From NCBI RefSeq assembly GCF_900626145.1, contig NZ_LR130817.1, positions 1,021,562 to 1,085,561 of the forward strand: DNA of 64,000 bases. Direction: 5' to 3'. Source of the stretch: Intestinimonas timonensis (GTDB lineage Bacteria > Bacillota > Clostridia > Oscillospirales > Oscillospiraceae). Made by a program: the position numbers and the translations under genes. Below the pieces are notes generated by a model that saw only the letters and a program-made list of their open reading frames with translations, ran no database searches and was not told the DNA's origin. Below are positions 1 through 64,000 of the stretch, piece after piece; the first letter of the stretch is position 1; every line of letters begins with the position of its first letter.

Positions 1-618
1 CAGGATACATTTATTTGCCCAATGGGACAGCCTCTTGTATATCACCGTCTGAACTGCAATAAGTCCACAGGGAAATATCTTCGTTGTTACCAGGTACAGG
101 GAGATGTCTGCCGGAAATGCACTTCCCGTAAGACTTGTTTTGATACAGCCGGTGTGCGTAGAAGAATTCTGGCCAGCAGCTGCTATCCTGCGTTTTACAG
201 AGGGCATTTAAGGGTCAATACTCCGGAATACCTGTACATGATGAGAAAACGAAAAATATGGGCTGAAGGCAGCTTTGCTGCTATGAAAAGGGAGCATAAC
301 CTTTTAAAAATTCGGAAACGAGGCATTCTTGCAGCGACTGAGGAATGTCTCCTGTCTGCCATGGCATTAAACCTAAAAAGGATGGTTAAAGCCATCTTTT
401 CTGCAATGCTAATGGATAAAATATGGGCCGAGAATATAATTTCTCAGCCCATATTTCGTCTTTGTCAACAGGTCCCTTATTCTACCTTATCCTGCCAAAT
501 CGGCAGGCTCTTTTCTTCTCATGGCACATATTCAAAATGGCGGCACAGCCACTTTCCTGCCTTGCTGCCCAGGATCAATGCTACGGGCAGGGGAAGAATC
601 ACAAAGAGCAGGAAGTAA
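1..618 (+). pseudogene. IS1182-type transposase, C-terminal part
   Basis: The reading frame is open at the left window edge, so the gene starts outside. It shows a Cys-rich stretch (C..C....C) and then the block WAEGSFAAMKREHNLLK, followed by an ECLLSAMALNLKRM helix. Both are typical of the C-terminal part of IS1182-family DDE transposases. The last roughly 40 residues do not look like the family and run antisense into the 3' end of the convergent merR gene. A hairpin with a T-tract at 491-517 lies inside the frame. The natural end of the insertion sequence is therefore probably lost or near 490, and the tail is read-through. Family call fairly sure, intactness unknown. Confidence 0.7.
491..517 (+). 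terminator. Hairpin terminator
   Basis: Stem CCTGCC/GGCAGG with a short AAATC loop, followed by CTCTTTTCTT. It is oriented to stop transcription coming from the transposase before it enters the convergent merR gene. Confidence 0.55.
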
Positions 619-1166
619 ACCAACGGGTTCCAGAATGCGATGGACAGCAGCGCAAAACGGTCGGACAGTAAATCTACAATATTGTTGTAGAGGAGCCAGA
701 AGAGAAAAACCGCTCCCAGCATGAGCAGCCATTCAATCCGGTCGTGCCAGGCGTCCAGATCCACATGGCGCACGCGTGGACGGTCGGAATCCGGGATCGG
801 CCGATCGTTCACCTCACATTCTAGAAGAGCGGCATAGCCCTCTAGGTCGTCCGCCTGGGCAACGTCGATATGTCTCAGTCTTTCATAGGCATCGATCGCC
901 TCTTGAAGTCGGCGCCGCAGATGGAAAGCGACATTGGGGGCATTATTGGGGAAGTCTCGCCCCATGGAGCGAATCTCATCGATGGTAAAGCCCGCCTTCC
1001 GCAGAGTCCCAATCGCCCAAAGCCGTTCCACATTTGCCTCGGAAAAATCCAGCCAAGTACGGCCGCCACGCTGCTGGGATTGCGGGGGCACCAGTTGTTC
1101 TTGAACATAGAACCGCACCGCCCGTTCCGTCAAGCCCGTGGCCGTACACACTTCTTTCATCTTCAT
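519..1166 (-). CDS. MerR-family regulator with membrane-spanning C-terminus
   Basis: The first ~70 residues are a MerR winged helix (MKEVCTATGLTERAVRFYVQ, then GGRTWLDFSEANVERLWAI). A helical linker follows, and two strongly hydrophobic segments near the C-terminus (around WLLMLGAVFLFWLLYN and YFLLFVILPLPVALIL) predict a membrane-anchored regulator. The start at 1166 is chosen over an in-frame start at 1277 because AAGGGAGG lies just upstream and because the longer version would run through its own promoter and the rnpB terminator. No effector-binding Cys is seen in a metal-binding arrangement, so the signal is unknown. It may sense a membrane condition or simply be autoregulated. Length 215 aa. 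Confidence 0.8.
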   Translation of the reverse strand: MKMKEVCTATGLTERAVRFYVQEQLVPPQSQQRGGRTWLDFSEANVERLWAIGTLRKAGFTIDEIRSMGRDFPNNAPNVAFHLRRRLQEAIDAYERLRHIDVAQADDLEGYAALLECEVNDRPIPDSDRPRVRHVDLDAWHDRIEWLLMLGAVFLFWLLYNNIVDLLSDRFALLSIAFWNPLVYFLLFVILPLPVALILGSKAGKWLCRHFEYVP

Positions 1167-1189
1167 GGACGATGCCTCCCTTTGAGAGA

Positions 1190-1220
1190 AGTGTACCATC
1201 TGACGTAAGGGAAGTGTCAA
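1190..1220 (-). promoter_or_regulatory. MerR-type promoter with 19-bp spacer
   Basis: On the minus strand TTGACA (1215-1220) and TACACT (1190-1195) are separated by 19 bp. MerR-controlled promoters characteristically have this over-long spacer, which the regulator untwists. An ACGT-containing imperfect dyad lies in the spacer. Autoregulation of the downstream merR gene is inferred. Confidence 0.55.
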
Positions 1221-1231
1221 GCTCATTTCTG

Positions 1232-1275
1232 AAAAAAACAAAAAGAGAACCCGGAGCGCTGTGCTCCGGGCTCTC
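1232..1275 (-). terminator. Terminator of rnpB
   Basis: On the minus strand a GAGAGCCCGGAGC / GCTCCGGGTTCTC hairpin (1245-1275) is followed by TTTTTGTTTTTTTC. It lies directly after the RNase P RNA 3' end and before the merR promoter, so it separates the two transcription units. Confidence 0.85.
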
Positions 1276-1280
1276 ATATC

Positions 1281-1738
1281 GCAAGCAAGCCTGTAAGCCG
1301 GGTTCTGTCCTTTAAGACAGCCATCTATCTAGACGCGCCGTTGCCAACGCGTTCCAGCCACCTCCACGGGACGGCCGGGCCGGCCATATGTCCCTCCACG
1401 GTGTTGCTCCGGATAGAGTTTACAGCGATGGGCAGTCTCCAGCCATCGGGTGAGCTCTTACCTCGCCTTTCCACCCTTACCTCGTCGTCGGCGCAAGCTT
1501 CATATCCCTCGCTTCGTCCCAAGGGACAAAGCTCGCTCATTCCGCTGCGCCTCCTCTCCCCACAAAAGCAGATGCTTTTGTGGGGCCCCATTCGGGGACA
1601 AGGCGGTATCTCTCTGTTGCACTTTTCCTAGGGTCGCCCCCGGCGGATGTTATCCGTTATCCTTGCCCTACGGAGCCCGGACTTTCCTCATGGACGGCCT
1701 TTCGGCACTGCCCACGCGGCTGTCCAGCTTACTTGCGG
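1281..1738 (-). ncRNA. rnpB: RNase P RNA (class A) with an inserted repeat
   Basis: The minus strand carries the conserved core: GAGGAAAGTCCGGGCTCC near the 5' end, AAAAGTGCAACAGAGAGATACC, GGTAAGGGTGGAAAGGCG, and AGAACCCGGCTTACAGG at the 3' end. The 5' GCAAGTAAGC and 3' GCTTGCTTGC ends pair as helix P1, which fixes the limits. Between the P10/P11 strands, where the variable helix P12 belongs, there is an extra block of about 100 nt (1483-1585) that matches a second locus at 34250-34361. The catalytic core outside this block looks intact, so the RNA is probably functional. It is the RNA subunit of the tRNA 5'-processing enzyme. Confidence 0.95.
1483..1585. repeat. Palindromic dispersed repeat inserted in rnpB, copy 1
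   Basis: The block has a conserved 20-bp centre (CTCGCTCATTCCGCTGCGCC, 1532-1551) between two hairpins. One is CCCCACAAAAGCA/TGCTTTTGTGGGG at 1558-1585 and the other is GTCCC/GGGAC near 1516-1526. It is bounded by GTCGTCGGC at 1486-1492. Copy 2 at 34250-34361 shares the centre, the GTCGTCGGC end and the order of parts, but the hairpin sequences differ while the pairing is kept. That is the signature of a folded RNA/DNA repeat family rather than a coding sequence. Confidence 0.8.
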
Positions 1739-1744
1739 ATGATT

Positions 1745-1773
1745 ATTATATCTCATCCGTCGTCAGATGTCAA
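1745..1773 (-). promoter_or_regulatory. Consensus sigma-A promoter of rnpB
   Basis: On the minus strand TTGACA (1768-1773), a 17-bp spacer and TATAAT (1745-1750) match the vegetative consensus perfectly. Transcription would start near 1738, exactly at the predicted RNase P RNA 5' end. Confidence 0.92.
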
Positions 1774-1917
1774 TTCGATTGAAATATTCACATTTATCGT
1801 CTATAATATATTCTGATTTAGCGTGCGGTGCCTGTGGCCCGTTTCGCATGCACGCAGCGGCTGTGCTCCGCATAGTTGCTGCTGCGCCTGACTGGAGAAC
1901 CGAAAGGGGAAATGGCT

Positions 1918-3300
1918 ATGCCGACCACCATTCAAGAATATTTGGCGGGACTCAAGGGAAAATCCGTCGCTGTCATTGGCATTGGCGTATCCAATACGCC
2001 GCTCATCAAGATGCTCCTGCGGGCGGGAATCAAAGTTACCGCCTGTGACCGGAATCGCCGCGAGGACTTCGGCGGGCTCACCGAGGAGCTGGAAAGCCTG
2101 GGCGCTGAGCTAAGACTGGGTCCTGACTATTTAAAGGGATTGGACCACGATGTGATCTTCCGCACCCCCGGTATGCGGCCCGATGTGCCGGAGCTGCTGC
2201 TGGCACAGGCCAAGGGCAGTGTCATTACCTCCGAGATGGAGGTGTTTTTCCAGGTCTGTCCCTGCCACACCATCGCTGTCACCGGCAGTGACGGTAAGAC
2301 GACGACCACCACCATCATCGCCAGCCTGCTCCGTGAGGCGGGATACCACACCTTTGTGGGCGGCAACATTGGAAAACCCCTGCTGGCCGATGTGGACGGC
2401 ATGGAACCCGATGACTACGCTGTGCTGGAACTCTCCTCCTTCCAGCTCATGACCATGGACCGGAGCCCCGACATCGCCGTAGTCACCAATCTGGCTCCCA
2501 ACCACTTGGACGTCCACAAATCCATGGAGGAATATATCGCCGCAAAGGAAAATATCTTTACCCATCAGTCGCCCCAAGGGAAAGCCGTTTTTAACTTTGA
2601 CAATGACATCACCCGGAACTTTGCGGAATCGGCGCCTGGACGGGCCGTGTTCTTCAGCCGCAGGCAGGCTCTCAGTGAGGGCGTCTGTCTGAGAGACACC
2701 GCGATCTGGGTGGTGTCTCCGGAGGGCTCCCGGCTGGTGCTCCCCCTGGAGGACATCCTGCTGCCCGGCGATCACAATGTAGAAAACTACATGGCTGCCA
2801 TTGCCGCCGTGGATGGGCTGGTGCCTGACCAGGTGATTCGGAGCTTTGCCTCCAAATTCGCCGGAGTGGAGCACCGCATCGAGCTGGTGCGCACCCTCAA
2901 CGGCGTGCGCTACTACAACGACTCCATCGCCTCCAGCCCCTCCCGTACCATTGCCGGCCTGCGCTCCTTCAAGGAGAAGGTGATTCTTATCGCCGGTGGC
3001 TACGATAAGCACATTCCCTTCGATGTGCTGGGTCCCGAGGTGGTGGAGCATGTAAAGTACCTCATTCTTACCGGTGATACGGCGGACCGGATCGCCGACG
3101 CCATCCGGAGCTGTCCGGCCTATCACGGTGAGCCGCCCATCTCCAAGTATGAGGACTTCAACGCCGCTGTTCTGGCTGCCCACAGCATGGCACAGCCCGG
3201 AGACGTGGTTATCCTCTCGCCGGCCTGCGCCTCCTTCGATCATTTCAAGAATTTTGCTCAGCGGGGCGAGGCCTTTAAAAAGATCATTTACGAGCTGTAA
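1918..3300 (+). CDS. murD: UDP-N-acetylmuramoyl-L-alanine--D-glutamate ligase
   Basis: Cytoplasmic Mur ligase that adds D-glutamate to UDP-MurNAc-L-Ala in peptidoglycan synthesis, using ATP. The N-terminal Rossmann-like domain begins KSVAVIGIGVSN. The ATP loop is GSDGKTTTTT (G123-T128 and on), followed by the central ligase domain (LELSSFQL, TNLAPNHLDVH) and the C-terminal domain with YYNDSIASSPSRT and ILIAGGYDK. At 460 aa it has normal family length. ATG at 1918 is preferred to the in-frame ATGs at 1876 and 1912 because AAAGGGGA ends 7 nt before it. It is followed 46 bp later by the M42 peptidase group. The usual dcw neighbours are absent. Confidence 0.93.
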   Translation: MPTTIQEYLAGLKGKSVAVIGIGVSNTPLIKMLLRAGIKVTACDRNRREDFGGLTEELESLGAELRLGPDYLKGLDHDVIFRTPGMRPDVPELLLAQAKGSVITSEMEVFFQVCPCHTIAVTGSDGKTTTTTIIASLLREAGYHTFVGGNIGKPLLADVDGMEPDDYAVLELSSFQLMTMDRSPDIAVVTNLAPNHLDVHKSMEEYIAAKENIFTHQSPQGKAVFNFDNDITRNFAESAPGRAVFFSRRQALSEGVCLRDTAIWVVSPEGSRLVLPLEDILLPGDHNVENYMAAIAAVDGLVPDQVIRSFASKFAGVEHRIELVRTLNGVRYYNDSIASSPSRTIAGLRSFKEKVILIAGGYDKHIPFDVLGPEVVEHVKYLILTGDTADRIADAIRSCPAYHGEPPISKYEDFNAAVLAAHSMAQPGDVVILSPACASFDHFKNFAQRGEAFKKIIYEL

Positions 3301-3346
3301 GCCCCTTTGGGCAAAATGCGGTTTTCCGCGGAAAGGAGTGGAATAT

Positions 3347-4387
3347 TTGGACACAAGAGAAGTTTTGGGCCGTCTGAGCGCCATGGCTGGCCCCTCGGGC
3401 TTTGAACGTATGGTGGCTATGCAGGCTGCCGACCTGATGCGGCCGTTTTTGGATGAGGCCAACGTAGATCGCTTCGGCAATGCGGTGGGGGTACGGCTGT
3501 GCGGCCGCCCCGGTGCCCCACGGCTGCTGTTGGACGCTCATCTGGATGAGATCGGTCTCATCGTCACCGGTATTGAGGAGGGCTTCCTCCGTTTCCGTAC
3601 CATCGGCGGGGTAGACCCCAGGATGCTGCCCGACCGTGAGTTGACCGTGCTGACCGGCACCCCCATTCTGGGCGTGGTGGCCTGTCTGCCTCCTCATGTA
3701 CTCAAGGCAGAAGACAAGGAGAAGTCTATCCCCATTGACCAGCTTCGGGTAGACATCGGCATGAGTCAGGAGGAGGCCCAGCGACGGGTCCCCATCGGCA
3801 CCCCAATGGTCTCCCGTGGGAGTTGCTTTGACCTTATGAATGGCAAGGTCTGCGGCAAATCCATGGACGATCGCTCTTGCTTCACCATTCTACTGCGGAC
3901 GGCAGAACTCCTCCGGGACAAGACCCTAGATGTGGACCTCTATATCATGGGCAGCACCCGTGAGGAGGTGGGCGGCGCCGGCGCCAAGGTGGGGACCTAC
4001 AGCCTTCACCCGGACTGCTGTGTGGCGGTGGATGTGACCCATGCTAAGACCCCTGATAATCCCAAAGGGCGGCGCAGTGGCACCGGCGGCGGGCCTCAGA
4101 TCGGCGTCGGCCCCAATATGACCCGCTGGATGACCGAGCGTATGGTGTCCAAGGCCAAAGAACTTGGCATCCCTTACGACCTGGAGGTCATGGAGGGCCA
4201 CACCGGTACCAACGGCTGGCACATGCAGATTGTCCGGGAAGGGATCGCCACCTCGGTGGTCTCCCTGCCTCTGAAGTATATGCACAGCCCCATCGAGGTG
4301 CTGGATCTGGCGGATATTGAATCCTCTGCAACCTTGCTGGCCGCATTTGCGGAAAATCTGGGGAAGGAGGCGAAGGAGCTGTGCTGA
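3347..4387 (+). CDS. M42-family metalloaminopeptidase, paralogue 1
   Basis: Peptidase family M42 (glutamyl aminopeptidase/tetrahedral TET aminopeptidase type, often misnamed cellulase M). Visible metal and catalytic elements: LDAHLDE (H65), GKSMDDR, the STREEVGGAGA pair E206-E207, AVDVTHAK and the late MHSPIEV histidine. It is expected to trim peptides in the cytoplasm as a dodecameric metal enzyme. TTG at 3347 is chosen as start because AAAGGAG sits 8 nt upstream and the N-terminus LDTREVLGRLSAMAGPSG aligns with the family. It overlaps the next paralogue by 7 bp, so translation is coupled. 346 aa. Confidence 0.88.
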   Translation: MDTREVLGRLSAMAGPSGFERMVAMQAADLMRPFLDEANVDRFGNAVGVRLCGRPGAPRLLLDAHLDEIGLIVTGIEEGFLRFRTIGGVDPRMLPDRELTVLTGTPILGVVACLPPHVLKAEDKEKSIPIDQLRVDIGMSQEEAQRRVPIGTPMVSRGSCFDLMNGKVCGKSMDDRSCFTILLRTAELLRDKTLDVDLYIMGSTREEVGGAGAKVGTYSLHPDCCVAVDVTHAKTPDNPKGRRSGTGGGPQIGVGPNMTRWMTERMVSKAKELGIPYDLEVMEGHTGTNGWHMQIVREGIATSVVSLPLKYMHSPIEVLDLADIESSATLLAAFAENLGKEAKELC

Positions 4388-5403
4388 ATCTGGTTAAGGA
4401 ACTCTGCCTCCTCAACGGTGTTTCCAGCGGTGAGGACGATGTGCGTGACTACCTGATGGAGCGGTGCAGGCCTTACGCCGCCTCTATGCGGGTAGACGCC
4501 CTGGGCAACCTCATCGTCTTCAAGCGTGGGGAGAAAAGCACGGGAAACAAGCTCATGCTCACCGCCCACATGGATGAGGTGGGCTTCATCGTCAACGATA
4601 TCACGGAGGACGGCTATCTGAAATTCGCTCCTGTGGGCGGAATCGACCCCCGGGTGGTCATCGGCAAGCGGGTGAGCGTGGGCCGTGGACGCATCCCAGG
4701 GGCCATTGGTCTCAAGGCCTATCACTTGGTCAGTGCCGAAGAGGAGAAAAAGGTCCCCGACTTTGAGGACCTGTATATTGACATTGGAGCCAAGGACCGG
4801 GCCGACGCCGAGCGTGTGACCGCTCTGGGAGACTTGGTGGCTTTTGAGAGCGATGCTGTGGAATTTGGCTCCGGCATGCTCAAGGCCAAGGCCCTGGATG
4901 ACAGGGTGGGCTGTGCTGTCATGCTCAAGCTCATCGAGGAAGAACTGCCCATGGACTGTACCTTCGTCTTCTCTGTTCAGGAGGAGGTGGGCACCCGGGG
5001 CGCCTTCGGCGCCGCCTTTTCCGTTGTGCCGGAGATTGCTCTGGTACTGGAAGGAACTACGGCAGCCGATCTTCCTGGAACCGATGAGCATCGCCGGGTG
5101 GCCATCCTGGGAAAGGGCCCAGTGCTCTCCTTCATGGACAACGGCACCATCTACGACCGTGCTCTCTTTGAGCAGCTGCGGGAGCTGGCAGAAGAGCACG
5201 GCATTCCCTGGCAGACCAAGAACTACCTCTCTGGCGGCAATGACTCCTCGGCCATCCAGCGCACCAAGGAAGGTGTCCGGGTGGCGGCAGTGTCTACTCC
5301 GGTCCGGTATCTGCACGCCCCATCCAGTGTAGTCTGCTGTCAGGATTTTAACTACGTGCATACACTGGTCAAACACTTTATCGAAGCCCTGGCGGCCTCG
5401 TGA
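4381..5403 (+). CDS. M42-family metalloaminopeptidase, paralogue 2
   Basis: Second tandem M42 peptidase (340 aa). The metal-site blocks are present: LTAHMDEVGF, KALDDRVGC, SVQEEVGTRGAFG, and YLHAPSSV near the C-terminus. The GTG start overlaps the stop of the preceding paralogue, with a GGAGG-like site inside its last codons. The three proteins differ clearly in sequence, so this is an old triplication with probable specialisation in substrate or in mixed complexes, which is inference. Confidence 0.87.
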   Translation: MLNLVKELCLLNGVSSGEDDVRDYLMERCRPYAASMRVDALGNLIVFKRGEKSTGNKLMLTAHMDEVGFIVNDITEDGYLKFAPVGGIDPRVVIGKRVSVGRGRIPGAIGLKAYHLVSAEEEKKVPDFEDLYIDIGAKDRADAERVTALGDLVAFESDAVEFGSGMLKAKALDDRVGCAVMLKLIEEELPMDCTFVFSVQEEVGTRGAFGAAFSVVPEIALVLEGTTAADLPGTDEHRRVAILGKGPVLSFMDNGTIYDRALFEQLRELAEEHGIPWQTKNYLSGGNDSSAIQRTKEGVRVAAVSTPVRYLHAPSSVVCCQDFNYVHTLVKHFIEALAAS

Positions 5404-5422
5404 TACAGGAGGATAGAACAGT

Positions 5423-6415
5423 ATGGATCTTTTGAAGACGCTTCAGTCCCTCAACGCCTGCCATGGCCCTGCCGGTGACGAGTCCGAGGTGGCCGATGTG
5501 CTGGAGAAACTGGCCATGCCCTTTGTGGACGAGTGCCACCGTGATACCATGGGCAATCTTATCGCCCACAAGAAGGGGAGTGGGTCCCGGGTGATGTTCG
5601 CTGCCCATATGGACTCCATCGGCTGCATCGTCACCTATATCGAAAATGAGGGATATCTCCGCTTTGGCAAAGTGGGTGGGCTGCACGCCCCCGACCTCAT
5701 TGCAACCCCCGTACGTTTTAAGAACGGTGTCCGCGGTGTCATCTGTCTCAGCGAGTCGGTAGACCCCAAGGATATGACGCTGGACGACCTCTATATCGAC
5801 ATCGGTGCTCATGACGCCGACGAAGCCGGCGCCATGGTCAAGATCGGCGATGCCGCTGTCTATGATACCCCTACCTATGCCGTCGGCGACCGGTTCGTTT
5901 CCCCCTATATGGACAACCGCATTTCCTGCCTGGTGCTGCTGATGGCTCTGGAGGAGCTCCAGAACAGCGACAATGACCTGTATTTTGTTTTTACCACCCA
6001 GGAGGAGGTCGGGCTTCGCGGCTCCAAGACCGCTGCCTATACAATCGACCCCGATTACGGCATCGCTGTGGATGTGACAGTCTCCGCAGATGAGCTGGGG
6101 AGCAAGCACACCGGCAGCAGCAAGCTGGGTGGAGGCGCTGCTATCAAGGTGATGGACACCTCTGTCATCTGCCACCCCCAGATGGTCTCCAAACTGGAGT
6201 CTCTGGCCAAAGAGCGGGGCATCCCCGCTCAGATTGATGTGATCAAGGCTGGTGGTACCGATGCTGGGAGCATCCACGTCAGCAAGATGGGTGTCCTCAC
6301 CGGTGGCATCTCCATTCCGTGCCGCTATACCCACAGCCCCCAGGAGATGGTGGACCGTGGCGATGTAGAGGCCTGCGCCCGACTGGTGGCCGCCTTCGCC
6401 GAGGCCAGCCTGTAA
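5423..6415 (+). CDS. M42-family metalloaminopeptidase, paralogue 3
   Basis: Third tandem M42 peptidase (330 aa). Blocks seen: FAAHMDSIGC, SPYMDNRISC, TTQEEVGLRGSK, GIAVDVT and a C-terminal YTHSPQEMVD. CAGGAGG lies upstream of ATG 5423. It is 19 bp from paralogue 2 and 2 bp from the GNAT gene, so the three peptidases and the acetyltransferase look like one operon. Confidence 0.87.
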   Translation: MDLLKTLQSLNACHGPAGDESEVADVLEKLAMPFVDECHRDTMGNLIAHKKGSGSRVMFAAHMDSIGCIVTYIENEGYLRFGKVGGLHAPDLIATPVRFKNGVRGVICLSESVDPKDMTLDDLYIDIGAHDADEAGAMVKIGDAAVYDTPTYAVGDRFVSPYMDNRISCLVLLMALEELQNSDNDLYFVFTTQEEVGLRGSKTAAYTIDPDYGIAVDVTVSADELGSKHTGSSKLGGGAAIKVMDTSVICHPQMVSKLESLAKERGIPAQIDVIKAGGTDAGSIHVSKMGVLTGGISIPCRYTHSPQEMVDRGDVEACARLVAAFAEASL

Positions 6416-6417
6416 CT

Positions 6418-6948
6418 ATGGATGTGGTGCTGGATTCCATTTCAGCGGAAGAACTGGTTTGGCTCCGCAGCCTAGAGGATAAAGATGGTTTTGACACCAT
6501 GACCTGCCGTCCCATCCGCCTGCGGAGCAGGGAGGAGAAGCTAAAGCTGTATCAGTCTGCTCTGGATGAGCCAAACACTGTTATTTTGGGCCTGTGGACC
6601 TCTGATAAAAAATATCTGATTGGAAAGTTGACCGCTTCAGATTGGAATCCCAGAAATCACAGCATGGAAATAGGTTATTACCTCTGCCCGGAATGGCGTG
6701 GAAAGGGATATATGAGGTCCGCATTGCAGACCTTCTGCCGCATGCTGTTTTTGGATCAAGGTTGCAACAAAATAATGGCCCAAACTGGAGCTTTTAATGT
6801 TTCTTCAATCCGTCTCCTGGAATCCTGCGGATTTCGGAGAGATGGGGTCCTACGGCAGCATCATGAAAAAGACGGCATCCTCTATGACGATTTTCTTTAT
6901 AGCCTTTTGGCAGATGAATGTATAAAACCATTGGAAAGCAGAGAGTGA
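6418..6948 (+). CDS. GNAT-family N-acetyltransferase
   Basis: 176-aa acetyltransferase of the RimJ/RimL type. The acetyl-CoA loop appears in the stretch EIGYYLCPEWRGKGYMRSAL (R/Q-x-x-G-x-G/A), followed by NVSSIRLLESCGFRRDGVLRQ, the family's end motif. The substrate is unknown. The likely start, ATG 6418, lies 2 nt after the third M42 gene, consistent with translational re-initiation. Confidence 0.82.
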   Translation: MDVVLDSISAEELVWLRSLEDKDGFDTMTCRPIRLRSREEKLKLYQSALDEPNTVILGLWTSDKKYLIGKLTASDWNPRNHSMEIGYYLCPEWRGKGYMRSALQTFCRMLFLDQGCNKIMAQTGAFNVSSIRLLESCGFRRDGVLRQHHEKDGILYDDFLYSLLADECIKPLESRE

Positions 6949-6956
6949 AAAGGAAT

Positions 6957-8207
6957 ATGCCATTACAGATAAGTGACCGGGTCCGCGCCTTGGGCCGGCA
7001 GGCTCAGGCGGACTTGGGAGAGCAGTTTGCCCGTATCGATGCCATTGCGGAGGAAAACACGCAGAAGGTCTTGGCGGCATTTCAGAAACACCGTGTAGCA
7101 GAAGCCTACTTTGCTGGTACCACCGGCTATGGCTACGACGATCTGGGCCGGGACAAGCTGGAGGAGATTTATGCCGACATCTTTGGCACGGAGGACGCCT
7201 TGGTCCGTATCGGCTTTGTCAACGGCACCCATACCATCTCCTGCGCCCTGTATGGAGCACTGAAGCCTGGGGATACCTTGGTCTACGCTGTGGGAGCACC
7301 CTACGACACGATTCAGGGTGTTATCGGCATCACGGACAAGGGCTTTGGATCGCTGACAGATTACGGAATCAACTATAAGCAAGTAGAATTGGTTGACGAT
7401 AAGCCTGACCTGGAGGGCATGGCCAGAGTGGTCCGGGAGGACCCCGCCGTGAAGGTGGTCATGATCCAGCGCTCCAAGGGCTACGCCACCCGGGCATCCC
7501 TGTCCGTGGCGGAAATCGGGGAGATGTGCCGTGTCATCAAGGCCGCTAACCCCAACGTGGACATCCTGGTCGACAACTGCTACGGCGAGTTCGTGGAAAC
7601 CCTGGAGCCCACCCAGGTGGGAGCCGACCTGGTCGTAGGCTCCCTCATCAAGAATCCAGGCGGCGGTCTGGCCCCCACCGGTGGCTACATGGCCGGGCGG
7701 AAGGACCTCATCGAAAAGGCCTCCTACCGCATGACCATCCCCGGTATCGGTCGGGAGTGTGGCTCTACCCTGGGCAACAACCGCCTGCTCTATCAAGGCC
7801 TTTTCCTTGCCCCCCATACTACTGCTCAGGCGGTAAAGACGGCGGTCTTTGCCGCCCGAATCATGGAGCTGCTGGGCTATGAGGCCGAACCCTCCTCCCA
7901 AGCGGTCCGGCACGACATCATCCAGATGATCCATCTTGGCAACCCCGAAGCGGTGAAACGCTTCTGCCGCGGCATCCAGAAGGGTGCTCCGGTGGACTCC
8001 TACGTGACGCCGGAGCCCTGGGACATGCCCGGATACGACTCCCAGGTCATCATGGCCGCGGGCGCCTTCATTCAGGGGTCTTCCATCGAGCTATCCGCCG
8101 ACGCTCCCATGCGGGAGCCTTACACCGTCTATCTTCAGGGCGGCCTAACCTATGAGAGCGGCAAGGCCGGCGTACTCCTGGCAGTAGAGGAGCTTTTGCA
8201 GGACTGA
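6957..8207 (+). CDS. YnbB-type PLP-dependent lyase-like protein
   Basis: Belongs to the methionine gamma-lyase-related family of fold-type I PLP enzymes that includes B. subtilis YnbB (annotated in places as aluminium-resistance protein). GYGYDDLGRDKLEEIYADIFGTE, TRASLSVAEI, DILVDNCYGEF and SLIKNPGGGLAPTGGY are family blocks, and K232 in SLIKN is the predicted PLP lysine. At 416 aa it has the usual size. ATG 6957 is used because GAAAAGGA lies just before it and an upstream ATG at 6918 sits within the GNAT frame. The physiological substrate of the family is not settled. Confidence 0.85.
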   Translation: MPLQISDRVRALGRQAQADLGEQFARIDAIAEENTQKVLAAFQKHRVAEAYFAGTTGYGYDDLGRDKLEEIYADIFGTEDALVRIGFVNGTHTISCALYGALKPGDTLVYAVGAPYDTIQGVIGITDKGFGSLTDYGINYKQVELVDDKPDLEGMARVVREDPAVKVVMIQRSKGYATRASLSVAEIGEMCRVIKAANPNVDILVDNCYGEFVETLEPTQVGADLVVGSLIKNPGGGLAPTGGYMAGRKDLIEKASYRMTIPGIGRECGSTLGNNRLLYQGLFLAPHTTAQAVKTAVFAARIMELLGYEAEPSSQAVRHDIIQMIHLGNPEAVKRFCRGIQKGAPVDSYVTPEPWDMPGYDSQVIMAAGAFIQGSSIELSADAPMREPYTVYLQGGLTYESGKAGVLLAVEELLQD

Positions 8208-8213
8208 TACGAG

Positions 8214-8268
8214 CCATGGCCCGCATAGAGTTGCCATAGGAGGTGACTGCTATGCGGGCTTGGCATGG
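8214..8268 (+). promoter_or_regulatory. 5' hairpin enclosing the yunB ribosome-binding site
   Basis: A perfect 10-bp inverted repeat, GCCCGCATAG (8219-8228) with CTATGCGGGC (8250-8259), encloses a 21-nt loop that holds AGGAGG (8238-8243). The start codon ATG (8252-8254) is inside the 3' arm. A further CCATG/CATGG pair (8214-8218, 8264-8268) extends the stem across a bulge. No T-tract follows, so it is not an ordinary terminator. It could limit yunB translation until opened. Confidence 0.6.
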
Positions 8269-8935
8269 TCGGCCATTTCGCTACCGCCGTCTCCGACGGA
8301 AGGGGAGAGACCTTTGGCTGGCCGGACTTTTCGGCGTCCTGCTGGCTATGGGATTCATTTTCAGCCTGGAACTGCGGCTCCGACCGGTGGTGGAGACTAT
8401 GGCAAAGGCCAAGGTGAGCAATGCTGTTACTCAATTGCTGGATGGTGCCGTCACGGCTGAGATTCAGTCCAGGGAGATCAGCTACAGCGACCTCATCACT
8501 GTGGAAAAGGACGATACCGGCCGTATTACCGCCCTCACCAGTAATATGGCAGCGCTAAATGACCTGCGCACCAGCATTCTGAGTGACGCAGTGGCGGCGA
8601 TCGGCCAGATCAATACCCAGAGTCTGTCCATCCCGGTAGGTAACCTGACAGGGATCAACTTTTTTTCCGGGCGGGGCTTTGAACTGCCCGTGGATGTGAT
8701 GACTGTGGGTTCCGCCCACGCTGTGTTTCAGAGCCAGTTCTCCGACGCGGGTATCAACCAAACGCGGCATCAGATCCTGCTGGAGGTGACCGTCTCCGTG
8801 GATATCTTGCTCCCCGGAGGCGACCTGCCCGCTGAGATCAGCGCTCAGGTCCCCGTGGCCGAAACCATTATTGTGGGCAGTGTCCCGGATACCTATGTGG
8901 AGCTTCCGACCCTTCAGGATAGCGAGGGATCGTAA
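8252..8935 (+). CDS. yunB: Sporulation protein YunB
   Basis: 227-aa protein with a short basic N-terminus, one transmembrane helix (LAGLFGVLLAMGFIFSLEL) and a long extracytoplasmic domain with NAVTQLLDGAVTAE and IPVGNLTGINFFSGRGFELPV, the YunB signature. In B. subtilis yunB is a sigma-E-dependent sporulation gene. ATG 8252 is chosen over GTG 8243 because AGGAGG at 8238-8243 is spaced 8 nt from it. The start region is folded in a strong hairpin. Confidence 0.86.
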   Translation: MRAWHGRPFRYRRLRRKGRDLWLAGLFGVLLAMGFIFSLELRLRPVVETMAKAKVSNAVTQLLDGAVTAEIQSREISYSDLITVEKDDTGRITALTSNMAALNDLRTSILSDAVAAIGQINTQSLSIPVGNLTGINFFSGRGFELPVDVMTVGSAHAVFQSQFSDAGINQTRHQILLEVTVSVDILLPGGDLPAEISAQVPVAETIIVGSVPDTYVELPTLQDSEGS

Positions 8936-9002
8936 GTTTTTTTTAAAAAAGAGTCCTCTCCCATGTGTTAGAATGAGAAAAAACGTGGGAGGGAACAATG
9001 TG

Positions 9003-11670
<2,668 letters not shown>

Positions 11671-11685
11671 CGCAGTCACAGCCCT

Positions 11686-11728
11686 ATGGGGCGTGTCTCG
11701 GTTGAGACACGCCCCATGCATTTTTTCT
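11686..11728 (+). terminator. Terminator of ligA
   Basis: A TGGGGCGTGTCTC / GAGACACGCCCCA stem with a GGTT loop is followed by TGCATTTTTTC. It ends the ligA transcription unit. Confidence 0.88.
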
Positions 11729-11753
11729 ATTTTGAACCAAAGGGGCGTTTTAT

Positions 11754-12161
11754 ATGATCGTGTTCCTGTGCGTGGACAAAAAGAATGGGATGGCCTTTCA
11801 TCAGCGCCGGCAGAGCCTTGACCGGGTGGTGAGGGCGGATGTTTTGACCATGGCTGCCGGAAAACCGATCTGGATGACTCCCTATTCAGCCCGGCAGTTT
11901 GCCGAACAGGAGGCTGTACCCCGGGTGTCCGAGGCCCCCCTGCGTGAGGCCGAGGAGGGAGCCCTCTGTTTTGTGGAGTTTCCACCTCTGGTCCCCAGCC
12001 TGGAACGAATCGAGAAGCTAGTGCTCTACCGGTGGGACAGGGTCTATCCCGCCGACCAATGGCTGGATCTGGACCTGGACTCAGCATTCCGGCTGGTTTC
12101 CAGCTGCGATTTCTCCGGCCACTCCCATGAAAAAATCACGAAAGAGGTTTACCAGCGATGA
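11754..12161 (+). CDS. Conserved small protein of unknown function next to a nuclease
   Basis: 135-aa soluble protein beginning MIVFLCVDKKNGMAFHQRRQSLDR. The protein type is familiar from Clostridia, usually beside the same nuclease gene, but I know no demonstrated activity for it. No catalytic motif, signal peptide or membrane segment is evident. It overlaps the following nuclease gene by 4 bp (ATGA), so the two are translated together and may act together, possibly as a folding, control or immunity partner. That is speculation. Confidence 0.6.
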   Translation: MIVFLCVDKKNGMAFHQRRQSLDRVVRADVLTMAAGKPIWMTPYSARQFAEQEAVPRVSEAPLREAEEGALCFVEFPPLVPSLERIEKLVLYRWDRVYPADQWLDLDLDSAFRLVSSCDFSGHSHEKITKEVYQR

Positions 12162-13039
12162 AACGAATCCAAGCCCTCCTGATAACAATAACACTGTTTT
12201 GTACATTACTGCTCAGTGGGTGTGAAGGAATATTACCTTCCAGTTCTTCGGCGTCTTACTCCCTGGATGACCTTCCCGCTTACAGCGGCGAACCCTACGT
12301 GACAATCAATGACAACGAGCCCTTCTTCACTCAGGAGGATATGACCACCAACTCCTATGAGACTTACAGCGATTTGGACGCACTGGGCCGCTGCGGTGTG
12401 GCCTGGGCCAATGTGGGGATCGACCTGATGCCCACGGAAGACCGAGGGAGCATCGGCCAGGTGAAGCCCTCCGGCTGGCAGACCGTCAAGTATGACGTTG
12501 TGGATGGGAAATACCTTTACAACCGTTGCCACCTCATTGGTTTCCAGCTCACCGGTGAGAACGCCAATGTAAAGAACCTCATTACCGGCACCCGCTATCT
12601 GAACGTGGACGGTATGCTGCCCTTCGAGAACCAGGTGGCCGACTACGTCAAGGAAACCGAAAACCATGTGCTCTATCGGGTGACCCCTATCTTTCAGGAG
12701 GATGAACTGGTGGCACGGGGCGTCCTCATGGAGGGCCTAAGTGTGGAGGACGGGGGCGAGGGCATCTGCTTCTGCGTCTACGCCTACAACGTTCAGCCTG
12801 GGATTGTCATCGATTACGCCACCGGTGACAGCTGGCTGGAGGAGGATGACCAGCCTCAGGAGACCACGAACGCAAGTGTGGGCACTGCCTATGTCATCAA
12901 TACCAACTCCGGAAAGTTCCATTTGCCCACCTGCTCCAGCGTGGAGGATATATCCCCCAGTAATCGTCAGGACTATGTTGGAGACCGGCAGGAGCTTCTG
13001 GATCAGGGATACACTCCCTGTGGCATTTGCAAGCCCTAA
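12158..13039 (+). CDS. Lipoprotein DNA/RNA non-specific endonuclease
   Basis: The N-terminal signal ends in a lipobox (LLLSGC, C22), so the protein should be anchored outside the membrane. The beta-beta-alpha-metal nuclease region has YNRCHLIGFQLTGENANVKN (H125 as general base, N140 as metal ligand), in the place of the usual DRGH motif, as in the NucA/EndA-like DNA-entry nucleases. The C-terminal ~45 residues (AYVINTNSGKFHLPTCSSV, then CGICKP) form a small Cys-containing module common in these proteins. Role inferred: degradation or uptake of external DNA. 293 aa. Confidence 0.85.
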   Translation: MKRIQALLITITLFCTLLLSGCEGILPSSSSASYSLDDLPAYSGEPYVTINDNEPFFTQEDMTTNSYETYSDLDALGRCGVAWANVGIDLMPTEDRGSIGQVKPSGWQTVKYDVVDGKYLYNRCHLIGFQLTGENANVKNLITGTRYLNVDGMLPFENQVADYVKETENHVLYRVTPIFQEDELVARGVLMEGLSVEDGGEGICFCVYAYNVQPGIVIDYATGDSWLEEDDQPQETTNASVGTAYVINTNSGKFHLPTCSSVEDISPSNRQDYVGDRQELLDQGYTPCGICKP

Positions 13040-13063
13040 GGGATTGTAATTGGGAGGAAGTTT

Positions 13064-14347
13064 ATGAGAGATATTGTAACGTCATTTGGAGCCTGGGTAC
13101 AGGAGACTTGTGAGGAGGACCCTGATAAGGCAAGGCGCTGGCTGGCCAGGGGTTACCGGGCCAAAGAGCTGCAGATCCGCCATGATCCCCGACTGAAAGA
13201 CAGCCCCGCCGCTCGGATGGTGGCGGCTCAGACCATGCGGGCCATGGCGCTGCCTTTGGTTCACTCGGAGCGCTCCGCTATGGCCAGCCTGTTCCTGCCC
13301 TGCGAGCCCTTGCAGGTCATGGGGCTCTATCCATACTCCTGTGAGGGCTTGGGCTGCTTTCTGTCTGGCACCCAGGCCGAGCAGTCCTTTTTGCAGTACG
13401 CCGAGAGCCAGGGCCTGCCGGACACCTTCTGCTCCTACCACCGGATCTTCATCGGTGCAGCGGAGAAGGGGCTCATGCCAAAGCCCCGGTTCATTTTGAA
13501 TACCACCCTGGCCTGCGATGCCAACATGCTTACCTTCCGTCGTCTGGCGGAGTACTTCCAGGTCCCACAGTTCGTGGTGGACGTGCCCTACGAGACCGAC
13601 GAACAGGCAGTGGACTATGTAGCGGACCAGCTCCGGGAGATGGTCCGCTTCATGGAGAAGGAGACAGGCCAGCATCTGAAGGAAGAGGAGCTTCGGGCCG
13701 CCGTGGCCCGGAGCCAGCGGAGCATGGAGCAGTTTGACCGCTACATGACCCTCCGTGCGGACAAGCTGCTGATTGGAGAGCTCACCGGCGAGATGTTTTC
13801 TGCCTTTGCCCTCCACACTCTGCTGGGTACCCCGGAGACTGAGGCCTATACTCGCCGGTGCATCCAGGAGGCGGAGAAGGCGCCTTCTGCGGAAGGGGTA
13901 CGGCTGGTGTGGATGCACACCACTCCCTTCTGGGTACAGCCCCTGCGCCAAGTCACCGACTACAACCGTCAGGTTCAGGTGGTAGCTTGTGACATGTGCT
14001 TTGAAGGCCTGCTGAGGGGGCCCATGGACGACGATCCCTACCGGGCCATGGCTCAACGTGTGGTCTATTCCGCCTTCAATGGCCCTGTGGAGCGGCGCAT
14101 CCAGCGGGGCATCAATGCCGCTCGTCAGGTAAAGGCGGATGGTGCCGTATGGTTCTGTCACTGGGGCTGTAAGCACACCCTGGGCGGTGCTCAGCTGGCC
14201 AAACGGCGCTTTGAGGACGCCGGCATCCCTTGCCTGGTACTGGACGGAGATGGCTGTGACCGCAGCCACGGCGGCGAGGGGCAGCTTGCCACTCGTATGG
14301 AGGCCTTTGTTGAGATGTTCAAAGCAGGGGGGAGGTCTAAGGAATGA
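13064..14347 (+). CDS. 2-hydroxyacyl-CoA dehydratase family subunit (HgdB-like)
   Basis: 427-aa member of the HgdB/FldBC/BcrBC family, whose proteins carry [4Fe-4S] clusters and remove water from 2-hydroxyacyl-CoA esters by a ketyl-radical route. Family-like features are EPLQVMGLYPYSCEGLGCF (first Cys pair), NTTLACDANMLTFRRLAEYF and GAVWFCHWGCKH, with a late CDR. GGGAGG precedes ATG 13064. It overlaps the activase fusion by 4 bp. No CoA transferase is nearby, so the true substrate is unknown. Such activase-linked forms are distinct from the classical fermentation enzymes. Confidence 0.8.
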   Translation: MRDIVTSFGAWVQETCEEDPDKARRWLARGYRAKELQIRHDPRLKDSPAARMVAAQTMRAMALPLVHSERSAMASLFLPCEPLQVMGLYPYSCEGLGCFLSGTQAEQSFLQYAESQGLPDTFCSYHRIFIGAAEKGLMPKPRFILNTTLACDANMLTFRRLAEYFQVPQFVVDVPYETDEQAVDYVADQLREMVRFMEKETGQHLKEEELRAAVARSQRSMEQFDRYMTLRADKLLIGELTGEMFSAFALHTLLGTPETEAYTRRCIQEAEKAPSAEGVRLVWMHTTPFWVQPLRQVTDYNRQVQVVACDMCFEGLLRGPMDDDPYRAMAQRVVYSAFNGPVERRIQRGINAARQVKADGAVWFCHWGCKHTLGGAQLAKRRFEDAGIPCLVLDGDGCDRSHGGEGQLATRMEAFVEMFKAGGRSKE

Positions 14348-15999
14348 GCACCACATATTATATCTGTAAATATACCCCGGTGGAGCTGCTGGAGGCTTTG
14401 GGAGGCACCTGTCAGGTTTTGGATGAGATGCCGGACAATTTTTCTCTCAGTGACCAGATGGGACATCCCAACCTGTGCGGCTTCGGCAAGTCGGTGCTGG
14501 AGGCCTGCCTCTCCGGGCAGGTGAAGGAGCTGGTGCTGGTCAACTGCTGTGACACCATCCGCAGCGTCTACGACATTCTGGCAGCCAGGGGCGAGATGGA
14601 CTTCCTGTTCCTGCTGGACATGCTCCATACCAGCGGCTCCAGAGCCGTCGCTCGCACAAAAGCAGAGTTGCTGCGGCTGGCAGAGACCTATGCTGCTTAC
14701 AAAGGGACGACCTTTGATCCCAACCGTTTCCTGGCCGCCTTCCACCCGTCGGAGCGACCGGAGGGTCCTTATCTCAGTGTCATGGGCGGCAGGGTAGGGG
14801 ACAAGCTTTTTCAGACCATGACGGAGTCCATGCCTCTGCCGGTGTGCAACGACACCTGTGTCCATGACCGCTTTGTGCCGCCGCCAGAGGGGGATGAAAC
14901 GGATCTGGAGGCGCTCATGGAGCCCTATGCCCAGGCTCTGCTGGAACAGGTCCCCTGCATGCGTATGACCGATGTGACCGGTCGGGAGAGTTTGCGGCGG
15001 TCATCCGATCTACATGGCATCATCTATCACACGGTGAAGTTTTGTGATTACTACGGGTTCGAGTACTCCAAGCTCCGCAAAGACTGCGGCGTTCCGCTGC
15101 TGAAGCTGGAGTCTGACTATACCGTACAGAGCAGTGGGCAGCTTCGCACCCGGCTGGAGGCCTTTGCAGAAAGCCTGTCACCGGAGACCACACTGACCAG
15201 GAAGGGGAGAGGACAAGTGAAGAAGGGATATTTTGCGGGGATCGACAGCGGGTCCACCAGTACGGATGTGGCCATTCTAGACCAGGACAAGCACCTGGTG
15301 GCCCAGGTCATCCTGCCCACCGGCGCCGGCGCCGCGGCGGGCGCAGAGCGGGCCATGGAGGCAGCCCTGGCCCAGGCCGTACTGAAGCCGGAGGACATCA
15401 CTGCCACCGTCACCACCGGCTACGGTCGTTCGGCCATCCAGCTGGGCGACAAGTCCATCACCGAGATCACCTGTCATGCCAAGGGGGCCTTCTTCCTGGA
15501 CCCCACGGTGCGCACCATCATCGATATCGGCGGTCAGGACAGCAAGGTCATCCGGGTGGACGAGACCGGCAATGTGGTGAATTTCATCATGAATGACAAG
15601 TGTGCTGCCGGAACGGGTCGTTTTCTGGAACTCATGGCTCGAACTCTGGAGCTCTCACTGGATGAGATGAGCACTGCTGGCCTGAGCTGGAAAGAGGACA
15701 TCGCCATCTCCAGCATGTGCACCGTCTTCGCTGAGTCTGAGGTAGTCTCCCTCATCGCCCAGAACAAGAGTACTGCCGACATCATCCACGGTCTCAACGA
15801 GGCGGTGGCGGCCAAGACCTGTGCCCTGTGCAAGCGGCTGGGCGGGGAGCCCACCTATATGATGACGGGAGGCGTCTCCAAAAACAAGGGTGTGGCGGAG
15901 GCCATCCAGCGCCGTTTAGGAGCGCCGCTGCACATTTCCGATGAGGCTCAGCTCAACGGCGCTCTGGGCGCAGCACTGTTTGCTTTGGAACTGGCATAA
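14344..15999 (+). CDS. HgdB-like domain fused to an acyl-CoA dehydratase activase
   Basis: 551-aa fusion. Residues 1 to ~285 form a second HgdB-like half (LVNCCDTIRSVYD, LPVCNDTCVHDRF). Residues ~292-551 are a complete BadF/BadG/BcrA/HgdC-type ATPase with FAGIDSGSTSTDVAIL, TTGYGRSAI, IIDIGGQDSKVI, NDKCAAGTGRFLE and CTVFAESEV, where the two Cys bind the bridging [4Fe-4S] cluster that fires electrons into the dehydratase. An internal GTG (15217) with GGGAGAGG before it suggests the fusion arose from two genes or that the activase can also be made alone. A terminator follows. Confidence 0.83.
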   Translation: MSTTYYICKYTPVELLEALGGTCQVLDEMPDNFSLSDQMGHPNLCGFGKSVLEACLSGQVKELVLVNCCDTIRSVYDILAARGEMDFLFLLDMLHTSGSRAVARTKAELLRLAETYAAYKGTTFDPNRFLAAFHPSERPEGPYLSVMGGRVGDKLFQTMTESMPLPVCNDTCVHDRFVPPPEGDETDLEALMEPYAQALLEQVPCMRMTDVTGRESLRRSSDLHGIIYHTVKFCDYYGFEYSKLRKDCGVPLLKLESDYTVQSSGQLRTRLEAFAESLSPETTLTRKGRGQVKKGYFAGIDSGSTSTDVAILDQDKHLVAQVILPTGAGAAAGAERAMEAALAQAVLKPEDITATVTTGYGRSAIQLGDKSITEITCHAKGAFFLDPTVRTIIDIGGQDSKVIRVDETGNVVNFIMNDKCAAGTGRFLELMARTLELSLDEMSTAGLSWKEDIAISSMCTVFAESEVVSLIAQNKSTADIIHGLNEAVAAKTCALCKRLGGEPTYMMTGGVSKNKGVAEAIQRRLGAPLHISDEAQLNGALGAALFALELA

Positions 16000-16009
16000 C
16001 AACATAAAG

Positions 16010-16050
16010 CAGGCGGCGCGGAGTATTTCCGCGCCGCCTGTGATATTTTT
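16010..16050. terminator. Terminator between the dehydratase operon and the cotJC 3' end
   Basis: A long CAGGCGGCGCGGA / TCCGCGCCGCCTG hairpin (16010-16040) is followed on the plus strand by TGATATTTTT. It serves the dehydratase operon and, in the original chromosome, lay directly after the convergent cotJC stop codon at 16050-16052. Confidence 0.85.
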
Positions 16051-16134
16051 CAGCGATCGAAGGCGGGATTGGTAAAATAGACGTTCTTCTGATCCATTTT
16101 CTCCTTGGCCAGGCGGACCGCCTCGCCGAAGCGT
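16050..16134 (-). pseudogene. cotJC: 3' end of cotJC, separated by the integrated element
   Basis: The minus strand encodes RFGEAVRLAKEKMDQ then KNVYFTNPAFDR and a stop. This is the expected C-terminal tail of the CotJC manganese-catalase-like coat protein. It continues exactly, in frame, from the RFGE at codon 176 of the 5' part located at 50027-50553. The fragment has no start of its own. Restoring the join at the 12-bp core gives a 199-aa protein. Confidence 0.9.
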
Positions 16135-16144
16135 ACAAGATGGA
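16123..16144. other. attL: core plus left attP arm
   Basis: The core TCGCCGAAGCGT (16123-16134) is identical to 50027-50038. Positions 16129-16144 form the left-end arm, a perfect inverted complement of 50007-50022. The sequence to the left belongs to cotJC. The split occurs within the Arg-Phe-Gly-Glu codons of cotJC. Confidence 0.9.
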
Positions 16145-16156
16145 CATAAATTTCCC

Positions 16157-17650
16157 TTAGATTCTCCATTCGATTTTGATGGAATCACTGGTGGCGTAGA
16201 TGACTCGGATGAGCTGATCCACGGTCTGGCGCTTGTCATCGAAGCTCAGCTCTTCCCACATGGTCAGGTGGTTGCAGATCTCAGTGTAGTCAGCTTCTTT
16301 ATGAAGCTTCAGCTCAGAGATACGTTTCATCAGTTCCTGCTTCTTGCCATCCAGTTCTCGCACCCGTTCGCTGATGTAGCGGAAGAGGACATCATCGGCT
16401 CCGGCTATACGGTTCATCAGAGAGGAGATCTCGTCGTCAACCTGTGCCAACTCCACATTCAGTGTGGTCAATTCAGGGTTAAGGATATTCCCTTTACGCT
16501 TCCTCAGTGCCTTGAACTGCGCCAGCTTCTTGAGCATCTCATCATAGATAAGCTGTTCGAATTCATCCGAGTAGATCGTGCCAGGACCTTCGCAGGCTCT
16601 GGAGTTCAGCTTGTTAGAGCAGAGGAAGTATCTGGAGCGTGTAGTAGAGTAGTGTTTGTCTACCAGCGCATAACCACAGACACCGCATTTGATCTTTCCA
16701 GCCAGCCATGTGTTCTTGGCTTTCTGGTAGGGTTTGATTTGTTTTGCTTCCAGACACTTTGCCCTGCACTTTAGCCATAAGTCAGAAGGGATGATACCCT
16801 CGTGAGGTGCCAACACCAGATGGTTGCCCTCCAGATTCATCTGCTTGCGGCCAGTGGAGTCCTGCCCCTTATAGTAATAGCAGCCGTTTGTTCCGATGAA
16901 GTCGCTGGGGGCGTTTGCCATGATCGCGCCCTGGTCACGATAGAACTCGTAGACTGAAAGGTCTGCTCGAACATAGATGGGGTTTCTAAGCACATCTGCC
17001 AGCCGTGTGCGCCCCCACGGTTTACCGTTCTTCAGGATACCGTGTTCCTGAAAATACCGGATGATATCGCCGTAAGAACATTCGGGCTTGGAGTAGAGTT
17101 CGTAAATCAGTTTGACCTGTTCAGCTTCATCGGGTTTGATTTCATACATGGATGTTTTGATACCCTCGATAGTCGTAGGCACCAACTGAAATCCATACGG
17201 CACTCTGCCGCCCATATAGAAGCTCTTTTGACTGCGGGAGAAATATGCGTCTGTGACTCGCTTCTGAATCGTTTCGCGTTCCAGCTGTGCGAACACAATG
17301 CAGATGTTGAGCATGGCTCGGCCCATAGGGGAGGAGGTATCAAATTTTTCGGTGGTGGATACGAACTCAACTTTGTACTTTTCAAAGCGCTCCATCATCG
17401 TGGAGAAGTCCAGAATCGAGCGGCTGATGCGGTCCAGCTTATAGACAACTACTTTGCTGATGATTCCATTTTCGATATCATTCATCATTTCCGCAAAGGC
17501 AGGGCGGTCTGTGTTTTTGCCGCTGTAGCCCCTGTCGGTATATACTTTGTATGCTTCACCTCGCATCTCATATTTGCAGAACTCAATTTGGCTTTCGATA
17601 GAAATACTGTCGGCTCTGTCAACGGATTGTCTCGTGTAGATTGCGTTCAT
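16157..17650 (-). CDS. Large serine recombinase of the element
   Basis: 497-aa integrase/excisionase. The N-terminal resolvase domain holds the catalytic S9 in YTRQSVDR plus GYSGKNTDRP and KLDRISRS. The recombinase DNA-binding domain follows, then a zinc ribbon (C322, C325, C344, C353) and a C-terminal coiled coil (ELAQVDDEISSLMNRI on). The gene ends 13 bp inside attL, the usual place for an element's own integrase. AAAGGAGCT precedes the ATG. By position and target it parallels SpoIVCA of the skin element. It is expected to join and cut attP/attB across the 12-bp core. Confidence 0.93.
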   Translation of the reverse strand: MNAIYTRQSVDRADSISIESQIEFCKYEMRGEAYKVYTDRGYSGKNTDRPAFAEMMNDIENGIISKVVVYKLDRISRSILDFSTMMERFEKYKVEFVSTTEKFDTSSPMGRAMLNICIVFAQLERETIQKRVTDAYFSRSQKSFYMGGRVPYGFQLVPTTIEGIKTSMYEIKPDEAEQVKLIYELYSKPECSYGDIIRYFQEHGILKNGKPWGRTRLADVLRNPIYVRADLSVYEFYRDQGAIMANAPSDFIGTNGCYYYKGQDSTGRKQMNLEGNHLVLAPHEGIIPSDLWLKCRAKCLEAKQIKPYQKAKNTWLAGKIKCGVCGYALVDKHYSTTRSRYFLCSNKLNSRACEGPGTIYSDEFEQLIYDEMLKKLAQFKALRKRKGNILNPELTTLNVELAQVDDEISSLMNRIAGADDVLFRYISERVRELDGKKQELMKRISELKLHKEADYTEICNHLTMWEELSFDDKRQTVDQLIRVIYATSDSIKIEWRI

Positions 17651-17693
17651 TTGGTAGCTCCTTTCACATAGAAAAGAGCTGCTGACAGGTACA

Positions 17694-17918
17694 TCATACC
17701 GCAGCAGCTCCTAAATAGCTATTACTTTCATGTTGATTTGCATATTTAATAAAAACCTCAAACAGCCCTTCCTCGATGCACCGCCGCTGTTCAATGCGTT
17801 CCTCATCAGAAAGCTGCGGGGAGAGGTTTTCGATGGTGATGGTGCTTTTTCTGCCGGAAACAATATGTGCGTCACTGTCGTAAGTGAAGGGTCGGACAAT
17901 AATAGCTATCACCTCCAA
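17694..17918 (-). CDS. Small conserved protein next to the recombinase
   Basis: About 74 aa (fewer if translation begins after GGAGGTG). It contains DAHIVSGRKSTITIENLSPQLSDEERIEQRRCIEEGLFEVFIKY-like text, i.e. a short beta stretch and a basic/acidic helix. Small proteins of this kind commonly precede serine recombinases in Clostridia elements, but I cannot assign a function. The start is uncertain: TTG 17918 overlaps the best ribosome-binding site. It is a candidate recombination directionality factor by position only. Confidence 0.55.
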   Translation of the reverse strand: MEVIAIIVRPFTYDSDAHIVSGRKSTITIENLSPQLSDEERIEQRRCIEEGLFEVFIKYANQHESNSYLGAAAV

Positions 17919-17958
17919 GGTTATTACATTCTATTTTTGAAAAACCTGTCCTATGCAA

Positions 17959-17992
17959 AACAGGCGAGCCGACACGTATCGGCTCGCCTGTT
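17959..17992. terminator. Strong hairpin after a truncated element gene
   Basis: AACAGGCGAGCCGA / TCGGCTCGCCTGTT pair perfectly around CACGTA. On the minus strand it follows the stop codon of the truncated gene at 17998 and is followed by TTTGCATAGG and then TTTTT, so it probably acts as a terminator. Confidence 0.6.
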
Positions 17993-17997
17993 CATCG

Positions 17998-18163
17998 TTA
18001 CGTCAGAGTTTGTTGCCAAGTCTGTTCCTCTTCATGGTCATCAGCTTTATGACCGAGGGCGATTTTCTTTTCATGCTCTTTGCGGAGCGCTTTGCTGTCT
18101 GCATGGTGGCGCATGGTAGTGCTGTCCATTACCGGTTCAGCATGCGGATCACGTTCCAGAGAG
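17998..18163 (-). pseudogene. C-terminal fragment of a gene cut by IS66 copy A
   Basis: Minus-strand codons run from the IS66 end to a TAA at 17998-18000 and read SLERDPHAEPVMDSTTMR, HHADSKALRKEHEKK, IALGHKADDHEEEQ, TWQQTLT. The charged sequence with good codon use looks like the tail of an element-encoded protein. The upstream part is not present on the other side of the IS, so the rest has been lost by deletion or rearrangement. The original family is not recognised. Confidence 0.6.
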
Positions 18164-18241
18164 GTAACCGTCAAATCTCCCTGCGCATAAAAAGGCCGCC
18201 ATCTCAGTGCCTGTGCATTGAGATGGCGGCCTGCAGTTCTA

Positions 18242-19819
18242 TTATGATTTAGGACTTCTGCATTCCTGGGGTGCGTTCACCGGGAGGAAAGATTCGGCCC
18301 AGGCTTCATCCGTCTGGCTCATGTCAGGCGCGTTGTGCAGGAGCCAAACCAGATAGCGGTAGGGATCCAGGTCGTTCTCCTTTGCGGTCTCAATCAGGCT
18401 GTAGATCACAGCGCTGGACTGGGCGCCGGCCGGGGTGTTGGAAAAGAGCCAGTTCTTCCGGCCCATGACGAATGGCTTAATGCTGCGCTCGGCACGGTTG
18501 TTGGAGAGTTCCAGCCTGCCGTCCTCCAGATAGCGCACCAGGTAGGGCCACTGCTCCCGCAGATAGTGCAGTGCCTTGCCCAAGGCGGACTTGGGCGCCG
18601 TCTTGGCGCTGGTCTCATTTGCCCATGCCAACAGAGCGTCCAGAACCGGTTTCTCCAGTTCCAGCCGCTTGGTATAGCGCTCTTCCGGCGTCAGTTCCAC
18701 GAGAGCCTGCTCCAACTGAAACAGCCTGGTGCAGTAACACTCGCCGGTGGCCGCCAGAGATTCCTGCCGTTTCTCTTTGGGCAGCGTTTGCAGCGCCTCG
18801 TCAAATTTTCGCCTAGCATGAGCCCAGCAGCCAACCACCCGGATGTTCTCGGGCAGCTTGTGGTAGCCCTGGTAGCCGTCCGCGTGCAGCCAGCCGGAAA
18901 AGTCCTTGAGGAAGGCCGCCGCGTGCTCCGCCTTCCGGCTGGTCTGGTACTCATACAGGACAATGGGATACTCGGCGCAGCCGCTGGTCCGGTAGACCCA
19001 CATGTAGGACTTGCTTGTAGAAGTCCTGCCCGGTTCCTTCAGCACCTGCAGCGTGGTCTCATCCCCGTGCAGCACGGTTTCCCGGCACAGCTTCCGGTGC
19101 AGGGCGTCATACACCGGCCGCAGCCAGGTGTCCGAGGCCTGCAGGATCCAGTTGGCCATCGTCTGCCGGGACAGCTTCAGCCCCTGCCGCTGGAACTCCT
19201 GCTCCAGACGGTACAGCGGCGCGTACATGACGAATTTCTGCGTCATGATATGGGCTACCGCCTCTGGTGAGGCGAAGCTGCCTGGGCAGAGCGTCGGCTG
19301 TTTGGGTGTTTTCCGGAGATTGCCTTCGCCTGTTTCCGCCTCGCACTGCTTGCAGGCGTAGGTGTAGTACACATCCTCCCGGATCCAGAACCGGGCCGGC
19401 TCCATCTTCAGGCTCCGGTGCACCTCTTTCCCAATCTCCTCCATCACGGCACCGCAGGTATCACAGGTGCGCTCTTCTTCGCAAAGGCGGTGCTCCACCA
19501 CTTCCGTAGGGGTTCCCTCCGGCACGATATCCAGTACATTGCCGCTGTGCCGCTTGCGGGCATGGGCCTTCACCGCCACCTGTTCCGCTGTGGCATTTTT
19601 CGTCCCATAGGCGTAGGCCTCCGCCTCATTTGCCATGAGAGACAGTTGGTCCATTAGGCCCTCCTGGAGCCGCTCTGAGGATGTGCCAAACTGCCGTTTT
19701 TTTGCAAGACCAAGCTGCTCCAGAAGCCATTGGTTCTGGAGCTTCAATTCTTCATATTCCGCCCGTGAGATGGTCACCATTTCCGGGGTGCTTGCGGCAG
19801 TGTTCTTCTCGTTTTCCAT
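18242..19819 (-). CDS. tnpC: IS66 transposase TnpC (copy A)
   Basis: 525-aa DDE transposase of IS66. It has an N-terminal coiled segment (SRAEYEELKLQNQWLLEQL), Cys pairs of a zinc-binding domain (TCDTCGAV and ACKQCE), and a DDE core with LHGDETTLQV, LHADGYQGYHKL and LSNNRAERSIKPFVMGRKN. Nearly identical to copies B and C except for the last ~30 residues (HNAPDMSQTDEAWAE here). Confidence 0.93.
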   Translation of the reverse strand: MENEKNTAASTPEMVTISRAEYEELKLQNQWLLEQLGLAKKRQFGTSSERLQEGLMDQLSLMANEAEAYAYGTKNATAEQVAVKAHARKRHSGNVLDIVPEGTPTEVVEHRLCEEERTCDTCGAVMEEIGKEVHRSLKMEPARFWIREDVYYTYACKQCEAETGEGNLRKTPKQPTLCPGSFASPEAVAHIMTQKFVMYAPLYRLEQEFQRQGLKLSRQTMANWILQASDTWLRPVYDALHRKLCRETVLHGDETTLQVLKEPGRTSTSKSYMWVYRTSGCAEYPIVLYEYQTSRKAEHAAAFLKDFSGWLHADGYQGYHKLPENIRVVGCWAHARRKFDEALQTLPKEKRQESLAATGECYCTRLFQLEQALVELTPEERYTKRLELEKPVLDALLAWANETSAKTAPKSALGKALHYLREQWPYLVRYLEDGRLELSNNRAERSIKPFVMGRKNWLFSNTPAGAQSSAVIYSLIETAKENDLDPYRYLVWLLHNAPDMSQTDEAWAESFLPVNAPQECRSPKS

Positions 19820-19876
19820 GAGAAAATGATACCATAAAACAGGTTAAAAAGCCAGCATTTTCAATGCTTTCCGGTA

Positions 19877-20233
19877 TCAGATCACGCTCAGGCCGCTCAC
19901 TGCTTTGTTTGCCTTCGGCTGCTCTGTCTTCAGCCCCTCCATCAGCCAGCGGTACTGTTGAGGTGTTAAGGCCTGCACTTCCTTCGTACTCCGAGGCCAT
20001 TGGAAACTGCCGCTCTCCAGACGCTTATACAGCAGCAGAAAGCCGTCTCCTTCCCAGTAAAGCGCCTTGAGCCGGTCCCGCCGCCGCCCGCAGAAGAGAA
20101 ACAGCGCCCGCTGAAACGGGTCCATCTGGAACTGGCTCTTTACCAGGTTTGCCAGCCCGTCAATGCCCCGCCGCAGGTCTGTGTATCCGCAGGCGATGTA
20201 CACCGGACAGCTGCAACTAAAATCGTTCAGCAT
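19877..20233 (-). CDS. tnpB: IS66 accessory protein TnpB (copy A)
   Basis: 118 aa, IS66 Orf2-like. It starts NDFSCSCPVYIACGYTDLRRG, followed by the conserved FLFCGRRRDRLKALYWEGDGF block. It overlaps tnpA by 7 bp. It is needed with TnpA for transposition in characterised IS66 elements. Confidence 0.92.
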   Translation of the reverse strand: MLNDFSCSCPVYIACGYTDLRRGIDGLANLVKSQFQMDPFQRALFLFCGRRRDRLKALYWEGDGFLLLYKRLESGSFQWPRSTKEVQALTPQQYRWLMEGLKTEQPKANKAVSGLSVI

Positions 20234-20577
20234 ATGTGCAGCATCTCAACCAATATTTTCAGCTGCTCCATCCCACACGACGGATAGATATCCATTCTCA
20301 CATTCCCGACATACAGCGTAGCGGAATGTTCTGCTTCGTTGCGGCATTCCTGCCTTGGAATCGGCACTTTTGCAAAGGCAACCCTGTCCTGTCCTTCCTG
20401 CTGTGCCATGCTGCCAGCAACAGACAGTACTTCTCGCTCCCAGCGATAATATGTAGTTGGTGTGATTCCCTGTTGCCTGCACCATTCCCGAACCGATCGC
20501 CCGCTGCTCCGGCATTCCTTGATTGCTGAAGCCCATTCCTGTAACTGTGCCTGGTGTTTCAACTCGATAGATGTCAC
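20227..20577 (-). CDS. tnpA: IS66 accessory protein TnpA (copy A)
   Basis: 116 aa with a helix-turn-helix (SVREWCRQQGITPTTYYRWE), the IS66 Orf1 DNA-binding protein. Identical in sequence to copy B but unrelated in detail to the TnpA of copy C. Confidence 0.88.
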   Translation of the reverse strand: MTSIELKHQAQLQEWASAIKECRSSGRSVREWCRQQGITPTTYYRWEREVLSVAGSMAQQEGQDRVAFAKVPIPRQECRNEAEHSATLYVGNVRMDIYPSCGMEQLKILVEMLHIC

Positions 20578-20674
20578 TGCAAGACCCCCCGTACAAAATA
20601 GTGCTGGAACGTTCCGCTACGTTCCAGCACTATTATCTCATACATGTCTATCCGCCCGCTCCTTTGACGGTTAC

Positions 20675-20759
20675 CTACAAGCTCCGGGACCTGGGCCAGG
20701 CCCTGGGCTTCAATGTGGGCTGGTCTGCGGAGAAGGGCGTGTATATCGAGACGAAATAA
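20675..20759 (+). pseudogene. Tail of a stalk-domain (copper amine oxidase N-like) protein
   Basis: Directly after the IS66 end the plus strand reads YKLRDLGQALGFNVGW, SAEKGVYIETK and a stop. This is the last repeat unit of the surface stalk domain family. The upstream portion is missing, so only the 3' end of a truncated cell-surface gene remains. Confidence 0.65.
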
Positions 20760-20871
20760 CTCCGCCGCGGCTGACTGGCCCATCAGATACTTTATTTATA
20801 AAATATGGGCTCCTGATATAAAGAAACGGGGTATTTTGCCGATCATATAAACAGAGAGGGGGGATTGGACC

Positions 20872-21190
20872 ATGCCGGAGACAGACAGAGAGGACCGGAG
20901 GGTGCAGGAGGTCATGGAGCTGACCAGCGCCATGATGAATCGCTACTATCATAGCAACGATGTGGAGTTTGTGATCGCCCAGATGGACGAGGATATCGTT
21001 TGGCTGGGGACGGCAGAGCATGAGTTCGCAGTGGGGAGAGAGATCGTGTCCGGTATTTTCCGGCGATTTGCGGGTCAGGTCCCCAAGTGCAATATCTCGG
21101 AGGAGGAGTACCACGTGCTCCGTATGGGGCCGGATGCCTACCTGTGCAGCGGCCGTATGTGGATCGTAACCGACGCCTCCACCGGGATTA
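20872..21190 (+). pseudogene. NTF2/SnoaL-like domain protein, truncated by an IS5-type element
   Basis: About 106 residues from ATG 20872 with GGGGG-type ribosome site: MELTSAMMNRYYHSND, GTAEHEFAVGREIVSG, CSGRMWIVTDASTGI. This matches the NTF2-like sensor domains found at the N-terminus of gut Clostridia signalling proteins. After STGI the frame enters the insertion sequence and becomes unrelated, so the output domain is lost. Confidence 0.6.
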
Positions 21191-21985
21191 GGCCTTGTTT
21201 GAAAAATAAAAGTTGCACAAGAAACCAAGTTATGCGAAGCTATGAGCATGAAACGATATGAATTAACAAAAGAACAATGGGAACGAATCAAGCCGCTGCT
21301 GCCACCGGAAGAAACGGGAAAGCGGGGTCGTCCCCGGAAGGATAACCGGATCATGCTCAACGGAATGCTCTGGATCGTCCGGAGCGGTGCGCAGTGGCGT
21401 GAGCTGCCGGAGACCTATGGTCCTTGGCAGTCTATATACGCAAGATTCGCCAAATGGCGGAATGAGGGCACTCTGGAAGCGGTATTCCACACACTGTCTG
21501 CGGACGCGGATATGGAGAACCTGAGCATGGACTCCACTTGCGTAAAGGTGCATGAAAGCGCAAATGGCGGGGAAAAAAACGGCGGATAAGGCGGTTGGCC
21601 GTACCAAAGGCGGGTGGAACACAAAGCTCCACGCTGTCGTAGACGGTCTGGGAAACCCGGTGGAGTTCCTTCTCTCCGCTGGAAATGACCACGATTCGGT
21701 TCACGCTGTTGAACTGCTGAAAAAGGTCAGAATCGGCGGGAGTGCCGTGCTGGCAGACCGGGCCTATGGTGCCCGGACGATTCGGGAATATATCTCAGCG
21801 CACGGGGCCAGCTATGTGATCCCGCCGCAAAGCAACGTTTCCGATCCCTGGCCGGTTGACTGGCATCTGTATAAAGAACGCCATCTGGTGGAGTGTTTTT
21901 TCCAGAAAATCAAGTGGTTTCGCAGAATCGCCACCAGATATGACAAGTCGGATGCTTCCTTCCTAGCCTTTGTGTATGGAGGGAT
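21191..21985 (+). mobile_element. IS5-family (IS427-like) element, right end missing
   Basis: The left end begins near GGCCTTGTTTGAAAAAT (21191). Transposase frames follow, but after SFLAFVY the protein departs from the family and no matching inverted terminal repeat is found on the right, so the element is cut near 21980. Confidence 0.65.
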
Positions 21986-22109
21986 GCCAGTGCGCTGTAA
22001 ACCAATCAAACTGCAAATAAAAAAAGGCATATCGAATCTCATCGTTTTTACGACAAAATTCGATATGCCTAACACAAACGGATTCCCCGGGGCCGGGTCT
22101 GTCAAATAG
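21242..22109 (+). pseudogene. IS5/IS427-type transposase in two frames, C-terminus lost
   Basis: Frame 1 (21242-21589) has YELTKEQWERIKPLLPPE and WIVRSGAQWRELPETYG. Frame 2 (from 21552) has GGWNTKLHAVVDGLGN, LADRAYGAR and HLVECFFQKIKWFRRIATRYDK. They meet at a run of seven A at about 21573-21579. IS427-group elements commonly use slippage or frameshifting there; a +1 (or -2) change would fuse them. The last ~45 residues of frame 2 are not transposase, so the copy is almost certainly inactive. Confidence 0.75.
22025..22070. other. Hairpin, 13-bp stem
   Basis: AGGCATATCGAAT (22025-22037) and ATTCGATATGCCT (22058-22070) pair perfectly with a 20-nt loop. It may be a terminator or a relic of a mobile-element end. 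Confidence 0.5.
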
Positions 22110-22418
22110 CAAAAGAAAAGAGGATTTTCTTTTCCGTTTCAGCGGACGGTCTAGAAAATCCTCTTTTCTATGCCACGGGTTATACAGTTGTTTTGATTCA
22201 AAAAGAATTGCGCACCGAGATCACTCTTTCTATAAAACTTTTAATATATCATATAGTTGAAGTCGAAAGAATGATAACACAGTCGGAAGGTCGAAATTTG
22301 CTGACAAATGGAAAGAAAACAGTGCTTTTACTGAAATTGGGTTTAATTCATATTGCGTTTCCTACGTTCCTACGCTAAAATGATGGTAGGCAGAACAACA
22401 GGAGGAGGTTTGAGCGAC
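22110..22418. other. AT-rich non-coding stretch with a 17-bp stem hairpin
   Basis: AGAAAAGAGGATTTTCT (22114-22130) and AGAAAATCCTCTTTTCT (22153-22169) form a perfect long hairpin with an inner TCCG/CGGA pair. The remaining ~250 bp are AT-rich and show no gene I can support. The composition differs from the chromosome, so this is probably debris of earlier insertions. Confidence 0.5.
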
Positions 22419-22724
22419 ATGAAATATCTTCTGTACCGATCCCCTGGAAGCATAGAGAAGGATGTGACAAAACACGAACTGGTGGCTGTGGAATTTGGTA
22501 CAGACATCTATGAAGTCACGGAGGCTCTGGTCGAAGCAGCGGCTCAAGATCTGTCTGGCATGCCGGAATACGAGGGGTGCCAGACTGCTGCCTATGCTCC
22601 AGAACTGTTAAAGCCGTTCCGCAAGGTGAAACGCTACGACTACGAGATGACGGGTATTGTCTATCCCGCACACGGGGATGAAAATATCTTGATTGACTAT
22701 GGAATTGTAGAAAAAGCAGAATAA
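22419..22724 (+). CDS. Hypothetical protein
   Basis: 101 aa, start ATG 22419 behind AGGAGGT. Sequence MKYLLYRSPGSIEKDVTK and so on, with no membrane segment, signal or known motif. The codon use and ribosome site support a real gene. It is followed by a terminator hairpin and then IS66 copy B. Function unknown. Confidence 0.55.
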   Translation: MKYLLYRSPGSIEKDVTKHELVAVEFGTDIYEVTEALVEAAAQDLSGMPEYEGCQTAAYAPELLKPFRKVKRYDYEMTGIVYPAHGDENILIDYGIVEKAE

Positions 22725-22730
22725 AACACA

Positions 22731-22770
22731 AAAAGGGAAACCCGGATTTGGTCCAGGTTTCCCTTTGCTC
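22731..22770 (+). terminator. Terminator of the hypothetical gene
   Basis: GGGAAACC / GGTTTCCC with inner partial pairing, then TTTGCTC, directly after the stop at 22724 and 15 bp before IS66 copy B. Confidence 0.6.
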
Positions 22771-22881
22771 ATTGTGTCATAAACGTAACCGTCAAAAGAG
22801 CAGGCGGATAGACATGTATGAGATAATAGTGCTGGAACGTAGCGGAACGTTCCAGCACTATTTTGTACGGGGGGTCTTGCA

Positions 22882-23232
22882 GTGACATCTATCGAGTTGA
22901 AACACCAGGCACAGTTACAGGAATGGGCTTCAGCAATCAAGGAATGCCGGAGCAGCGGGCGATCGGTTCGGGAATGGTGCAGGCAACAGGGAATCACACC
23001 AACTACATATTATCGCTGGGAGCGAGAAGTACTGTCTGTTGCTGGCAGCATGGCACAGCAGGAAGGACAGGACAGGGTTGCCTTTGCAAAAGTGCCGATT
23101 CCAAGGCAGGAATGCCGCAACGAAGCAGAACATTCCGCTACGCTGTATGTCGGGAATGTGAGAATGGATATCTATCCGTCGTGTGGGATGGAGCAGCTGA
23201 AAATATTGGTTGAGATGCTGCACATATGCTGA
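22882..23232 (+). CDS. tnpA: IS66 accessory protein TnpA (copy B)
   Basis: 116-aa helix-turn-helix protein, same sequence as copy A. It overlaps tnpB by 7 bp. A perfect hairpin built on AATAGTGCTGGAACG lies just upstream (about 22827-22863). Confidence 0.88.
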   Translation: MTSIELKHQAQLQEWASAIKECRSSGRSVREWCRQQGITPTTYYRWEREVLSVAGSMAQQEGQDRVAFAKVPIPRQECRNEAEHSATLYVGNVRMDIYPSCGMEQLKILVEMLHIC

Positions 23233-23582
23233 ACGATTTTAGTTGCAGCTGTCCGGTGTACATCGCCTGCGGATACACAGACCTGCGGCGGGGCATTGAT
23301 GGACTGGCCACTCTGGTAAAGAGCCAGTTCCAGATGGACCCGTTTCAGCGGGCGCTGTTTCTCTTCTGCGGGCGGCGGCGGGACCGGCTCAAGGCGCTGT
23401 ACTGGGAGGGAGACGGCTTTCTGCTGCTGTATAAGCGCCTGGAGAGCGGCAGTTTTCAATGGCCTCGGAGCACGGAGGAAGTGCAGGCCTTAACACCTCA
23501 ACAGTACCGCTGGCTGATGGAGGGGCTGAAGACAGAGCAGCCGAAGGCAAACAAAGCAGTGAGCGGCCTGAGCGCAATATAA
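23226..23582 (+). CDS. tnpB: IS66 accessory protein TnpB (copy B)
   Basis: 118 aa. Same family blocks as copy A (YIACGYTDLRRGIDGL, FLFCGRRRDRLKALYW). Differs from A in a few residues (ATLVK versus NLVK). Confidence 0.92.
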   Translation: MLNDFSCSCPVYIACGYTDLRRGIDGLATLVKSQFQMDPFQRALFLFCGRRRDRLKALYWEGDGFLLLYKRLESGSFQWPRSTEEVQALTPQQYRWLMEGLKTEQPKANKAVSGLSAI

Positions 23583-23639
23583 TACCGGAAAGCATTGAAA
23601 ATGCTGGCTTTTTAACCTGTTTTATGGTATCATTTTCTC

Positions 23640-25217
23640 ATGGAAAACAAGAAGAACACTGCCGCAAGCACCCCGGAAATGGTGACCATCTCACGGGCGG
23701 AATATGAAGAATTGAAGCTCCAGAACCAATGGCTTCTGGAGCAGCTTGGTCTTGCAAAAAAACGGCAGTTTGGCACATCCTCAGAGCGGCTCCAGGAGGG
23801 CCTAATGGACCAACTGTCTCTCATGGCAAATGAGGCGGAGGCCTACGCCTATGGGACGAAAAATGCCACAGCGGAACAGGTGGCGGTGAAGGCCCATGCC
23901 CGCAAGCGGCACAGCGGCAATGTACTGGATATCGTGCCGGAGGGAACCCCCACGGAAGTGGTGGAGCACCGTCTTTGCGAAGAAGAGCACACCTGTGATA
24001 CCTGCGGTGCCGTGATGGAGGAGATTGGGAAAGAGGTGCACCGGAGCCTGAAGATGGAGCCGGCCCGGTTCTGGATCCGGGAGGATGTGTACTACACCTA
24101 CGCCTGCAAGCAGTGCGAGGCGGAAACAGGCGAAGGCAATCTCCGGAAAACACCCAAACAGCCGACGCTCTGCCCAGGCAGCTTCGCCTCACCAGAGGCG
24201 GTAGCCCATATCATGACGCAGAAATTCGTCATGTACGCGCCGCTGTACCGTCTGGAGCAGGAGTTCCAGCGGCAGGGGCTGAAGCTGTCCCGGCAGACGA
24301 TGGCCAACTGGATCCTGCAGGCCTCGGACACCTGGCTGCGGCCGGTGTATGACGCCCTGCACCGGAAGCTGTGCCGGGAAACCGTGCTGCACGGGGATGA
24401 GACCACGCTGCAGGTGCTGAAGGAGCCGGGCAGGACTTCTACAAGCAAGTCCTATATGTGGGTCTACCGGACCAGCGGCTGCGCCGAGTATCCCATTGTC
24501 CTGTATGAGTACCAGACCAGCCGGAAGGCGGAGCACGCGGCGGCCTTCCTCAAGGACTTTTCCGGCTGGCTGCACGCGGACGGCTACCAGGGCTACCACA
24601 AGCTGCCGGAGAACATCCGGGTGGTGGGCTGCTGGGCTCATGCCAGGCGAAAATTTGACGAGGCGCTGCAAACGCTGCCCAAAGAGAAACGGCAGGAATC
24701 TCTGGCGGCCACCGGCGAGTGTTACTGCACCAGGCTGTTTCAGTTGGAGCAGGCTCTCGTGGAACTGACGCCGGAAGAGCGCTATACCAAGCGGCTGGAA
24801 CTGGAGAAACCGGTTCTGGACGCTCTGTTGGCATGGGCAAATGAGACCAGCGCCAAGACGGCGCCCAAGTCCGCCTTGGGCAAGGCGCTGCACTATCTGC
24901 GGGAGCAGTGGCCCTATCTGGTACGCTATCTGGAGGACGGCAGGCTGGAACTCTCCAACAACCGTGCCGAGCGCAGCATTAAGCCATTCGTCATGGGCCG
25001 GAAGAACTGGCTCTTTTCCAACACCCCGGCCGGCGCCCAGTCCAGCGCTGTGATCTACAGCCTGATTGAGACCGCAAAGGAGAACGACCTGGATCCCTAC
25101 CGCTACCTGGTTTGGCTCCTTAACCATGCACCTGGCCTGAGCCGGACGGATGAAGTCTGGGCGGAATCTTTCCTCCCGGTGAACGCACCCCAGGAATGCA
25201 GAAGTCCTAAATCATAA
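23640..25217 (+). CDS. tnpC: IS66 transposase TnpC (copy B)
   Basis: 525 aa, full length. The C-terminal stretch NHAPGLSRTDEVWAESF matches copy C rather than copy A, indicating that A's 3' end has drifted or been exchanged. Confidence 0.93.
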   Translation: MENKKNTAASTPEMVTISRAEYEELKLQNQWLLEQLGLAKKRQFGTSSERLQEGLMDQLSLMANEAEAYAYGTKNATAEQVAVKAHARKRHSGNVLDIVPEGTPTEVVEHRLCEEEHTCDTCGAVMEEIGKEVHRSLKMEPARFWIREDVYYTYACKQCEAETGEGNLRKTPKQPTLCPGSFASPEAVAHIMTQKFVMYAPLYRLEQEFQRQGLKLSRQTMANWILQASDTWLRPVYDALHRKLCRETVLHGDETTLQVLKEPGRTSTSKSYMWVYRTSGCAEYPIVLYEYQTSRKAEHAAAFLKDFSGWLHADGYQGYHKLPENIRVVGCWAHARRKFDEALQTLPKEKRQESLAATGECYCTRLFQLEQALVELTPEERYTKRLELEKPVLDALLAWANETSAKTAPKSALGKALHYLREQWPYLVRYLEDGRLELSNNRAERSIKPFVMGRKNWLFSNTPAGAQSSAVIYSLIETAKENDLDPYRYLVWLLNHAPGLSRTDEVWAESFLPVNAPQECRSPKS

Positions 25218-25296
25218 TAGAACTGCAGGCCGCCATCTCAATGCACAGGCACTGAGATGGCGGCCTTTTTATGCGCAGGGAGATTTGACGGTTACT

Positions 25297-25326
25297 GAAC
25301 CCCGTCGGAATACTCCAACGGGGTTC
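25297..25326. terminator. Hairpin downstream of the redox operon
   Basis: GAACCCCGT / ACGGGGTTC stem adjoining the IS66 end. On the minus strand it lies after the AhpF-like gene. The expected T-tract side is replaced by the IS66 end, so its efficiency is uncertain. Confidence 0.45.
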
Positions 25327-25357
25327 GTTTCGCACTATCTGGCAGAATTTTCAGTCA

Positions 25358-26983
25358 TTACAGAATCAATTGAAGAATCTGCTCCATATTCTTTTTCCCG
25401 AATGAAATTTTATCGTCATTTATCACCAGACAAGGGACACTCATAACATTATAGCGCTCTTTCAAGTTTTCAAAATGACGAATGTCGTATACATGAGCGG
25501 TGATATGCGGATTTTCCGCGGCAATGTGCTGAGCTGCCACCACCAGATCCGGACACATGGTACACGACAGTGTAACAAGGAGCTTCATGTTCACGGTGCT
25601 TGTGATCGAAGCGATTTGGCGCTTTGTATCGCTGTCGATTGCCTGCCCGGGACCTGCGGCATTATACAGGCCAAGCACAAAAGAAGTAAACTCGTGCCCA
25701 CTTGGGACCCCGTGGAAGGCCAGACCCATTTCTGTTCCATCGGCTCTGCACACGGTAACACATGGAGCATTGTCGCTGGATGCGCTGCGTTCCGCAACAG
25801 AAGCCGTAAGTTTGTCGGACAACTCTGCCAAGGCAGTGATGAACTGTTCCAGTTCTTGCGACACCGTGCGGTCATCCAGATACAGCTTCAGCAGCAGGGG
25901 GCTTTCCATCCGGTCAAAAACCGTATCCAGCTGCTGACGCATCTCAGCGGTGAAAAGCTCCCCGGATCCATCTGCTTCCTGTGTGTCAACTGTGACAGCT
26001 GTTTCGCTTTGCTTTGACGCTGGTACGTTGGCGCGTAGGCCGGTCTTGCGCTGCATGGCTGCCACATATTTTTCCAACTCCGTTGCGGCCAAAGCGCCGT
26101 CACTGGTAGCCGTGACCACCTGCCGCAGTGGCTTAATGCACACGTCCCCGGCTGCGTATACGCCGTCCACACTGGTTTTCTGGGCGGCATCGGTCACGAT
26201 ATAGCTCTGTTCGTTCAGTTCCACCGTACCTTTCAGCATTTCGGTGTCAGGCGCATATCCGGCCAAGACGAAAACGCCAAAGGTCTCGCCGGCGGGGCTT
26301 TTCACTTCCGTCACTTCTCCGGTGGCGGTATTTTTATACCGGGCATAGTGAAGCCCGTTTTTACCGGCCACTTCCTCCAGAACCGTGTTGGTCAGAACGG
26401 TGATTTTTTCGTGATTTTTTGCCTGATCCGCAACAGACGCGGCGCAAGAAAAGTCATTTTTGCGGATGAGTATCGTTACATGACGTGCAAATTTGGTCAG
26501 AAAAACACTTTCTTCTGCTGCGGCATAGCCGCCGCCCACCACATAGATGTCCTTTCCGGTAAAGAACTCGCCGTCACAGGTGGCACAGTAGGCAACGCCC
26601 CGGCCTTTGAGTTCCTCTTCCCCCTTGAACCCAACCGTTCTGGGATGGGCACCGGTGGCCAGCAGTACCCCGAAACAGCGGTAGTCGCCCCGGTTGGTGT
26701 GCACCGTCTTGATGTCCCCGGAAAGGTCAAAGACGGTCGCTTCCGCCAGCATAAACTCTGCGCCAAATGCTGCTGCCTGCTTCTGCATCGTATCCGTAAG
26801 TGCCTGGCCGCTGGTCCGCTCAATGCCGGGATAATTGACTACCTCGTTGGTAATGGAGATCTGGCCGCCAAACTGCAGCTTTTCCAAAACAAGCACCCGG
26901 TATTTCGCCCGGGCAAGGTAAAGGGCGGCAGTTAAACCCGCAGGGCCGCCGCCGACCACGATCACATCATATAAGTTTTCCAT
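25358..26983 (-). CDS. AhpF-like thioredoxin reductase with C-terminal thioredoxin-fold domain
   Basis: 541-aa flavoprotein disulfide reductase. FAD loop GGGPAG (11-16), redox pair C133-ATC-C136 before DGEFF, NAD(P)H loop VVGGGYAAAEE (148-158), second FAD motif GVYAAGDVC (275-282). Residues ~345-541 form two thioredoxin-like folds, with an active CTMC (C474, C477). Classical AhpF has this module at the N-terminus; here it is at the C-terminus. The ATG overlaps the ahpC stop codon (TGATG), so it is coupled to the peroxiredoxin and most likely re-reduces it with NAD(P)H. Confidence 0.85.
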   Translation of the reverse strand: MENLYDVIVVGGGPAGLTAALYLARAKYRVLVLEKLQFGGQISITNEVVNYPGIERTSGQALTDTMQKQAAAFGAEFMLAEATVFDLSGDIKTVHTNRGDYRCFGVLLATGAHPRTVGFKGEEELKGRGVAYCATCDGEFFTGKDIYVVGGGYAAAEESVFLTKFARHVTILIRKNDFSCAASVADQAKNHEKITVLTNTVLEEVAGKNGLHYARYKNTATGEVTEVKSPAGETFGVFVLAGYAPDTEMLKGTVELNEQSYIVTDAAQKTSVDGVYAAGDVCIKPLRQVVTATSDGALAATELEKYVAAMQRKTGLRANVPASKQSETAVTVDTQEADGSGELFTAEMRQQLDTVFDRMESPLLLKLYLDDRTVSQELEQFITALAELSDKLTASVAERSASSDNAPCVTVCRADGTEMGLAFHGVPSGHEFTSFVLGLYNAAGPGQAIDSDTKRQIASITSTVNMKLLVTLSCTMCPDLVVAAQHIAAENPHITAHVYDIRHFENLKERYNVMSVPCLVINDDKISFGKKNMEQILQLIL

Positions 26984-27546
26984 CAAAGCTGACCGACTAG
27001 ATCGAGACTGGGCTTCAGGGTTTCCGCGCCGGGCGTCCAGTTGGCAGGACAGACCTGATCGCCATGGGCGTGGACGAACTGACAGGCCTGAACCTTTCGC
27101 AGCAGTTCTTCGGCGTTTCTGCCCACGTTACCGGCCGTTACCTCGTAGCCCACGATTTTGCCCTCGGGGTTGATGATAAAGGTGCCCCGCTCGGCCAGAC
27201 CATCGGACTCAATCAGCACCTCGAAGTCTCTGGAGATACTGTGGGTGGGGTCAGCCAGCATGGGGTAATTGATCTTCTTGATCCGATCGGACGCATCGTG
27301 CCATGCTTTGTGGACAAAATGGGTGTCTGTGGACACGGAGTAAACCTCACAGCCGATGGCCCGGAACTGCTCGTACTTGTCCGCCAGGTCCTCCAGCTCT
27401 GTAGGGCAGACGAAGGTGAAGTCAGCGGGATAGAAGAAAAATACGCTCCACTTGCCGAGAATATCTTCCTTAGATACAAATTTAAAATCGTTCTCGTGGA
27501 ACGCGTAGGTGCGAAAATCGGATATTTCCTTGTTGATCATAGACAT
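26983..27546 (-). CDS. ahpC: Alkyl hydroperoxide peroxidase (2-Cys peroxiredoxin)
   Basis: 187 aa. Peroxidatic C47 in FTFVCPTE, with GTFIINPEG and AGNVGRNAEELLRK, and resolving C166 in QVCPANWTPG. Reduces H2O2 and organic peroxides; the electron donor should be the coupled AhpF-like protein. It lies 3 bp after the superoxide reductase gene, so the operon handles superoxide to peroxide to water. Confidence 0.94.
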   Translation of the reverse strand: MSMINKEISDFRTYAFHENDFKFVSKEDILGKWSVFFFYPADFTFVCPTELEDLADKYEQFRAIGCEVYSVSTDTHFVHKAWHDASDRIKKINYPMLADPTHSISRDFEVLIESDGLAERGTFIINPEGKIVGYEVTAGNVGRNAEELLRKVQACQFVHAHGDQVCPANWTPGAETLKPSLDLVGQL

Positions 27547-27549
27547 AGC

Positions 27550-27924
27550 TTAATTCCTCCAAAGATCGTGTTGGTTGCAGAATGCGTAGACCGCCCGGAC
27601 TTCATCGCCCTCACAGAGGGCAAACTTTGCTTTGGGCTTGTCATCCGGATCCAGATGGGCATACTGAATACCATGTTCGGATTCCAGACAGATCCACTCG
27701 ATATAGTGTTCCCGGATCATGGGATGCTCCACCGCCCCCACTGTGACATGAACGGTATTACCGTCCATCTCGTAAACAGGGATATGCTTCTCACCGGAAG
27801 CTTCCGTTGTGCCGGGTATCATTTCATGCATTTTTTCACCACAACACATAATTGGAACGCCGACATCCCGTATCATGGCAACGATATTGCCGCAATGCTT
27901 GCAGATATAAAATGTTTGCTTCAT
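27550..27924 (-). CDS. dfx: Desulfoferrodoxin-type superoxide reductase
   Basis: 124 aa, 2Fe-type. Rubredoxin-like centre from C8, C11, C27 and C28, and catalytic Fe(His)4Cys site from H47 (EKHIPVYE), H67 and H73 (VEHPMIREHYIEW), C116 and H119 (CNQHDLW). K46 is the conserved lysine beside H47. It reduces superoxide to H2O2 without producing oxygen, typical for anaerobes. A GAAGGAGGAAATGAC ribosome site precedes the start. It is transcribed divergently from the MFS gene across a 90-bp gap. Confidence 0.93.
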   Translation of the reverse strand: MKQTFYICKHCGNIVAMIRDVGVPIMCCGEKMHEMIPGTTEASGEKHIPVYEMDGNTVHVTVGAVEHPMIREHYIEWICLESEHGIQYAHLDPDDKPKAKFALCEGDEVRAVYAFCNQHDLWRN

Positions 27925-28013
27925 GTCATTTCCTCCTTCTAAAGAAAGTATGTCCGGAAAAACGCAAATAATGTACTCACATCAGGGCATACTACCGTAA
28001 AAGGAGTGAAAAA

Positions 28014-29420
28014 ATGGAGCAAAGCAACGCATACAAAAAGGGGTTCATTCCATACGCATTGGCTGCTTTCTTGATTGGTATCGTGGGCGGTTTTTCTACG
28101 GTACTTGGTCCGTCCTTTGTGCAGGATATTGGAATTGCCTACAATAACACCACATGGACAGCACTGGCTCAGGCCATGTCCACCGCCGCCTGCGCTCCTA
28201 TTTTGGGAAAGGTGGGAGATGTTATCGGGCGCAAGACCACACTTCTTGCTGGGATCGCTGTGTTTACATTGGGAAATATTCTGTCGGCACTGTCAAACTC
28301 CCTTGTATTTATGATGGTGGCCCGGTTCGTGGTTGGCATCGGCACTGCCGCCATGACGCCCGTGATCATGGCTTATATTGTCACAGAGTTTCCGCAAAAT
28401 CAGGCAGCGAAGGGGTTTTCCTTGTATATGCTGATCTCCAGCGCGTCCGTTATTCTTGGGCCGACACTGGGCGGTCTTATTATCGCTGCCTATGGCTGGC
28501 GTGCTATGCTGTGGGTATGTGTGGCCATCTGCACCATCACTTTTATCGCCTGTGCATTGACGATCGGGAAGCAGGACTCCCAGAGACGGCCATTGCAAAA
28601 CTTTGATGGGGGCGGTGCAGTGCTGGTACTGATCTTCTTTAGTCTGGTACTGTGCATTCCGCCCTTCGGACAGAACTTTGGCTGGATATCAAAAGCATTC
28701 TTGGGTGTGCTGATTGCTGCCATCATCAGCTTGGCGGGTTTGATCACAGCCGAAAGAAAAGCAAAGAATCCCATCCTGCCCGGCAGATTTATGTTACGAA
28801 GCGCTTTTGTGCTCAGCGTCCTTGCGCTGTTTCTGACACAGGGACTGATGCAGGCAAACATGACCAACACCATCGTTTTCGTAAATTATACGCAGCCGGA
28901 CAACACCGCGGTCTCCGGCTATGCCATCTCTGTGATGTATGTGGGAATGTCGCTGGGTGCCGTGCTTTTGGGGCCGCTGGCAGACCGGTTTGAACCAAAG
29001 CGCGTACTGATCGGCTCACTGCTACTGACAGGCATCGGCTGCGGGATCTTATTTTTCTTCTCGGAAGCAACCTCCATCCTGCTGCTGATGGCATCTTTGG
29101 GTATTCTCGGTTTTGGCCTGGGTGGAAACGGAACGATATTCATGAAAGTAGCACTGTCCGGGCTGTCTCCACAGGAAGCCGGTGCAGGCACCGGAACCTA
29201 CGGGCTGTTCCGGGATCTGGCTGCGCCCTTTGGCGTGGCGGTATTCGTCCCGTTGTTTACCAATCAGATCACCGGTCTGATCGCAGGCGGGGCAACCGGG
29301 GCGGATGCCGCCGTCCAATCCATTCACTCCTTGGCAATTGCGGAGCTGATATGCATCGCTTCCGGCATCGCTGCCGTATTCTTTTTGCCTAAGATTCGTA
29401 GCAGAGGAGAAACGATATGA
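28014..29420 (+). CDS. MFS transporter, BaiG/EmrB-like
   Basis: 468-aa major facilitator with about 14 membrane segments. MFS signatures GKVGDVIGRKTTLLAG after TM2 and the long-loop GPTLGGLIIAAYGWRAMLWV of the DHA2 branch are visible. From memory, the stretches ALAAFLIGIVGGFSTVLGP and LTQGLMQANMTNTIVFVNY, and the last third, resemble the bile-acid uptake permease BaiG of Clostridium scindens, but a drug/H+ antiporter cannot be excluded. AAAAGGAGTG precedes the ATG. It overlaps the SDR gene by 4 bp, so the substrate is probably what the dehydrogenase acts on. Confidence 0.8.
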   Translation: MEQSNAYKKGFIPYALAAFLIGIVGGFSTVLGPSFVQDIGIAYNNTTWTALAQAMSTAACAPILGKVGDVIGRKTTLLAGIAVFTLGNILSALSNSLVFMMVARFVVGIGTAAMTPVIMAYIVTEFPQNQAAKGFSLYMLISSASVILGPTLGGLIIAAYGWRAMLWVCVAICTITFIACALTIGKQDSQRRPLQNFDGGGAVLVLIFFSLVLCIPPFGQNFGWISKAFLGVLIAAIISLAGLITAERKAKNPILPGRFMLRSAFVLSVLALFLTQGLMQANMTNTIVFVNYTQPDNTAVSGYAISVMYVGMSLGAVLLGPLADRFEPKRVLIGSLLLTGIGCGILFFFSEATSILLLMASLGILGFGLGGNGTIFMKVALSGLSPQEAGAGTGTYGLFRDLAAPFGVAVFVPLFTNQITGLIAGGATGADAAVQSIHSLAIAELICIASGIAAVFFLPKIRSRGETI

Positions 29421-30214
29421 GATTAAAAAACAAGATCGTATTAGTCACCGCATCCACCCGGGGTATCGGCCTTGCCTGTGCGAAGGCCTGCGCAAAGGAA
29501 GGTGCCATTGTTTATATGGCGGCCAGAAATCTGGAACGGGCACAAAAAATCGCAGATGATCTGAACGCGCAAGGCTGCAATGTGCAATGCGTATTCAACA
29601 ATGCGATGCAACCGGAAACCTTTCTTTCTATGGTGGAAGATGTGGTGAACGATGCGGGCGGTATCGACGTGCTGGTCAACAATTTCGGCACCTCCAACCC
29701 CGGTAAGGATCTGGATTTTTCAAATACCGAACCTTCTGCATTTTTGGATACCATCAACCTGAACCTGCGAAGCGTCTTTATGGCCAGTCAGGCTGCGGCA
29801 AAGCATATGGCAGCAAAGCAAGGCGGCAGCATTATCAACATTTCCTCAGTAGGCGGCATCGTCCCGGACATTTCTCAGGTGGCTTACGGAACCAGCAAGG
29901 CGGCGATCAACTATCTGACCAAGCTGATCGCAGTCCATGAAGCAAAAAATAAAATTCGTTGTAATGCGGTGTTGCCGGGAATGACTGCAACAGAAGCAGT
30001 GGAGAAAAACCTGACAGAGGAATTCCGGAGCCTGTTTTTGCGGCATATTCCCCTTGGCCGGATGGGACTGCCGAAGGAAATCGCGGCGGCGGTAGTGTAT
30101 CTGGCAAGTGACGAAGCCGCCTATATCACCGGCCAGATCCTGACCGTGTCCGGCGGCTTCGGTCTGGCGACCCCGGTGTATGGGGACCTGTCCGACAAAA
30201 AGCTCCGGCGGTAA
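29417..30214 (+). CDS. SDR oxidoreductase resembling 7alpha-hydroxysteroid dehydrogenase
   Basis: 265-aa classical short-chain dehydrogenase. Cofactor loop VTASTRGIG (10-18), NNFG (88-91), N115, the S143/S144 pair in INISSVGG, catalytic Y157 and K161 in AYGTSKAAIN. VVLVTASTRGIG-type start, VPDISQVAYGTSK, KIRCNAVLPGMTATEAV and the end SGGFGLATPVYGD are the text I associate with clostridial 7alpha-HSDHs rather than with FabG. Expected reaction: NAD(P)-dependent oxidation of the 7alpha-hydroxyl of bile acids, or a related sterol-type alcohol. It is translationally coupled to the MFS gene. Confidence 0.8.
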   Translation: MRLKNKIVLVTASTRGIGLACAKACAKEGAIVYMAARNLERAQKIADDLNAQGCNVQCVFNNAMQPETFLSMVEDVVNDAGGIDVLVNNFGTSNPGKDLDFSNTEPSAFLDTINLNLRSVFMASQAAAKHMAAKQGGSIINISSVGGIVPDISQVAYGTSKAAINYLTKLIAVHEAKNKIRCNAVLPGMTATEAVEKNLTEEFRSLFLRHIPLGRMGLPKEIAAAVVYLASDEAAYITGQILTVSGGFGLATPVYGDLSDKKLRR

Positions 30215-30540
30215 ATCAGACAGCTGTTGCCGTGGTTTATTCTTTGATTAGGCATAGCACCGCCTGCGGTGCCCTTGCGAAGAAACAGTTGACGAACAGG
30301 CCGAACAGAGTTACCATTGACCCACAGATACCACTCGAGCCTCGCCGGGCGTTCCGGCGAGGCTCGCTGCATGACCACAACACCCACCACAGACGCTTCC
30401 GGGATACGCGGAACATTGTGGTTAGGAGAGGTCTAAAGATGAAATGAAAGTGAGAAAAAACCACTTAAAATAGTTAAAAACCAGTATAAATCACACGCTC
30501 TGGCTCGTTCGCGTCCGAGAGGTCGTGGGTTCGAATCCCA
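30215..30540. other. Non-coding gap with a terminator hairpin and a tRNA-like 3' remnant
   Basis: CGAGCCTCGCCGG / CCGGCGAGGCTCG (30336-30366) form a strong hairpin that may end the MFS-SDR transcript although no T-tract follows. At about 30520-30540 the text GTGGGTTCGAATCCCA reads like the T-arm of a tRNA, cut off by IS66 copy C before any acceptor stem. The 5' half does not fold as a complete tRNA. No gene seen in between. Confidence 0.5.
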
Positions 30541-30615
30541 GTAACCGTCAAATCTCCCTGCGCATAAAAAGGCCGCCATCTCAGTACCTGTGCATTGAGA
30601 TGGCGGCCTGCAGTT

Positions 30616-32196
30616 CTAATATGATTTAGGACTTCTGCATTCCTGGGGCGCGTTCACCGGGAGGAAAGATTCCGCCCAGACTTCATCCGTCCGGCTCAGG
30701 CCAGGTGCATGGTTAAGGAGCCAAACCAGGTAGCGGTAGGGATCCAGGTCGTTCTCCTTTGCGGTCTCAATCAGGCTGTAGATCACAGCGCTGGACTGGG
30801 CGCCGGCCGGGGTGTTGGAAAAGAGCCAGTTCTTCCGGCCCATGACGAATGGCTTAATGCTGCGCTCGGCACGGTTGTTGGAGAGTTCCAGCCTGCCGTC
30901 CTCCAGATAGCGTACCAGATAGGGCCACTGCTCCCGCAGATAGTGCAGCGCCTTGCCCAAGGCGGACTTGGGCGCCGTCTTGGCGCTGGTCTCATTTGCC
31001 CATGCCAACAGAGCGTCCAGAACCGGTTTCTCCAGTTCCAGCCGCTTGGTATAGCGCTCTTCCGGCGTCAGTTCCACGAGAGCCTGCTCCAACTGAAACA
31101 GCCTGGTGCAGTAACACTCGCCGGTGGCCGCCAGAGATTCCTGCCGTTTCTCTTTGGGCAGCGTTTGCAGCGCCTCGTCAAATTTTCGCCTGGCATGAGC
31201 CCAGCAGCCCACCACCCGGATGTTCTCCGGCAGCTTGTGGTAGCCCTGGTAGCCGTCCGCGTGCAGCCAGCCGGAAAAGTCCTTGAGGAAGGCCGCCGCG
31301 TGCTCCGCCTTCCGGCTGGTCTGGTACTCATACAGGACAATGGGATACTCGGCGCAGCCGCTGGTCCGGTAGACCCACATATAGGACTTGCTTGTAGAAG
31401 TCCTGCCCGGTTCCTTCAGCACCTGCAGCGTGGTCTCATCCCCGTGCAGCACGGTTTCCCGGCACAGCTGCCGGTGCAGGGCGTCATACACCGGCCGCAG
31501 CCAGGTGTCCGAGGCCTGCAGGATCCAGTTGGCCATCGTCTGCCGGGACAGCTTCAGCCCCTGCCGCTGGAACTCCTGCTCCAGACGGTACAGTGGCGCG
31601 TACATGACAAACTTCTGCGTCATGATATGGGCTACCGCCTCTGGTGAGGCGAAGCTGCCTGGGCAGAGCGTCGGCTGTTTGGGTGTTTTCCGGAGATTGC
31701 CTTCGCCTGTTTCCGCCTCGCACTGCTTGCAGGCGTAGGTGTAGTACACATCCTCCCGGATCCAGAACCGGGCCGGCTCCATCTTCAGGCTCCGGTGCAC
31801 CTCTTTCCCAATCTCCTCCATCACGGCACCGCAGGTATCACAGGTGCGCTCTTCTTCGCAAAGGCGGTGCTCCACCACTTCCGTAGGGGTTCCCTCCGGC
31901 ACGATATCCAGTACATTGCCGCTGTGCCGCTTGCGGGCATGGGCCTTCACCGCCACCTGTTCCGCTGTGGCATTTTTCGTCCCATAGGCGTAGGCCTCCG
32001 CCTCATTTGCCATGAGAGACAGTTGGTCCATTAGGCCCTCCTGGAGCCGCTCTGAGGATGTGCCAAACTGCCGTTTTTTTGCAAGACCAAGCTGCTCCAG
32101 AAGCCATTGGTTCTGGAGCTTCAATTCTTCATATTCCGCCCGTGAGATGGTCACCATTTCCGGGGTGCTTGCGGCAGTCTTCTTCTCGTTTTCCAT
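30616..32196 (-). CDS. tnpC: IS66 transposase TnpC (copy C)
   Basis: 526 aa, full length, with the same zinc-binding and DDE blocks as the other copies. The start is ATG 32196 (MENEKKTAAST), matching copies A and B; an in-frame start at 32241 has no support in the other copies. Confidence 0.92.
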   Translation of the reverse strand: MENEKKTAASTPEMVTISRAEYEELKLQNQWLLEQLGLAKKRQFGTSSERLQEGLMDQLSLMANEAEAYAYGTKNATAEQVAVKAHARKRHSGNVLDIVPEGTPTEVVEHRLCEEERTCDTCGAVMEEIGKEVHRSLKMEPARFWIREDVYYTYACKQCEAETGEGNLRKTPKQPTLCPGSFASPEAVAHIMTQKFVMYAPLYRLEQEFQRQGLKLSRQTMANWILQASDTWLRPVYDALHRQLCRETVLHGDETTLQVLKEPGRTSTSKSYMWVYRTSGCAEYPIVLYEYQTSRKAEHAAAFLKDFSGWLHADGYQGYHKLPENIRVVGCWAHARRKFDEALQTLPKEKRQESLAATGECYCTRLFQLEQALVELTPEERYTKRLELEKPVLDALLAWANETSAKTAPKSALGKALHYLREQWPYLVRYLEDGRLELSNNRAERSIKPFVMGRKNWLFSNTPAGAQSSAVIYSLIETAKENDLDPYRYLVWLLNHAPGLSRTDEVWAESFLPVNAPQECRSPKSY

Positions 32197-32253
32197 GAGA
32201 AAATGATACCACAAAACGGGACAAAAAACCAGTGTTTTCAATGCTTTCCGGTA

Positions 32254-32610
32254 TTATATTGCGCTCAGACCGCTCACTGCTTTGTTTGCCTTCGGCTGCT
32301 CTGTCTTCAGCCCCTCCATCAGCCAGCGGTACTGTTGAGGTGTTAAGGCCTGCACTTCCTCCGTGCTCCGAGGCCATTGAAAACTGCCGCTCTCCAGGCG
32401 CTTATACAGCAGTAAAAAGCCGTCTCCCTCCCAGTACAGCGCCTTGAGCCGGTCCCGCCGCCGCCCGCAGAAGAGAAACAGCGCCCGCTGAAACGGGTCC
32501 ATCTGGAACTGGCTCTTTACCAGAGTGGCCAGTCCATCAATGCCCCGCCGCAGGTCTGTGTATCCGCAGGCGATGTACACCGGACAGCTGCAACTAAAAT
32601 CGTTCAGCAT
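32254..32610 (-). CDS. tnpB: IS66 accessory protein TnpB (copy C)
   Basis: 118 aa, same sequence type as copy B (ATLVKSQFQMDPFQ). Its start codon is the point where sequence identity with copies A and B stops. Confidence 0.92.
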   Translation of the reverse strand: MLNDFSCSCPVYIACGYTDLRRGIDGLATLVKSQFQMDPFQRALFLFCGRRRDRLKALYWEGDGFLLLYKRLESGSFQWPRSTEEVQALTPQQYRWLMEGLKTEQPKANKAVSGLSAI

Positions 32611-32945
32611 GACTTTGCTGCCCGGAGGATCGCCAGCAGTGTGGCCTCATCCGCTCCCCCATAGACCTGGATCCGCACACCGCTTACCTCCATAGCGGCT
32701 ACGATATGCCCGGAGAGCTGGGAACGCTCCATGATTGGCGCCTCTGCAAAGGTTACCTCCTGGACTTCTTTCAGGGCCTGGAACACCTTCCTCTGCCAGG
32801 AGAAATAGGTGGATACCGCGATTCCATTCTCCTGGCACCATTGGCCTACCGACAGCCCACTGCTCCGGCAGGCCTCCACACGCCGGCTCCATTCCACCAA
32901 CCGCTGTTGTTGATTGGCTCTCTGTAAACTTGCTGCCTTCTCCAT
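32604..32945 (-). CDS. tnpA: IS66 accessory protein TnpA, divergent lineage (copy C)
   Basis: 113 aa with a helix-turn-helix (LSVGQWCQENGIAVSTYFSWQRK), the same position and overlap with tnpB as in other IS66 elements, but otherwise unlike the TnpA of copies A/B. It is a cassette swap rather than drift. Confidence 0.85.
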   Translation of the reverse strand: MEKAASLQRANQQQRLVEWSRRVEACRSSGLSVGQWCQENGIAVSTYFSWQRKVFQALKEVQEVTFAEAPIMERSQLSGHIVAAMEVSGVRIQVYGGADEATLLAILRAAKSC

Positions 32946-33012
32946 GTCTGCACCTCACTATCTTGGAGTCTGGGACACTCTCTGGTACTACTTGGTACTA
33001 CCATGCACTTCC

Positions 33013-33827
33013 TCAGACTCTTATAGTTTGGCAGAGGCATTTTACCCTGACAAGCCGCCGACTGTTTTTACGCTTACCCAGAGAGTGTCCAAGCTGTACC
33101 ACATCGTCCACAAGACAAACAGCACCACGGGGATCAACAGCAGAGCCGGAGACAGGCGCGGAAACTCCAGACTGGGCAGGCTGATCCTGGGCAGAGAAAA
33201 ACGCTTCTCTTTCTGCTTCCCAGCCTGTTCGGCCATCTGCTCCAGATGCTTCACCGCTTTCAGCAGTTCGTCCATCTGTGCCTTTGTCGGGAGCTGCGCC
33301 AGCAACTCGCTGGCCTTCTTCATCAGCCCAGTCTGCTTCTCCGCATGGTACCCCAGTGTGTAGAGATAGTCTATCAGTTCCTCCCATTCCTCTTTCGTGG
33401 GATGCACTTCGGGAGGAGTCCGCTCGTGCATCGTCGGCTGCGGTGTGCTCTGCACAGTCTGCGCGGGACGGTTCTTCTCTAACAGCTCGTCCATGGATAA
33501 TCTCTTGTCTGATCCTGAATTCATATTCCATATTCTCCTTCAGATATTTGTCACCGAACAGCAGGCGGTCACGGCACTGCCAGCCGCTGGGTGTAGTGTA
33601 GGTGATGTTCCGCCGGGACTTCTCCCAGCGTATTTTGTAGCCCTCGCTCTCCATCAGTGCAATGAATTCATCACGGTTGGAGGCGTGGCGCATGCAGTCA
33701 TTGATGACATTCATGAGATGCAGCTTCTTGCTCCGACCACGAGCCGCCGTGTGATATTCCCCGACGGTCATAGTCTTTGATTTCCGCTTCTGCTCCCTGG
33801 GTTGAAACACAGGGAGATGATCGCCAT
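33013..33827 (-). pseudogene. Relaxase gene with its catalytic domain deleted
   Basis: The start codon remains 2 bp after mobC (ATGGCGATC), but after four codons the sequence jumps, in another phase, to the distal part of a mobilisation relaxase: KTMTVGEYHTAARGR, KKLHLMNVINDCMRHASNRD, YTTPSGWQCRDRLLFGD. The Tyr and HxH-type catalytic region of ~230 residues is absent. The C-terminal low-complexity end is the antiphase reading of the nested mobB-like gene. No DNA nicking is expected. Confidence 0.75.
33042..33524 (-). CDS. MobB-like mobilisation protein
   Basis: 160 aa. Acidic/helical N-terminal half (HPTKEEWEELIDYLYTLG, KAQMDELLKAVKHLEQM) and one membrane segment near the end (LSPALLLIPVVLFVLWTMWY). 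It is encoded inside the 3' part of the relaxase frame in a different phase, the nested arrangement known for mobA/mobB pairs. It probably anchors the relaxosome at the membrane, if still used. Confidence 0.65.
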   Translation of the reverse strand: MNSGSDKRLSMDELLEKNRPAQTVQSTPQPTMHERTPPEVHPTKEEWEELIDYLYTLGYHAEKQTGLMKKASELLAQLPTKAQMDELLKAVKHLEQMAEQAGKQKEKRFSLPRISLPSLEFPRLSPALLLIPVVLFVLWTMWYSLDTLWVSVKTVGGLSG

Positions 33828-33829
33828 AG

Positions 33830-34141
33830 TCACCACTGCTTTCGTTCCAGGATCAACCGGACTGCTGCGCAGAGTTCAGAGAACGTCTGACGCACACTTT
33901 CCAGATCGATCACGGTCACTCGTCCCATATGCGCCAGGGTGACGAGATGGTTCAGATTTCTGCCGATGGACTTCAGATCCTTCAGCACATCTTTCAGTCC
34001 ATCAATGACCACGACTTGCTTACCCGAACAGCAGGCGGTCACATAATCACTCATGGACATACCGGACTGCTTCGCCAGTTCTTTGATGGCCTCCCGGTCT
34101 TCAGATGCCATGCGTGTGCTGAATTTGGTATCCTTTTTCAT
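33830..34141 (-). CDS. mobC: Mobilisation protein MobC
   Basis: 103-aa accessory relaxosome protein. Ribbon-helix-helix-like N-terminus (KFSTRMASEDREAIKELAKQSGMSMSDYV) and the MobC end LKSIGRNLNHLVTLAHMGRV...FSELCAAVRLIL. Start at 34141 behind TGGAGGAAACA; a longer frame would run through the upstream repeat. It normally opens oriT for the relaxase, which here is destroyed. Confidence 0.85.
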   Translation of the reverse strand: MKKDTKFSTRMASEDREAIKELAKQSGMSMSDYVTACCSGKQVVVIDGLKDVLKDLKSIGRNLNHLVTLAHMGRVTVIDLESVRQTFSELCAAVRLILERKQW

Positions 34142-34162
34142 ATTGTTTCCTCCAGTCTTTTG

Positions 34163-34192
34163 TAAAAATGGGGTGTGGGGCAACGCCCCACA
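34163..34192 (-). terminator. Hairpin with T-tract upstream of mobC
   Basis: TGTGGGGC / GCCCCACA with loop GTT on the minus strand, then CCCATTTTTAC. It would stop transcription arriving from the RepA-like gene and the repeat, so mobC either has its own promoter or depends on read-through. Confidence 0.6.
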
Positions 34193-34249
34193 AACAGGCG
34201 GAAGGCAGGGCAGCGGCGTTGTCGCAGACCAGACAAACGCGATGCTGGC

Positions 34250-34361
34250 CGTCGTCGGCACAAGCTGCATATCACTCGTTTCCGCCGCCGACGGCGAAAA
34301 CTCGCTCATTCCGCTGCGCCTCCTCTTCATTCGCAACCCACTTTGTTGGGCTTGCGAATGA
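34250..34361. repeat. Palindromic dispersed repeat, copy 2
   Basis: Same plan as the block inside rnpB: CGTCGTCGGC at the left, a GCCG/CGGC hairpin, the 20-bp centre CTCGCTCATTCCGCTGCGCC at 34301-34320, then a hairpin ATTCGCAA/TTGCGAAT (34329-34360). It lies between mobC and the RepA-like gene. The rest of 34193-34465 holds no gene I can support. Confidence 0.8.
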
Positions 34362-34465
34362 TTTTACGGGAGTTTTCTTGAGGGGTGATGTCTCCGCCGA
34401 ACCCCTGCGTTTTGCACTTCGGACACAAGCGGCCCAAAACGGCGTTTCTTTTCTCCTTCGGGAGT

Positions 34466-35539
34466 TCACTCGCCATGGCTGGAAGCCTCCAGCAAATCGC
34501 CGCACAGCGCCCCGACAGGGTCAACAGGGTCGACCGCTGGGGCAGCCTGTGCATCGTCACTATCGGCACGGTGCAGCTCGATAAGCCGCTTTCCGTTGCT
34601 GCGGCGCACCACACCGGAAATGCCGATTTTGCTTAGTGCGTCAAGGTTTTGCAGGATCAGCCGGGATACTTTCTTGGGAGTGATGCGCTCCATGCCAGCA
34701 GGGTCGATCTTCTCAGACAGCTCCGTGGGAGTTCCGATAAATTCTGTGCGGCCGCGCATCAGTTCAGAGATGAGATAGACGATGCGGTCGCCCAGCAGCT
34801 CCGGCTGTGTTCTGCTGTCTGCTACCATCTCCCACACGTTTTCGCCGTTGCGCTCCAGTGTAAGTTCCCGGTACTCAATGTCACGACCGATGCAGGATAG
34901 CTTCGCCTTGCCGCTGCCGCGCCGTTCCTCCACCAGTGTAAAACTGGAATCCACCGCACCGCTGATGTCCGTGGTACCGGAGATGCGGCTGAACACATCG
35001 TCAGCAGTCTCCTTACGCAGGTGGTGGATGAGCAGGATGGCGATGCCGTGAGCATCTGCGATCCGTTTCAGCGCAGAGAGGTCACAGTAGTCATTGGCGT
35101 AGGTGTTGTCGTAGTTGGTACCACGGATCATCTGCAGCGTGTCGATGATGACCAGTACCGTGTCGGGGTGTTCGGTGAGGAAGGTGCAGAGCTGCTCCTC
35201 CAGTCCCTTACCCAGGATGTCACTCTGGGTAGTGAAGTGGACATTGGCGGGAGCGTCCTCCGTGATCTCAAACAGGCGGTTCTGGATGCGGAGGGTAGAA
35301 TCTTCCAGACAGAGGTAGAGGGTAGTGCCCTGCTTCACCGGCATCCCCCAGACGGGTTCGTCCTTCGCCACCATGACGGAGAGCCACAGCGCCAGCCAGG
35401 ACTTGCCCACCTTGGGAGAACCCGCGAGGATGTGCAGTCCCTGTGACAGCAGCGTGTCCACCACGAAGTTCAGCGGCTTGAGCGGAAGGCTCATCAGGCT
35501 CTCGCCGTCGATGGTTTGCAGCGGTGTTGGTTTGTTCAT
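34466..35539 (-). CDS. RepA-like AAA ATPase/helicase of the element
   Basis: 357 aa. RecA-fold hexameric helicase type (AAA_25). Walker A GSPKVGKSW at about residue 41, Walker B-like VLVIIDTLQMI, and LLIHHLRK, as in plasmid RepA/DnaB-like replicative helicases. The C-terminal ~120 residues contain a winged-helix-like segment. Start ATG 35539 behind AAAGGAGG. Common in IMEs for autonomous replication after excision. Divergent from the RdRp-like gene. Confidence 0.8.
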   Translation of the reverse strand: MNKPTPLQTIDGESLMSLPLKPLNFVVDTLLSQGLHILAGSPKVGKSWLALWLSVMVAKDEPVWGMPVKQGTTLYLCLEDSTLRIQNRLFEITEDAPANVHFTTQSDILGKGLEEQLCTFLTEHPDTVLVIIDTLQMIRGTNYDNTYANDYCDLSALKRIADAHGIAILLIHHLRKETADDVFSRISGTTDISGAVDSSFTLVEERRGSGKAKLSCIGRDIEYRELTLERNGENVWEMVADSRTQPELLGDRIVYLISELMRGRTEFIGTPTELSEKIDPAGMERITPKKVSRLILQNLDALSKIGISGVVRRSNGKRLIELHRADSDDAQAAPAVDPVDPVGALCGDLLEASSHGE

Positions 35540-35610
35540 AAACGAAACCTCCTTTTCAAATTTTGAATACAAAAGCTCCTGCATCAAAAAAGGTGGGAGC
35601 AGTATTCATT

Positions 35611-35638
35611 TTGCATTTGAAAAGGTTTGTGATATACT
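35611..35638 (+). promoter_or_regulatory. Probable promoter of the RdRp-like operon
   Basis: TTGCAT (35611-35616), 16-bp spacer, TATACT (35633-35638), about 20 bp before the start codon, in the 120-bp divergent gap with the RepA-like gene. GGAGG lies at 35649-35653. Confidence 0.5.
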
Positions 35639-35658
35639 CAAAACGGACGGAGGTGTGT

Positions 35659-38600
35659 ATGCTGATGGTAAAATATACGATCTATGAACTCTCGGCCAGA
35701 GCGGTCATGAGTTATGCCGGAGAGGAAAATAGAATTTATACGTTTCGGTTGAATCGCACTGCTACCGAGCACTGCAAGGTGACCGGAGCAAAGCACGAGC
35801 AGGACGACTGCGCGATGTTTTTTCAGCTCATGTGTCAAATCCACGGAGACCGTTACCGGTTGCCGACGGATGCGCATATTACCGACTTTACGGACGTTAT
35901 TTTTTACATGGACTTCTCCGGCATTTTTGATCGCCGAGGTACGAATCAGACACAAAAAACCCGCCGCGAGAAAGCCAGAGATATGTTTCGACCCGAAGGA
36001 GTTACGCTGGATTTTGGCAGCGGGCCTCACCGTTATGTCAGCTTTGAGCGTTCCGCCAGCATGAGCAGAAGCTCAAGGCTCTCGTTTATCCGGGCAGATC
36101 TGTATGAGCCCATGCGCCGACGCATCATGCTGGATATGACCATGGAGCGCTGCCAGCTCAGTAAGCTCTATGCCTACAACGGCCTGCTATTTTCCGGCGG
36201 AACACGGGTGGACAGCATTCATATCGACAAGCCCCACCGTGTCATTGTGATCGATAATCCGACGAAGATCATGGAAAGAGTTCCCGTCATCACGGTTCGG
36301 GAAGGGAACAAGCCTGGAAAATATCACAGAGTAGAAACACTGGAGGATGTGAAGGTTACTTGCTTTGACGGCGTCGGACTGATCTCGAAGGAGTACGCTG
36401 AGACAGTGGACAAGGCCTGCTGCGGCAGGCACAGCCATACGTCGTTTCAGATCCGTATGCCCTACATCAAAGGGATGCTGCATCAGGTAGACTTCAAGGA
36501 TTTTTTGAGGCGCTCCGGTACACAGATCATTCAGGATATATGGGGTGTAAATCACGCAGTCAAGGATGTGGACATCATCCTTACCCGCAGTCAGTTCAAA
36601 GCTTATGATTGGCTGCGGGAAAACGGTATGACCTGGAAAGACTACTGGAAGACATTCCGGAAATATCGTCATGCCCTGTATATCACCAATGTGAGCAAGG
36701 AAGAGCCTGGGAAGCTCATTGAATTGAACTATCAATTTCTGTCTACGGTTTCTATTCAGCCGGAGGAGTTCCGGCCTGCGGATCTTCCTGATGGCTGGAG
36801 TTTCAGCCCAGAGGAGGATGAGCGGAAGTGGCTGACCAAGGCAACCGAGAGGGCTTACTATGATTTCTGCGCCAACGAGGCTTTCCGTCGTGAGTATTTT
36901 CTGAAAGGCGTTGATCAGCCGCGCAGGAGCCGAGCACATATGCTTGCCCGGGTACTGCGCAAAAATCCGCTGTTTATTCATGAACCGATTTATGCCGACG
37001 CTTTGGACGCGCAAGCGAAAAAGATTTTAAAAGGCTACGCTGTGGGGCATCTTCTGGTTCCGGGAGATAACCGTTTTCTGTCTGGAGATCTGCTGGAACT
37101 TCTGCGGCAGCTTATGGTTCCGCGTGTGTTTCAGATGCCGTCTGAGCGTGCTTTCTGTGATGCTGTCAACGCTGATATGTTTGCGGAGGACAGCTTCTAT
37201 GCTCCCGGCGCTGTCTATGAATGTGACGAAAGCTGCACTCTGCTTCGCAATCCTCACATCGCACGTAATGAGGAGCTTCAGCTTTCCGTGTACCCAACAG
37301 ATGACGAGCTCCGCGCTCACTACCTCGGTCATCTGACGGATGTTGTTATGGTGTCCGCAGACACGCTGTCGGCAGAGCGTCTGGGAGGAGCTGACTATGA
37401 CGGTGATCTGATCAAAACCATTGCTGATCCGATTCTGAACCGATGTGTTAAGCGGAACTACGAGTATGACGCATACCAGAAGCTTTCCAACAATACCAAT
37501 TTGCCGCTGCTGAAGATCCCGTCCCTGTCAGCGCCGCAGTCCAATGCTGGAGACTGGAGGGCGAGATTCTGCACCGTAGAGAACACCTTCGCCGCCCGCA
37601 TTGGTCAAATCTGCAACGCCGCTATGGACCGCAGTGTCATTGCATACAGTGAGAGCGCCGCCCCGGAAGAACGGAAGAAGTACCGCCGGGAAATCGAAAC
37701 GCTGGCTATTCTCAGTGGGCTGGAGATCAATGCCTCTAAAAGCGGTATTCGGCCTGATCTGGATGCGTATATTGGCGGAAAGCGGGTAAAGCGCAGTGCG
37801 TTCCTCCAGTATAAATATCTGGCAGAACAGTTTGAGGAGACTCGGCGGGCCTGGTATGAACCGAGCCACAAGGAAAAACTGGACGCTTTCTTTGAAAAGA
37901 CGGACTGGAGTAAGGTGGATTCGCATATTGAGCGGTTACCGTATTTGGCACGGCAGCTGGAGCAGAACACACCGAGAATCAAGGCTAAGCCTGCAAAGGA
38001 CAGTGAGTTGTTTCGCTTTGCACAGGAACGCGGCTGGAAAAATCAGCTGGATAAGCAAGTCCTTTCTTCTGTTTCTGAGCTGCTGAAGGACTATGAACAC
38101 TGTTTATCCCGCATTCGGGCCTGCCGTATCCCAGTGAAAGACAAGCAGAGAAAGATTGACATTGACCGCATTCTCTATGCCAGAGGACAGGAGGAGCTGT
38201 ATGATTCCGACGAGCTGTACGCTATTTTCCAGCAGCTGCCACCGGAGCACATAGCTGTACTGCGGGAGGCCATCTCTGCCTGCCAGTGGTATTTCATGAC
38301 ACCTGATGAGAGGGAGGCATTTTTGATAGAGCATCTCCCGGAGGCAGTTGACTACTATGACCTGATGACGGATTTCCGGCACAGTGGTTTTCGTATTTTG
38401 GGTGATCTGGTCTGCGATGTGGATGATGAAAATAGAGGAAGAGAGCGAAAGAAGCTGATTCGAAAGGAAGACTCGCCATATTTTACAGCCATGATGGAAG
38501 CATATATGAAAAATCCATTTTCAGGAGACGAACGCGCGGTGGTTTCCAAAGTGTGCCGAAAATATTTGGACAGGCTTGTTCGCCCCGGCATTGCCGTGCG

Positions 38601-38694
38601 GTATGTAGTGGCACTTTGCAAGCGAAAGCTGCTCTGGGACCTACTGCCGGACCACATTGAAGAGAATATACTGGAGGTGCCCTATGCTGAATGA
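35659..38694 (+). CDS. Eukaryotic-type RNA-dependent RNA polymerase homologue
   Basis: 1011-aa protein carrying the ordered motifs of the QDE-1/RDR/YonO polymerase superfamily: FDGVGLIS (236-243; family FxDGxGxIS), FQIR (263-266) followed by KG (271-272), RNPH (530-533; family RNPxxHPGD) and GGADYDGD (576-583), where D579, D581 and D583 should bind the catalytic Mg2+ in a double-psi beta barrel. No zinc or other RNAP beta-prime domains are seen, so it is not a split cellular RNAP. Family members make RNA from RNA or from DNA; the template here is unknown. ATG 35659 has GGAGG upstream. It is followed with 11-bp overlap by a partner gene. Confidence 0.85.
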   Translation: MLMVKYTIYELSARAVMSYAGEENRIYTFRLNRTATEHCKVTGAKHEQDDCAMFFQLMCQIHGDRYRLPTDAHITDFTDVIFYMDFSGIFDRRGTNQTQKTRREKARDMFRPEGVTLDFGSGPHRYVSFERSASMSRSSRLSFIRADLYEPMRRRIMLDMTMERCQLSKLYAYNGLLFSGGTRVDSIHIDKPHRVIVIDNPTKIMERVPVITVREGNKPGKYHRVETLEDVKVTCFDGVGLISKEYAETVDKACCGRHSHTSFQIRMPYIKGMLHQVDFKDFLRRSGTQIIQDIWGVNHAVKDVDIILTRSQFKAYDWLRENGMTWKDYWKTFRKYRHALYITNVSKEEPGKLIELNYQFLSTVSIQPEEFRPADLPDGWSFSPEEDERKWLTKATERAYYDFCANEAFRREYFLKGVDQPRRSRAHMLARVLRKNPLFIHEPIYADALDAQAKKILKGYAVGHLLVPGDNRFLSGDLLELLRQLMVPRVFQMPSERAFCDAVNADMFAEDSFYAPGAVYECDESCTLLRNPHIARNEELQLSVYPTDDELRAHYLGHLTDVVMVSADTLSAERLGGADYDGDLIKTIADPILNRCVKRNYEYDAYQKLSNNTNLPLLKIPSLSAPQSNAGDWRARFCTVENTFAARIGQICNAAMDRSVIAYSESAAPEERKKYRREIETLAILSGLEINASKSGIRPDLDAYIGGKRVKRSAFLQYKYLAEQFEETRRAWYEPSHKEKLDAFFEKTDWSKVDSHIERLPYLARQLEQNTPRIKAKPAKDSELFRFAQERGWKNQLDKQVLSSVSELLKDYEHCLSRIRACRIPVKDKQRKIDIDRILYARGQEELYDSDELYAIFQQLPPEHIAVLREAISACQWYFMTPDEREAFLIEHLPEAVDYYDLMTDFRHSGFRILGDLVCDVDDENRGRERKKLIRKEDSPYFTAMMEAYMKNPFSGDERAVVSKVCRKYLDRLVRPGIAVRYVVALCKRKLLWDLLPDHIEENILEVPYAE

Positions 38695-39550
38695 GTGGAA
38701 GGAGTTTTCAGATTATACCGGTACGGTTCGCTATACTGCTGCCAACAAGCAGGATAGCACCTATCTGGGCCGGTTCACTTTTGACACGCTGATGGATTTT
38801 GAGGGCTTGACCCGGGTACTGACCATCCTTTCCAGAGGATTCCTATTCCATGAACCGGATGGAAGTTTAGCAACAGAGCCACGTGGGCGGATCGAATATG
38901 CGCACCGGGGTCTATGTGCCTGGTGCAGTGTTCCGGACAAAGAAAAAGCCACGCCTAAAGCGGCGTGGCAGTTCAAAACAGATTTCAGAGATCTTCACGG
39001 AGAGTTTCCTCTGTTGGTGGATGAAGAAGGCAGCGGCTGGTTTCACCGCCATGTACATGGGGTGATCGCCTTTGTGAAAGACAACCCCGGAGCCGTATAC
39101 AGCGGAACTCCACAGAAGTGCGCCAAACTGGAGAGGGGATTTGACGATGCCTGGCGGGATAAGGTCACGCAAATGCAGATGCCGGTGTTCTCGCCCACGA
39201 CAAAAGGGCAGTGGGGTCTGCGATTTAAAGATATTCTTGCCAATGCGTTGGAACAGGGTCCTCTGTGCTGTACAGACGTGGAACTTCCGGACGAGCTGAT
39301 AGACCGCCTCCGTGCAGCAACGCCAAAGGAGGTTCCCTTGCATATGGTCGTCACCGTGGTAGCTTATTATCTGGCCAACAAGCCGGATGATTCCGAATGG
39401 GTGGTTCTGCCGGTGGCAAACTTTGATGCCTATTTTGGGACAACCAGTTTCGGGCGTAAGATTCTAAAGAAGATTCCGCCGGAGATCATGGAACGCTCAG
39501 ATACGGGGTTTGGTATATGCCGTTATCGTATTGCGAATGCGTTCAGATAA
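38684..39550 (+). CDS. Unknown partner protein of the RdRp-like gene
   Basis: 288 aa, not recognised. Soluble; features are CAWCSVPD, a GWFHRHVHGVIAFV stretch, and an ordered C-terminal half ending FGICRYRIANAF. It starts inside the polymerase gene (11-bp overlap) behind GGAGGTGCC, so the two proteins are made together and probably work together. HRHVH could bind a metal, but no known nuclease or polymerase-subunit motif is convincing. Confidence 0.75.
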   Translation: MLNEWKEFSDYTGTVRYTAANKQDSTYLGRFTFDTLMDFEGLTRVLTILSRGFLFHEPDGSLATEPRGRIEYAHRGLCAWCSVPDKEKATPKAAWQFKTDFRDLHGEFPLLVDEEGSGWFHRHVHGVIAFVKDNPGAVYSGTPQKCAKLERGFDDAWRDKVTQMQMPVFSPTTKGQWGLRFKDILANALEQGPLCCTDVELPDELIDRLRAATPKEVPLHMVVTVVAYYLANKPDDSEWVVLPVANFDAYFGTTSFGRKILKKIPPEIMERSDTGFGICRYRIANAFR

Positions 39551-39571
39551 AATCACCATGGTGATTTTATC
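39546..39571. promoter_or_regulatory. 26-bp perfect palindrome after the polymerase operon
   Basis: GATAAAATCACCA / TGGTGATTTTATC, with no central spacer, spanning the stop codon of the partner gene. Either an operator for a dimeric regulator controlling the next operon or a terminator (ATTTTGCTT follows). A related ACCATGGT core occurs at 42644-42657 after the MATE gene. Confidence 0.55.
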
Positions 39572-39645
39572 ATTTTGCTTGCATGAGAGCACATGGCATA
39601 CTATGATTTTATGGTTTATTGAATATATATGGAGAACTGGCGGTG

Positions 39646-41295
39646 ATGCGCACAGGGACTTGTCAGAGGTGTGGGAGAATGTTTCAGAAAGAGACCGTGC
39701 TGAGAAAACTTCAAAAAATTCTGTCTGGAAAGGGCAATAAGCTGTTTGACAATCAGGTTTTCTTTTATAACGCGATTTTCGGCATGACCAATTCGGAGGC
39801 ATTCCCGGAGGAACTGATCGCGTACATGGAGACGGCGGAGCGAGATGGACCGAGAGAGCGCGGAAGACAGGATATCGAGGCGTTTTTCAAGGGCGGACTG
39901 GATAACAGCTCCAGTAATATCGGCAAGCATATCAATGACGATCCCGGCATGGGCATCCCCAAATTCCACTGTGTTCATTACGCCCAGGCAGAGCATAAAC
40001 GGGAGATCTGCAAGCGCCTTGCGGCAGTGCTCCGGTACAGTGCGAACCGCCATGGGACTGATCTGGGCGAGCTGTTTCTCCGCCTAAAGGGGGAGCTCTC
40101 CTGCGCGTCGGGAATTTTAGCTCAGGCTGAAACGGCGGACGGCATGCTGTTGGCCACCATCCTGTATGAGATCGTGCAGACCTATTTGGGGGAGCGGCGC
40201 AGTCCCGAGGAGTCCGTGGAGGAGACGGCGTTTGGAAAGGTCAACATGAAGCGGCAGGTGGAGGAGTATTACCTGACCTGCGACTGCTATGAGGCCACCA
40301 GTATTGATTTCTTCTTCGCCCTGCGGCGGATGGCCGGGCAGAATGTGATCGCCTCCAGCAATCTGGCGGGCTTCTATTATGTGGGCATGGAATTCGTGGT
40401 AAAAAACGAAGCCGGCGGCCCAAATGGAACGTATGTAGTGGAGCGCAATCTGGAACAGGCGGCCCATTACTTCAAGCGGGCGGCGTCCAGTCAGCCGCCT
40501 TATGCCCCTGCCCTGTATTCCTATGGTTATATGCTCCTGCACGACGAGACAGGGGAGCTGTCCGCGGAACAGCGGATGGAGGAGTCTGAGCGGTATTACC
40601 GGTTGGCGGCGGCGCAGAAGTTCCACCACGCGGTGAGCGGCTTGGGTGACCTGGCGCTGCTGCGGGCGGACCGGCTGCGGAAACAGCCCGGGGCGGAAGC
40701 GCGTTCCGAAGAGATCGTGACGGAACTTGCCGCCGCCATCAGCTACTTTGACCAGGCGGAGCGGATGGGTTCCTTTTGGGGCCCCATCAAAGCGGCGCAG
40801 TTTCTGGATAACCCTGCCTACGAGCCGTACCGGGAGCAGGCTCTGGCAAAGGCCGGCCTGACCGGAGAGCAGACGGCCCGGACCAGGTGGAAGCAGGCGG
40901 TAGCCATGGGCAATGTGTTTGCCATGGATGAACTTGCCATGCTGGACCTGCGGCTGGGGTACATAGAGGAGGCCCGGGAGATGCTGGAGCAGGCGGCAGG
41001 GATGAATTATCCCAACGCGTCCTACCATCTGGCCCGGCATTTCTATGGAGCGGACGGAATCCGTCCGGACGATCAGAAATACCGCCGTTATCTGGAAAAG
41101 GCCTCCCATGACGGGAGCGCCAGGGCAAGTCTCGTCCTGGGTAAGCTGGCACTGGCGGCGCATGGCGCGGCGAAAACAACGGAGGAAAAGCTCAATCAGC
41201 AAAAGCTGGCCTCCGCCTGGTTCCAAAAGGCGGAGGAACAAAATTTTGCCTGTTTTGAGAAGGATGTCTATGAACAATTGCGGCAGTACAAATAA
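39646..41295 (+). CDS. Sel1/TPR-repeat protein with N-terminal zinc-finger-like motif
   Basis: 549 aa from ATG 39646 (a TTG at 39619 is possible). CQRCGRMF near the N-terminus, then a helical domain, and from about residue 210 several Sel1-type repeats (ASSNLAGFYYVGMEF, AYAPALYSYGYMLLHD-like text, HAVSGLGDLALLRADRL, ASYHLARHFYGADG). Such solenoids are protein-interaction scaffolds. Its end overlaps the MATE start by 26 bp, tying it to the exporter. Confidence 0.72.
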   Translation: MRTGTCQRCGRMFQKETVLRKLQKILSGKGNKLFDNQVFFYNAIFGMTNSEAFPEELIAYMETAERDGPRERGRQDIEAFFKGGLDNSSSNIGKHINDDPGMGIPKFHCVHYAQAEHKREICKRLAAVLRYSANRHGTDLGELFLRLKGELSCASGILAQAETADGMLLATILYEIVQTYLGERRSPEESVEETAFGKVNMKRQVEEYYLTCDCYEATSIDFFFALRRMAGQNVIASSNLAGFYYVGMEFVVKNEAGGPNGTYVVERNLEQAAHYFKRAASSQPPYAPALYSYGYMLLHDETGELSAEQRMEESERYYRLAAAQKFHHAVSGLGDLALLRADRLRKQPGAEARSEEIVTELAAAISYFDQAERMGSFWGPIKAAQFLDNPAYEPYREQALAKAGLTGEQTARTRWKQAVAMGNVFAMDELAMLDLRLGYIEEAREMLEQAAGMNYPNASYHLARHFYGADGIRPDDQKYRRYLEKASHDGSARASLVLGKLALAAHGAAKTTEEKLNQQKLASAWFQKAEEQNFACFEKDVYEQLRQYK

Positions 41296-42640
41296 ACGGG
41301 AGCTTTTCCGGCTGGTGATGCGGCTCTCGCTTCCTTCCATGTGGGCCCAGGTCTCCTCGGTGGTCATGCAGTACATCGACGCGGCCATGCTGGGACATCT
41401 GAATGCCGATGCCGCGGCTGCCGCTGGCGTTGTGGCGAGTGTGACTTGGCTGTTTGGTGGACTGTGCGCCACTCTGACCACAGGCTTCACCGTACAGGCT
41501 GCCCAGGCCAGCGGTGGAGGAGAACAGGCGCGCACCAGAGGCATTATGCGTCACGGCCTTTGGGTAGCCTTCTGTGTTGGGATGTGTATGGCTTTGCTGG
41601 GCTTGTGGCTCAGCATCCGCCTTCCTGTCTGGCTGGGGGCGGAGGCGTCCATTCACGGGTCTGCCGCCCGGTATTTCCAGATCTATACCATCTCCATGCC
41701 CTTTGTTCAGCTGAACGGTTACGCGGCAGGGATGCTGCAAAGCAGCGGGAATATGCGTGTGCCGGGGATGCTGACTGCCGGGATGTACGGGATGGATGTT
41801 CTGTTCAACTTTCTGCTGATTTTCCCTACCAGACGGCTGGAATTGTTCCACTTACCGTTGACCGTTCCCGGCGCGGGACTGGGCGTGGAGGGCGCCGCGT
41901 TGGGAACAGCCTTGTCCGAGATCCTGACCGGGCTGCTGATGCTGTATATGCTCCTGGCCCGGGAACCCGGCATGAAGCTGCGCCGGGGCGAGCCCTTTTT
42001 TGCCCCTGGGTTTCGGGAGGTCCTGGGCCGGGCCTTTCGGCTTGGCTCTCCTATCGCGTTGGAACAGGTGGTCATGCGCTTTGCCCAGACAACGGTGGTT
42101 GGGATGATCGCCCCTCTTGGAAATGTGGCCATGGCGGCCCATTCTCTGGCCATCACAGCGGAGAGCTTCTGTTATATGCCCGCCTATGGCATCGGCCTTG
42201 CCCAGGTTGCGATCACCGGGCGGGAGATTGGCGCGGGCGATAAAAAAAGGGCCAGACAAATGGGTTGGGCTGGGATCGGCTTTGCAGCCATGGTAACCAT
42301 CGCTCTGTCCGTGGTACTGTTCTTGTTCGCCCCACAGCTCATGCGGACGCTGACGCCGGATTCGGAACTGATCCTGTTGGGCACGAAGATCCTCCGGATC
42401 GAGGCCTTTGCAGAACTGATGTACGGCACCCAGCTGGTGTGCGCCGGTATCCTGCAAGGCAGGGGAGACACCCTTGTTTCCAGCACACTGATGCTGGGGA
42501 GCCTGTGGCTGGTACGGGTGCCCCTGTCCATGCTGCTTATCCGCCCGCTGGGACTGGTTGGAGCCTGGCTGGCCATGAGCATTGAGCTGAACGTACGAGG
42601 CATCTTGTTTCTGCTCCGTTTCCAGTTTTCCAAACGCTGA
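41270..42640 (+). CDS. MATE-family efflux protein (element-borne)
   Basis: 456 aa, about 12 membrane helices in two matching halves; MATE text LRLSLPSMWAQVSS...IDAAMLGHL, LNGYAAGMLQSSGNMRVPG and LIRPLGLVGAWLAMSIE. Na+ or H+-driven exporter of cationic drugs or metabolites. ATG 41270 is preferred to ATG 41264 because GAGAAGG is 7 nt upstream. Overlaps the Sel1 gene. A terminator follows. Confidence 0.88.
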   Translation: MNNCGSTNKRELFRLVMRLSLPSMWAQVSSVVMQYIDAAMLGHLNADAAAAAGVVASVTWLFGGLCATLTTGFTVQAAQASGGGEQARTRGIMRHGLWVAFCVGMCMALLGLWLSIRLPVWLGAEASIHGSAARYFQIYTISMPFVQLNGYAAGMLQSSGNMRVPGMLTAGMYGMDVLFNFLLIFPTRRLELFHLPLTVPGAGLGVEGAALGTALSEILTGLLMLYMLLAREPGMKLRRGEPFFAPGFREVLGRAFRLGSPIALEQVVMRFAQTTVVGMIAPLGNVAMAAHSLAITAESFCYMPAYGIGLAQVAITGREIGAGDKKRARQMGWAGIGFAAMVTIALSVVLFLFAPQLMRTLTPDSELILLGTKILRIEAFAELMYGTQLVCAGILQGRGDTLVSSTLMLGSLWLVRVPLSMLLIRPLGLVGAWLAMSIELNVRGILFLLRFQFSKR

Positions 42641-42691
42641 TTTCACCATGGTAAGATGAGCCGCGGCCCGCCAAGGCTCACAGGAGATATG

Positions 42692-42729
42692 GTAGACTAT
42701 CCATATTATGGGTAGTCTACTTTTTTGTT
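42692..42729 (+). terminator. Terminator after the MATE gene
   Basis: GTAGACTA / TAGTCTAC with an inner CC/GG pair, followed by TTTTTTG. It separates the Sel1-MATE pair from the SPFH operon. Confidence 0.85.
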
Positions 42730-42760
42730 TGCCAGATCAACTGAGAACGGAGAGACAGAT

Positions 42761-43933
42761 ATGAGCTTGAAATTTTTGGATGTCATCAACTATGAGGGAG
42801 GAAACGACGTTCTGGTGTGGAAGCACCCCTGTGAGGACTTCAACACCGGTTCCCACCTGATCGTACATGAGTCCCAGGAGGCTCTCTTTATGTGCAACGG
42901 CCAGGTACTGGATACCTTCGGCCCGGGCCGGCACGACCTGAAAACGGAGAATATCCCCCTGCTGCGCCGCCTGCTGAATATCCCCACCGGGGGTGTGTCG
43001 CCCTTTCACTGCGAAGTCTACTACATCAACAAGTCCATCCCCATGGATCTGAAGTGGGGGACGCCCGACCAGGTCATCGCCATGGACCCCCAGTTCCATA
43101 TCCTGATCCACGCCGGCGCCAACGGCGGCATGGGCGTCCAGATCGGGGACAGCAAGCAATTCCTGGTGAGCTTTAACGGCACCAACCGGGAATTTACCAC
43201 GGAATCCCTGACCAGCTACTTCCGGGAGATGATCGTCACCCGGGTCAAATCACAATTGACCACGCTGCTCAGCCAGGTGAGTTTTACCATCGCCAATGCC
43301 CACCTGAATGAGATCTCCGCCGCCATGCAGGAGGTGCTTGGGGAGGAGATGGCTGAATTCGGCGTGAAGCTGGTGAAATTCTTCGTCTCCGGCATCCGTC
43401 TGGCTGATGAAGACTATCAGAAGATCCAGTCCGCCCTGTCCGACGCCAGCGCTCTGGGCATTTCCTCCATGGCGGAAAAGCAGCGCATGGATCTGCTGGG
43501 CTATAACTGGACAGATGAAAGAATGGCGGAGATCGCCAAGGAGTACGCCCAAAACCCCGGCAGCGCCAATAATGTGGGCGGCATGATGGCTCAGATGCCC
43601 CTGGCTTTCGGATTTGGCCAGATGCTCCGGGGAGCCGCCAAGCCTCTGATGGATCAGGCGTTCTCCCAGCCGCCCAAAGCCTTCGGTGGCCAGCAGAGCG
43701 CCCCGGCGGCGCCCGCATCCCCCTTCACGCCGCCGCCCTATCCCTTCGGTGCGGCCCCCAGCCCGCTGAAAGCCAAGGCGGCGGAGCCTGCTCCCGCCCC
43801 TGCGGCGACCGCCACCCCTGCCCAGGAGGACCCGGTAGCCGTGCTGCAAAAATTAAAGACCATGCTGGACGCGGGACTGATCCCTCAGGAGGTCTACGAC
43901 AAGAAAATTCAGGAAGTGCTCAGCCGGATGTGA
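42761..43933 (+). CDS. SPFH-domain protein with C-terminal SHOCT domain (YdjI-like)
   Basis: 390 aa. Residues ~1-260 are the SPFH/virion-core-protein type (DVLVWKHPCEDFNTGSHL, LFMCNGQVLDTFGPGRHDL, FFVSGIRLADEDYQKI). A Pro/Ala-rich linker follows, and the last ~33 residues are a SHOCT motif (VLQKLKTMLDAGLIPQEVYDKKIQEVL). B. subtilis YdjI has this plan and links the phage-shock protein PspA to the membrane together with YdjG/YdjH. No transmembrane helix; membrane binding would be through partners encoded next to it. First gene after a terminator, so it opens the operon. Confidence 0.85.
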   Translation: MSLKFLDVINYEGGNDVLVWKHPCEDFNTGSHLIVHESQEALFMCNGQVLDTFGPGRHDLKTENIPLLRRLLNIPTGGVSPFHCEVYYINKSIPMDLKWGTPDQVIAMDPQFHILIHAGANGGMGVQIGDSKQFLVSFNGTNREFTTESLTSYFREMIVTRVKSQLTTLLSQVSFTIANAHLNEISAAMQEVLGEEMAEFGVKLVKFFVSGIRLADEDYQKIQSALSDASALGISSMAEKQRMDLLGYNWTDERMAEIAKEYAQNPGSANNVGGMMAQMPLAFGFGQMLRGAAKPLMDQAFSQPPKAFGGQQSAPAAPASPFTPPPYPFGAAPSPLKAKAAEPAPAPAATATPAQEDPVAVLQKLKTMLDAGLIPQEVYDKKIQEVLSRM

Positions 43934-43947
43934 GGAAGGAGCGAGAT

Positions 43948-44364
43948 ATGGGATATAAGATCGGATTTTCCATCGGGTATGGGATCGTATTTCTGGCCTA
44001 CGAGGCCATTGTGTTTTTGCTGACAGGCTTCACTCGGCCGGGGGCCTGGCTGGGCCTTGCATGCACGGTTCTGGTGCTGGGACTGTCTCTCGCCGCTGTC
44101 TGGAAGGACGCCTTCCAGGCCGGGATCGCCCATCTGCCAATGGCCCTGGGTGTGGTATTGACCATCTTTTTTGTGCTTCAGCTGGCGGCGGGCGTCATCG
44201 TCACCTTCCTGCCGCTCAAATGGGGCGCTATTGTGGAGATCGTGCTGGTGGCGGCCTGTCTGCTCTGCGGCGGCGGGACGGTGCTGGGCGGCAGAATGAT
44301 TGCGGAACGGGAGCGGGAAAACCGCGCCAAGAGAGCCGCGCGAAATGAGGAGGAAGAAAGATGA
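43948..44364 (+). CDS. Four-helix membrane protein of the SPFH operon
   Basis: 138 aa, four hydrophobic segments and a charged Arg/Glu-rich C-terminal tail (RMIAERERENRAKRAARNEEEE). Family not recognised. AAGGAG before ATG 43948; 4-bp overlap with the next gene. Probably a membrane anchor for the cluster. Confidence 0.7.
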   Translation: MGYKIGFSIGYGIVFLAYEAIVFLLTGFTRPGAWLGLACTVLVLGLSLAAVWKDAFQAGIAHLPMALGVVLTIFFVLQLAAGVIVTFLPLKWGAIVEIVLVAACLLCGGGTVLGGRMIAERERENRAKRAARNEEEER

Positions 44365-44798
44365 AGTGTAAAGCCTGCGGATACGAGGGGGAGACCTTTC
44401 CCCATACCCCCATGGGAAAATACTGCTGCCCCCAGTGCGGGGCAGAGCAGACAGGAGCTGCGCTGCCAATGGAGGATGACTATGCGGAGCAGCTCCGAAA
44501 GGTCCGGCAGGCGGCCGTTGCCGAGCAGGAGCGACAGGCGCAGGAGGTGCGGATGAAGGCGGAAAAAGCGTCGCAGGATCGCCGGGAAGCGGAGGCGCTG
44601 CGCCGCCAGAAAGAGCAGAAGGTGAGGAAGCGTATCCGCAGGGAAAGACTTCTCGCCTGCATCGTGCCGGTGGCCATCATCATTTTTACCATTGTGCTTC
44701 TGCGGGATCCAGCGGCAAAAGGAGCCGGTTTTCTCGGTTTTGTAGTCATCATCGCCTGCATCAGTGCGATCATCGGAGCCTTGACGAGAAAGAAATAA
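44361..44798 (+). CDS. Zinc-ribbon, coiled-coil membrane protein
   Basis: 145 aa. CKACGYEG...CCPQCG zinc ribbon at the N-terminus, a long charged helix (EQLRKVRQAAVAEQERQAQEV on), and two C-terminal membrane helices. Architecture like YdjG-type proteins that recruit SPFH partners. Expected topology: ribbon and coil in the cytoplasm. Confidence 0.75.
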   Translation: MKCKACGYEGETFPHTPMGKYCCPQCGAEQTGAALPMEDDYAEQLRKVRQAAVAEQERQAQEVRMKAEKASQDRREAEALRRQKEQKVRKRIRRERLLACIVPVAIIIFTIVLLRDPAAKGAGFLGFVVIIACISAIIGALTRKK

Positions 44799-44815
44799 AC
44801 GAAAGGATGCGAAGT

Positions 44816-45790
44816 ATGGAAAAATTACAATGCAGTGTGTGCGGCGGCGCTCTGGTGATGAGCGACGACGGAGAAAAGGCGGTCTGCGAAAGCTGCGGCA
44901 TGAGCTTCAAGAAGGAAACCGTCAAGAAAATGATCATGGAGCTGTCCGGCCCGGTAAAGGTGGAGGGCATCCAGAACAGCGACTCTCTGGCCGACCGGGC
45001 GGAGACCTTCCTGCGGCTGGGAGAGACGGAAAAGGCTCATGCTGCTTTCCGGCAGATGACCGATGAGTATCCTGCCGACTACCGGGGCTGGTGGGGCCTG
45101 ACCCGGCTGATGGACTGGGAAAAGTACTTCTATGACAGCGGCACAGGCAAGGCTGACATGCCGCTGGTGTGCAAGCGGGCACTGGAGTTCGCGCTGGAGG
45201 AGGCAAAAAAGGAGATCCAGGACTATTTTTCTGAAAAAGTCTCCACGGTAAAAACCCAGACCGATCAGCGTCATCGTGATGAGCAGGCGGCTGCGGAAGA
45301 AAAGCGTCGCAATGAGCAGGCGGCCGAAGAAGAATATCAGAAAAAACTCAGGACCTACGAAAACGCGCTGGAAGAGGTCCGCAGTGCCTTTGACAAGGCG
45401 CATGACCAGTTCCGTGCAGAGGAAGAAGTGACAAAGGCTCACCGCCGAGAACTTGATGCGTATTTGGAGAACATATCTCCCGGCGTCGCGCATCCGATCC
45501 GAAAGGGAAATCTGATTGCTCTGGTGATCGGCTGTGTCTTCGCAGGGATCGCTTTGTTTGGCGTTGGCGTCACCTCGGGGATGGAGCTTCTTATGACGAT
45601 CTCTTTTGTAGCGCTCCCTCTTGGTCTGCTGATCTTCCGCATCTGTCGGTGCAGCAGGACTTCAAATCGCATCGATGCGTTGAAACAGGCTATCGCACAG
45701 AGCGAGCAAAAGCAGGACACATTCAGAGCGCAGAGAGACAAGGCGGGCGTCGAATTGGAGGCCCTGCGCCGCAACGCGCCTGTCCGCTGA
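44816..45790 (+). CDS. Zinc-ribbon protein with TPR-like region, coiled coil and two membrane helices
   Basis: 324 aa. CSVCGGAL...CESCGMSFKK zinc ribbon, then a TPR-like stretch (DRAETFLRLGETEKAHAAFRQM), a long coiled coil, two membrane segments (LIALVIGCVFAGIALFGVG and ISFVALPLGLLIFRI) and a second short coil. Start ATG 44816 behind GAAAGGA. A second ribbon-plus-membrane protein in the same operon suggests hetero-assembly. Confidence 0.75.
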   Translation: MEKLQCSVCGGALVMSDDGEKAVCESCGMSFKKETVKKMIMELSGPVKVEGIQNSDSLADRAETFLRLGETEKAHAAFRQMTDEYPADYRGWWGLTRLMDWEKYFYDSGTGKADMPLVCKRALEFALEEAKKEIQDYFSEKVSTVKTQTDQRHRDEQAAAEEKRRNEQAAEEEYQKKLRTYENALEEVRSAFDKAHDQFRAEEEVTKAHRRELDAYLENISPGVAHPIRKGNLIALVIGCVFAGIALFGVGVTSGMELLMTISFVALPLGLLIFRICRCSRTSNRIDALKQAIAQSEQKQDTFRAQRDKAGVELEALRRNAPVR

Positions 45791-45849
45791 AAAACAATGT
45801 GAGGTGTCGGTCCTTATCCGGTTCCCGAAAATGAAAGGAGAGTAAGATC

Positions 45850-45996
45850 ATGAGCGATTTCAGATGCCCTTATTATTACTACGAGAACGGTGAGTGGAAA
45901 TGTCTCCACTGCTCCGGCAATTCCACGCTGCATGATTTCGACACATACTGCACAAGCGAAAGTCGTTGTCGTGAATGCCCCTACTACAATCGTTAA
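45850..45996 (+). CDS. 48-aa Cys-rich small protein
   Basis: ATG 45850 to TAA 45996 with AAGGAG 10 nt upstream. Six Cys in the pattern C-P-Y4 ... CLHC ... C ... CRECPYYN, suggesting one or two small zinc or iron sites. Below the size usually annotated. Gap to the next gene 20 bp, in the same direction, so probably part of the operon. Confidence 0.6.
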   Translation: MSDFRCPYYYYENGEWKCLHCSGNSTLHDFDTYCTSESRCRECPYYNR

Positions 45997-46016
45997 AAAA
46001 GAGAGGTGCGAAGCAT

Positions 46017-46760
46017 ATGACATTGGAAGAAGCCATTCATCTGGCAAATAATGGCGATCAGGAGGCCATGTTCCAGCTGGGCCAGTATTACTGGAAACAG
46101 GAAAAACAGTATCAGGAAGCTCAAAACTGGTATCTGAAGGGTGCGGAAGCCGGAGATGTCCGCTGTATGGCTCTGGCAGCCCTGAGCGGCAACGTTCTGG
46201 CCCATGCCCTGCGGAAAACAGTGGGCGCGCCTGCCGCGGCGGAGTGTGTGCGGGATCTGGAGACCTGCCTGTCCTGGGCGGCGCAGGCTCGTGCCAACGG
46301 CGGAAAATGTGACTCCGCCAGTATCGAGACTGAACTGGGTGTGTGCTGTTTTTTGGCTGCACTGAATGAGGAGAATGAGGAGCGTTCCACCGCGTATCTG
46401 CTGCGGGCAAGAGAACTGCTGCGGGCCAACCATCCCGCGCAGGACCCCGAGGCCCGCCTCTATCTGGCGTTTGCACTGGACAGGTGCTCCCGATTGGACG
46501 GCGGCATGCGTGACTTGGATTCACGACTGTATGTGGATCTGCTGACCGACATCTGTGAGAACCACCGCACAGAGGTAAAGGACGGCGCCGTGGCCTGCTA
46601 TTATTTGGGCGCGGCGTACCTGATGGGCAACGGCTGCAAAAAGGACGATAACAAGGCCTATCAGTGGATGGCCACAGCCCAGCAGATGGGCTTTGACTGT
46701 CAGGAAATGCTCAGAGGCTTTAAGAAAAAGCTGATGGGCGGTTATGTATACAAAGGATAA
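46017..46760 (+). CDS. Sel1-repeat protein of the SPFH-HerA cluster
   Basis: 247 aa. Sel1-like units at both ends: LANNGDQEAMFQLGQYYWKQ...AQNWYLKGAEAGDVRCM and ACYYLGAAYLMGNGCKKDDNKAYQWMATAQQMG. No signal peptide. GAGAGG upstream of ATG 46017. Likely an adaptor between the membrane proteins and the ATPase. Confidence 0.75.
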   Translation: MTLEEAIHLANNGDQEAMFQLGQYYWKQEKQYQEAQNWYLKGAEAGDVRCMALAALSGNVLAHALRKTVGAPAAAECVRDLETCLSWAAQARANGGKCDSASIETELGVCCFLAALNEENEERSTAYLLRARELLRANHPAQDPEARLYLAFALDRCSRLDGGMRDLDSRLYVDLLTDICENHRTEVKDGAVACYYLGAAYLMGNGCKKDDNKAYQWMATAQQMGFDCQEMLRGFKKKLMGGYVYKG

Positions 46761-46765
46761 CAGGG

Positions 46766-46792
46766 AACGGCCCGACATATCGGCGGGCCGTT
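46766..46792. terminator. Weak hairpin before the HerA-like gene
   Basis: AACGGCCCG / CGGGCCGTT stem, followed only by TCAAAATC. It may reduce but need not stop transcription into the ATPase gene. Confidence 0.4.
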
Positions 46793-46830
46793 TCAAAATC
46801 ATAAGAAGAAAAGAGTAAGGAGGCGGCGGT

Positions 46831-49440
46831 ATGCCCCTGTTTCAAGGAACCGAGCTGGAGGATGGCCGCTATCTGGGCCTGACCGTCCGGGAGGTGACGG
46901 CCCTGCCCCATATGGATGTGTTCGGCCCGGACTCCGGGCGGATGGGACAGGTCTTTGAGGGTCTGCTGGGAGACCTGGCCCGGCTGTGCGGGGAGTCTGC
47001 GGCGCTGGAGCTTCTCTGGCTGTCCCAGCCGGTGAGCGGACAGAAGTTTCCCGCCCGGGTACGGCTGTTCCTGCTGCTGCGGAAGCTGTCCGTCACGGCA
47101 GCGCAGGCAGAGCGGGAGATGGACGCCTTCCTGTCCGCCATGGAGGCGGTGCTCACCCAGAAGGGCTGCTCCCTGTCCGGGGGAGAGCCGTTGACGGGCC
47201 TGCTGGTACAGTCGGAGGGGCAGCTCCACGCTCTTGTGCGGCAGGAGAAGGTTCCCATGAGCTTATTCGCACAATTTCCCTATTACCACTATGACACCCT
47301 GCAGGGCTGCGCGTTGGACTTCGCATCCCTTCTGACGGTCCTGTGCGGCGCGCCGGGTGCGGCGCTGTCCGTGCAGGTCATCCCTGCGGCCCTGTCCCCG
47401 GAGGAACAGTTCGCCACCGAGCAGATGCGCCAGATGCTTTCTCAGGCGGTCAGCGGAATGCCCGGGCAAACCCCCGTCATGGGGGACGACACCGCCCGCA
47501 GGCCGCTGGAAACCTACACCTATTACGCCCAGGACAGCGGCCCCCGCTTTCTGATGAACCTGCTGGTAGGCGGGCAGCCCGCCGCCTGTGCCACCCTGCT
47601 GGCCCGGGTCCAGAGCGCCCTGCGGGGGGTGTCCCTGGCAGACACCGACCTGACGGGAGCCTTCTCCCTGGGGCGGGACCTGCTGTTCTCCCCATGGAAC
47701 ATCAGCAGCGCCCTTATCTACCAGTACCGGGACGGGGCGCTGTGGCAGAATTTGCAGGGCATGGAGGCCCTCATGCGGCTGCCGTATCTCTACACGGAGG
47801 GGGAGACGGCGAAGCTGATACAGATCCCCGTGGACGACGGCAGCCTGCCCGGCATCGTCAGTAACCGGGTGGATCTGTCCGGGGCGCTGTTTGACACGGC
47901 GGTGCTGGCGGTGGACAATATCGTCTTCGGTCACCTGGCGGGAGATGAGCGGGTGCGCATCGGCGCGCCGCTGAAAGCCTTCACCCGCCACGGCCTTATC
48001 GTGGGCACCCCCGGCACCGGCAAGACCACCTTCTCCGTGGATATGCTTTTGCAGTTCTATGAGAAGGGCATCCCCTTCCTGGCCATTGAGCCCACGAAAA
48101 CCGAATACCGGGCAATGATCGATACCATCCCGGATCTGCAGATCTTCACCCCCGGCAACAGCGGTGTATCCCCCTACCTCTGCAATCCCTTCCAGCCGCC
48201 CCGGAACATCACGGTAGAGAAGTACATCCCCAGTTTGGTCAGCGCCTTTCAGGCGGCGTTTTCCATGCCTTCGCCCCTGGATATGATTTTCCTGTCCGCT
48301 GTCCGGGCGGCCTATACGAAATACGGCTGGAAGAACAGCAGCAGGGCAGGAGACCCGGATGTGCAGCCCTTCGGCCTGTATGAGTTCATCCTCTGCTTCA
48401 AGGAGCTGGTGGCCAACTCCGGATACAGCGGCGAGGTTCGCAGTAATTTGCAGTCCGGTGGTACGCTGCGGCTGATGAATCTGCTGGAACAGAACGCCAG
48501 TATTTATGATACCATTCACACCATTCCGCTGGATGATCTGCTGTCCAAGCCAACCGTGCTGGAGCTGAATGCCATTGAAAACCAGGAGCAGAAAGCACTG
48601 ATTATGGCACTTATGCTGATCTCCATCTGCACCCACACCAAGCAGAACCAAAAGGGCGACGGAGAGCTGAAAAACATCATCCTCATTGACGAGGCCCATG
48701 TACTGCTGGGGGGCAAGTCCCGGTCCGACGGTGCGGGCGGGCAGGACACCACAGTGCGTGCCCTGCAAAACATGATTGCGGAGATCCGCTCCTACGGCAC
48801 GGGCATCCTCATTGCCGACCAGTCGCCCACGGCGGTCAGCCGGCCTATCGTGGCCAATACGGATATCAAAGTGTCCTTCCGTCTGGTGCAGGGGGAGGAG
48901 AAGGCGGCTCTGGCGGACAGTACCGGCATGGAGGAGACCCAGCGGCAGCATCTGGGCCGTCTGGGCGTGGGAGAGGCCTTCGTCTATTACAGCCGCCTGG
49001 ACACGCCCCAGTTAGTGAAGACCACCGACAGCCGGGCGGCCAAAGGTATCCGCCTGTCTGTCCCAGACGAGGAGATTGCCGGACGCATGACCTATTGGAC
49101 CCATTATGGGGATCAGCTCAAGCCCTACCGGGAATGCGAACTCTGTCCCCAGTGCGCCGGCGGCTGCGATCTTGTGCTTCGGGACCGGGCGGACTACTAC
49201 GCCGCTCGGGTCCTGCAGGAAAACGGCGTCAAAATGAAGGACCGCAGCACCGCGGCACAGTATGCAATCCTGTTGCACAAACCCCTGGCCCTCTGGGAGG
49301 GGACGCCGGAGCTGGACTTTGAACGGCTGTGCTTCTGCGCCCGCTTACGGCTTCTGCGGAAGACAGCGTTGGAAAAAGGCTTTGTATTTACCCCGCGGGA
49401 AATGGAGACTATTCTGCTTCCCCGGGAGAAGGGAGAATAA
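46831..49440 (+). CDS. HerA/VirB4-like ATPase
   Basis: 869 aa. N-terminal ~380 residues are a family-specific domain. The ATPase core has Walker A GTPGTGKTT (392-400), FLAIEPTKTEYR, Walker B NIILIDEAH (D620, E621) and ILIADQSPTAV as sensor strand. Near the C-terminus C769, C772, C775 and C779 make a zinc knuckle. HerA-FtsK fold proteins pump DNA or polypeptides as hexameric rings; DUF87-type members occur in antiphage and membrane-associated conflict systems. No NurA nuclease or T4SS genes accompany it. GGAGGCGG upstream of ATG. Confidence 0.8.
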   Translation: MPLFQGTELEDGRYLGLTVREVTALPHMDVFGPDSGRMGQVFEGLLGDLARLCGESAALELLWLSQPVSGQKFPARVRLFLLLRKLSVTAAQAEREMDAFLSAMEAVLTQKGCSLSGGEPLTGLLVQSEGQLHALVRQEKVPMSLFAQFPYYHYDTLQGCALDFASLLTVLCGAPGAALSVQVIPAALSPEEQFATEQMRQMLSQAVSGMPGQTPVMGDDTARRPLETYTYYAQDSGPRFLMNLLVGGQPAACATLLARVQSALRGVSLADTDLTGAFSLGRDLLFSPWNISSALIYQYRDGALWQNLQGMEALMRLPYLYTEGETAKLIQIPVDDGSLPGIVSNRVDLSGALFDTAVLAVDNIVFGHLAGDERVRIGAPLKAFTRHGLIVGTPGTGKTTFSVDMLLQFYEKGIPFLAIEPTKTEYRAMIDTIPDLQIFTPGNSGVSPYLCNPFQPPRNITVEKYIPSLVSAFQAAFSMPSPLDMIFLSAVRAAYTKYGWKNSSRAGDPDVQPFGLYEFILCFKELVANSGYSGEVRSNLQSGGTLRLMNLLEQNASIYDTIHTIPLDDLLSKPTVLELNAIENQEQKALIMALMLISICTHTKQNQKGDGELKNIILIDEAHVLLGGKSRSDGAGGQDTTVRALQNMIAEIRSYGTGILIADQSPTAVSRPIVANTDIKVSFRLVQGEEKAALADSTGMEETQRQHLGRLGVGEAFVYYSRLDTPQLVKTTDSRAAKGIRLSVPDEEIAGRMTYWTHYGDQLKPYRECELCPQCAGGCDLVLRDRADYYAARVLQENGVKMKDRSTAAQYAILLHKPLALWEGTPELDFERLCFCARLRLLRKTALEKGFVFTPREMETILLPREKGE

Positions 49441-49443
49441 CAT

Positions 49444-49917
49444 ATGTGCGATGAATTCGGAAGCAGCATGGATGTCTCCGGCGATTTGAGTACAGATAAT
49501 GATGTTTCCTGCGAGGAGAGCGGCATCGATTTTGAATCGGAGGGCATCTTCGACGCGCCCCAGGAAGATATACAGACGGATATCTCCGACGGAGCTGGGG
49601 ATGACGTGTATGAGGCCAGCAGTCTGGATGAGATCGAGATCCTGGAGGAGAGCGGCGACACCCACACCATTGCGGAGCGGATGGAGGAGCTGTACGGAGA
49701 GAACCCTGTGGAGGAGCTGACTCCCGCCCAGGAGGGCCTGAGGGAGTTTGAGGAGAGCGCATCCGAACGGCTGGATGAGATCCAAGAGCATAAAGAGGCT
49801 CTGGAGGACCTGAAGTCTGCCTTGCTGGCGGGCGACGCAACCGCTCTGGAGATGTTTGGACTGGAAACGCCGGATACCTCCGAAGAGGAGGGGCACCAGA
49901 AGGTGCTGACCCGGTAA
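49444..49917 (+). CDS. Highly acidic protein after the HerA-like ATPase
   Basis: 157 aa, very rich in Asp/Glu, with a probable coiled stretch (LREFEESASERLDEIQEHKEALEDLK). Starts 3 bp after the ATPase stop with GGGAGAAGGGAG upstream. No known family. May be a regulator, substrate mimic or secreted/translocated cargo of the ATPase; all of these are guesses. Confidence 0.65.
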   Translation: MCDEFGSSMDVSGDLSTDNDVSCEESGIDFESEGIFDAPQEDIQTDISDGAGDDVYEASSLDEIEILEESGDTHTIAERMEELYGENPVEELTPAQEGLREFEESASERLDEIQEHKEALEDLKSALLAGDATALEMFGLETPDTSEEEGHQKVLTR

Positions 49918-49930
49918 GCAGATATATTCA

Positions 49931-49977
49931 AAAAAAGGGTTCTGAGCTTTGCGCGTTGCAAAGCTCAGAACCCTTTT
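49931..49977. terminator. Bidirectional terminator at the element's right end
   Basis: GGGTTCTGAGCTTTGC / GCAAAGCTCAGAACCC perfect stem (49937-49973) with six A before and four T after. It ends the SPFH-HerA operon on the plus strand and the truncated cotJ operon on the minus strand. Confidence 0.92.
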
Positions 49978-49983
49978 CATATG

Positions 49984-50553
49984 TCAGCAGCTCTTGCTTG
50001 TCCCGTTCCATCTTGTACGCTTTGTTTCGCCGAAGCGTTGGAAATGGACGATCTCCCGCTCACGAAGGAAACGGATGACATCGTTGACATCGGGGTCGTC
50101 GCTGAGGCGCAGGATATTATCGTAAGTGACCCGGGCCTTCTGCTCGGCAGCCATGTTTTCAGTGAGATCGGCGATGACATCGCCCTTCACGCCGATACTG
50201 GCAGCATTCCAGGGGGCACCGGAGGCAGCAGTGGGGTAGATGCCCGTGGTATGGTCTACGAAATAGGGGGCGAAGGAGGGGCATTTCCTGACCTCCTCGT
50301 CGGTGAGCTCACGAGTGAGCTGATGGACAATGGCGCCGATCATCTCCAGATGGCCCAGCTCCTCAGTGCCGATATCGGTGAGGAGGGCTTTGAGTTCCGG
50401 ATAGGGCATGGCGTAGCGCTGACTCAGGTAGCGCAGGGAAGCCCCCAGTTCTCCATCCGGACCACCGTACTGGCTGATGATAAAGGAGGCCAGCTTAGGA
50501 TTTGGATTTTTGATATGCACAGGATATTGCAGCTTTTTTTCATAGGAAAACAT
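49984..50553 (-). CDS. cotJC: CotJC manganese-catalase-like coat protein, 3' end replaced by element sequence
   Basis: 189 aa as it stands. Ferritin-like di-manganese fold with ALLTDIGTEELGHLEMIGAIV and VTYDNILRLSDDPDV...REREIVHFQRFGE. The last 13 residues (TKRTRWNGTSKSC) come from the element, and the native tail is at 16050-16134. Spore-coat catalase relatives are made in the mother cell. The replaced tail lies after the last metal-binding helix residues, so partial function is possible. Start ATG 50553 with GGGAGAGG, 1 bp after the cotJAB stop. Confidence 0.88.
   Translation of the reverse strand: MFSYEKKLQYPVHIKNPNPKLASFIISQYGGPDGELGASLRYLSQRYAMPYPELKALLTDIGTEELGHLEMIGAIVHQLTRELTDEEVRKCPSFAPYFVDHTTGIYPTAASGAPWNAASIGVKGDVIADLTENMAAEQKARVTYDNILRLSDDPDVNDVIRFLREREIVHFQRFGETKRTRWNGTSKSC
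50007..50038. other. attR: right attP arm plus core
   Basis: The core TCGCCGAAGCGT at 50027-50038 equals 16123-16134. The arm TCCATCTTGTACGCTT (50007-50022) is the exact inverted complement of 16129-16144. The sequence to the right is cotJC. Confidence 0.9.
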
Positions 50554-50554
50554 G

Positions 50555-51010
50555 TCAGCCTCTCCCTTCGTCCGAATTCCAAGGCCACGGATCCTTTGGC
50601 CAGGTGTAGGTCTTGCTGGCTGCGGCATCGCTCCGCATCACAGGACCGTTGGCGGCGGCGTAAGCGGCACGGGCCTCCTGCTCCATAGCGGTATACTTTT
50701 GGAAGAGAGCAAAGGCTTCCCCATCAGAGGGATGGGTATCCAGATAAAGGGCCAGCTCCTGGACCACAAACTCCAGAGCCTGGAGCTGGGTGAGAGGGCT
50801 CTCGGCTACGGCGGCAGCGGTCTTTTTTGCCCGGAAGGGAAGGTCCAGACCGGGGTAGAGGGTGCCGCTGCTCAGAGCTTCCATCTGCTCATAACGCTTG
50901 GCACCGGTCTGCTGGAACGGCACATAGGGTACTGCCAGGGGCGCACAGGACGGCAGAATGCCGCAGGCATCCCCGCAGGGGATGGGTTCAGTTCCATGTT
51001 CAGGATACAC
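50555..51010 (-). CDS. Fused CotJA-CotJB spore coat protein
   Basis: 151 aa. Residues ~20-62 are CotJA-like (LAVPYVPFQQTGAKRYEQMEAL, GTLYPGLDLPF). Residues ~72-150 are CotJB-like (LQALEFVVQELALYLDTHPSD, GPVMR, TWPKDPWPWN). In most spore formers these are two genes, cotJA and cotJB, before cotJC. GTG start with AGGAGG 8 nt upstream. Acts with CotJC in the inner coat. Confidence 0.85.
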   Translation of the reverse strand: MYPEHGTEPIPCGDACGILPSCAPLAVPYVPFQQTGAKRYEQMEALSSGTLYPGLDLPFRAKKTAAAVAESPLTQLQALEFVVQELALYLDTHPSDGEAFALFQKYTAMEQEARAAYAAANGPVMRSDAAASKTYTWPKDPWPWNSDEGRG

Positions 51011-51126
51011 GGGATGTTCCTCCTAACTGGATTTTGGCGGCTCCCGCTTTGACGGGAAAACCAGCCATCCCATCCTATGCGCCGGAGATGCACTTGGCCC
51101 CTGTTTACTTTTTCAGACCGCCTATG

Positions 51127-51135
51127 GTATAATGG
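51127..51135 (+). promoter_or_regulatory. Extended -10 promoter of the MATE gene
   Basis: TGGTATAAT (TGnTATAAT) with no well-spaced -35. Transcription would start near 51142, which excludes the in-frame ATG at 51132 as start of the MATE protein. Confidence 0.6.
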
Positions 51136-51182
51136 GGGCCGCTGAATCAGGCGATATAAAAAACCACTTAGGAGAGAGAGAT

Positions 51183-52559
51183 TTGAAGCGTGAAAATGAC
51201 CTGGGCAGAGACCCCATTCGTTCCCTGGTGCTTCGGGTGGCCCTGCCCTCTATGCTGGCCCAGTTCGTCAGCGTCTTTTACAGCATCGTGGATCGAATGT
51301 ACATCGGAAATATCCCGGAGATCGGCGACACTGCATTAGCCGGCGTGGGCATCTGTGGCCCTATTGTCACACTGATCGGCGCCTTTGCCTTCCTGGTAGG
51401 AGTGGGAGGTGCTCCCCTCATGAGCATCAAGCTGGGTGAAGGTGATCGGGATGCCGCAGAGCGGATCCTGGCCAACTGCTTCCTGATGCTCCTGATTCTC
51501 TCGGTAGTACTCACCGGTGTTTCCTTGCTCATTCGGGAAAAACTGTTGATGTGGTTCGGTGCCAGCACTATCACCTTTCCCTATGCAGACGCCTATATTA
51601 CCATCTATCTCATGGGGACGGTCTTTGCCCTCATGTCCTCAGGACTCAACCAGTTCATTGTCTGCCAGGGTTTTGCCAATGCAGGAATGCGCTCTGTCCT
51701 GCTGGGCGCTGTACTCAACATCATTCTGGACCCCATCTTCATCTTCCTGTTGGATATGGGGGTCAGTGGAGCCGCTCTGGCCACAGTGCTTTCCCAAATG
51801 GCCTCATGCATTTATGTACTTCTTTTCCTCTTCGGCCACCGTCCGCCGGTACGTATTACGTTCGGTGGATACCGCTTCAAGACAGTCCGGTCTGTCCTGA
51901 CCGTTGGTCTGACCTCCTTTATCATTATTGCTATGGATAATGTGATGATCATTGCCATGAACACCCTGCTCCAACGCTATGGAGGAGCAGGTGAGGGGGA
52001 TATGCTGGTCACCTGCGCCACCATCATGCAGAGTTTTATGCTGATGATCACGATGCCTTTGAGCGGTATCACCGGAGGAACGCAGAGTATTTTGGGGTTT
52101 AACTATGGCGCAAACCGTCCTGACCGGGTATTAGGGGCACAAAAGTATATTGCCTTGCTTTGCGTCACCTTTACTACAATCTTCTTTTTGGTCGCCCAAC
52201 TGATCCCGCAGTCCTTTGTCCTCATTTTTACCCGAGATCCCGACTACGTGGCCACCGCGTCTCAAGCCATCCGTATCTTTACCCTGGGTATCATTCCTAT
52301 GGGACTCCAGTACACCATTGTGGACGGTTTCACTGGCATGGGCGTGGTGCGTGCCTCGCTGCCTCTGTCTTTCTGGCGGAAGGGAATCTACTTTGTGAGC
52401 CTTTTCGTGCTGCCCGCCCTCTTCGGTGCCCAGGCCGTCTTTTTCTCCGGACCTATCGCCGACTTTGGCGGTGCTGCTGTCTCAGTACTGGTGTACCTGC
52501 TGACCATCAAACGCATTCTGGGCCAGCGCGCCGCTGCCGTCGCCGTGAAGCCCGCCTGA
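51183..52559 (+). CDS. MATE-family efflux protein (chromosomal)
   Basis: 458 aa, 12 helices. DPIRSLVLRVALPSMLAQFVS, IVDRMYIGNIPEIGDTALAGVG and GITGGTQSILGFNYGA are MATE text of the DinF/MepA branch, distinct from the element-borne MATE at 41270. TTG start at 51183 is supported by AGGAGAGA upstream and by the promoter position. Confidence 0.88.
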   Translation: MKRENDLGRDPIRSLVLRVALPSMLAQFVSVFYSIVDRMYIGNIPEIGDTALAGVGICGPIVTLIGAFAFLVGVGGAPLMSIKLGEGDRDAAERILANCFLMLLILSVVLTGVSLLIREKLLMWFGASTITFPYADAYITIYLMGTVFALMSSGLNQFIVCQGFANAGMRSVLLGAVLNIILDPIFIFLLDMGVSGAALATVLSQMASCIYVLLFLFGHRPPVRITFGGYRFKTVRSVLTVGLTSFIIIAMDNVMIIAMNTLLQRYGGAGEGDMLVTCATIMQSFMLMITMPLSGITGGTQSILGFNYGANRPDRVLGAQKYIALLCVTFTTIFFLVAQLIPQSFVLIFTRDPDYVATASQAIRIFTLGIIPMGLQYTIVDGFTGMGVVRASLPLSFWRKGIYFVSLFVLPALFGAQAVFFSGPIADFGGAAVSVLVYLLTIKRILGQRAAAVAVKPA

Positions 52560-52610
52560 CGCATGCCTTCACTCTTCCAGGCATAAACTGCCGGGAGGGG
52601 GTGACCTTTT

Positions 52611-53354
52611 ATGAGGACCGGAAATAAAAGCCCGTGCAAATGGAAGAAAAGCGTAGCCATCGGCGTAGTGGCGCTTTTGGTGGTCGGTACCAGTTTGTGC
52701 CTTCTGTGGCGGACACCATCCGTCATACCCACGCTGGCCGGTCCGTCCCAGCTCCAGGGTGCCACAGTGGTCATCGATGCCGGACACGGCGGAGAAGATG
52801 GAGGTGCCGTTTCACCTTCCGGCACTGTGGAGAGTGGCATCAACCTGGAGATCGCCCTGCGGTTGGATGCTGTTCTGGGGCTTTACGGCACAGACACTGT
52901 GTTGTTGCGCACCGAGGACGTATCCCTCCACGATCCGGATGCCCAGACCCTGCGGGAGAAAAAGGCCTCTGATCTGCGCAATCGAACAGAGCGGGTGGAG
53001 GCTATCCCCAATGCTCTGCTGGTGAGTATCCACCAAAATACCTATACCGGCAGCGGCCGCTATCATGGTGCACAGGTCTTTTATGCCGATGCGGAAAGCA
53101 GTGAGGCCCTGGCCCGACATGCCCAGGAGATCCTGCGCCAAGCCCTGGACCCTCAAAATACCAGACAGGCCGCCAAACTTCCAGGTGCTGTCTACCTGAT
53201 GGACCATATCACCTGTCCCGCTATTCTGGTGGAATGTGGATTTTTGTCCAATCCTGAGGAAGACGCGCTGCTGCGCACCGCTGGATACCAGACCAAGCTG
53301 GCCGCTGCTCTGGCCAGTGCTCTTTTGTCACCCATCCCTGAGGAGGGGACATAG
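52611..53354 (+). CDS. cwlD: N-acetylmuramoyl-L-alanine amidase CwlD
   Basis: 247 aa. N-terminal membrane anchor (VAIGVVALLVVGTSLCLLW), then the Amidase_3 fold: VVIDAGHGGEDGGA with zinc ligand H59, E74 (TVESGINLE), SIHQNTYTG and the catalytic ILVECGFLSNPEED. In B. subtilis CwlD makes the muramic-delta-lactam of the spore cortex needed for germination. GGGAGGGGG upstream. Confidence 0.88.
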   Translation: MRTGNKSPCKWKKSVAIGVVALLVVGTSLCLLWRTPSVIPTLAGPSQLQGATVVIDAGHGGEDGGAVSPSGTVESGINLEIALRLDAVLGLYGTDTVLLRTEDVSLHDPDAQTLREKKASDLRNRTERVEAIPNALLVSIHQNTYTGSGRYHGAQVFYADAESSEALARHAQEILRQALDPQNTRQAAKLPGAVYLMDHITCPAILVECGFLSNPEEDALLRTAGYQTKLAAALASALLSPIPEEGT

Positions 53355-53373
53355 AAAGGGAAGTGGACCAATT

Positions 53374-54747
53374 TTGAAGTCGAAAACCGTTTTTTACTGT
53401 ACGGAATGTGGAAATGAGACCCCAAAATGGGTAGGGAAGTGTCCTGCCTGCGGTAGTTGGAACACCGTGGTGGAGCAGCCCGCAGAGCCAAAGAAGCGCT
53501 CCGCTTCGGCCCAGGCCAGAAGTGTCGTCCGGGGTGTGCCGCTGAACCGCCCAAAGCCCATCCGGGAGGTGGAGACCACCGACGAGCTCCGGTTCCAGAC
53601 CGGCCTGAGCGAGCTGGACCGGGTGCTGGGCGGGGGAGCGGTCCAGGGCTCTCTGGTGCTGGTGGGCGGCGCTCCCGGCATCGGCAAGTCCACCCTGATG
53701 CTCCAGATCTGCCAGAGTCTGTGCCAGAGCTCCAAGGTGCTCTACGTTTCCGGCGAGGAGTCGGAGCGGCAAATCAAGCTCCGGGCCGATCGCCTGGGCG
53801 TGGAAAGCGACGAACTCTACCTGCTGGCCGAGACCGACCTGGAGGATATCATGGAATCGGTGGCTGAGCTGCGGCCCGATGTGCTCATCGTGGACTCCAT
53901 CCAGACCATGTACCACGGGGAGAACACCAGCGCCCCGGGCAGTGTTGCCCAGGTGAAGGAGTGTACCATGGCCCTCATGCAGCTGGCAAAAGGGCAGGGG
54001 ATCACCGTTTTCGTCATTGGACATGTGAACAAAGAGGGCTCTATCGCCGGTCCCAAGGTGCTCGAGCACATGGTGGACTGCGTGCTCTACTTCGAAGGGG
54101 AGCCCCACATGTCCTACCGTATCCTGCGGGCGGCAAAAAATCGTTTTGGTGCTACCAATGAGATTGGCGTCTTTGAGATGGCTGACAGCGGTCTCACACA
54201 GGTTCCTAACCCGTCGGAGACTCTGCTGGCTGGGCGGCCACTGGACACCCCGGGGACGTGTGTCACTTGCGTCATGGAGGGCGTACGGCCTATTCTGGCC
54301 GAGGTCCAGGCTCTGCTGGCGCCCAGCGGCTACGGCAACGCCCGTCGGACCAGCAACGGCTTTGACTACAACCGAGCCATGCTGCTCCTGGCAGTATTGG
54401 AAAAGCGGGGCGGACTCATGATCAGTGGCTGTGACGCCTATATCAACGTCATCGGCGGCCTGAGTCTGGACGAGCCCGCCGCCGATCTGGCGGCCATCAT
54501 CGCCATGGCGTCCAGCTTCCGGGACAAGAGTGTGCCGGGCAGTCTGGCGGCCATTGGTGAGGTGGGTTTGACCGGCGAGCTACGATCTGTGAGCGCTCTG
54601 GGTCAGCGGCTCAGCGAAGTACGCCGACTGGGATTCACGCAATGTCTGATCCCGGCCAGGAACAGCGCACGGTTCCAAGAGCCGGACGGTCTGCAGCTCA
54701 TCCGGGTAAAAAACATCCGGGAAGCTCTGGCAGCTGTTTTGGCCTGA
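53374..54747 (+). CDS. radA: DNA repair protein RadA
   Basis: 457 aa from TTG 53374. Zinc finger C9, C12, C23, C26 (YCTECGNE...GKCPACGSW). RecA-like core with Walker A GGAPGIGKS (98-106). RadA-specific KNRFG (255-259). C-terminal Lon-protease-like domain (VTGELRSVSALGQRL) without protease function. A helicase that drives branch migration in recombinational repair. Confidence 0.94.
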   Translation: MKSKTVFYCTECGNETPKWVGKCPACGSWNTVVEQPAEPKKRSASAQARSVVRGVPLNRPKPIREVETTDELRFQTGLSELDRVLGGGAVQGSLVLVGGAPGIGKSTLMLQICQSLCQSSKVLYVSGEESERQIKLRADRLGVESDELYLLAETDLEDIMESVAELRPDVLIVDSIQTMYHGENTSAPGSVAQVKECTMALMQLAKGQGITVFVIGHVNKEGSIAGPKVLEHMVDCVLYFEGEPHMSYRILRAAKNRFGATNEIGVFEMADSGLTQVPNPSETLLAGRPLDTPGTCVTCVMEGVRPILAEVQALLAPSGYGNARRTSNGFDYNRAMLLLAVLEKRGGLMISGCDAYINVIGGLSLDEPAADLAAIIAMASSFRDKSVPGSLAAIGEVGLTGELRSVSALGQRLSEVRRLGFTQCLIPARNSARFQEPDGLQLIRVKNIREALAAVLA

Positions 54748-54824
54748 GACAAGCGTCAAAATGTATTTAATATAATTTATATAGTTGTAACGTACGAAAC
54801 AACCAATTACAAAATCGCAGTATC

Positions 54825-54857
54825 AGGCCCAGGAGGCCGAAAAGTCTCCTGGGCCAT
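54825..54857. terminator. Hairpin after radA
   Basis: GGCCCAGGAG / CTCCTGGGCC around GCCGAAAAGT, then ATTT. A TATAAT-containing AT-rich stretch lies before it. The T-tract is short, so the call is tentative. Confidence 0.45.
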
Positions 54858-54883
54858 TTAACGAAAGGGGGGTCTATTCTCTA

Positions 54884-54911
54884 CTCAACAAAATAAAAAT
54901 TTTGTTGAGTT
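54884..54911. promoter_or_regulatory. 12-bp inverted repeat in the leader of the Xer gene
   Basis: ACTCAACAAAAT / ATTTTGTTGAGT around AAAA, ending 2 nt before GGAGGGAGG of the recombinase. AT-rich and symmetric, so either an operator or an RNA hairpin that abuts the ribosome-binding site. Confidence 0.5.
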
Positions 54912-54922
54912 GGAGGGAGGCT

Positions 54923-55990
54923 ATGGACCGAAATGACGATAAATTGGATGCGCCCAAGCTGCTGCGGGACTTTCTGGTCTACCATGAGACCATCCAGGGA
55001 CATTCCAAGAAAACTGCGGATGAATACTACCTGGACCTGCGCAATTTCTTCCGCTACATCAAACTGGAGCGCGGCTTGGCGCCCCGGACCGCCGAGCTGG
55101 ACCAGATCTCCATCGACGACCTGGATCTGGACCTGGCTCGCTCTGTGACCCTCAGCGACGTGTACAGCTATATGAGCTACCTCAGCCGTGACCGGGTCAA
55201 GCACGCCAATAGCCCCTCCTCCGGTTACGGTCTGGAGCCATCCGCCCGGGCTCGGAAGATCGCCGCCATCCGCTCCTTTTATAAATATCTTTCCAGCAAG
55301 GCCAAGCTCATCAGCGAAAATCCCATGCAGGACCTGGATGCTCCCAGGCTGAAGAAATCCTTGCCTCGCTACCTGACTCTGGACGAGAGTATCCAGCTTC
55401 TGGAAGCCGTGGACGAGCCCAACCGGGCTCGGGATTATTGTATCTTGACGCTGTTTCTCAACTGCGGCCTGCGGATCTCAGAGCTGGTGGGGCTCAACCT
55501 CACCGACGTGCGTGAAGAGCAGCTGCGGGTGCTGGGCAAAGGCAATAAGGAGCGGATGATCTTCCTCAATGGCGCCTGTCGGGCAGCTCTGGACGATTGG
55601 CTGGCCGAGCGCAGCCAGAGTGCTGCAGTGGATCGGAATGCTCTCTTCCTGACCCGCCGCCACACCCGTATGACTACCGATGCCGTTCACTACATGGTCA
55701 AGCAGCGACTGAAAAAAGCCGGACTGGACGCGTCCCTTTACTCAAGCCACAAGCTCCGCCACACGGCGGCCACTCTGATGCTTCAAAACGGCGTGGATGT
55801 GCGTACCCTCCAGGAGGTCCTTGGCCACGAGAACCTGAACACAACCCAGATCTATACCCACGTGGACAACGCTGAACTGCGCATGGCGGCCAGCGCCACA
55901 CCACTGTCCAAGGTTCGGAGGAAAAAACAGAATCAGTCTGGCGGTCAGGGCATGAGCGAGCCAGGTGGAGGCGCAAACTCTGGCGGATAG
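54923..55990 (+). CDS. XerC/XerD-like tyrosine recombinase
   Basis: 355 aa. N-terminal SAM-like core-binding domain (DFLVYHETIQGHSKKTADEYYLDLRNF). Catalytic set complete: R184 (CGLRISEL), K206 (GKGNKER), H276 and R279 (HKLRHTAATL), H302 (LGHENLN), Y311 (QIYTH). Probably a chromosome dimer resolution recombinase or relative. About 30 residues longer at the C-terminus than usual, with a Gly-rich tail overlapping the convergent amidase gene by 46 bp. Start ATG 54923 behind GGAGGGAGG. Confidence 0.88.
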   Translation: MDRNDDKLDAPKLLRDFLVYHETIQGHSKKTADEYYLDLRNFFRYIKLERGLAPRTAELDQISIDDLDLDLARSVTLSDVYSYMSYLSRDRVKHANSPSSGYGLEPSARARKIAAIRSFYKYLSSKAKLISENPMQDLDAPRLKKSLPRYLTLDESIQLLEAVDEPNRARDYCILTLFLNCGLRISELVGLNLTDVREEQLRVLGKGNKERMIFLNGACRAALDDWLAERSQSAAVDRNALFLTRRHTRMTTDAVHYMVKQRLKKAGLDASLYSSHKLRHTAATLMLQNGVDVRTLQEVLGHENLNTTQIYTHVDNAELRMAASATPLSKVRRKKQNQSGGQGMSEPGGGANSGG

Positions 55991-56484
55991 GCGCCTAAAA
56001 TGTGGAGATACCGGATTTCTTCAAAAAAATAGGTGCTCAGCGGTCGGAAGTCGGCATCATAGCTGTGAGCGGCCACCAGGATGTTCTCCAAAGTGGGTGG
56101 ATTACCCACCTCCACTACCACCGGAGTGTGGCCGAAAGTGGTACCTCGAAAGCGCAGCTGGACAAAATCTGCAGGCTCGATGCCGTCGATCGTGGTCTCC
56201 ACCCCGAAGGGTCCCCTGCTCTCCTCCTGCCGGGTAATGAAATTGTAGAAATAAGGGACACCTGTCCAGGATGGCGATTTCTGGTTGGCATCGATGTAGT
56301 ACCACCCATAGGTGGGCGTGAGATTCATAATGCCGGTACCGGCATACAGGCACTGGGAGGCAAAGTTGGTACAATCTCCTCCCAGATTTTCATAATCATA
56401 ATAGGCCGGGTTCCGGCTGTACGCCCAACGGTGGGCATATCTGAGGGCGGCCTCCCGATCGTATGGGAGTACAGGCAGAGGCAT
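55945..56484 (-). CDS. Putative amidase-domain (Amidase_6) protein
   Basis: 179 aa, one Amidase_6-type domain. DREAALRYAHRWAYSRNPAYYDY and GGDCTNFASQCLYAG with the presumed catalytic Cys, later FGHTPVVVEV and AAHSYDADFRPLSTY. These are NlpC-like peptide hydrolases linked to spores or cell walls in Clostridia. No signal peptide seen, so it may be cytoplasmic or exported by a spore-specific route. Confidence 0.78.
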   Translation of the reverse strand: MPLPVLPYDREAALRYAHRWAYSRNPAYYDYENLGGDCTNFASQCLYAGTGIMNLTPTYGWYYIDANQKSPSWTGVPYFYNFITRQEESRGPFGVETTIDGIEPADFVQLRFRGTTFGHTPVVVEVGNPPTLENILVAAHSYDADFRPLSTYFFEEIRYLHILGAYPPEFAPPPGSLMP

Positions 56485-56562
56485 GACATCTCACCCTTTC
56501 AAATTGCTGCACCATCCTATGCGCCTTCTAATGTTTAGGCCACAACAAAGGAGAATGAGAAC

Positions 56563-57921
56563 ATGATGCGCTATGAAGCAGTGATATTTGACCTGGACGG
56601 TACCCTGCTGGACACCTTGGGCGATCTGGCAGCCAGTACCAATCGGGCCCTGGACCACTTCGGTCTGCCCCAGCGCTCCCTGGAGGAGGTCCGGCAGTTT
56701 GTTGGCAACGGCGTGGAAAAGCTCATCCGTCGTGCGGTCCCGACAGGCACCAGTGAAACACGAATTCTGGATTGCCTGGACTGGTTCAAGAAGGACTACA
56801 TGTTACATATGAGGGATCAAACCGCCCCCTATGTTGGCATCCTTTCGTTGCTCAGAGCCCTGCGGGACAATGGCTGTAAAGTAGCAGTGGTATCCAATAA
56901 ATTTGACGGTGCGGTGAAGGAGCTCTGTCTGGAGCATTTTGGGGACCTCCTCCCTGTCGCCATCGGTGAACGTCCCGGTGCACAGAAAAAACCCGCCCGG
57001 GACCTGGTGGACCTGTGCATCGCTGAGTTGGACGTCAGTCCAGACCAGTGCGTCTATGTGGGAGACTCTGACGTGGACATCCAGACGGCAGCCAATGCTG
57101 GTCTCCCCTGCCTGTCGGTGTCTTGGGGTTTCCGGAGTCGGGATTTCCTGCTGGAAAACGGCGCTACCGTCATCGTGGACACTCCGGAAGCGCTGTTCGA
57201 CCAGCTACATACCTCACCCACAAGAAAGAGCGAAGAAAGTCTCGCCTGTCTTTTTTCCGTGCCCCTGTCGTTCTCGACGCACCTGACTAAGTGGGAGGAT
57301 AGCCAGCTTCCAGATAAATATGACCACAATGCCTTCAAATATGTGGGGCAGCCTTCGGTGGAGGAATTCCAAAAAGCCATGACATACCAGAGAGAAAAGG
57401 GAGCAAACTTTGTAAAATTAGAGGGCCGTCTCCCCCTGGAGAATCCCTTTGGGATGGAGGAGGACGTCTCTCTGACCATGGTGCTCAGTGCCGAGACTGA
57501 CCACCACGCCTGGAAAACGGCTCCCGATGTAGTGCTGAGGGCTCCCGACACCCCTCAATTGGAATCGCTGGAGCGAAAGCATTACGGCGCGTTGTACGGC
57601 GAAAGTTTTACAGTACGGAATGTCCGACGGCTACACGAACGGGTGTGCTACCATGGTGCATACCTGGATGGTGCGCTGGTGGGTGTCTGCTTCACTTATT
57701 CTACAGATGGATATACGTGTATCGACGGTCTCCTCGTAGACCGAGAGCACCGGCACCGGTTTATTGCGACCACCCTGCTCCAGGACGTTGTGGAAACCGC
57801 CCGCAAGCGCGGCAACCAGGTCTTTCTCCATGCAGATGCCTATGATACACCCAAAGATATGTATGCAGCTATGGGCTTCGCAGTGGAAGACAGACTATAC
57901 GAATACCTTTATCATTTCTGA
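56563..57921 (+). CDS. HAD phosphatase fused to a GNAT-like acetyltransferase domain
   Basis: 452 aa. Residues 1 to ~220 are a phosphoglycolate-phosphatase-type HAD: DLDGTLLDT (motif I), VVSNK (II), K in QKKPARD (III) and YVGDSDVDIQTA (IV). Residues ~230-452 are an acetyltransferase-like region ending in GLLVDREHRHRFIATTLLQDVV (acetyl-CoA loop) and MYAAMGFAVEDRLYEYLYHF. The link follows KSEESLAC. Substrates are unknown; a damage-repair phosphatase joined to an acetyltransferase is the simplest reading. AAGGAG upstream. Confidence 0.8.
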   Translation: MMRYEAVIFDLDGTLLDTLGDLAASTNRALDHFGLPQRSLEEVRQFVGNGVEKLIRRAVPTGTSETRILDCLDWFKKDYMLHMRDQTAPYVGILSLLRALRDNGCKVAVVSNKFDGAVKELCLEHFGDLLPVAIGERPGAQKKPARDLVDLCIAELDVSPDQCVYVGDSDVDIQTAANAGLPCLSVSWGFRSRDFLLENGATVIVDTPEALFDQLHTSPTRKSEESLACLFSVPLSFSTHLTKWEDSQLPDKYDHNAFKYVGQPSVEEFQKAMTYQREKGANFVKLEGRLPLENPFGMEEDVSLTMVLSAETDHHAWKTAPDVVLRAPDTPQLESLERKHYGALYGESFTVRNVRRLHERVCYHGAYLDGALVGVCFTYSTDGYTCIDGLLVDREHRHRFIATTLLQDVVETARKRGNQVFLHADAYDTPKDMYAAMGFAVEDRLYEYLYHF

Positions 57922-57938
57922 TATAGGATCCCGCGTAT

Positions 57939-57977
57939 AAAAAACGGGCAGCAGATATCATCTGCTGCCCGTTTTTT
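57939..57977. terminator. Bidirectional terminator
   Basis: AAAAACGGGCAGCAGA / TCTGCTGCCCGTTTTTT around TATCA. Serves both the HAD-GNAT gene and the convergent gene at 57987. Confidence 0.92.
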
Positions 57978-57986
57978 CTTGATTCT

Positions 57987-58535
57987 TCATCGAACGAGAC
58001 GCCGGATCTCCTCCTCCGGCATGCTCCAGGAAAGGAATTCCATCAGAGTCTCCTTGGGATGTGCTTCCTCCGGCTGAGATGCGGAAGCATCCTCCCGGGC
58101 CTCCGCCGTCCCATAGCGGTAGGTGGACCAGTTGGGATTGAGCCAATGGCCGTTGCCGACGGCAGTGATATAGAGCTCCTCCAAAAGGAAATCCATGGCT
58201 GTGAGGAGGGTCCGTTGATCCATCTGAGCAAGCTCCCGCAATTCGCCGGTCTCCAGTCCGCCTGGAACGCCCTGCAGAAGTCCATAGAGACGTTCCGCCG
58301 GCTCCGGCATCGGCCTCTGGTATCTGCACTGCTTGAGCAGGTGGTAGACCCTGGGCGATAGATAGACCGTGCGCTTCCGGTAGACCTTGCTCAGAAAGAG
58401 CTCCTTCTTCTCGATCAGCTCCACGGCGTCGGCCCAGGAACAGCCGATATCCTCCAGGCAGCGCAGATTGGCATCGGTGTTGCAGGCCAAAATGCCTGTA
58501 GCGTCCAGATATGCTTTCAGTTGGGCCGCGCTCAT
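57987..58535 (-). CDS. Hypothetical winged-helix-like protein
   Basis: 182 aa. Central LYLSPRVYHLLKQCR and LLQGVPGGLETGELREL, AQMDQRTLLTAMDFLLEELY resemble a winged helix; the whole resembles short AlkZ-related proteins of Clostridia, but the glycosylase catalytic part is not evident. Unknown role. The gene is followed by the shared terminator. Confidence 0.55.
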   Translation of the reverse strand: MSAAQLKAYLDATGILACNTDANLRCLEDIGCSWADAVELIEKKELFLSKVYRKRTVYLSPRVYHLLKQCRYQRPMPEPAERLYGLLQGVPGGLETGELRELAQMDQRTLLTAMDFLLEELYITAVGNGHWLNPNWSTYRYGTAEAREDASASQPEEAHPKETLMEFLSWSMPEEEIRRLVR

Positions 58536-58559
58536 GGCGTCCTCCTCCTTGTTCGGTAG

Positions 58560-58591
58560 TAAAGAAAGGGGGAGGCGCAGCGCGCCTCCCT
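58560..58591 (-). terminator. Terminator of fba
   Basis: GGGAGGCGC / GCGCCTCCC with loop GCT on the minus strand, then CCTTTCTTT, directly after the aldolase gene. Confidence 0.75.
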
Positions 58592-58613
58592 CCTTTTACG
58601 TTTGAAAGATGGA

Positions 58614-59582
58614 TCAGGCCTTGCCGTCACAGCCCAGCACGTCCACGATCTTGTGGGCCACCAGAGCCTTGATGTTGGCACGGGCGGGCTTGAGGTACTC
58701 ACGGGGATCGAACTTGTCGGGATGCTCGTTGAAGAACTGACGGATGGTACCAGTCATGGCCAGGCGCAGATCGGAGTCGATGTTGATCTTACACACGGAC
58801 ATGGAGGCAGCCTTGCGGAGCTGCTCCTCAGGGATACCGACGGCATCAGGCATCTTGCCGCCATTCTCGTTGATCATCTTCACATAGTCCTGAGGCACGC
58901 TGGAAGAGCCATGGAGCACGATGGGGAAGCCAGGCAGACGCTTGGAAACCTCCTCCAGCACATCGAAGCGCAGCGGAGGGGGAACCAGAACGCCCTTCTC
59001 ATTGCGGGTGCACTGGTCAGCGGTGAACTTGTAGGCGCCGTGGCTGGTGCCGATGGCGATGGCCAGGGAGTCGCAGCCGGTCTTGGAGACGAACTCCTCG
59101 ACCTCCTCGGGGCGGGTATAGGAAGCAGCGTGGGCAGCCACCTTGACCTCGTCCTCTATGCCGGCCAGGGTGCCCAGCTCGGCCTCCACAACCACGCCGT
59201 GATCGTGGGCGTACTCGACCACCTTCTTGGTGATCTCGATGTTCTCCTCAAAGGGCTTGGAGGAGGCATCGATCATAACAGAGGTGAAACCACCATCGAT
59301 GCAGGACTTACAGGTCTCGAAGTCGGGACCGTGGTCCAGGTGGAGCACGATGGGGATATTGGGGCACTCGATCACGGCGGCCTCCACCAGCTTCACCAGA
59401 TAGGTGTGGTTGGCGTAGGCACGGGCGCCCTTGGAAACCTGGAGGATCAGGGGGGCGTTCAGGTCGCGGGCGGCCTCAGTGATGCCCTGCACGATCTCCA
59501 TGTTGTTAACGTTGAACGCGCCGATGGCATAACCACCGTTGTAGGCCTTCTCGAACATTTCCTTAGAAGTGACCAGAGGCAT
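58614..59582 (-). CDS. fba: Class II fructose-1,6-bisphosphate aldolase
   Basis: 322 aa, zinc-dependent glycolytic/gluconeogenic aldolase. Zinc and substrate blocks: VLHLDHGPDFETC, IDASSKPFEENI, VEAELGTLAG(I)ED, LAIAIGTSHGAYKF, LVLHGSSSVPQ and NIDSDLRLA. ATG 59582 is preferred to 59591, since AAGGAG is about 10 nt from it. Divergent from the PPi-PFK gene that makes its substrate. Confidence 0.95.
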   Translation of the reverse strand: MPLVTSKEMFEKAYNGGYAIGAFNVNNMEIVQGITEAARDLNAPLILQVSKGARAYANHTYLVKLVEAAVIECPNIPIVLHLDHGPDFETCKSCIDGGFTSVMIDASSKPFEENIEITKKVVEYAHDHGVVVEAELGTLAGIEDEVKVAAHAASYTRPEEVEEFVSKTGCDSLAIAIGTSHGAYKFTADQCTRNEKGVLVPPPLRFDVLEEVSKRLPGFPIVLHGSSSVPQDYVKMINENGGKMPDAVGIPEEQLRKAASMSVCKINIDSDLRLAMTGTIRQFFNEHPDKFDPREYLKPARANIKALVAHKIVDVLGCDGKA

Positions 59583-59648
59583 ACGTCTCATCTCCTTAAA
59601 TTATTCTTCAGGGAAAGAGGAAGCACTCCCCTTCTCTTTTCATCATTG

Positions 59649-59693
59649 ATTTTACCAGCAATAGTTGATAAATGCAAGAGGGTATGATATGAT
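59649..59693. promoter_or_regulatory. Interlocked divergent promoters of fba and pfp
   Basis: Minus strand: TTGCAT (59672-59677), 17 bp, TAAAAT (59649-59654) for fba. Plus strand: TTGATA (59665-59670), 17 bp, TATGAT (59688-59693) for the phosphofructokinase. The two -35 regions lie inside each other's spacers, so only one polymerase can sit at a time. Confidence 0.75.
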
Positions 59694-59767
59694 ATTCGAG
59701 CAGAGATCGCTTTCACATGAAAGTTTTTTCAAGAAAGCAGATAAAATTCATGATTGGAGGACCAAAC

Positions 59768-61012
59768 ATGAGCGAACTTAGAGGAGCATGTATCATCGGT
59801 CAGTCCGGCGGTCCCACGTCGGTCATCAACGCCAGCGCCCAGGGTGCCATCCAGGCTGCCCTGAAGGCAGACTGCATCACCCGGGTGCTGGGCGCCGCCC
59901 ACGGCATCAAGGGTGTTTTGGATGACAAGCTTTACGACATGGGTCAGGAGGATCCCGCTGAGCTGGAGCTGCTCCAGAACACCCCCTCCTCCGCCCTGGG
60001 TTCCTGCCGCTATAAGCTGGCTGACCCCGACAAGGACGACACCGACTATCAGCGCATCCTGGAGATCTTTAAAAAGTACGACGTCCGCTACTTCTTCTAC
60101 AACGGCGGCAATGACTCCATGGACACCTGCAACAAGATCTCCAAGTATATGCAGAAGGTTGGCTATGAGTGCCGCATCATGGGCATTCCCAAGACCATCG
60201 ACAACGACCTCAACGGCACCGACCACTGCCCCGGCTTTGCCAGCGCCGCCAAGTATATCGCTACCTCCTGCGCCGAGGTGTGGCAGGACGCCCACGTCTA
60301 TGACACCGGCATGGTGACCGTGATCGAGATCATGGGCCGTCACGCTGGCTGGCTGGCTGGCTCTGCCGCTCTGGCCTCTCTCACCGGCTGTGGTCCTGAC
60401 CTCCTCTACCTGCCCGAGGTGGACTTTGACATGGACCAGTTTGTCAAGGATGTCACCGATATCTACAACAAGACCGGTAAATGCCTGGTGGCTGTGTCCG
60501 AGGGCATTCACTATGCCGACGGCCGCTTCGTTTCTGAGGCCGAGACCTCTGCCACTGACGGCTTTGGCCACGCCCAGCTGGGCGGCCTGGCTGTGAAGCT
60601 GGCCGACATCATCAAGCAGAAGACCGGTGCCAAGGTCCGCGGCATCGAGCTCTCCCTCCTCCAGCGGTGCGGTGCTCACCTGGCTTCCCACGTGGATGTG
60701 GAAGAGGCCAAGATGGCCGGCCGTGTGGCCGTGGAGTCCGCTGTTGCCGGCAACACCGACAAGATGGTGGCCTTCTCCTGCACCCGTGAGGGCGGCAAGT
60801 ACACCTGTGAGCCTGTCCTCCAGCCTCTGGACATCGTGGCCAACTTCGAGAAGAAGGTGCCCCGCGAGTGGATTAACGCAGCCGGCAACGGTGTGGAGCA
60901 GCCCTTCATCGACTACGCTCTGCCCCTCATTCAGGGTGAGCCTGACCGTCCCAAGGAGAACGCTCTCCCCCGTTTTGCCCGCCTGAAGAAGGTCCTTACC
61001 ACTGATATGTAA
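59768..61012 (+). CDS. pfp: PPi-dependent 6-phosphofructokinase
   Basis: 414 aa. GQSGGPTSVINAS N-terminus. GGNDSMDT (Asp in the position that is Gly in ATP enzymes) and PKTIDNDLNGTDHCPG (Lys in place of Gly) mark the pyrophosphate-using group. MGRHAGWLAG and the catalytic base in TIDND present. Reversible F6P + PPi to FBP + Pi, saving ATP in fermenting anaerobes. ATG 59768 with TTGGAGG upstream. Confidence 0.9.
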   Translation: MSELRGACIIGQSGGPTSVINASAQGAIQAALKADCITRVLGAAHGIKGVLDDKLYDMGQEDPAELELLQNTPSSALGSCRYKLADPDKDDTDYQRILEIFKKYDVRYFFYNGGNDSMDTCNKISKYMQKVGYECRIMGIPKTIDNDLNGTDHCPGFASAAKYIATSCAEVWQDAHVYDTGMVTVIEIMGRHAGWLAGSAALASLTGCGPDLLYLPEVDFDMDQFVKDVTDIYNKTGKCLVAVSEGIHYADGRFVSEAETSATDGFGHAQLGGLAVKLADIIKQKTGAKVRGIELSLLQRCGAHLASHVDVEEAKMAGRVAVESAVAGNTDKMVAFSCTREGGKYTCEPVLQPLDIVANFEKKVPREWINAAGNGVEQPFIDYALPLIQGEPDRPKENALPRFARLKKVLTTDM

Positions 61013-61020
61013 TCGGAATT

Positions 61021-61066
61021 GGAAAATGGCGCTCTGCATGATGCAGAGCGCCATTTTTATTTTTTA
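61021..61066. terminator. Bidirectional terminator between pfp and the DUF3343 gene
   Basis: AAAATGGCGCTCTGCAT / ATGCAGAGCGCCATTTTT, then ATTTTTT. Confidence 0.92.
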
Positions 61067-61315
61067 TAAGTTTGCATCGTCACACCAGAGAAGCCGGTAT
61101 TTCCCTGCTGCTTGAACCTCGTAGAGGGCCTCGGCATCGGTGTCCAGAAGCTCCCTGTGGTCTACCTCTCCCTCATAGCCAACACATGTGCCACATGAGG
61201 AACTCAGCACCCGAGGAACGGGCATCATCTGTGCCTCACATCCGGCCTTTCGGAGTCGCTTCCAGCTCACCTGCGCACTGAGGTGGGTGTAAAAGGTTGC
61301 TATATAGGTATTCAT
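61064..61315 (-). CDS. DUF3343 protein, putative sulfur/selenium carrier-associated
   Basis: 83 aa, DUF3343 type: TFYTHLSAQVSWKRLRKAG..., MMPVPRVLSSSCGTCVGY with a CGTC pair. Found with YedE and TusA-like proteins in selenium/sulfur gene sets. Role inferred: thiol/persulfide handling. 4-bp overlap with the TusA gene. Confidence 0.82.
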   Translation of the reverse strand: MNTYIATFYTHLSAQVSWKRLRKAGCEAQMMPVPRVLSSSCGTCVGYEGEVDHRELLDTDAEALYEVQAAGKYRLLWCDDANL

Positions 61316-61524
61316 GATTTCCGCGTGAGCACCAGGGTATATTCGTCGTCATCAGCCGGCCGGACCTCTACCTCATAACCATTGTTACCGGCGAACCGGG
61401 TGACGTTCTCCACAGAACAGGGGTTATCCAACAGCACTTCCAGTTCCTGAGGAGCACCATCTTTCACCGCCTTCTGAACCATGACCACCGGCATAGGGCA
61501 GGCATACCCTCTGGCATCGATCAT
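61312..61524 (-). CDS. TusA/SirA-like sulfur carrier
   Basis: 70 aa, IDARGYACPMPVVMVQKAV with the persulfide Cys C9 in the CPxP motif. Carries sulfane sulfur (or selenium) from the membrane transporter. Overlaps yedE by 4 bp. Confidence 0.88.
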   Translation of the reverse strand: MIDARGYACPMPVVMVQKAVKDGAPQELEVLLDNPCSVENVTRFAGNNGYEVEVRPADDDEYTLVLTRKS

Positions 61525-62609
61525 ACTTTCTCCTCCTTATGCAGATTGACAAACGAAATGACTCCCAGCAGCACCAGACAAACCACCACACCGATGCGTC
61601 CGGCCGTTCCGACCCCGCCGGTGACAAGTACGTTGTCAGCCATAGCATCAGCATTGCCGGCCATTCCGAAGTTGTGAGACAGAGCAGCGCCCACTATCAT
61701 TCCCAGGACGGTGACGGCGCTGTCGCCGTTGCCCTCCCCTGCCAGAATGAGCTGCCTCAGAGGGCAGCCGCCCAACAGGATAGAGCCCCAGCCGGCGGCC
61801 GTCATGCCCAGAAAGCTCCAGAGATAGTCGTGATGGGCCACTGGTTGAACCGCTAGCCCCGGCTGGAAGGCACCCCGCAGGAGATTCCCCACTAACACCA
61901 CCAAAAAAATGGCGACAAAGCCACTGAGCAGGTGGAAATCCCGGAAAAGCACCATGTCACGGATGCCGCCGGCCATACACAGGCGGCTCTTCTGTGCCAG
62001 AGCGCCACAGACCAGTCCAGCACACAGGGCGATAGCCCAAAAGGCGTGACTTGCACCAGGGCCCTCCTGAGAGAACTTCAGCAGTCCAGGGGCAATCAGC
62101 AGCAGGAGCAGCAGACCAACCATAAAGCCGGGCAGAACAAAGCCCTCCGCTTTCTTAACTTTATAGGCCCGTCCCAGAGAGAAGCCTTTTTTCAGGCAGA
62201 CAACACCGACCAGAATGCCGGCCACAAAGCCAATGAGACCCGCGATGGCGGTCACATCACCGCCACCCAGCCGCAGAACCATCCGTAAAGGGCATCCTAG
62301 AAAAGCCAACGCGCCCACCATGACAATACCGCCCAGCAAAAAACGCAGGGCGGGCGTGGAACCAGCCCTGGCCTTGAATTCGCCGCCGGCCAAGGCCATG
62401 ATGGTGGCTCCCATCACCAGACCAATGATCTCGGGACGAATGTACTGGACCTTTGCCGCACTGTGGAGTCCCAATGCACCGGAGATGTCCCGGAGAAAGC
62501 AGGCAATACAGAAGCCCATGTTACCTGGATTGCCCAGCATGGTCAGCACCAGAGCCGCCAGACCCACCACAGCGCCGGTGCAGATCACCAGCCAGTTGAT
62601 TTTTTTCAT
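61521..62609 (-). CDS. yedE: YedE-family sulfur/selenium transporter
   Basis: 362 aa, about ten membrane helices. YeeE/YedE repeats with FLGCPLRMVLRLGGGD and LGGCPLRQLILAGEGNGD (the Cys shuttle sulfur oxyanion/thiosulfate in TsuA-like proteins) and FCIACFLRDISGALGLH. Associated elsewhere with selenium metabolism. ATG 62609; the longer frame to 62720 would include the promoter. Confidence 0.85.
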   Translation of the reverse strand: MKKINWLVICTGAVVGLAALVLTMLGNPGNMGFCIACFLRDISGALGLHSAAKVQYIRPEIIGLVMGATIMALAGGEFKARAGSTPALRFLLGGIVMVGALAFLGCPLRMVLRLGGGDVTAIAGLIGFVAGILVGVVCLKKGFSLGRAYKVKKAEGFVLPGFMVGLLLLLLIAPGLLKFSQEGPGASHAFWAIALCAGLVCGALAQKSRLCMAGGIRDMVLFRDFHLLSGFVAIFLVVLVGNLLRGAFQPGLAVQPVAHHDYLWSFLGMTAAGWGSILLGGCPLRQLILAGEGNGDSAVTVLGMIVGAALSHNFGMAGNADAMADNVLVTGGVGTAGRIGVVVCLVLLGVISFVNLHKEEKV

Positions 62610-62658
62610 ACGTTCCTCACTCTCTTCGCAATTCTTTTTTGAGAATAACGCTAAATTC

Positions 62659-62688
62659 ATTATAACGACTGTATTTGAAAATAGCCAA
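62659..62688 (-). promoter_or_regulatory. Promoter of the yedE-tusA-DUF3343 operon
   Basis: Minus strand TTGGCT (62683-62688), 18 bp, TATAAT (62659-62664), 50 bp before yedE. AT-rich surroundings. Confidence 0.65.
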
Positions 62689-62732
62689 TCGTTTTTTATG
62701 CGAAGAAGTGGTATTTTCATCGTTAAAATCGA

Positions 62733-63650
62733 TTATTTCAGACGCTCCCAAGCTCCTTCCCGAATGAAGCGGCAAAAGCGCTCTTCCAGATCCGTAAGAA
62801 TATGATCCTGGCAGATCACCAGATACAGATTGCGGCAGCAGCTCTCTTCCTCCAGTTCAAAGGAGAGTAGACTCCCCTGCTCCAGCCGAGCCCGCGCTGC
62901 CAGCGCAGAGCAGACCGATACACCGAGACCATCGGCCACAGCGCCCAAAATGGCATCCGGCTGATCGATCTGTGCCACCACATAGAGGGACCCCAGGTCC
63001 ATCCCGATCTGCTCCAGATAGGCGTCAAAGCGTTGTTGGGTACCAGAACCGGCTTCCCGGCACAGTATGGGTTCCCCCAGCAATTCTCTTCCAAGCACTC
63101 CTTGCTCCTGCATGGTGCGAAATCGAGGCGTATTTGCGGTAATGAGTACCAGTTTGTCCTGGAGCACCGGCTCGTAGAGAAAATGCTCCGGGTCCAGAGC
63201 CGCACCGGCAAAACCAAGACCCACACTTCCCTCTTCCAGCAGCCTGTGGACCTGGTCACTGTCCCCTTTCCGGAGTCGGAATCTGCATCCCGGATGTTGC
63301 CTAGAAAAGTCTGCCATCAGTCCGGGAAGCAGGCACTGGGCTGGTACCGTTGAAGCCGCCATGTGAAGAGTCTCCCCATCTGCACGAGGCCGGACAATTC
63401 CCTCCAGGGTACGGCAGCGGTTCAGGATTTCACGTGCAACTGGAAGTGCCGCCTCTCCCTGCCATGTGAGACAGACCTGGCGACGGGAACTGCGCTGGAA
63501 AAGTGGTCCTCCCAAGGTGCGCTCCAATGCCTGGATATGAGCACTGACGGTAGATTGGGTCAGGTAAAGCACCTGAGCGGCCCGGGTGAAGCTGCCCAGT
63601 CTGGCCACAGTGACAAAGACCTCAAGCTGCTTGAGACTGAACTCCAACAT
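62733..63650 (-). CDS. LysR-family regulator of the sulfur/selenium module
   Basis: 305 aa. N-terminal LysR winged helix (LKQLEVFVTVARLGSFTRAAQVLYLTQSTVSAHIQALE), then the effector-binding domain (PQC to RLRKGDSDQVHRLLEEGSVGLGFAG). Start ATG 63650 with GGAAGGAGAG upstream. Sits just upstream of yedE in the same direction; homologues are found with yedE/selD clusters. Confidence 0.85.
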   Translation of the reverse strand: MLEFSLKQLEVFVTVARLGSFTRAAQVLYLTQSTVSAHIQALERTLGGPLFQRSSRRQVCLTWQGEAALPVAREILNRCRTLEGIVRPRADGETLHMAASTVPAQCLLPGLMADFSRQHPGCRFRLRKGDSDQVHRLLEEGSVGLGFAGAALDPEHFLYEPVLQDKLVLITANTPRFRTMQEQGVLGRELLGEPILCREAGSGTQQRFDAYLEQIGMDLGSLYVVAQIDQPDAILGAVADGLGVSVCSALAARARLEQGSLLSFELEEESCCRNLYLVICQDHILTDLEERFCRFIREGAWERLK

Positions 63651-63673
63651 GGCAACCATCTCTCCTTCCAAAC

Positions 63674-63716
63674 AAAAAACGGCGGATAGGACCTGTCCGG
63701 TCCCATCCGCCGCCGT
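63674..63716 (-). terminator. Terminator of pfkA
   Basis: Minus strand ACGGCGGCGGAT / ATCCGCCGT hairpin followed by TTTTTTG. Confidence 0.8.
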
Positions 63717-63746
63717 GTCATCCGATGTTGTCTCGGTCCCGGAAGC

Positions 63747-64000
63747 TCACTCTACCCCAGTGAGTGTACGCATGACGGTATAGGTCTGCTCATCCAGTCC
63801 CTTTTTCATCTTTAGGGCTTCGGTGATATCATAATCGACATAAGTATCGCCCTGGACACAGACAACACGGTTGGTCTTGCCCTCGGCCAGCAGGCGGACA
63901 GCCTCATAGCCCATGTAGGTGGCCGCTACCCGGTCCCGGGCAGTGGGCGCACCGCCACGCTGCACGTGGCCCAGCACCGTCACCCTGGTATCCAGCGCTG
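63747..64000 (-). CDS. pfkA: ATP-dependent 6-phosphofructokinase, C-terminal part
   Basis: About 84 residues, open at the right edge. ALDTRVTVLGHVQRGGAPTARDR (effector/substrate region of PfkA), MGYEAVRLLAEGKTNRVV. The upstream (N-terminal) portion lies outside the window. With pfp at 59768 the cell has both ATP- and PPi-type enzymes. Confidence 0.92.
   Translation of the reverse strand, partial: ALDTRVTVLGHVQRGGAPTARDRVAATYMGYEAVRLLAEGKTNRVVCVQGDTYVDYDITEALKMKKGLDEQTYTVMRTLTGVE

Follow-up and report, generated by a model that had tools for sequence, protein, structure and literature searches.

The window, a 64,000-nucleotide stretch of the Intestinimonas timonensis genome, harbors an element inserted inside the coding region of the sporulation gene cotJC. 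It is best read as a site-specific mobile element that is likely removed by its own serine recombinase at sporulation, rejoining a 199-aa CotJC in the mother cell, and from the sequence we give this reading a probability of roughly 70%. Site-specific insertion beside a large serine recombinase (LSR) and exact rejoining of cotJC are both supported by the features of the region, listed here with their basis in brackets:

16050..16134, minus strand: cotJC 3' exon, the last 27 codons with the core and the stop (sequence, translation)
16123..16134: core repeat, LSR end (sequence, joining)
16129..16144: attP half, a 16-bp inverted-repeat arm (sequence)
16135..50038: intervening element, 33,904 bp (distance between cores)
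16157..17650, minus strand: LSR of 497 aa (Pfam Resolvase, Recombinase and Zn-ribbon)
17694..17918, minus strand: small ORF of 72-74 aa with a TTG or GTG start, upstream of the LSR (script)
17928..17956, minus strand: sigma-E-like promoter in front of the small ORF, GCATAGG-N14-AATAGAAT (motif scan)
18164..32610: cargo block with three near-identical IS66 stretches, a DDE transposase, peroxide/superoxide genes, an MFS transporter and an SDR
33013..49917: cargo block with genes for a NikA-like mobilization protein, an AAA ATPase, an RdRP-fold polymerase, and MatE, Band-7, Sel1 and HerA-like proteins
50007..50022: attP half, a 16-bp inverted-repeat arm (sequence)
50027..50038: core repeat, far end (sequence, joining)
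50027..50553, minus strand: cotJC 5' exon up to about codon 176, core included (translation)
50555..51010, minus strand: single 151-aa ORF with both cotJA and cotJB domains, upstream of cotJC (Pfam CotJA, CotJB)
51072..51079, minus strand: putative -10 (CATAGGAT) of the cotJ operon (recurring CATANNNT site)

A 12-bp core, TCGCCGAAGCGT, is present as a direct repeat at 16123-16134 and 50027-50038. Joining the flanks by script yields a single open frame of 199 aa (MFSYEKK...NPAFDR) with the Pfam Mn_catalase domain located in its 5' part, and joining the element ends yields a 16-bp perfect inverted repeat, TCCATCTTGTACGCTT, of the attP type. In the nearest relative (G082) the corresponding repeat is 18 bp long and, in a control on the G082 sequence, was reached by none of 200 shuffles. 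The first-pass annotation of this DNA had placed the two cotJC parts 33.9 kb apart with an in-frame join, and the coordinates and the script joining agree with it. The 16-bp repeat that it had described was found as stated, the recombinase it had put at the element's left end lies at 16157-17650 with three Pfam domains, and the 199-aa product that it expected from precise removal was reproduced. It had also proposed looking in related genomes for an intact cotJC joining both parts; such a gene occurs in P0121, which encodes a CotJC of 199 aa that is 96% identical, and over 177 residues P0121 does not differ from the broken P0162. Further upstream, the CATANNNT site occurs 440-720 nt before cotJC in 54 of 58 loci.

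The same gene is split in many relatives. In a sample of 250 genomes from one family, 196 have a cotJC-like match; cotJC is intact in 116 of these and in pieces in 63, and four genomes with unclear pieces (G035, G136, G175 and G183) were set aside as ambiguous. The breakpoints of the 63 split genes fall at four recurring sites (A, B, C and D), with two sites used at once in 19 genomes. Carriers of two elements include Flavonifractor sp. An10, whose cotJC is in three pieces with elements at B and D, and Pseudoflavonifractor phocaeensis An858, with elements at C and D. Assembly breaks are rejected as the general cause of the split genes: the same four breakpoints turn up repeatedly, and each of the 31 exon pairs that could be read on one stretch has an LSR between its two exons. 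Median LSR identities are 46-63% within a site and 23-29% between sites, and by this measure each of the four sites is served by its own kind of recombinase, from at least four distantly related lineages. The site-A LSR was found in 25 genomes, all of which have the site-A break. For site B, the best 30 of 39 LSR matches have a site-B piece no more than about 18 kb away, and in 26 of these cases it is within 500 bp; for site C, each of the best 11 of 23 matches has a site-C piece within 4.5 kb (query genomes are included in all three counts). The window belongs to site D. Its LSR has the catalytic Y.R.S motif, and relatives at least 58% identical to it are located in or close to the equivalent position of cotJC-type genes: tblastn finds a cotJC tail at 11 of 80 LSR loci, all 11 among the 12 loci with at least 58% LSR identity and none among the other 68.

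Without excision, the window's 5' exon runs to a stop at 49984, giving a 189-aa protein (Pfam PF05067 on 49984-50553, E 1.9e-52) that the first-pass annotation had not mentioned. This form loses only the C-terminal tail and keeps the five residues that align to metal ligands in 1jku (E35, E65, H68, E137 and H170), all of which precede the break. A truncated CotJC with its own stop might therefore still work at the window's site and make excision immaterial. We consider this improbable, given that the window's 3' exon is still in frame and close to that of intact relatives. Sites A, B and C, moreover, cut before or within the metal-ligand motifs, so tolerance of truncation cannot explain the wider pattern.

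Excision is predicted to splice the pieces of a split cotJC together at the DNA level during spore formation. A sporulation sigma factor of the sigma-E type would switch on the small protein encoded beside the recombinase, and this protein might make the recombinase excise where it would otherwise insert. Loss of the element would be confined to the mother cell, and genes split by two elements would need two excisions. Since the mother cell dies and the spore retains the element, a mother-cell gene would be a cheap harbour.

By script, the small ORF was located upstream of the LSR at 12 of the 14 loci in the window's LSR group and at all 3 outgroup loci, and LSRs of a related group outside cotJC are likewise preceded by one. 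By its position, it is a candidate excision (directionality) factor. A Pfam search with the window's ORF gave no match and so lent no support to its identification as TnpW, a protein of Tn4451. The sigma-E-like site precedes this ORF in the window and in 4 of 7 other site-D elements, so that five of the eight have such a site 225-285 nt upstream of the LSR; it is missing in the other three and in 18 of 25 elements at other sites. Overall, 14 sites occur in 245.5 kb of 33 elements versus 2.4 expected, where the expectation comes from shuffles of single bases only and the consensus was loosened after viewing three aligned sequences, two of them within the 14 hits. The relevant section of the published sigma-E regulon lists cotJC as a member (PMC3416734).

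Selection on the downstream exons bears on whether the genes are rejoined. Two species pairs have collinear elements, and in each the changes in the downstream cotJC piece are all synonymous: 24 against 0 nonsynonymous in one pair, 14 against 0 in the other. The elements of these pairs lie at sites B and C, whereas the window's lies at site D; in both pairs the downstream exon is under strong purifying selection. No in-frame start with a Shine-Dalgarno sequence was found before the downstream exons of either main pair; zero nonsynonymous changes in pieces without an evident start of their own would be difficult to account for if the gene were not rejoined on a regular basis. Conservation of the downstream pieces could also be expected if the parts were expressed separately and assembled as a split protein. 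The lack of starts in the two main pairs and the size of the site-D piece, merely 27 codons, make this very hard to believe. The site-D 3' exon (about 20 codons) is too short for the same test, with nearest-neighbour omega values from 0.13 in the window to 0.81 in G012. In the G222/G099 pair, dS of the LSR (0.79) exceeds that of the downstream exon (0.52), yet is below that of the upstream exon (1.00). Exon-3 counts for G064/G208 were left out, as exon 3 of G208 lies beyond its stretch.

Joining the sequences also restores the gene in most of the relatives compared, with 21 of 29 joined genes giving a CotJC of 198-230 aa when joins are picked for the best fit to CotJC. Joining by the longest shared word alone gives a full CotJC from 13 of 34 junctions. 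Several of the relatives' joins depend on cores of merely 3-5 nt, the site-B join in G008 leaves three extra residues, and the joining point in G036 is ambiguous. Of 18 other junctions, six (G044, G050, G155, G249, G082 and G012) have an attP inverted repeat that clearly exceeds shuffled sequence, being reached in at most 4 of 200 shuffles; in the other 12, including the sole site-A junction, it does not clearly do so.

Alternatively, these may be ordinary mobile elements with integrases that happen to take conserved codons of cotJC as their attB, leaving the gene inactivated with no regulated excision. The LSR is C-terminally truncated in three elements (A_G029, A_G072 and B_G008), which probably cannot be excised by it, although their exons read without stops. 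The cargo includes mobilization and transposase genes. In the genus of G064, seven genomes comprise two with intact cotJC, one split at site A, one at C, two at B and D, and one without a match, and such mixed states imply that gain and loss are fast. LSRs 90-97% identical to the window's occur in other hosts (G001, G029 and G082); the G082 enzyme is 97% identical, whereas the CotJC 5' parts of the two are 76% identical. By this comparison the site-D lineage moves horizontally between hosts. Recent transfer is therefore likely, lingering exons in those hosts could be young, and the window copy may itself be recent. Against inactivation stand the downstream exons of the shared-element pairs, with no evident start and no nonsynonymous change, and the mostly full-length, conserved products of joining, and we regard this account as doubtful.

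The earlier suggestion that the element is a developmental switch and not just a parasite is thus only partly borne out. Selection in the B and C pairs and the sigma-E-like promoter argue for a switch; no excision product was seen, and, with the lineage horizontally mobile, parasite and switch are not exclusive for the window copy. A search of viral contigs (viral_contigs) for the window's attP gave none, and six peptide patterns found no LSR there. Apparent mixed excised and integrated alleles in G113 proved to be two overlapping contig ends (92% over 109 bases), and those in G013 and G333 are two different gene copies in each genome (about 69% and 72% alike), so that none of the three cases testifies to excision.

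Among the scanned proteins of the window element, Pfam identified no phage structural gene. The peroxide/superoxide genes in 18164..32610 encode an FAD disulfide reductase with a thioredoxin domain, AhpC and desulfoferrodoxin. The HerA gene was considered as a defence system and rejected: HerA-type ATPases matched (best mad8, 56.7 bits), with no full system recognised.

Across the family, we lean towards seeing clostridial cotJC as a gene that is spliced at the DNA level at several sites. On this view, DNA introns would have arisen independently at codons next to its metal-ligand motifs, through four or more distantly related lineages of recombinase, of which three have all their closest matches in cotJC. 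Roughly one in three of the sampled species with a match has the gene in two or three pieces, and selection would preserve the ability to rejoin them by an excision timed to sporulation in each mother cell. If this is true, a coat-enzyme gene is split at four fixed sites in about a third of the sampled matched genomes of one family, by distantly related recombinases and at times by two together, and nature has replicated an experiment that could show what draws these elements to mother-cell genes. It would also inform how a parasite turns into a developmental switch and how sporulation comes to govern the direction of LSR action. In species with a split cotJC, gene callers could annotate the gene as truncated or overlook it, and the elements offer new LSR-attB pairs with conserved target codons.

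Developmental excision by a serine recombinase occurs in heterocyst-forming cyanobacteria, where XisF acts on the fdxN element. That system belongs to a different phylum and a different gene, and the window LSR scores 133.5 bits against the XisF model (NCBIfam NF041201), far below the cut-off of 375; against the SCCmec Ccr model (CcrB, NCBIfam) it scores 139.8 bits, below the cut-off of 900. In C. difficile R20291, prophage phi027 adjoins the CotJC homologue CDR20291_1465, which the relevant section of its report does not describe as a split gene (PMC11222575). The sporulation gene-intervening elements covered in the literature sections consulted are a handful, each in one place of one gene. 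SP-beta in spsM, vfbin in spoVFB and yin in yabG likewise split sporulation genes, as outlined in part of PMC10747680, but these are prophage-like and occupy other genes, unlike the window element with its lack of Pfam phage structural genes among the scanned proteins. Closer is gin in gerE of Bacillus cereus (GirC, GirX), which the pertinent part of PMC5595907 presents as a non-phage element in a sporulation gene with short-core rejoining; gin occupies one site of one gene and its excision is shown in vivo and in vitro, whereas that of the cotJC element is predicted. The skin elements in sigK (SpoIVCA in Bacillus subtilis; CD1231 with the RDF CD1234 in Clostridioides difficile) are likewise LSR elements that split a mother-cell gene rebuilt on their removal. 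The skin target is a sigma factor, whereas here it is the gene for a coat enzyme, in which excision is predicted and four sites are served by distantly related LSR lineages, with up to two sites occupied together.

The cotJC gene in the window is interrupted by an insertion of 33,904 bp (16135..50038), and both of its pieces, lying 33.9 kb apart as the first-pass annotation had proposed, can be read directly in the sequence. The other features on which that annotation relied are likewise present: a 12-bp core common to both cotJC junctions, an attP-like inverted repeat at the element ends, and a large serine recombinase (LSR; 497 aa, 16157-17650, minus strand) at one end. Left unjoined, the 5' part of cotJC runs into the element and meets a stop after 189 aa; joining the flanks gives one open frame of the anticipated 199 aa, with a C-terminus as in intact relatives. 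An intact counterpart was also sought and found, a 199-aa protein with 119 member sequences (P0121). It shows identity over 177 residues to a broken protein of 236 aa (P0162), which is interrupted at the window's site by a different element end. The window element is a real, site-specific cotJC-intervening element. Next to the gene, the CotJA and CotJB domains occur in a single 151-aa ORF (50555-51010).

The cargo is varied. A long ORF (35563-38694, plus strand) matches a Pfam model of eukaryotic-type RNA-dependent RNA polymerase (E 1.3e-14) and has a DYDGD motif, which is also found in a 1028-aa ORF on the G082 stretch. YonO of SP-beta is a relative of this polymerase fold and likewise lies within an intervening element. 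Three IS66 stretches (18164-20674, 22785-25295 and 30539-32610) are 98-99% alike; two of them are inverted around a DDE transposase, and the interval from the second to the third holds genes for peroxide and superoxide defence. A cluster encoding Sel1, Band-7, zinc-ribbon and HerA-like ATPase proteins occupies 38657-49917, and 4.2 kb of sequence (39517-43751) has 92.7% identity in G001.

The window element belongs to a large group of cotJC-intervening elements for which we found no earlier report. In 250 sampled genomes of the family that includes genome G003, 196 had a CotJC match. Classed by hand from match ranges, with the lists then checked, 116 of these are intact and 63 carry cotJC in at least two pieces with ends at recurring sites; the rest comprise 10 with one piece ending at a recurring site, 4 ambiguous cases and 3 with a distant paralogue only. 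Two of the 63 (G152 and G182) are missing the middle piece, so no site is visible from both sides, and G013, counted as intact, also has a second, split copy. Several sampled genomes are, judging by their titles, metagenome assemblies. Four breakpoints recur:

Recurring breakpoints in cotJC, with position in CotJC and number of genomes
Site A: near residues 30-32; 22 genomes
Site B: near residues 62-65; 33 genomes
Site C: near residues 135-137; 12 genomes
Site D (the window's site): near residues 174-176; 15 genomes

Ends at two sites occur in 19 of the 63 split genomes, some judged from one side only, and a whole-genome search with rejoined CotJC found the gene in three pieces in 4 of 12 carriers (G001, G003, G008 and G011). 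The same breakpoints appeared again in two further samples: one of an order, where 158 of 197 genomes had a match, and one of a class, where 65 of 99 did. CotJC residues E35, E65, H68, E137 and H170 align with residues 35, 66, 69, 148 and 181 of the solved catalase 1jku, which are its metal ligands, and none of the four breaks is more than about six residues away from one of these CotJC residues. At one locus in G017 (L178), a full downstream exon is followed, after about 3 and 6 kb, by two extra CotJC 3' tails that look like scars of earlier elements; no LSR was found on that stretch. On contig 1 of G153, the site-C downstream exon is oriented opposite to the other cotJC pieces, pointing either to recombination that inverted it or to a misassembly.

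The exons of 29 split genes were joined by script, with at least 3 nt shared at each join and the best CotJC fit chosen. A complete CotJC resulted for 21 of the 29 (198-201 aa, and one of 230), a success that is partly built in because the script picks the join that fits CotJC best. Among the other eight, a further exon was missing from the stretch in six, G008 gained three extra residues and the join in G036 was unclear. When the longest shared word alone was used, with no choice by fit, a full-length gene was obtained at 13 of 34 junctions (words of 7-13 nt).

Genome contigs were also scanned with an alignment of 33 LSRs, and the best 80 loci were kept. At 58% identity or above there are 12 loci, 11 of them with a CotJC tail (tblastn, E <1e-3), directly behind the LSR in 10 and about 1.2 kb away in L010; in L002 a tail of the same family was recognised by eye. 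No tail was detected by tblastn in the 68 lower-identity loci, which ties the window's LSR group to the cotJC target. In the 40 stretches taken for element analysis, 31 exon pairs were read on a single stretch, and every one of these pairs is separated by an LSR. Median LSR identity is 23-29% between sites and 46-63% within one site. Site-B LSRs form two groups, with G044, G142 and G160 set apart from the others. At site D, the LSR of G064 has only 37% identity to its nearest relative, which brings the overall number of lineages above four. The catalytic motif is kept in all 49 LSRs examined, outgroups included, three of which are C-truncated.

One LSR per site was searched against the same 250 genomes, counting the query's own. 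Matches to the site-A LSR (E up to 1e-70) occur in 25 genomes, every one with a site-A break (21 of the 63 split genomes, 3 one-piece genomes and the second copy of G013). With the site-B LSR, 38 genomes yielded 39 matches. The best 30 of these, each in a different genome, have a site-B piece no more than about 18 kb away, and for 26 the distance is at most 500 bp; the remaining 9, which are weaker, have none in that range. With the site-C LSR, 21 genomes yielded 23 matches, and a site-C piece is found no further than 4.5 kb from each of the best 11. The seven best matches to the window LSR (63-97%) are all at site D; below these, cotJC and non-cotJC copies are intermixed, and site D therefore recruits from a broader mobile family. 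Four compact site-B or site-C elements (L141, L143, L144 and L148) have metabolic or repair genes rather than phage genes beside the LSR, recognised by eye as pyrimidine nucleoside phosphorylase, Tag and Ogt.

Selection was examined in species pairs chosen as near same-site pairs. In one pair, G064 and G208, the common element is at site B and is collinear over 9.2 kb at 88%; in the other, G222 and G099, it is at site C and is collinear over 11.7 kb at 89%. Values of dS for the LSR, downstream exon and upstream exon are 0.93, 0.43 and 0.59 in the first pair and 0.79, 0.52 and 1.00 in the second; element and gene have therefore been diverging for similar lengths of time. All differences in the downstream exons are synonymous: 24 over 106 codons in G064/G208 and 14 over 59 codons in G222/G099, with none nonsynonymous in either pair. 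Under random change, the probability of such an all-synonymous outcome would be about 6e-16 and 4e-10, respectively. In neither pair is the exon preceded by an in-frame start with a Shine-Dalgarno sequence. We conclude from these patterns that a full CotJC product is probably made in the pairs at sites B and C, which would require rejoining. Four more comparisons (five species) gave downstream-exon omega of 0.03-0.10, with LSRs too diverged to assure a shared insertion. The site-D exon is too short for this test, with omega from 0.13 (window) up to 0.81 (G012).

A small ORF of 72-74 aa lies upstream of the window LSR (17694..17918, minus strand); a script recovered it at 12 of the 14 loci of its LSR group and at all 3 outgroup loci. 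In the window and in G082 and G001 it is preceded by GCATAGG-N14-AATA(C/G)AAT, and related forms occur in G002, G003 and G005-G007. A pattern built on the sigma-E consensus, and loosened after aligning these sequences, identified 14 sigma-E-like sites in 33 elements (245.5 kb), whereas shuffling single bases within 50-nt blocks gave an expectation of 2.4. Such a site lies 225-285 nt upstream of the LSR in 5 of 8 site-D elements. The cotJ operon has a CATANNNT site at 54 of 58 loci, located 440-720 nt ahead of cotJC. The sequence TAGGACARGT, overlapping the sigma-E-like site, resembles the B. subtilis SpoIIID consensus; it has no exact match to the C. difficile consensus KRTAACARK, as given in PMC5025042. 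The sigma-E regulon includes cotJC, according to PMC3416734. On sequence grounds, regulated excision of cotJC elements is likely, and for the window's own copy mobility and a developmental role are equally well supported.

In the accessible portions of the literature, known split genes are sigK, spsM, spoVFB, gerE and yabG (PMC5595907, PMC10747680, PMC5025042, PMC11222575, PMC4028888, PMC3416734, PMC6222199, PMC9542656). In the mainly open-access literature searched on cotJC or manganese catalase with recombinases or prophages, no report of a cotJC-intervening element was found. A parallel is the skin element of C. difficile, which is controlled by a directionality factor driven by sigma-E and SpoIIID (PMC5025042); the window's small ORF with its sigma-E-like site may be the counterpart of that factor, a likeness that we offer as a lead.
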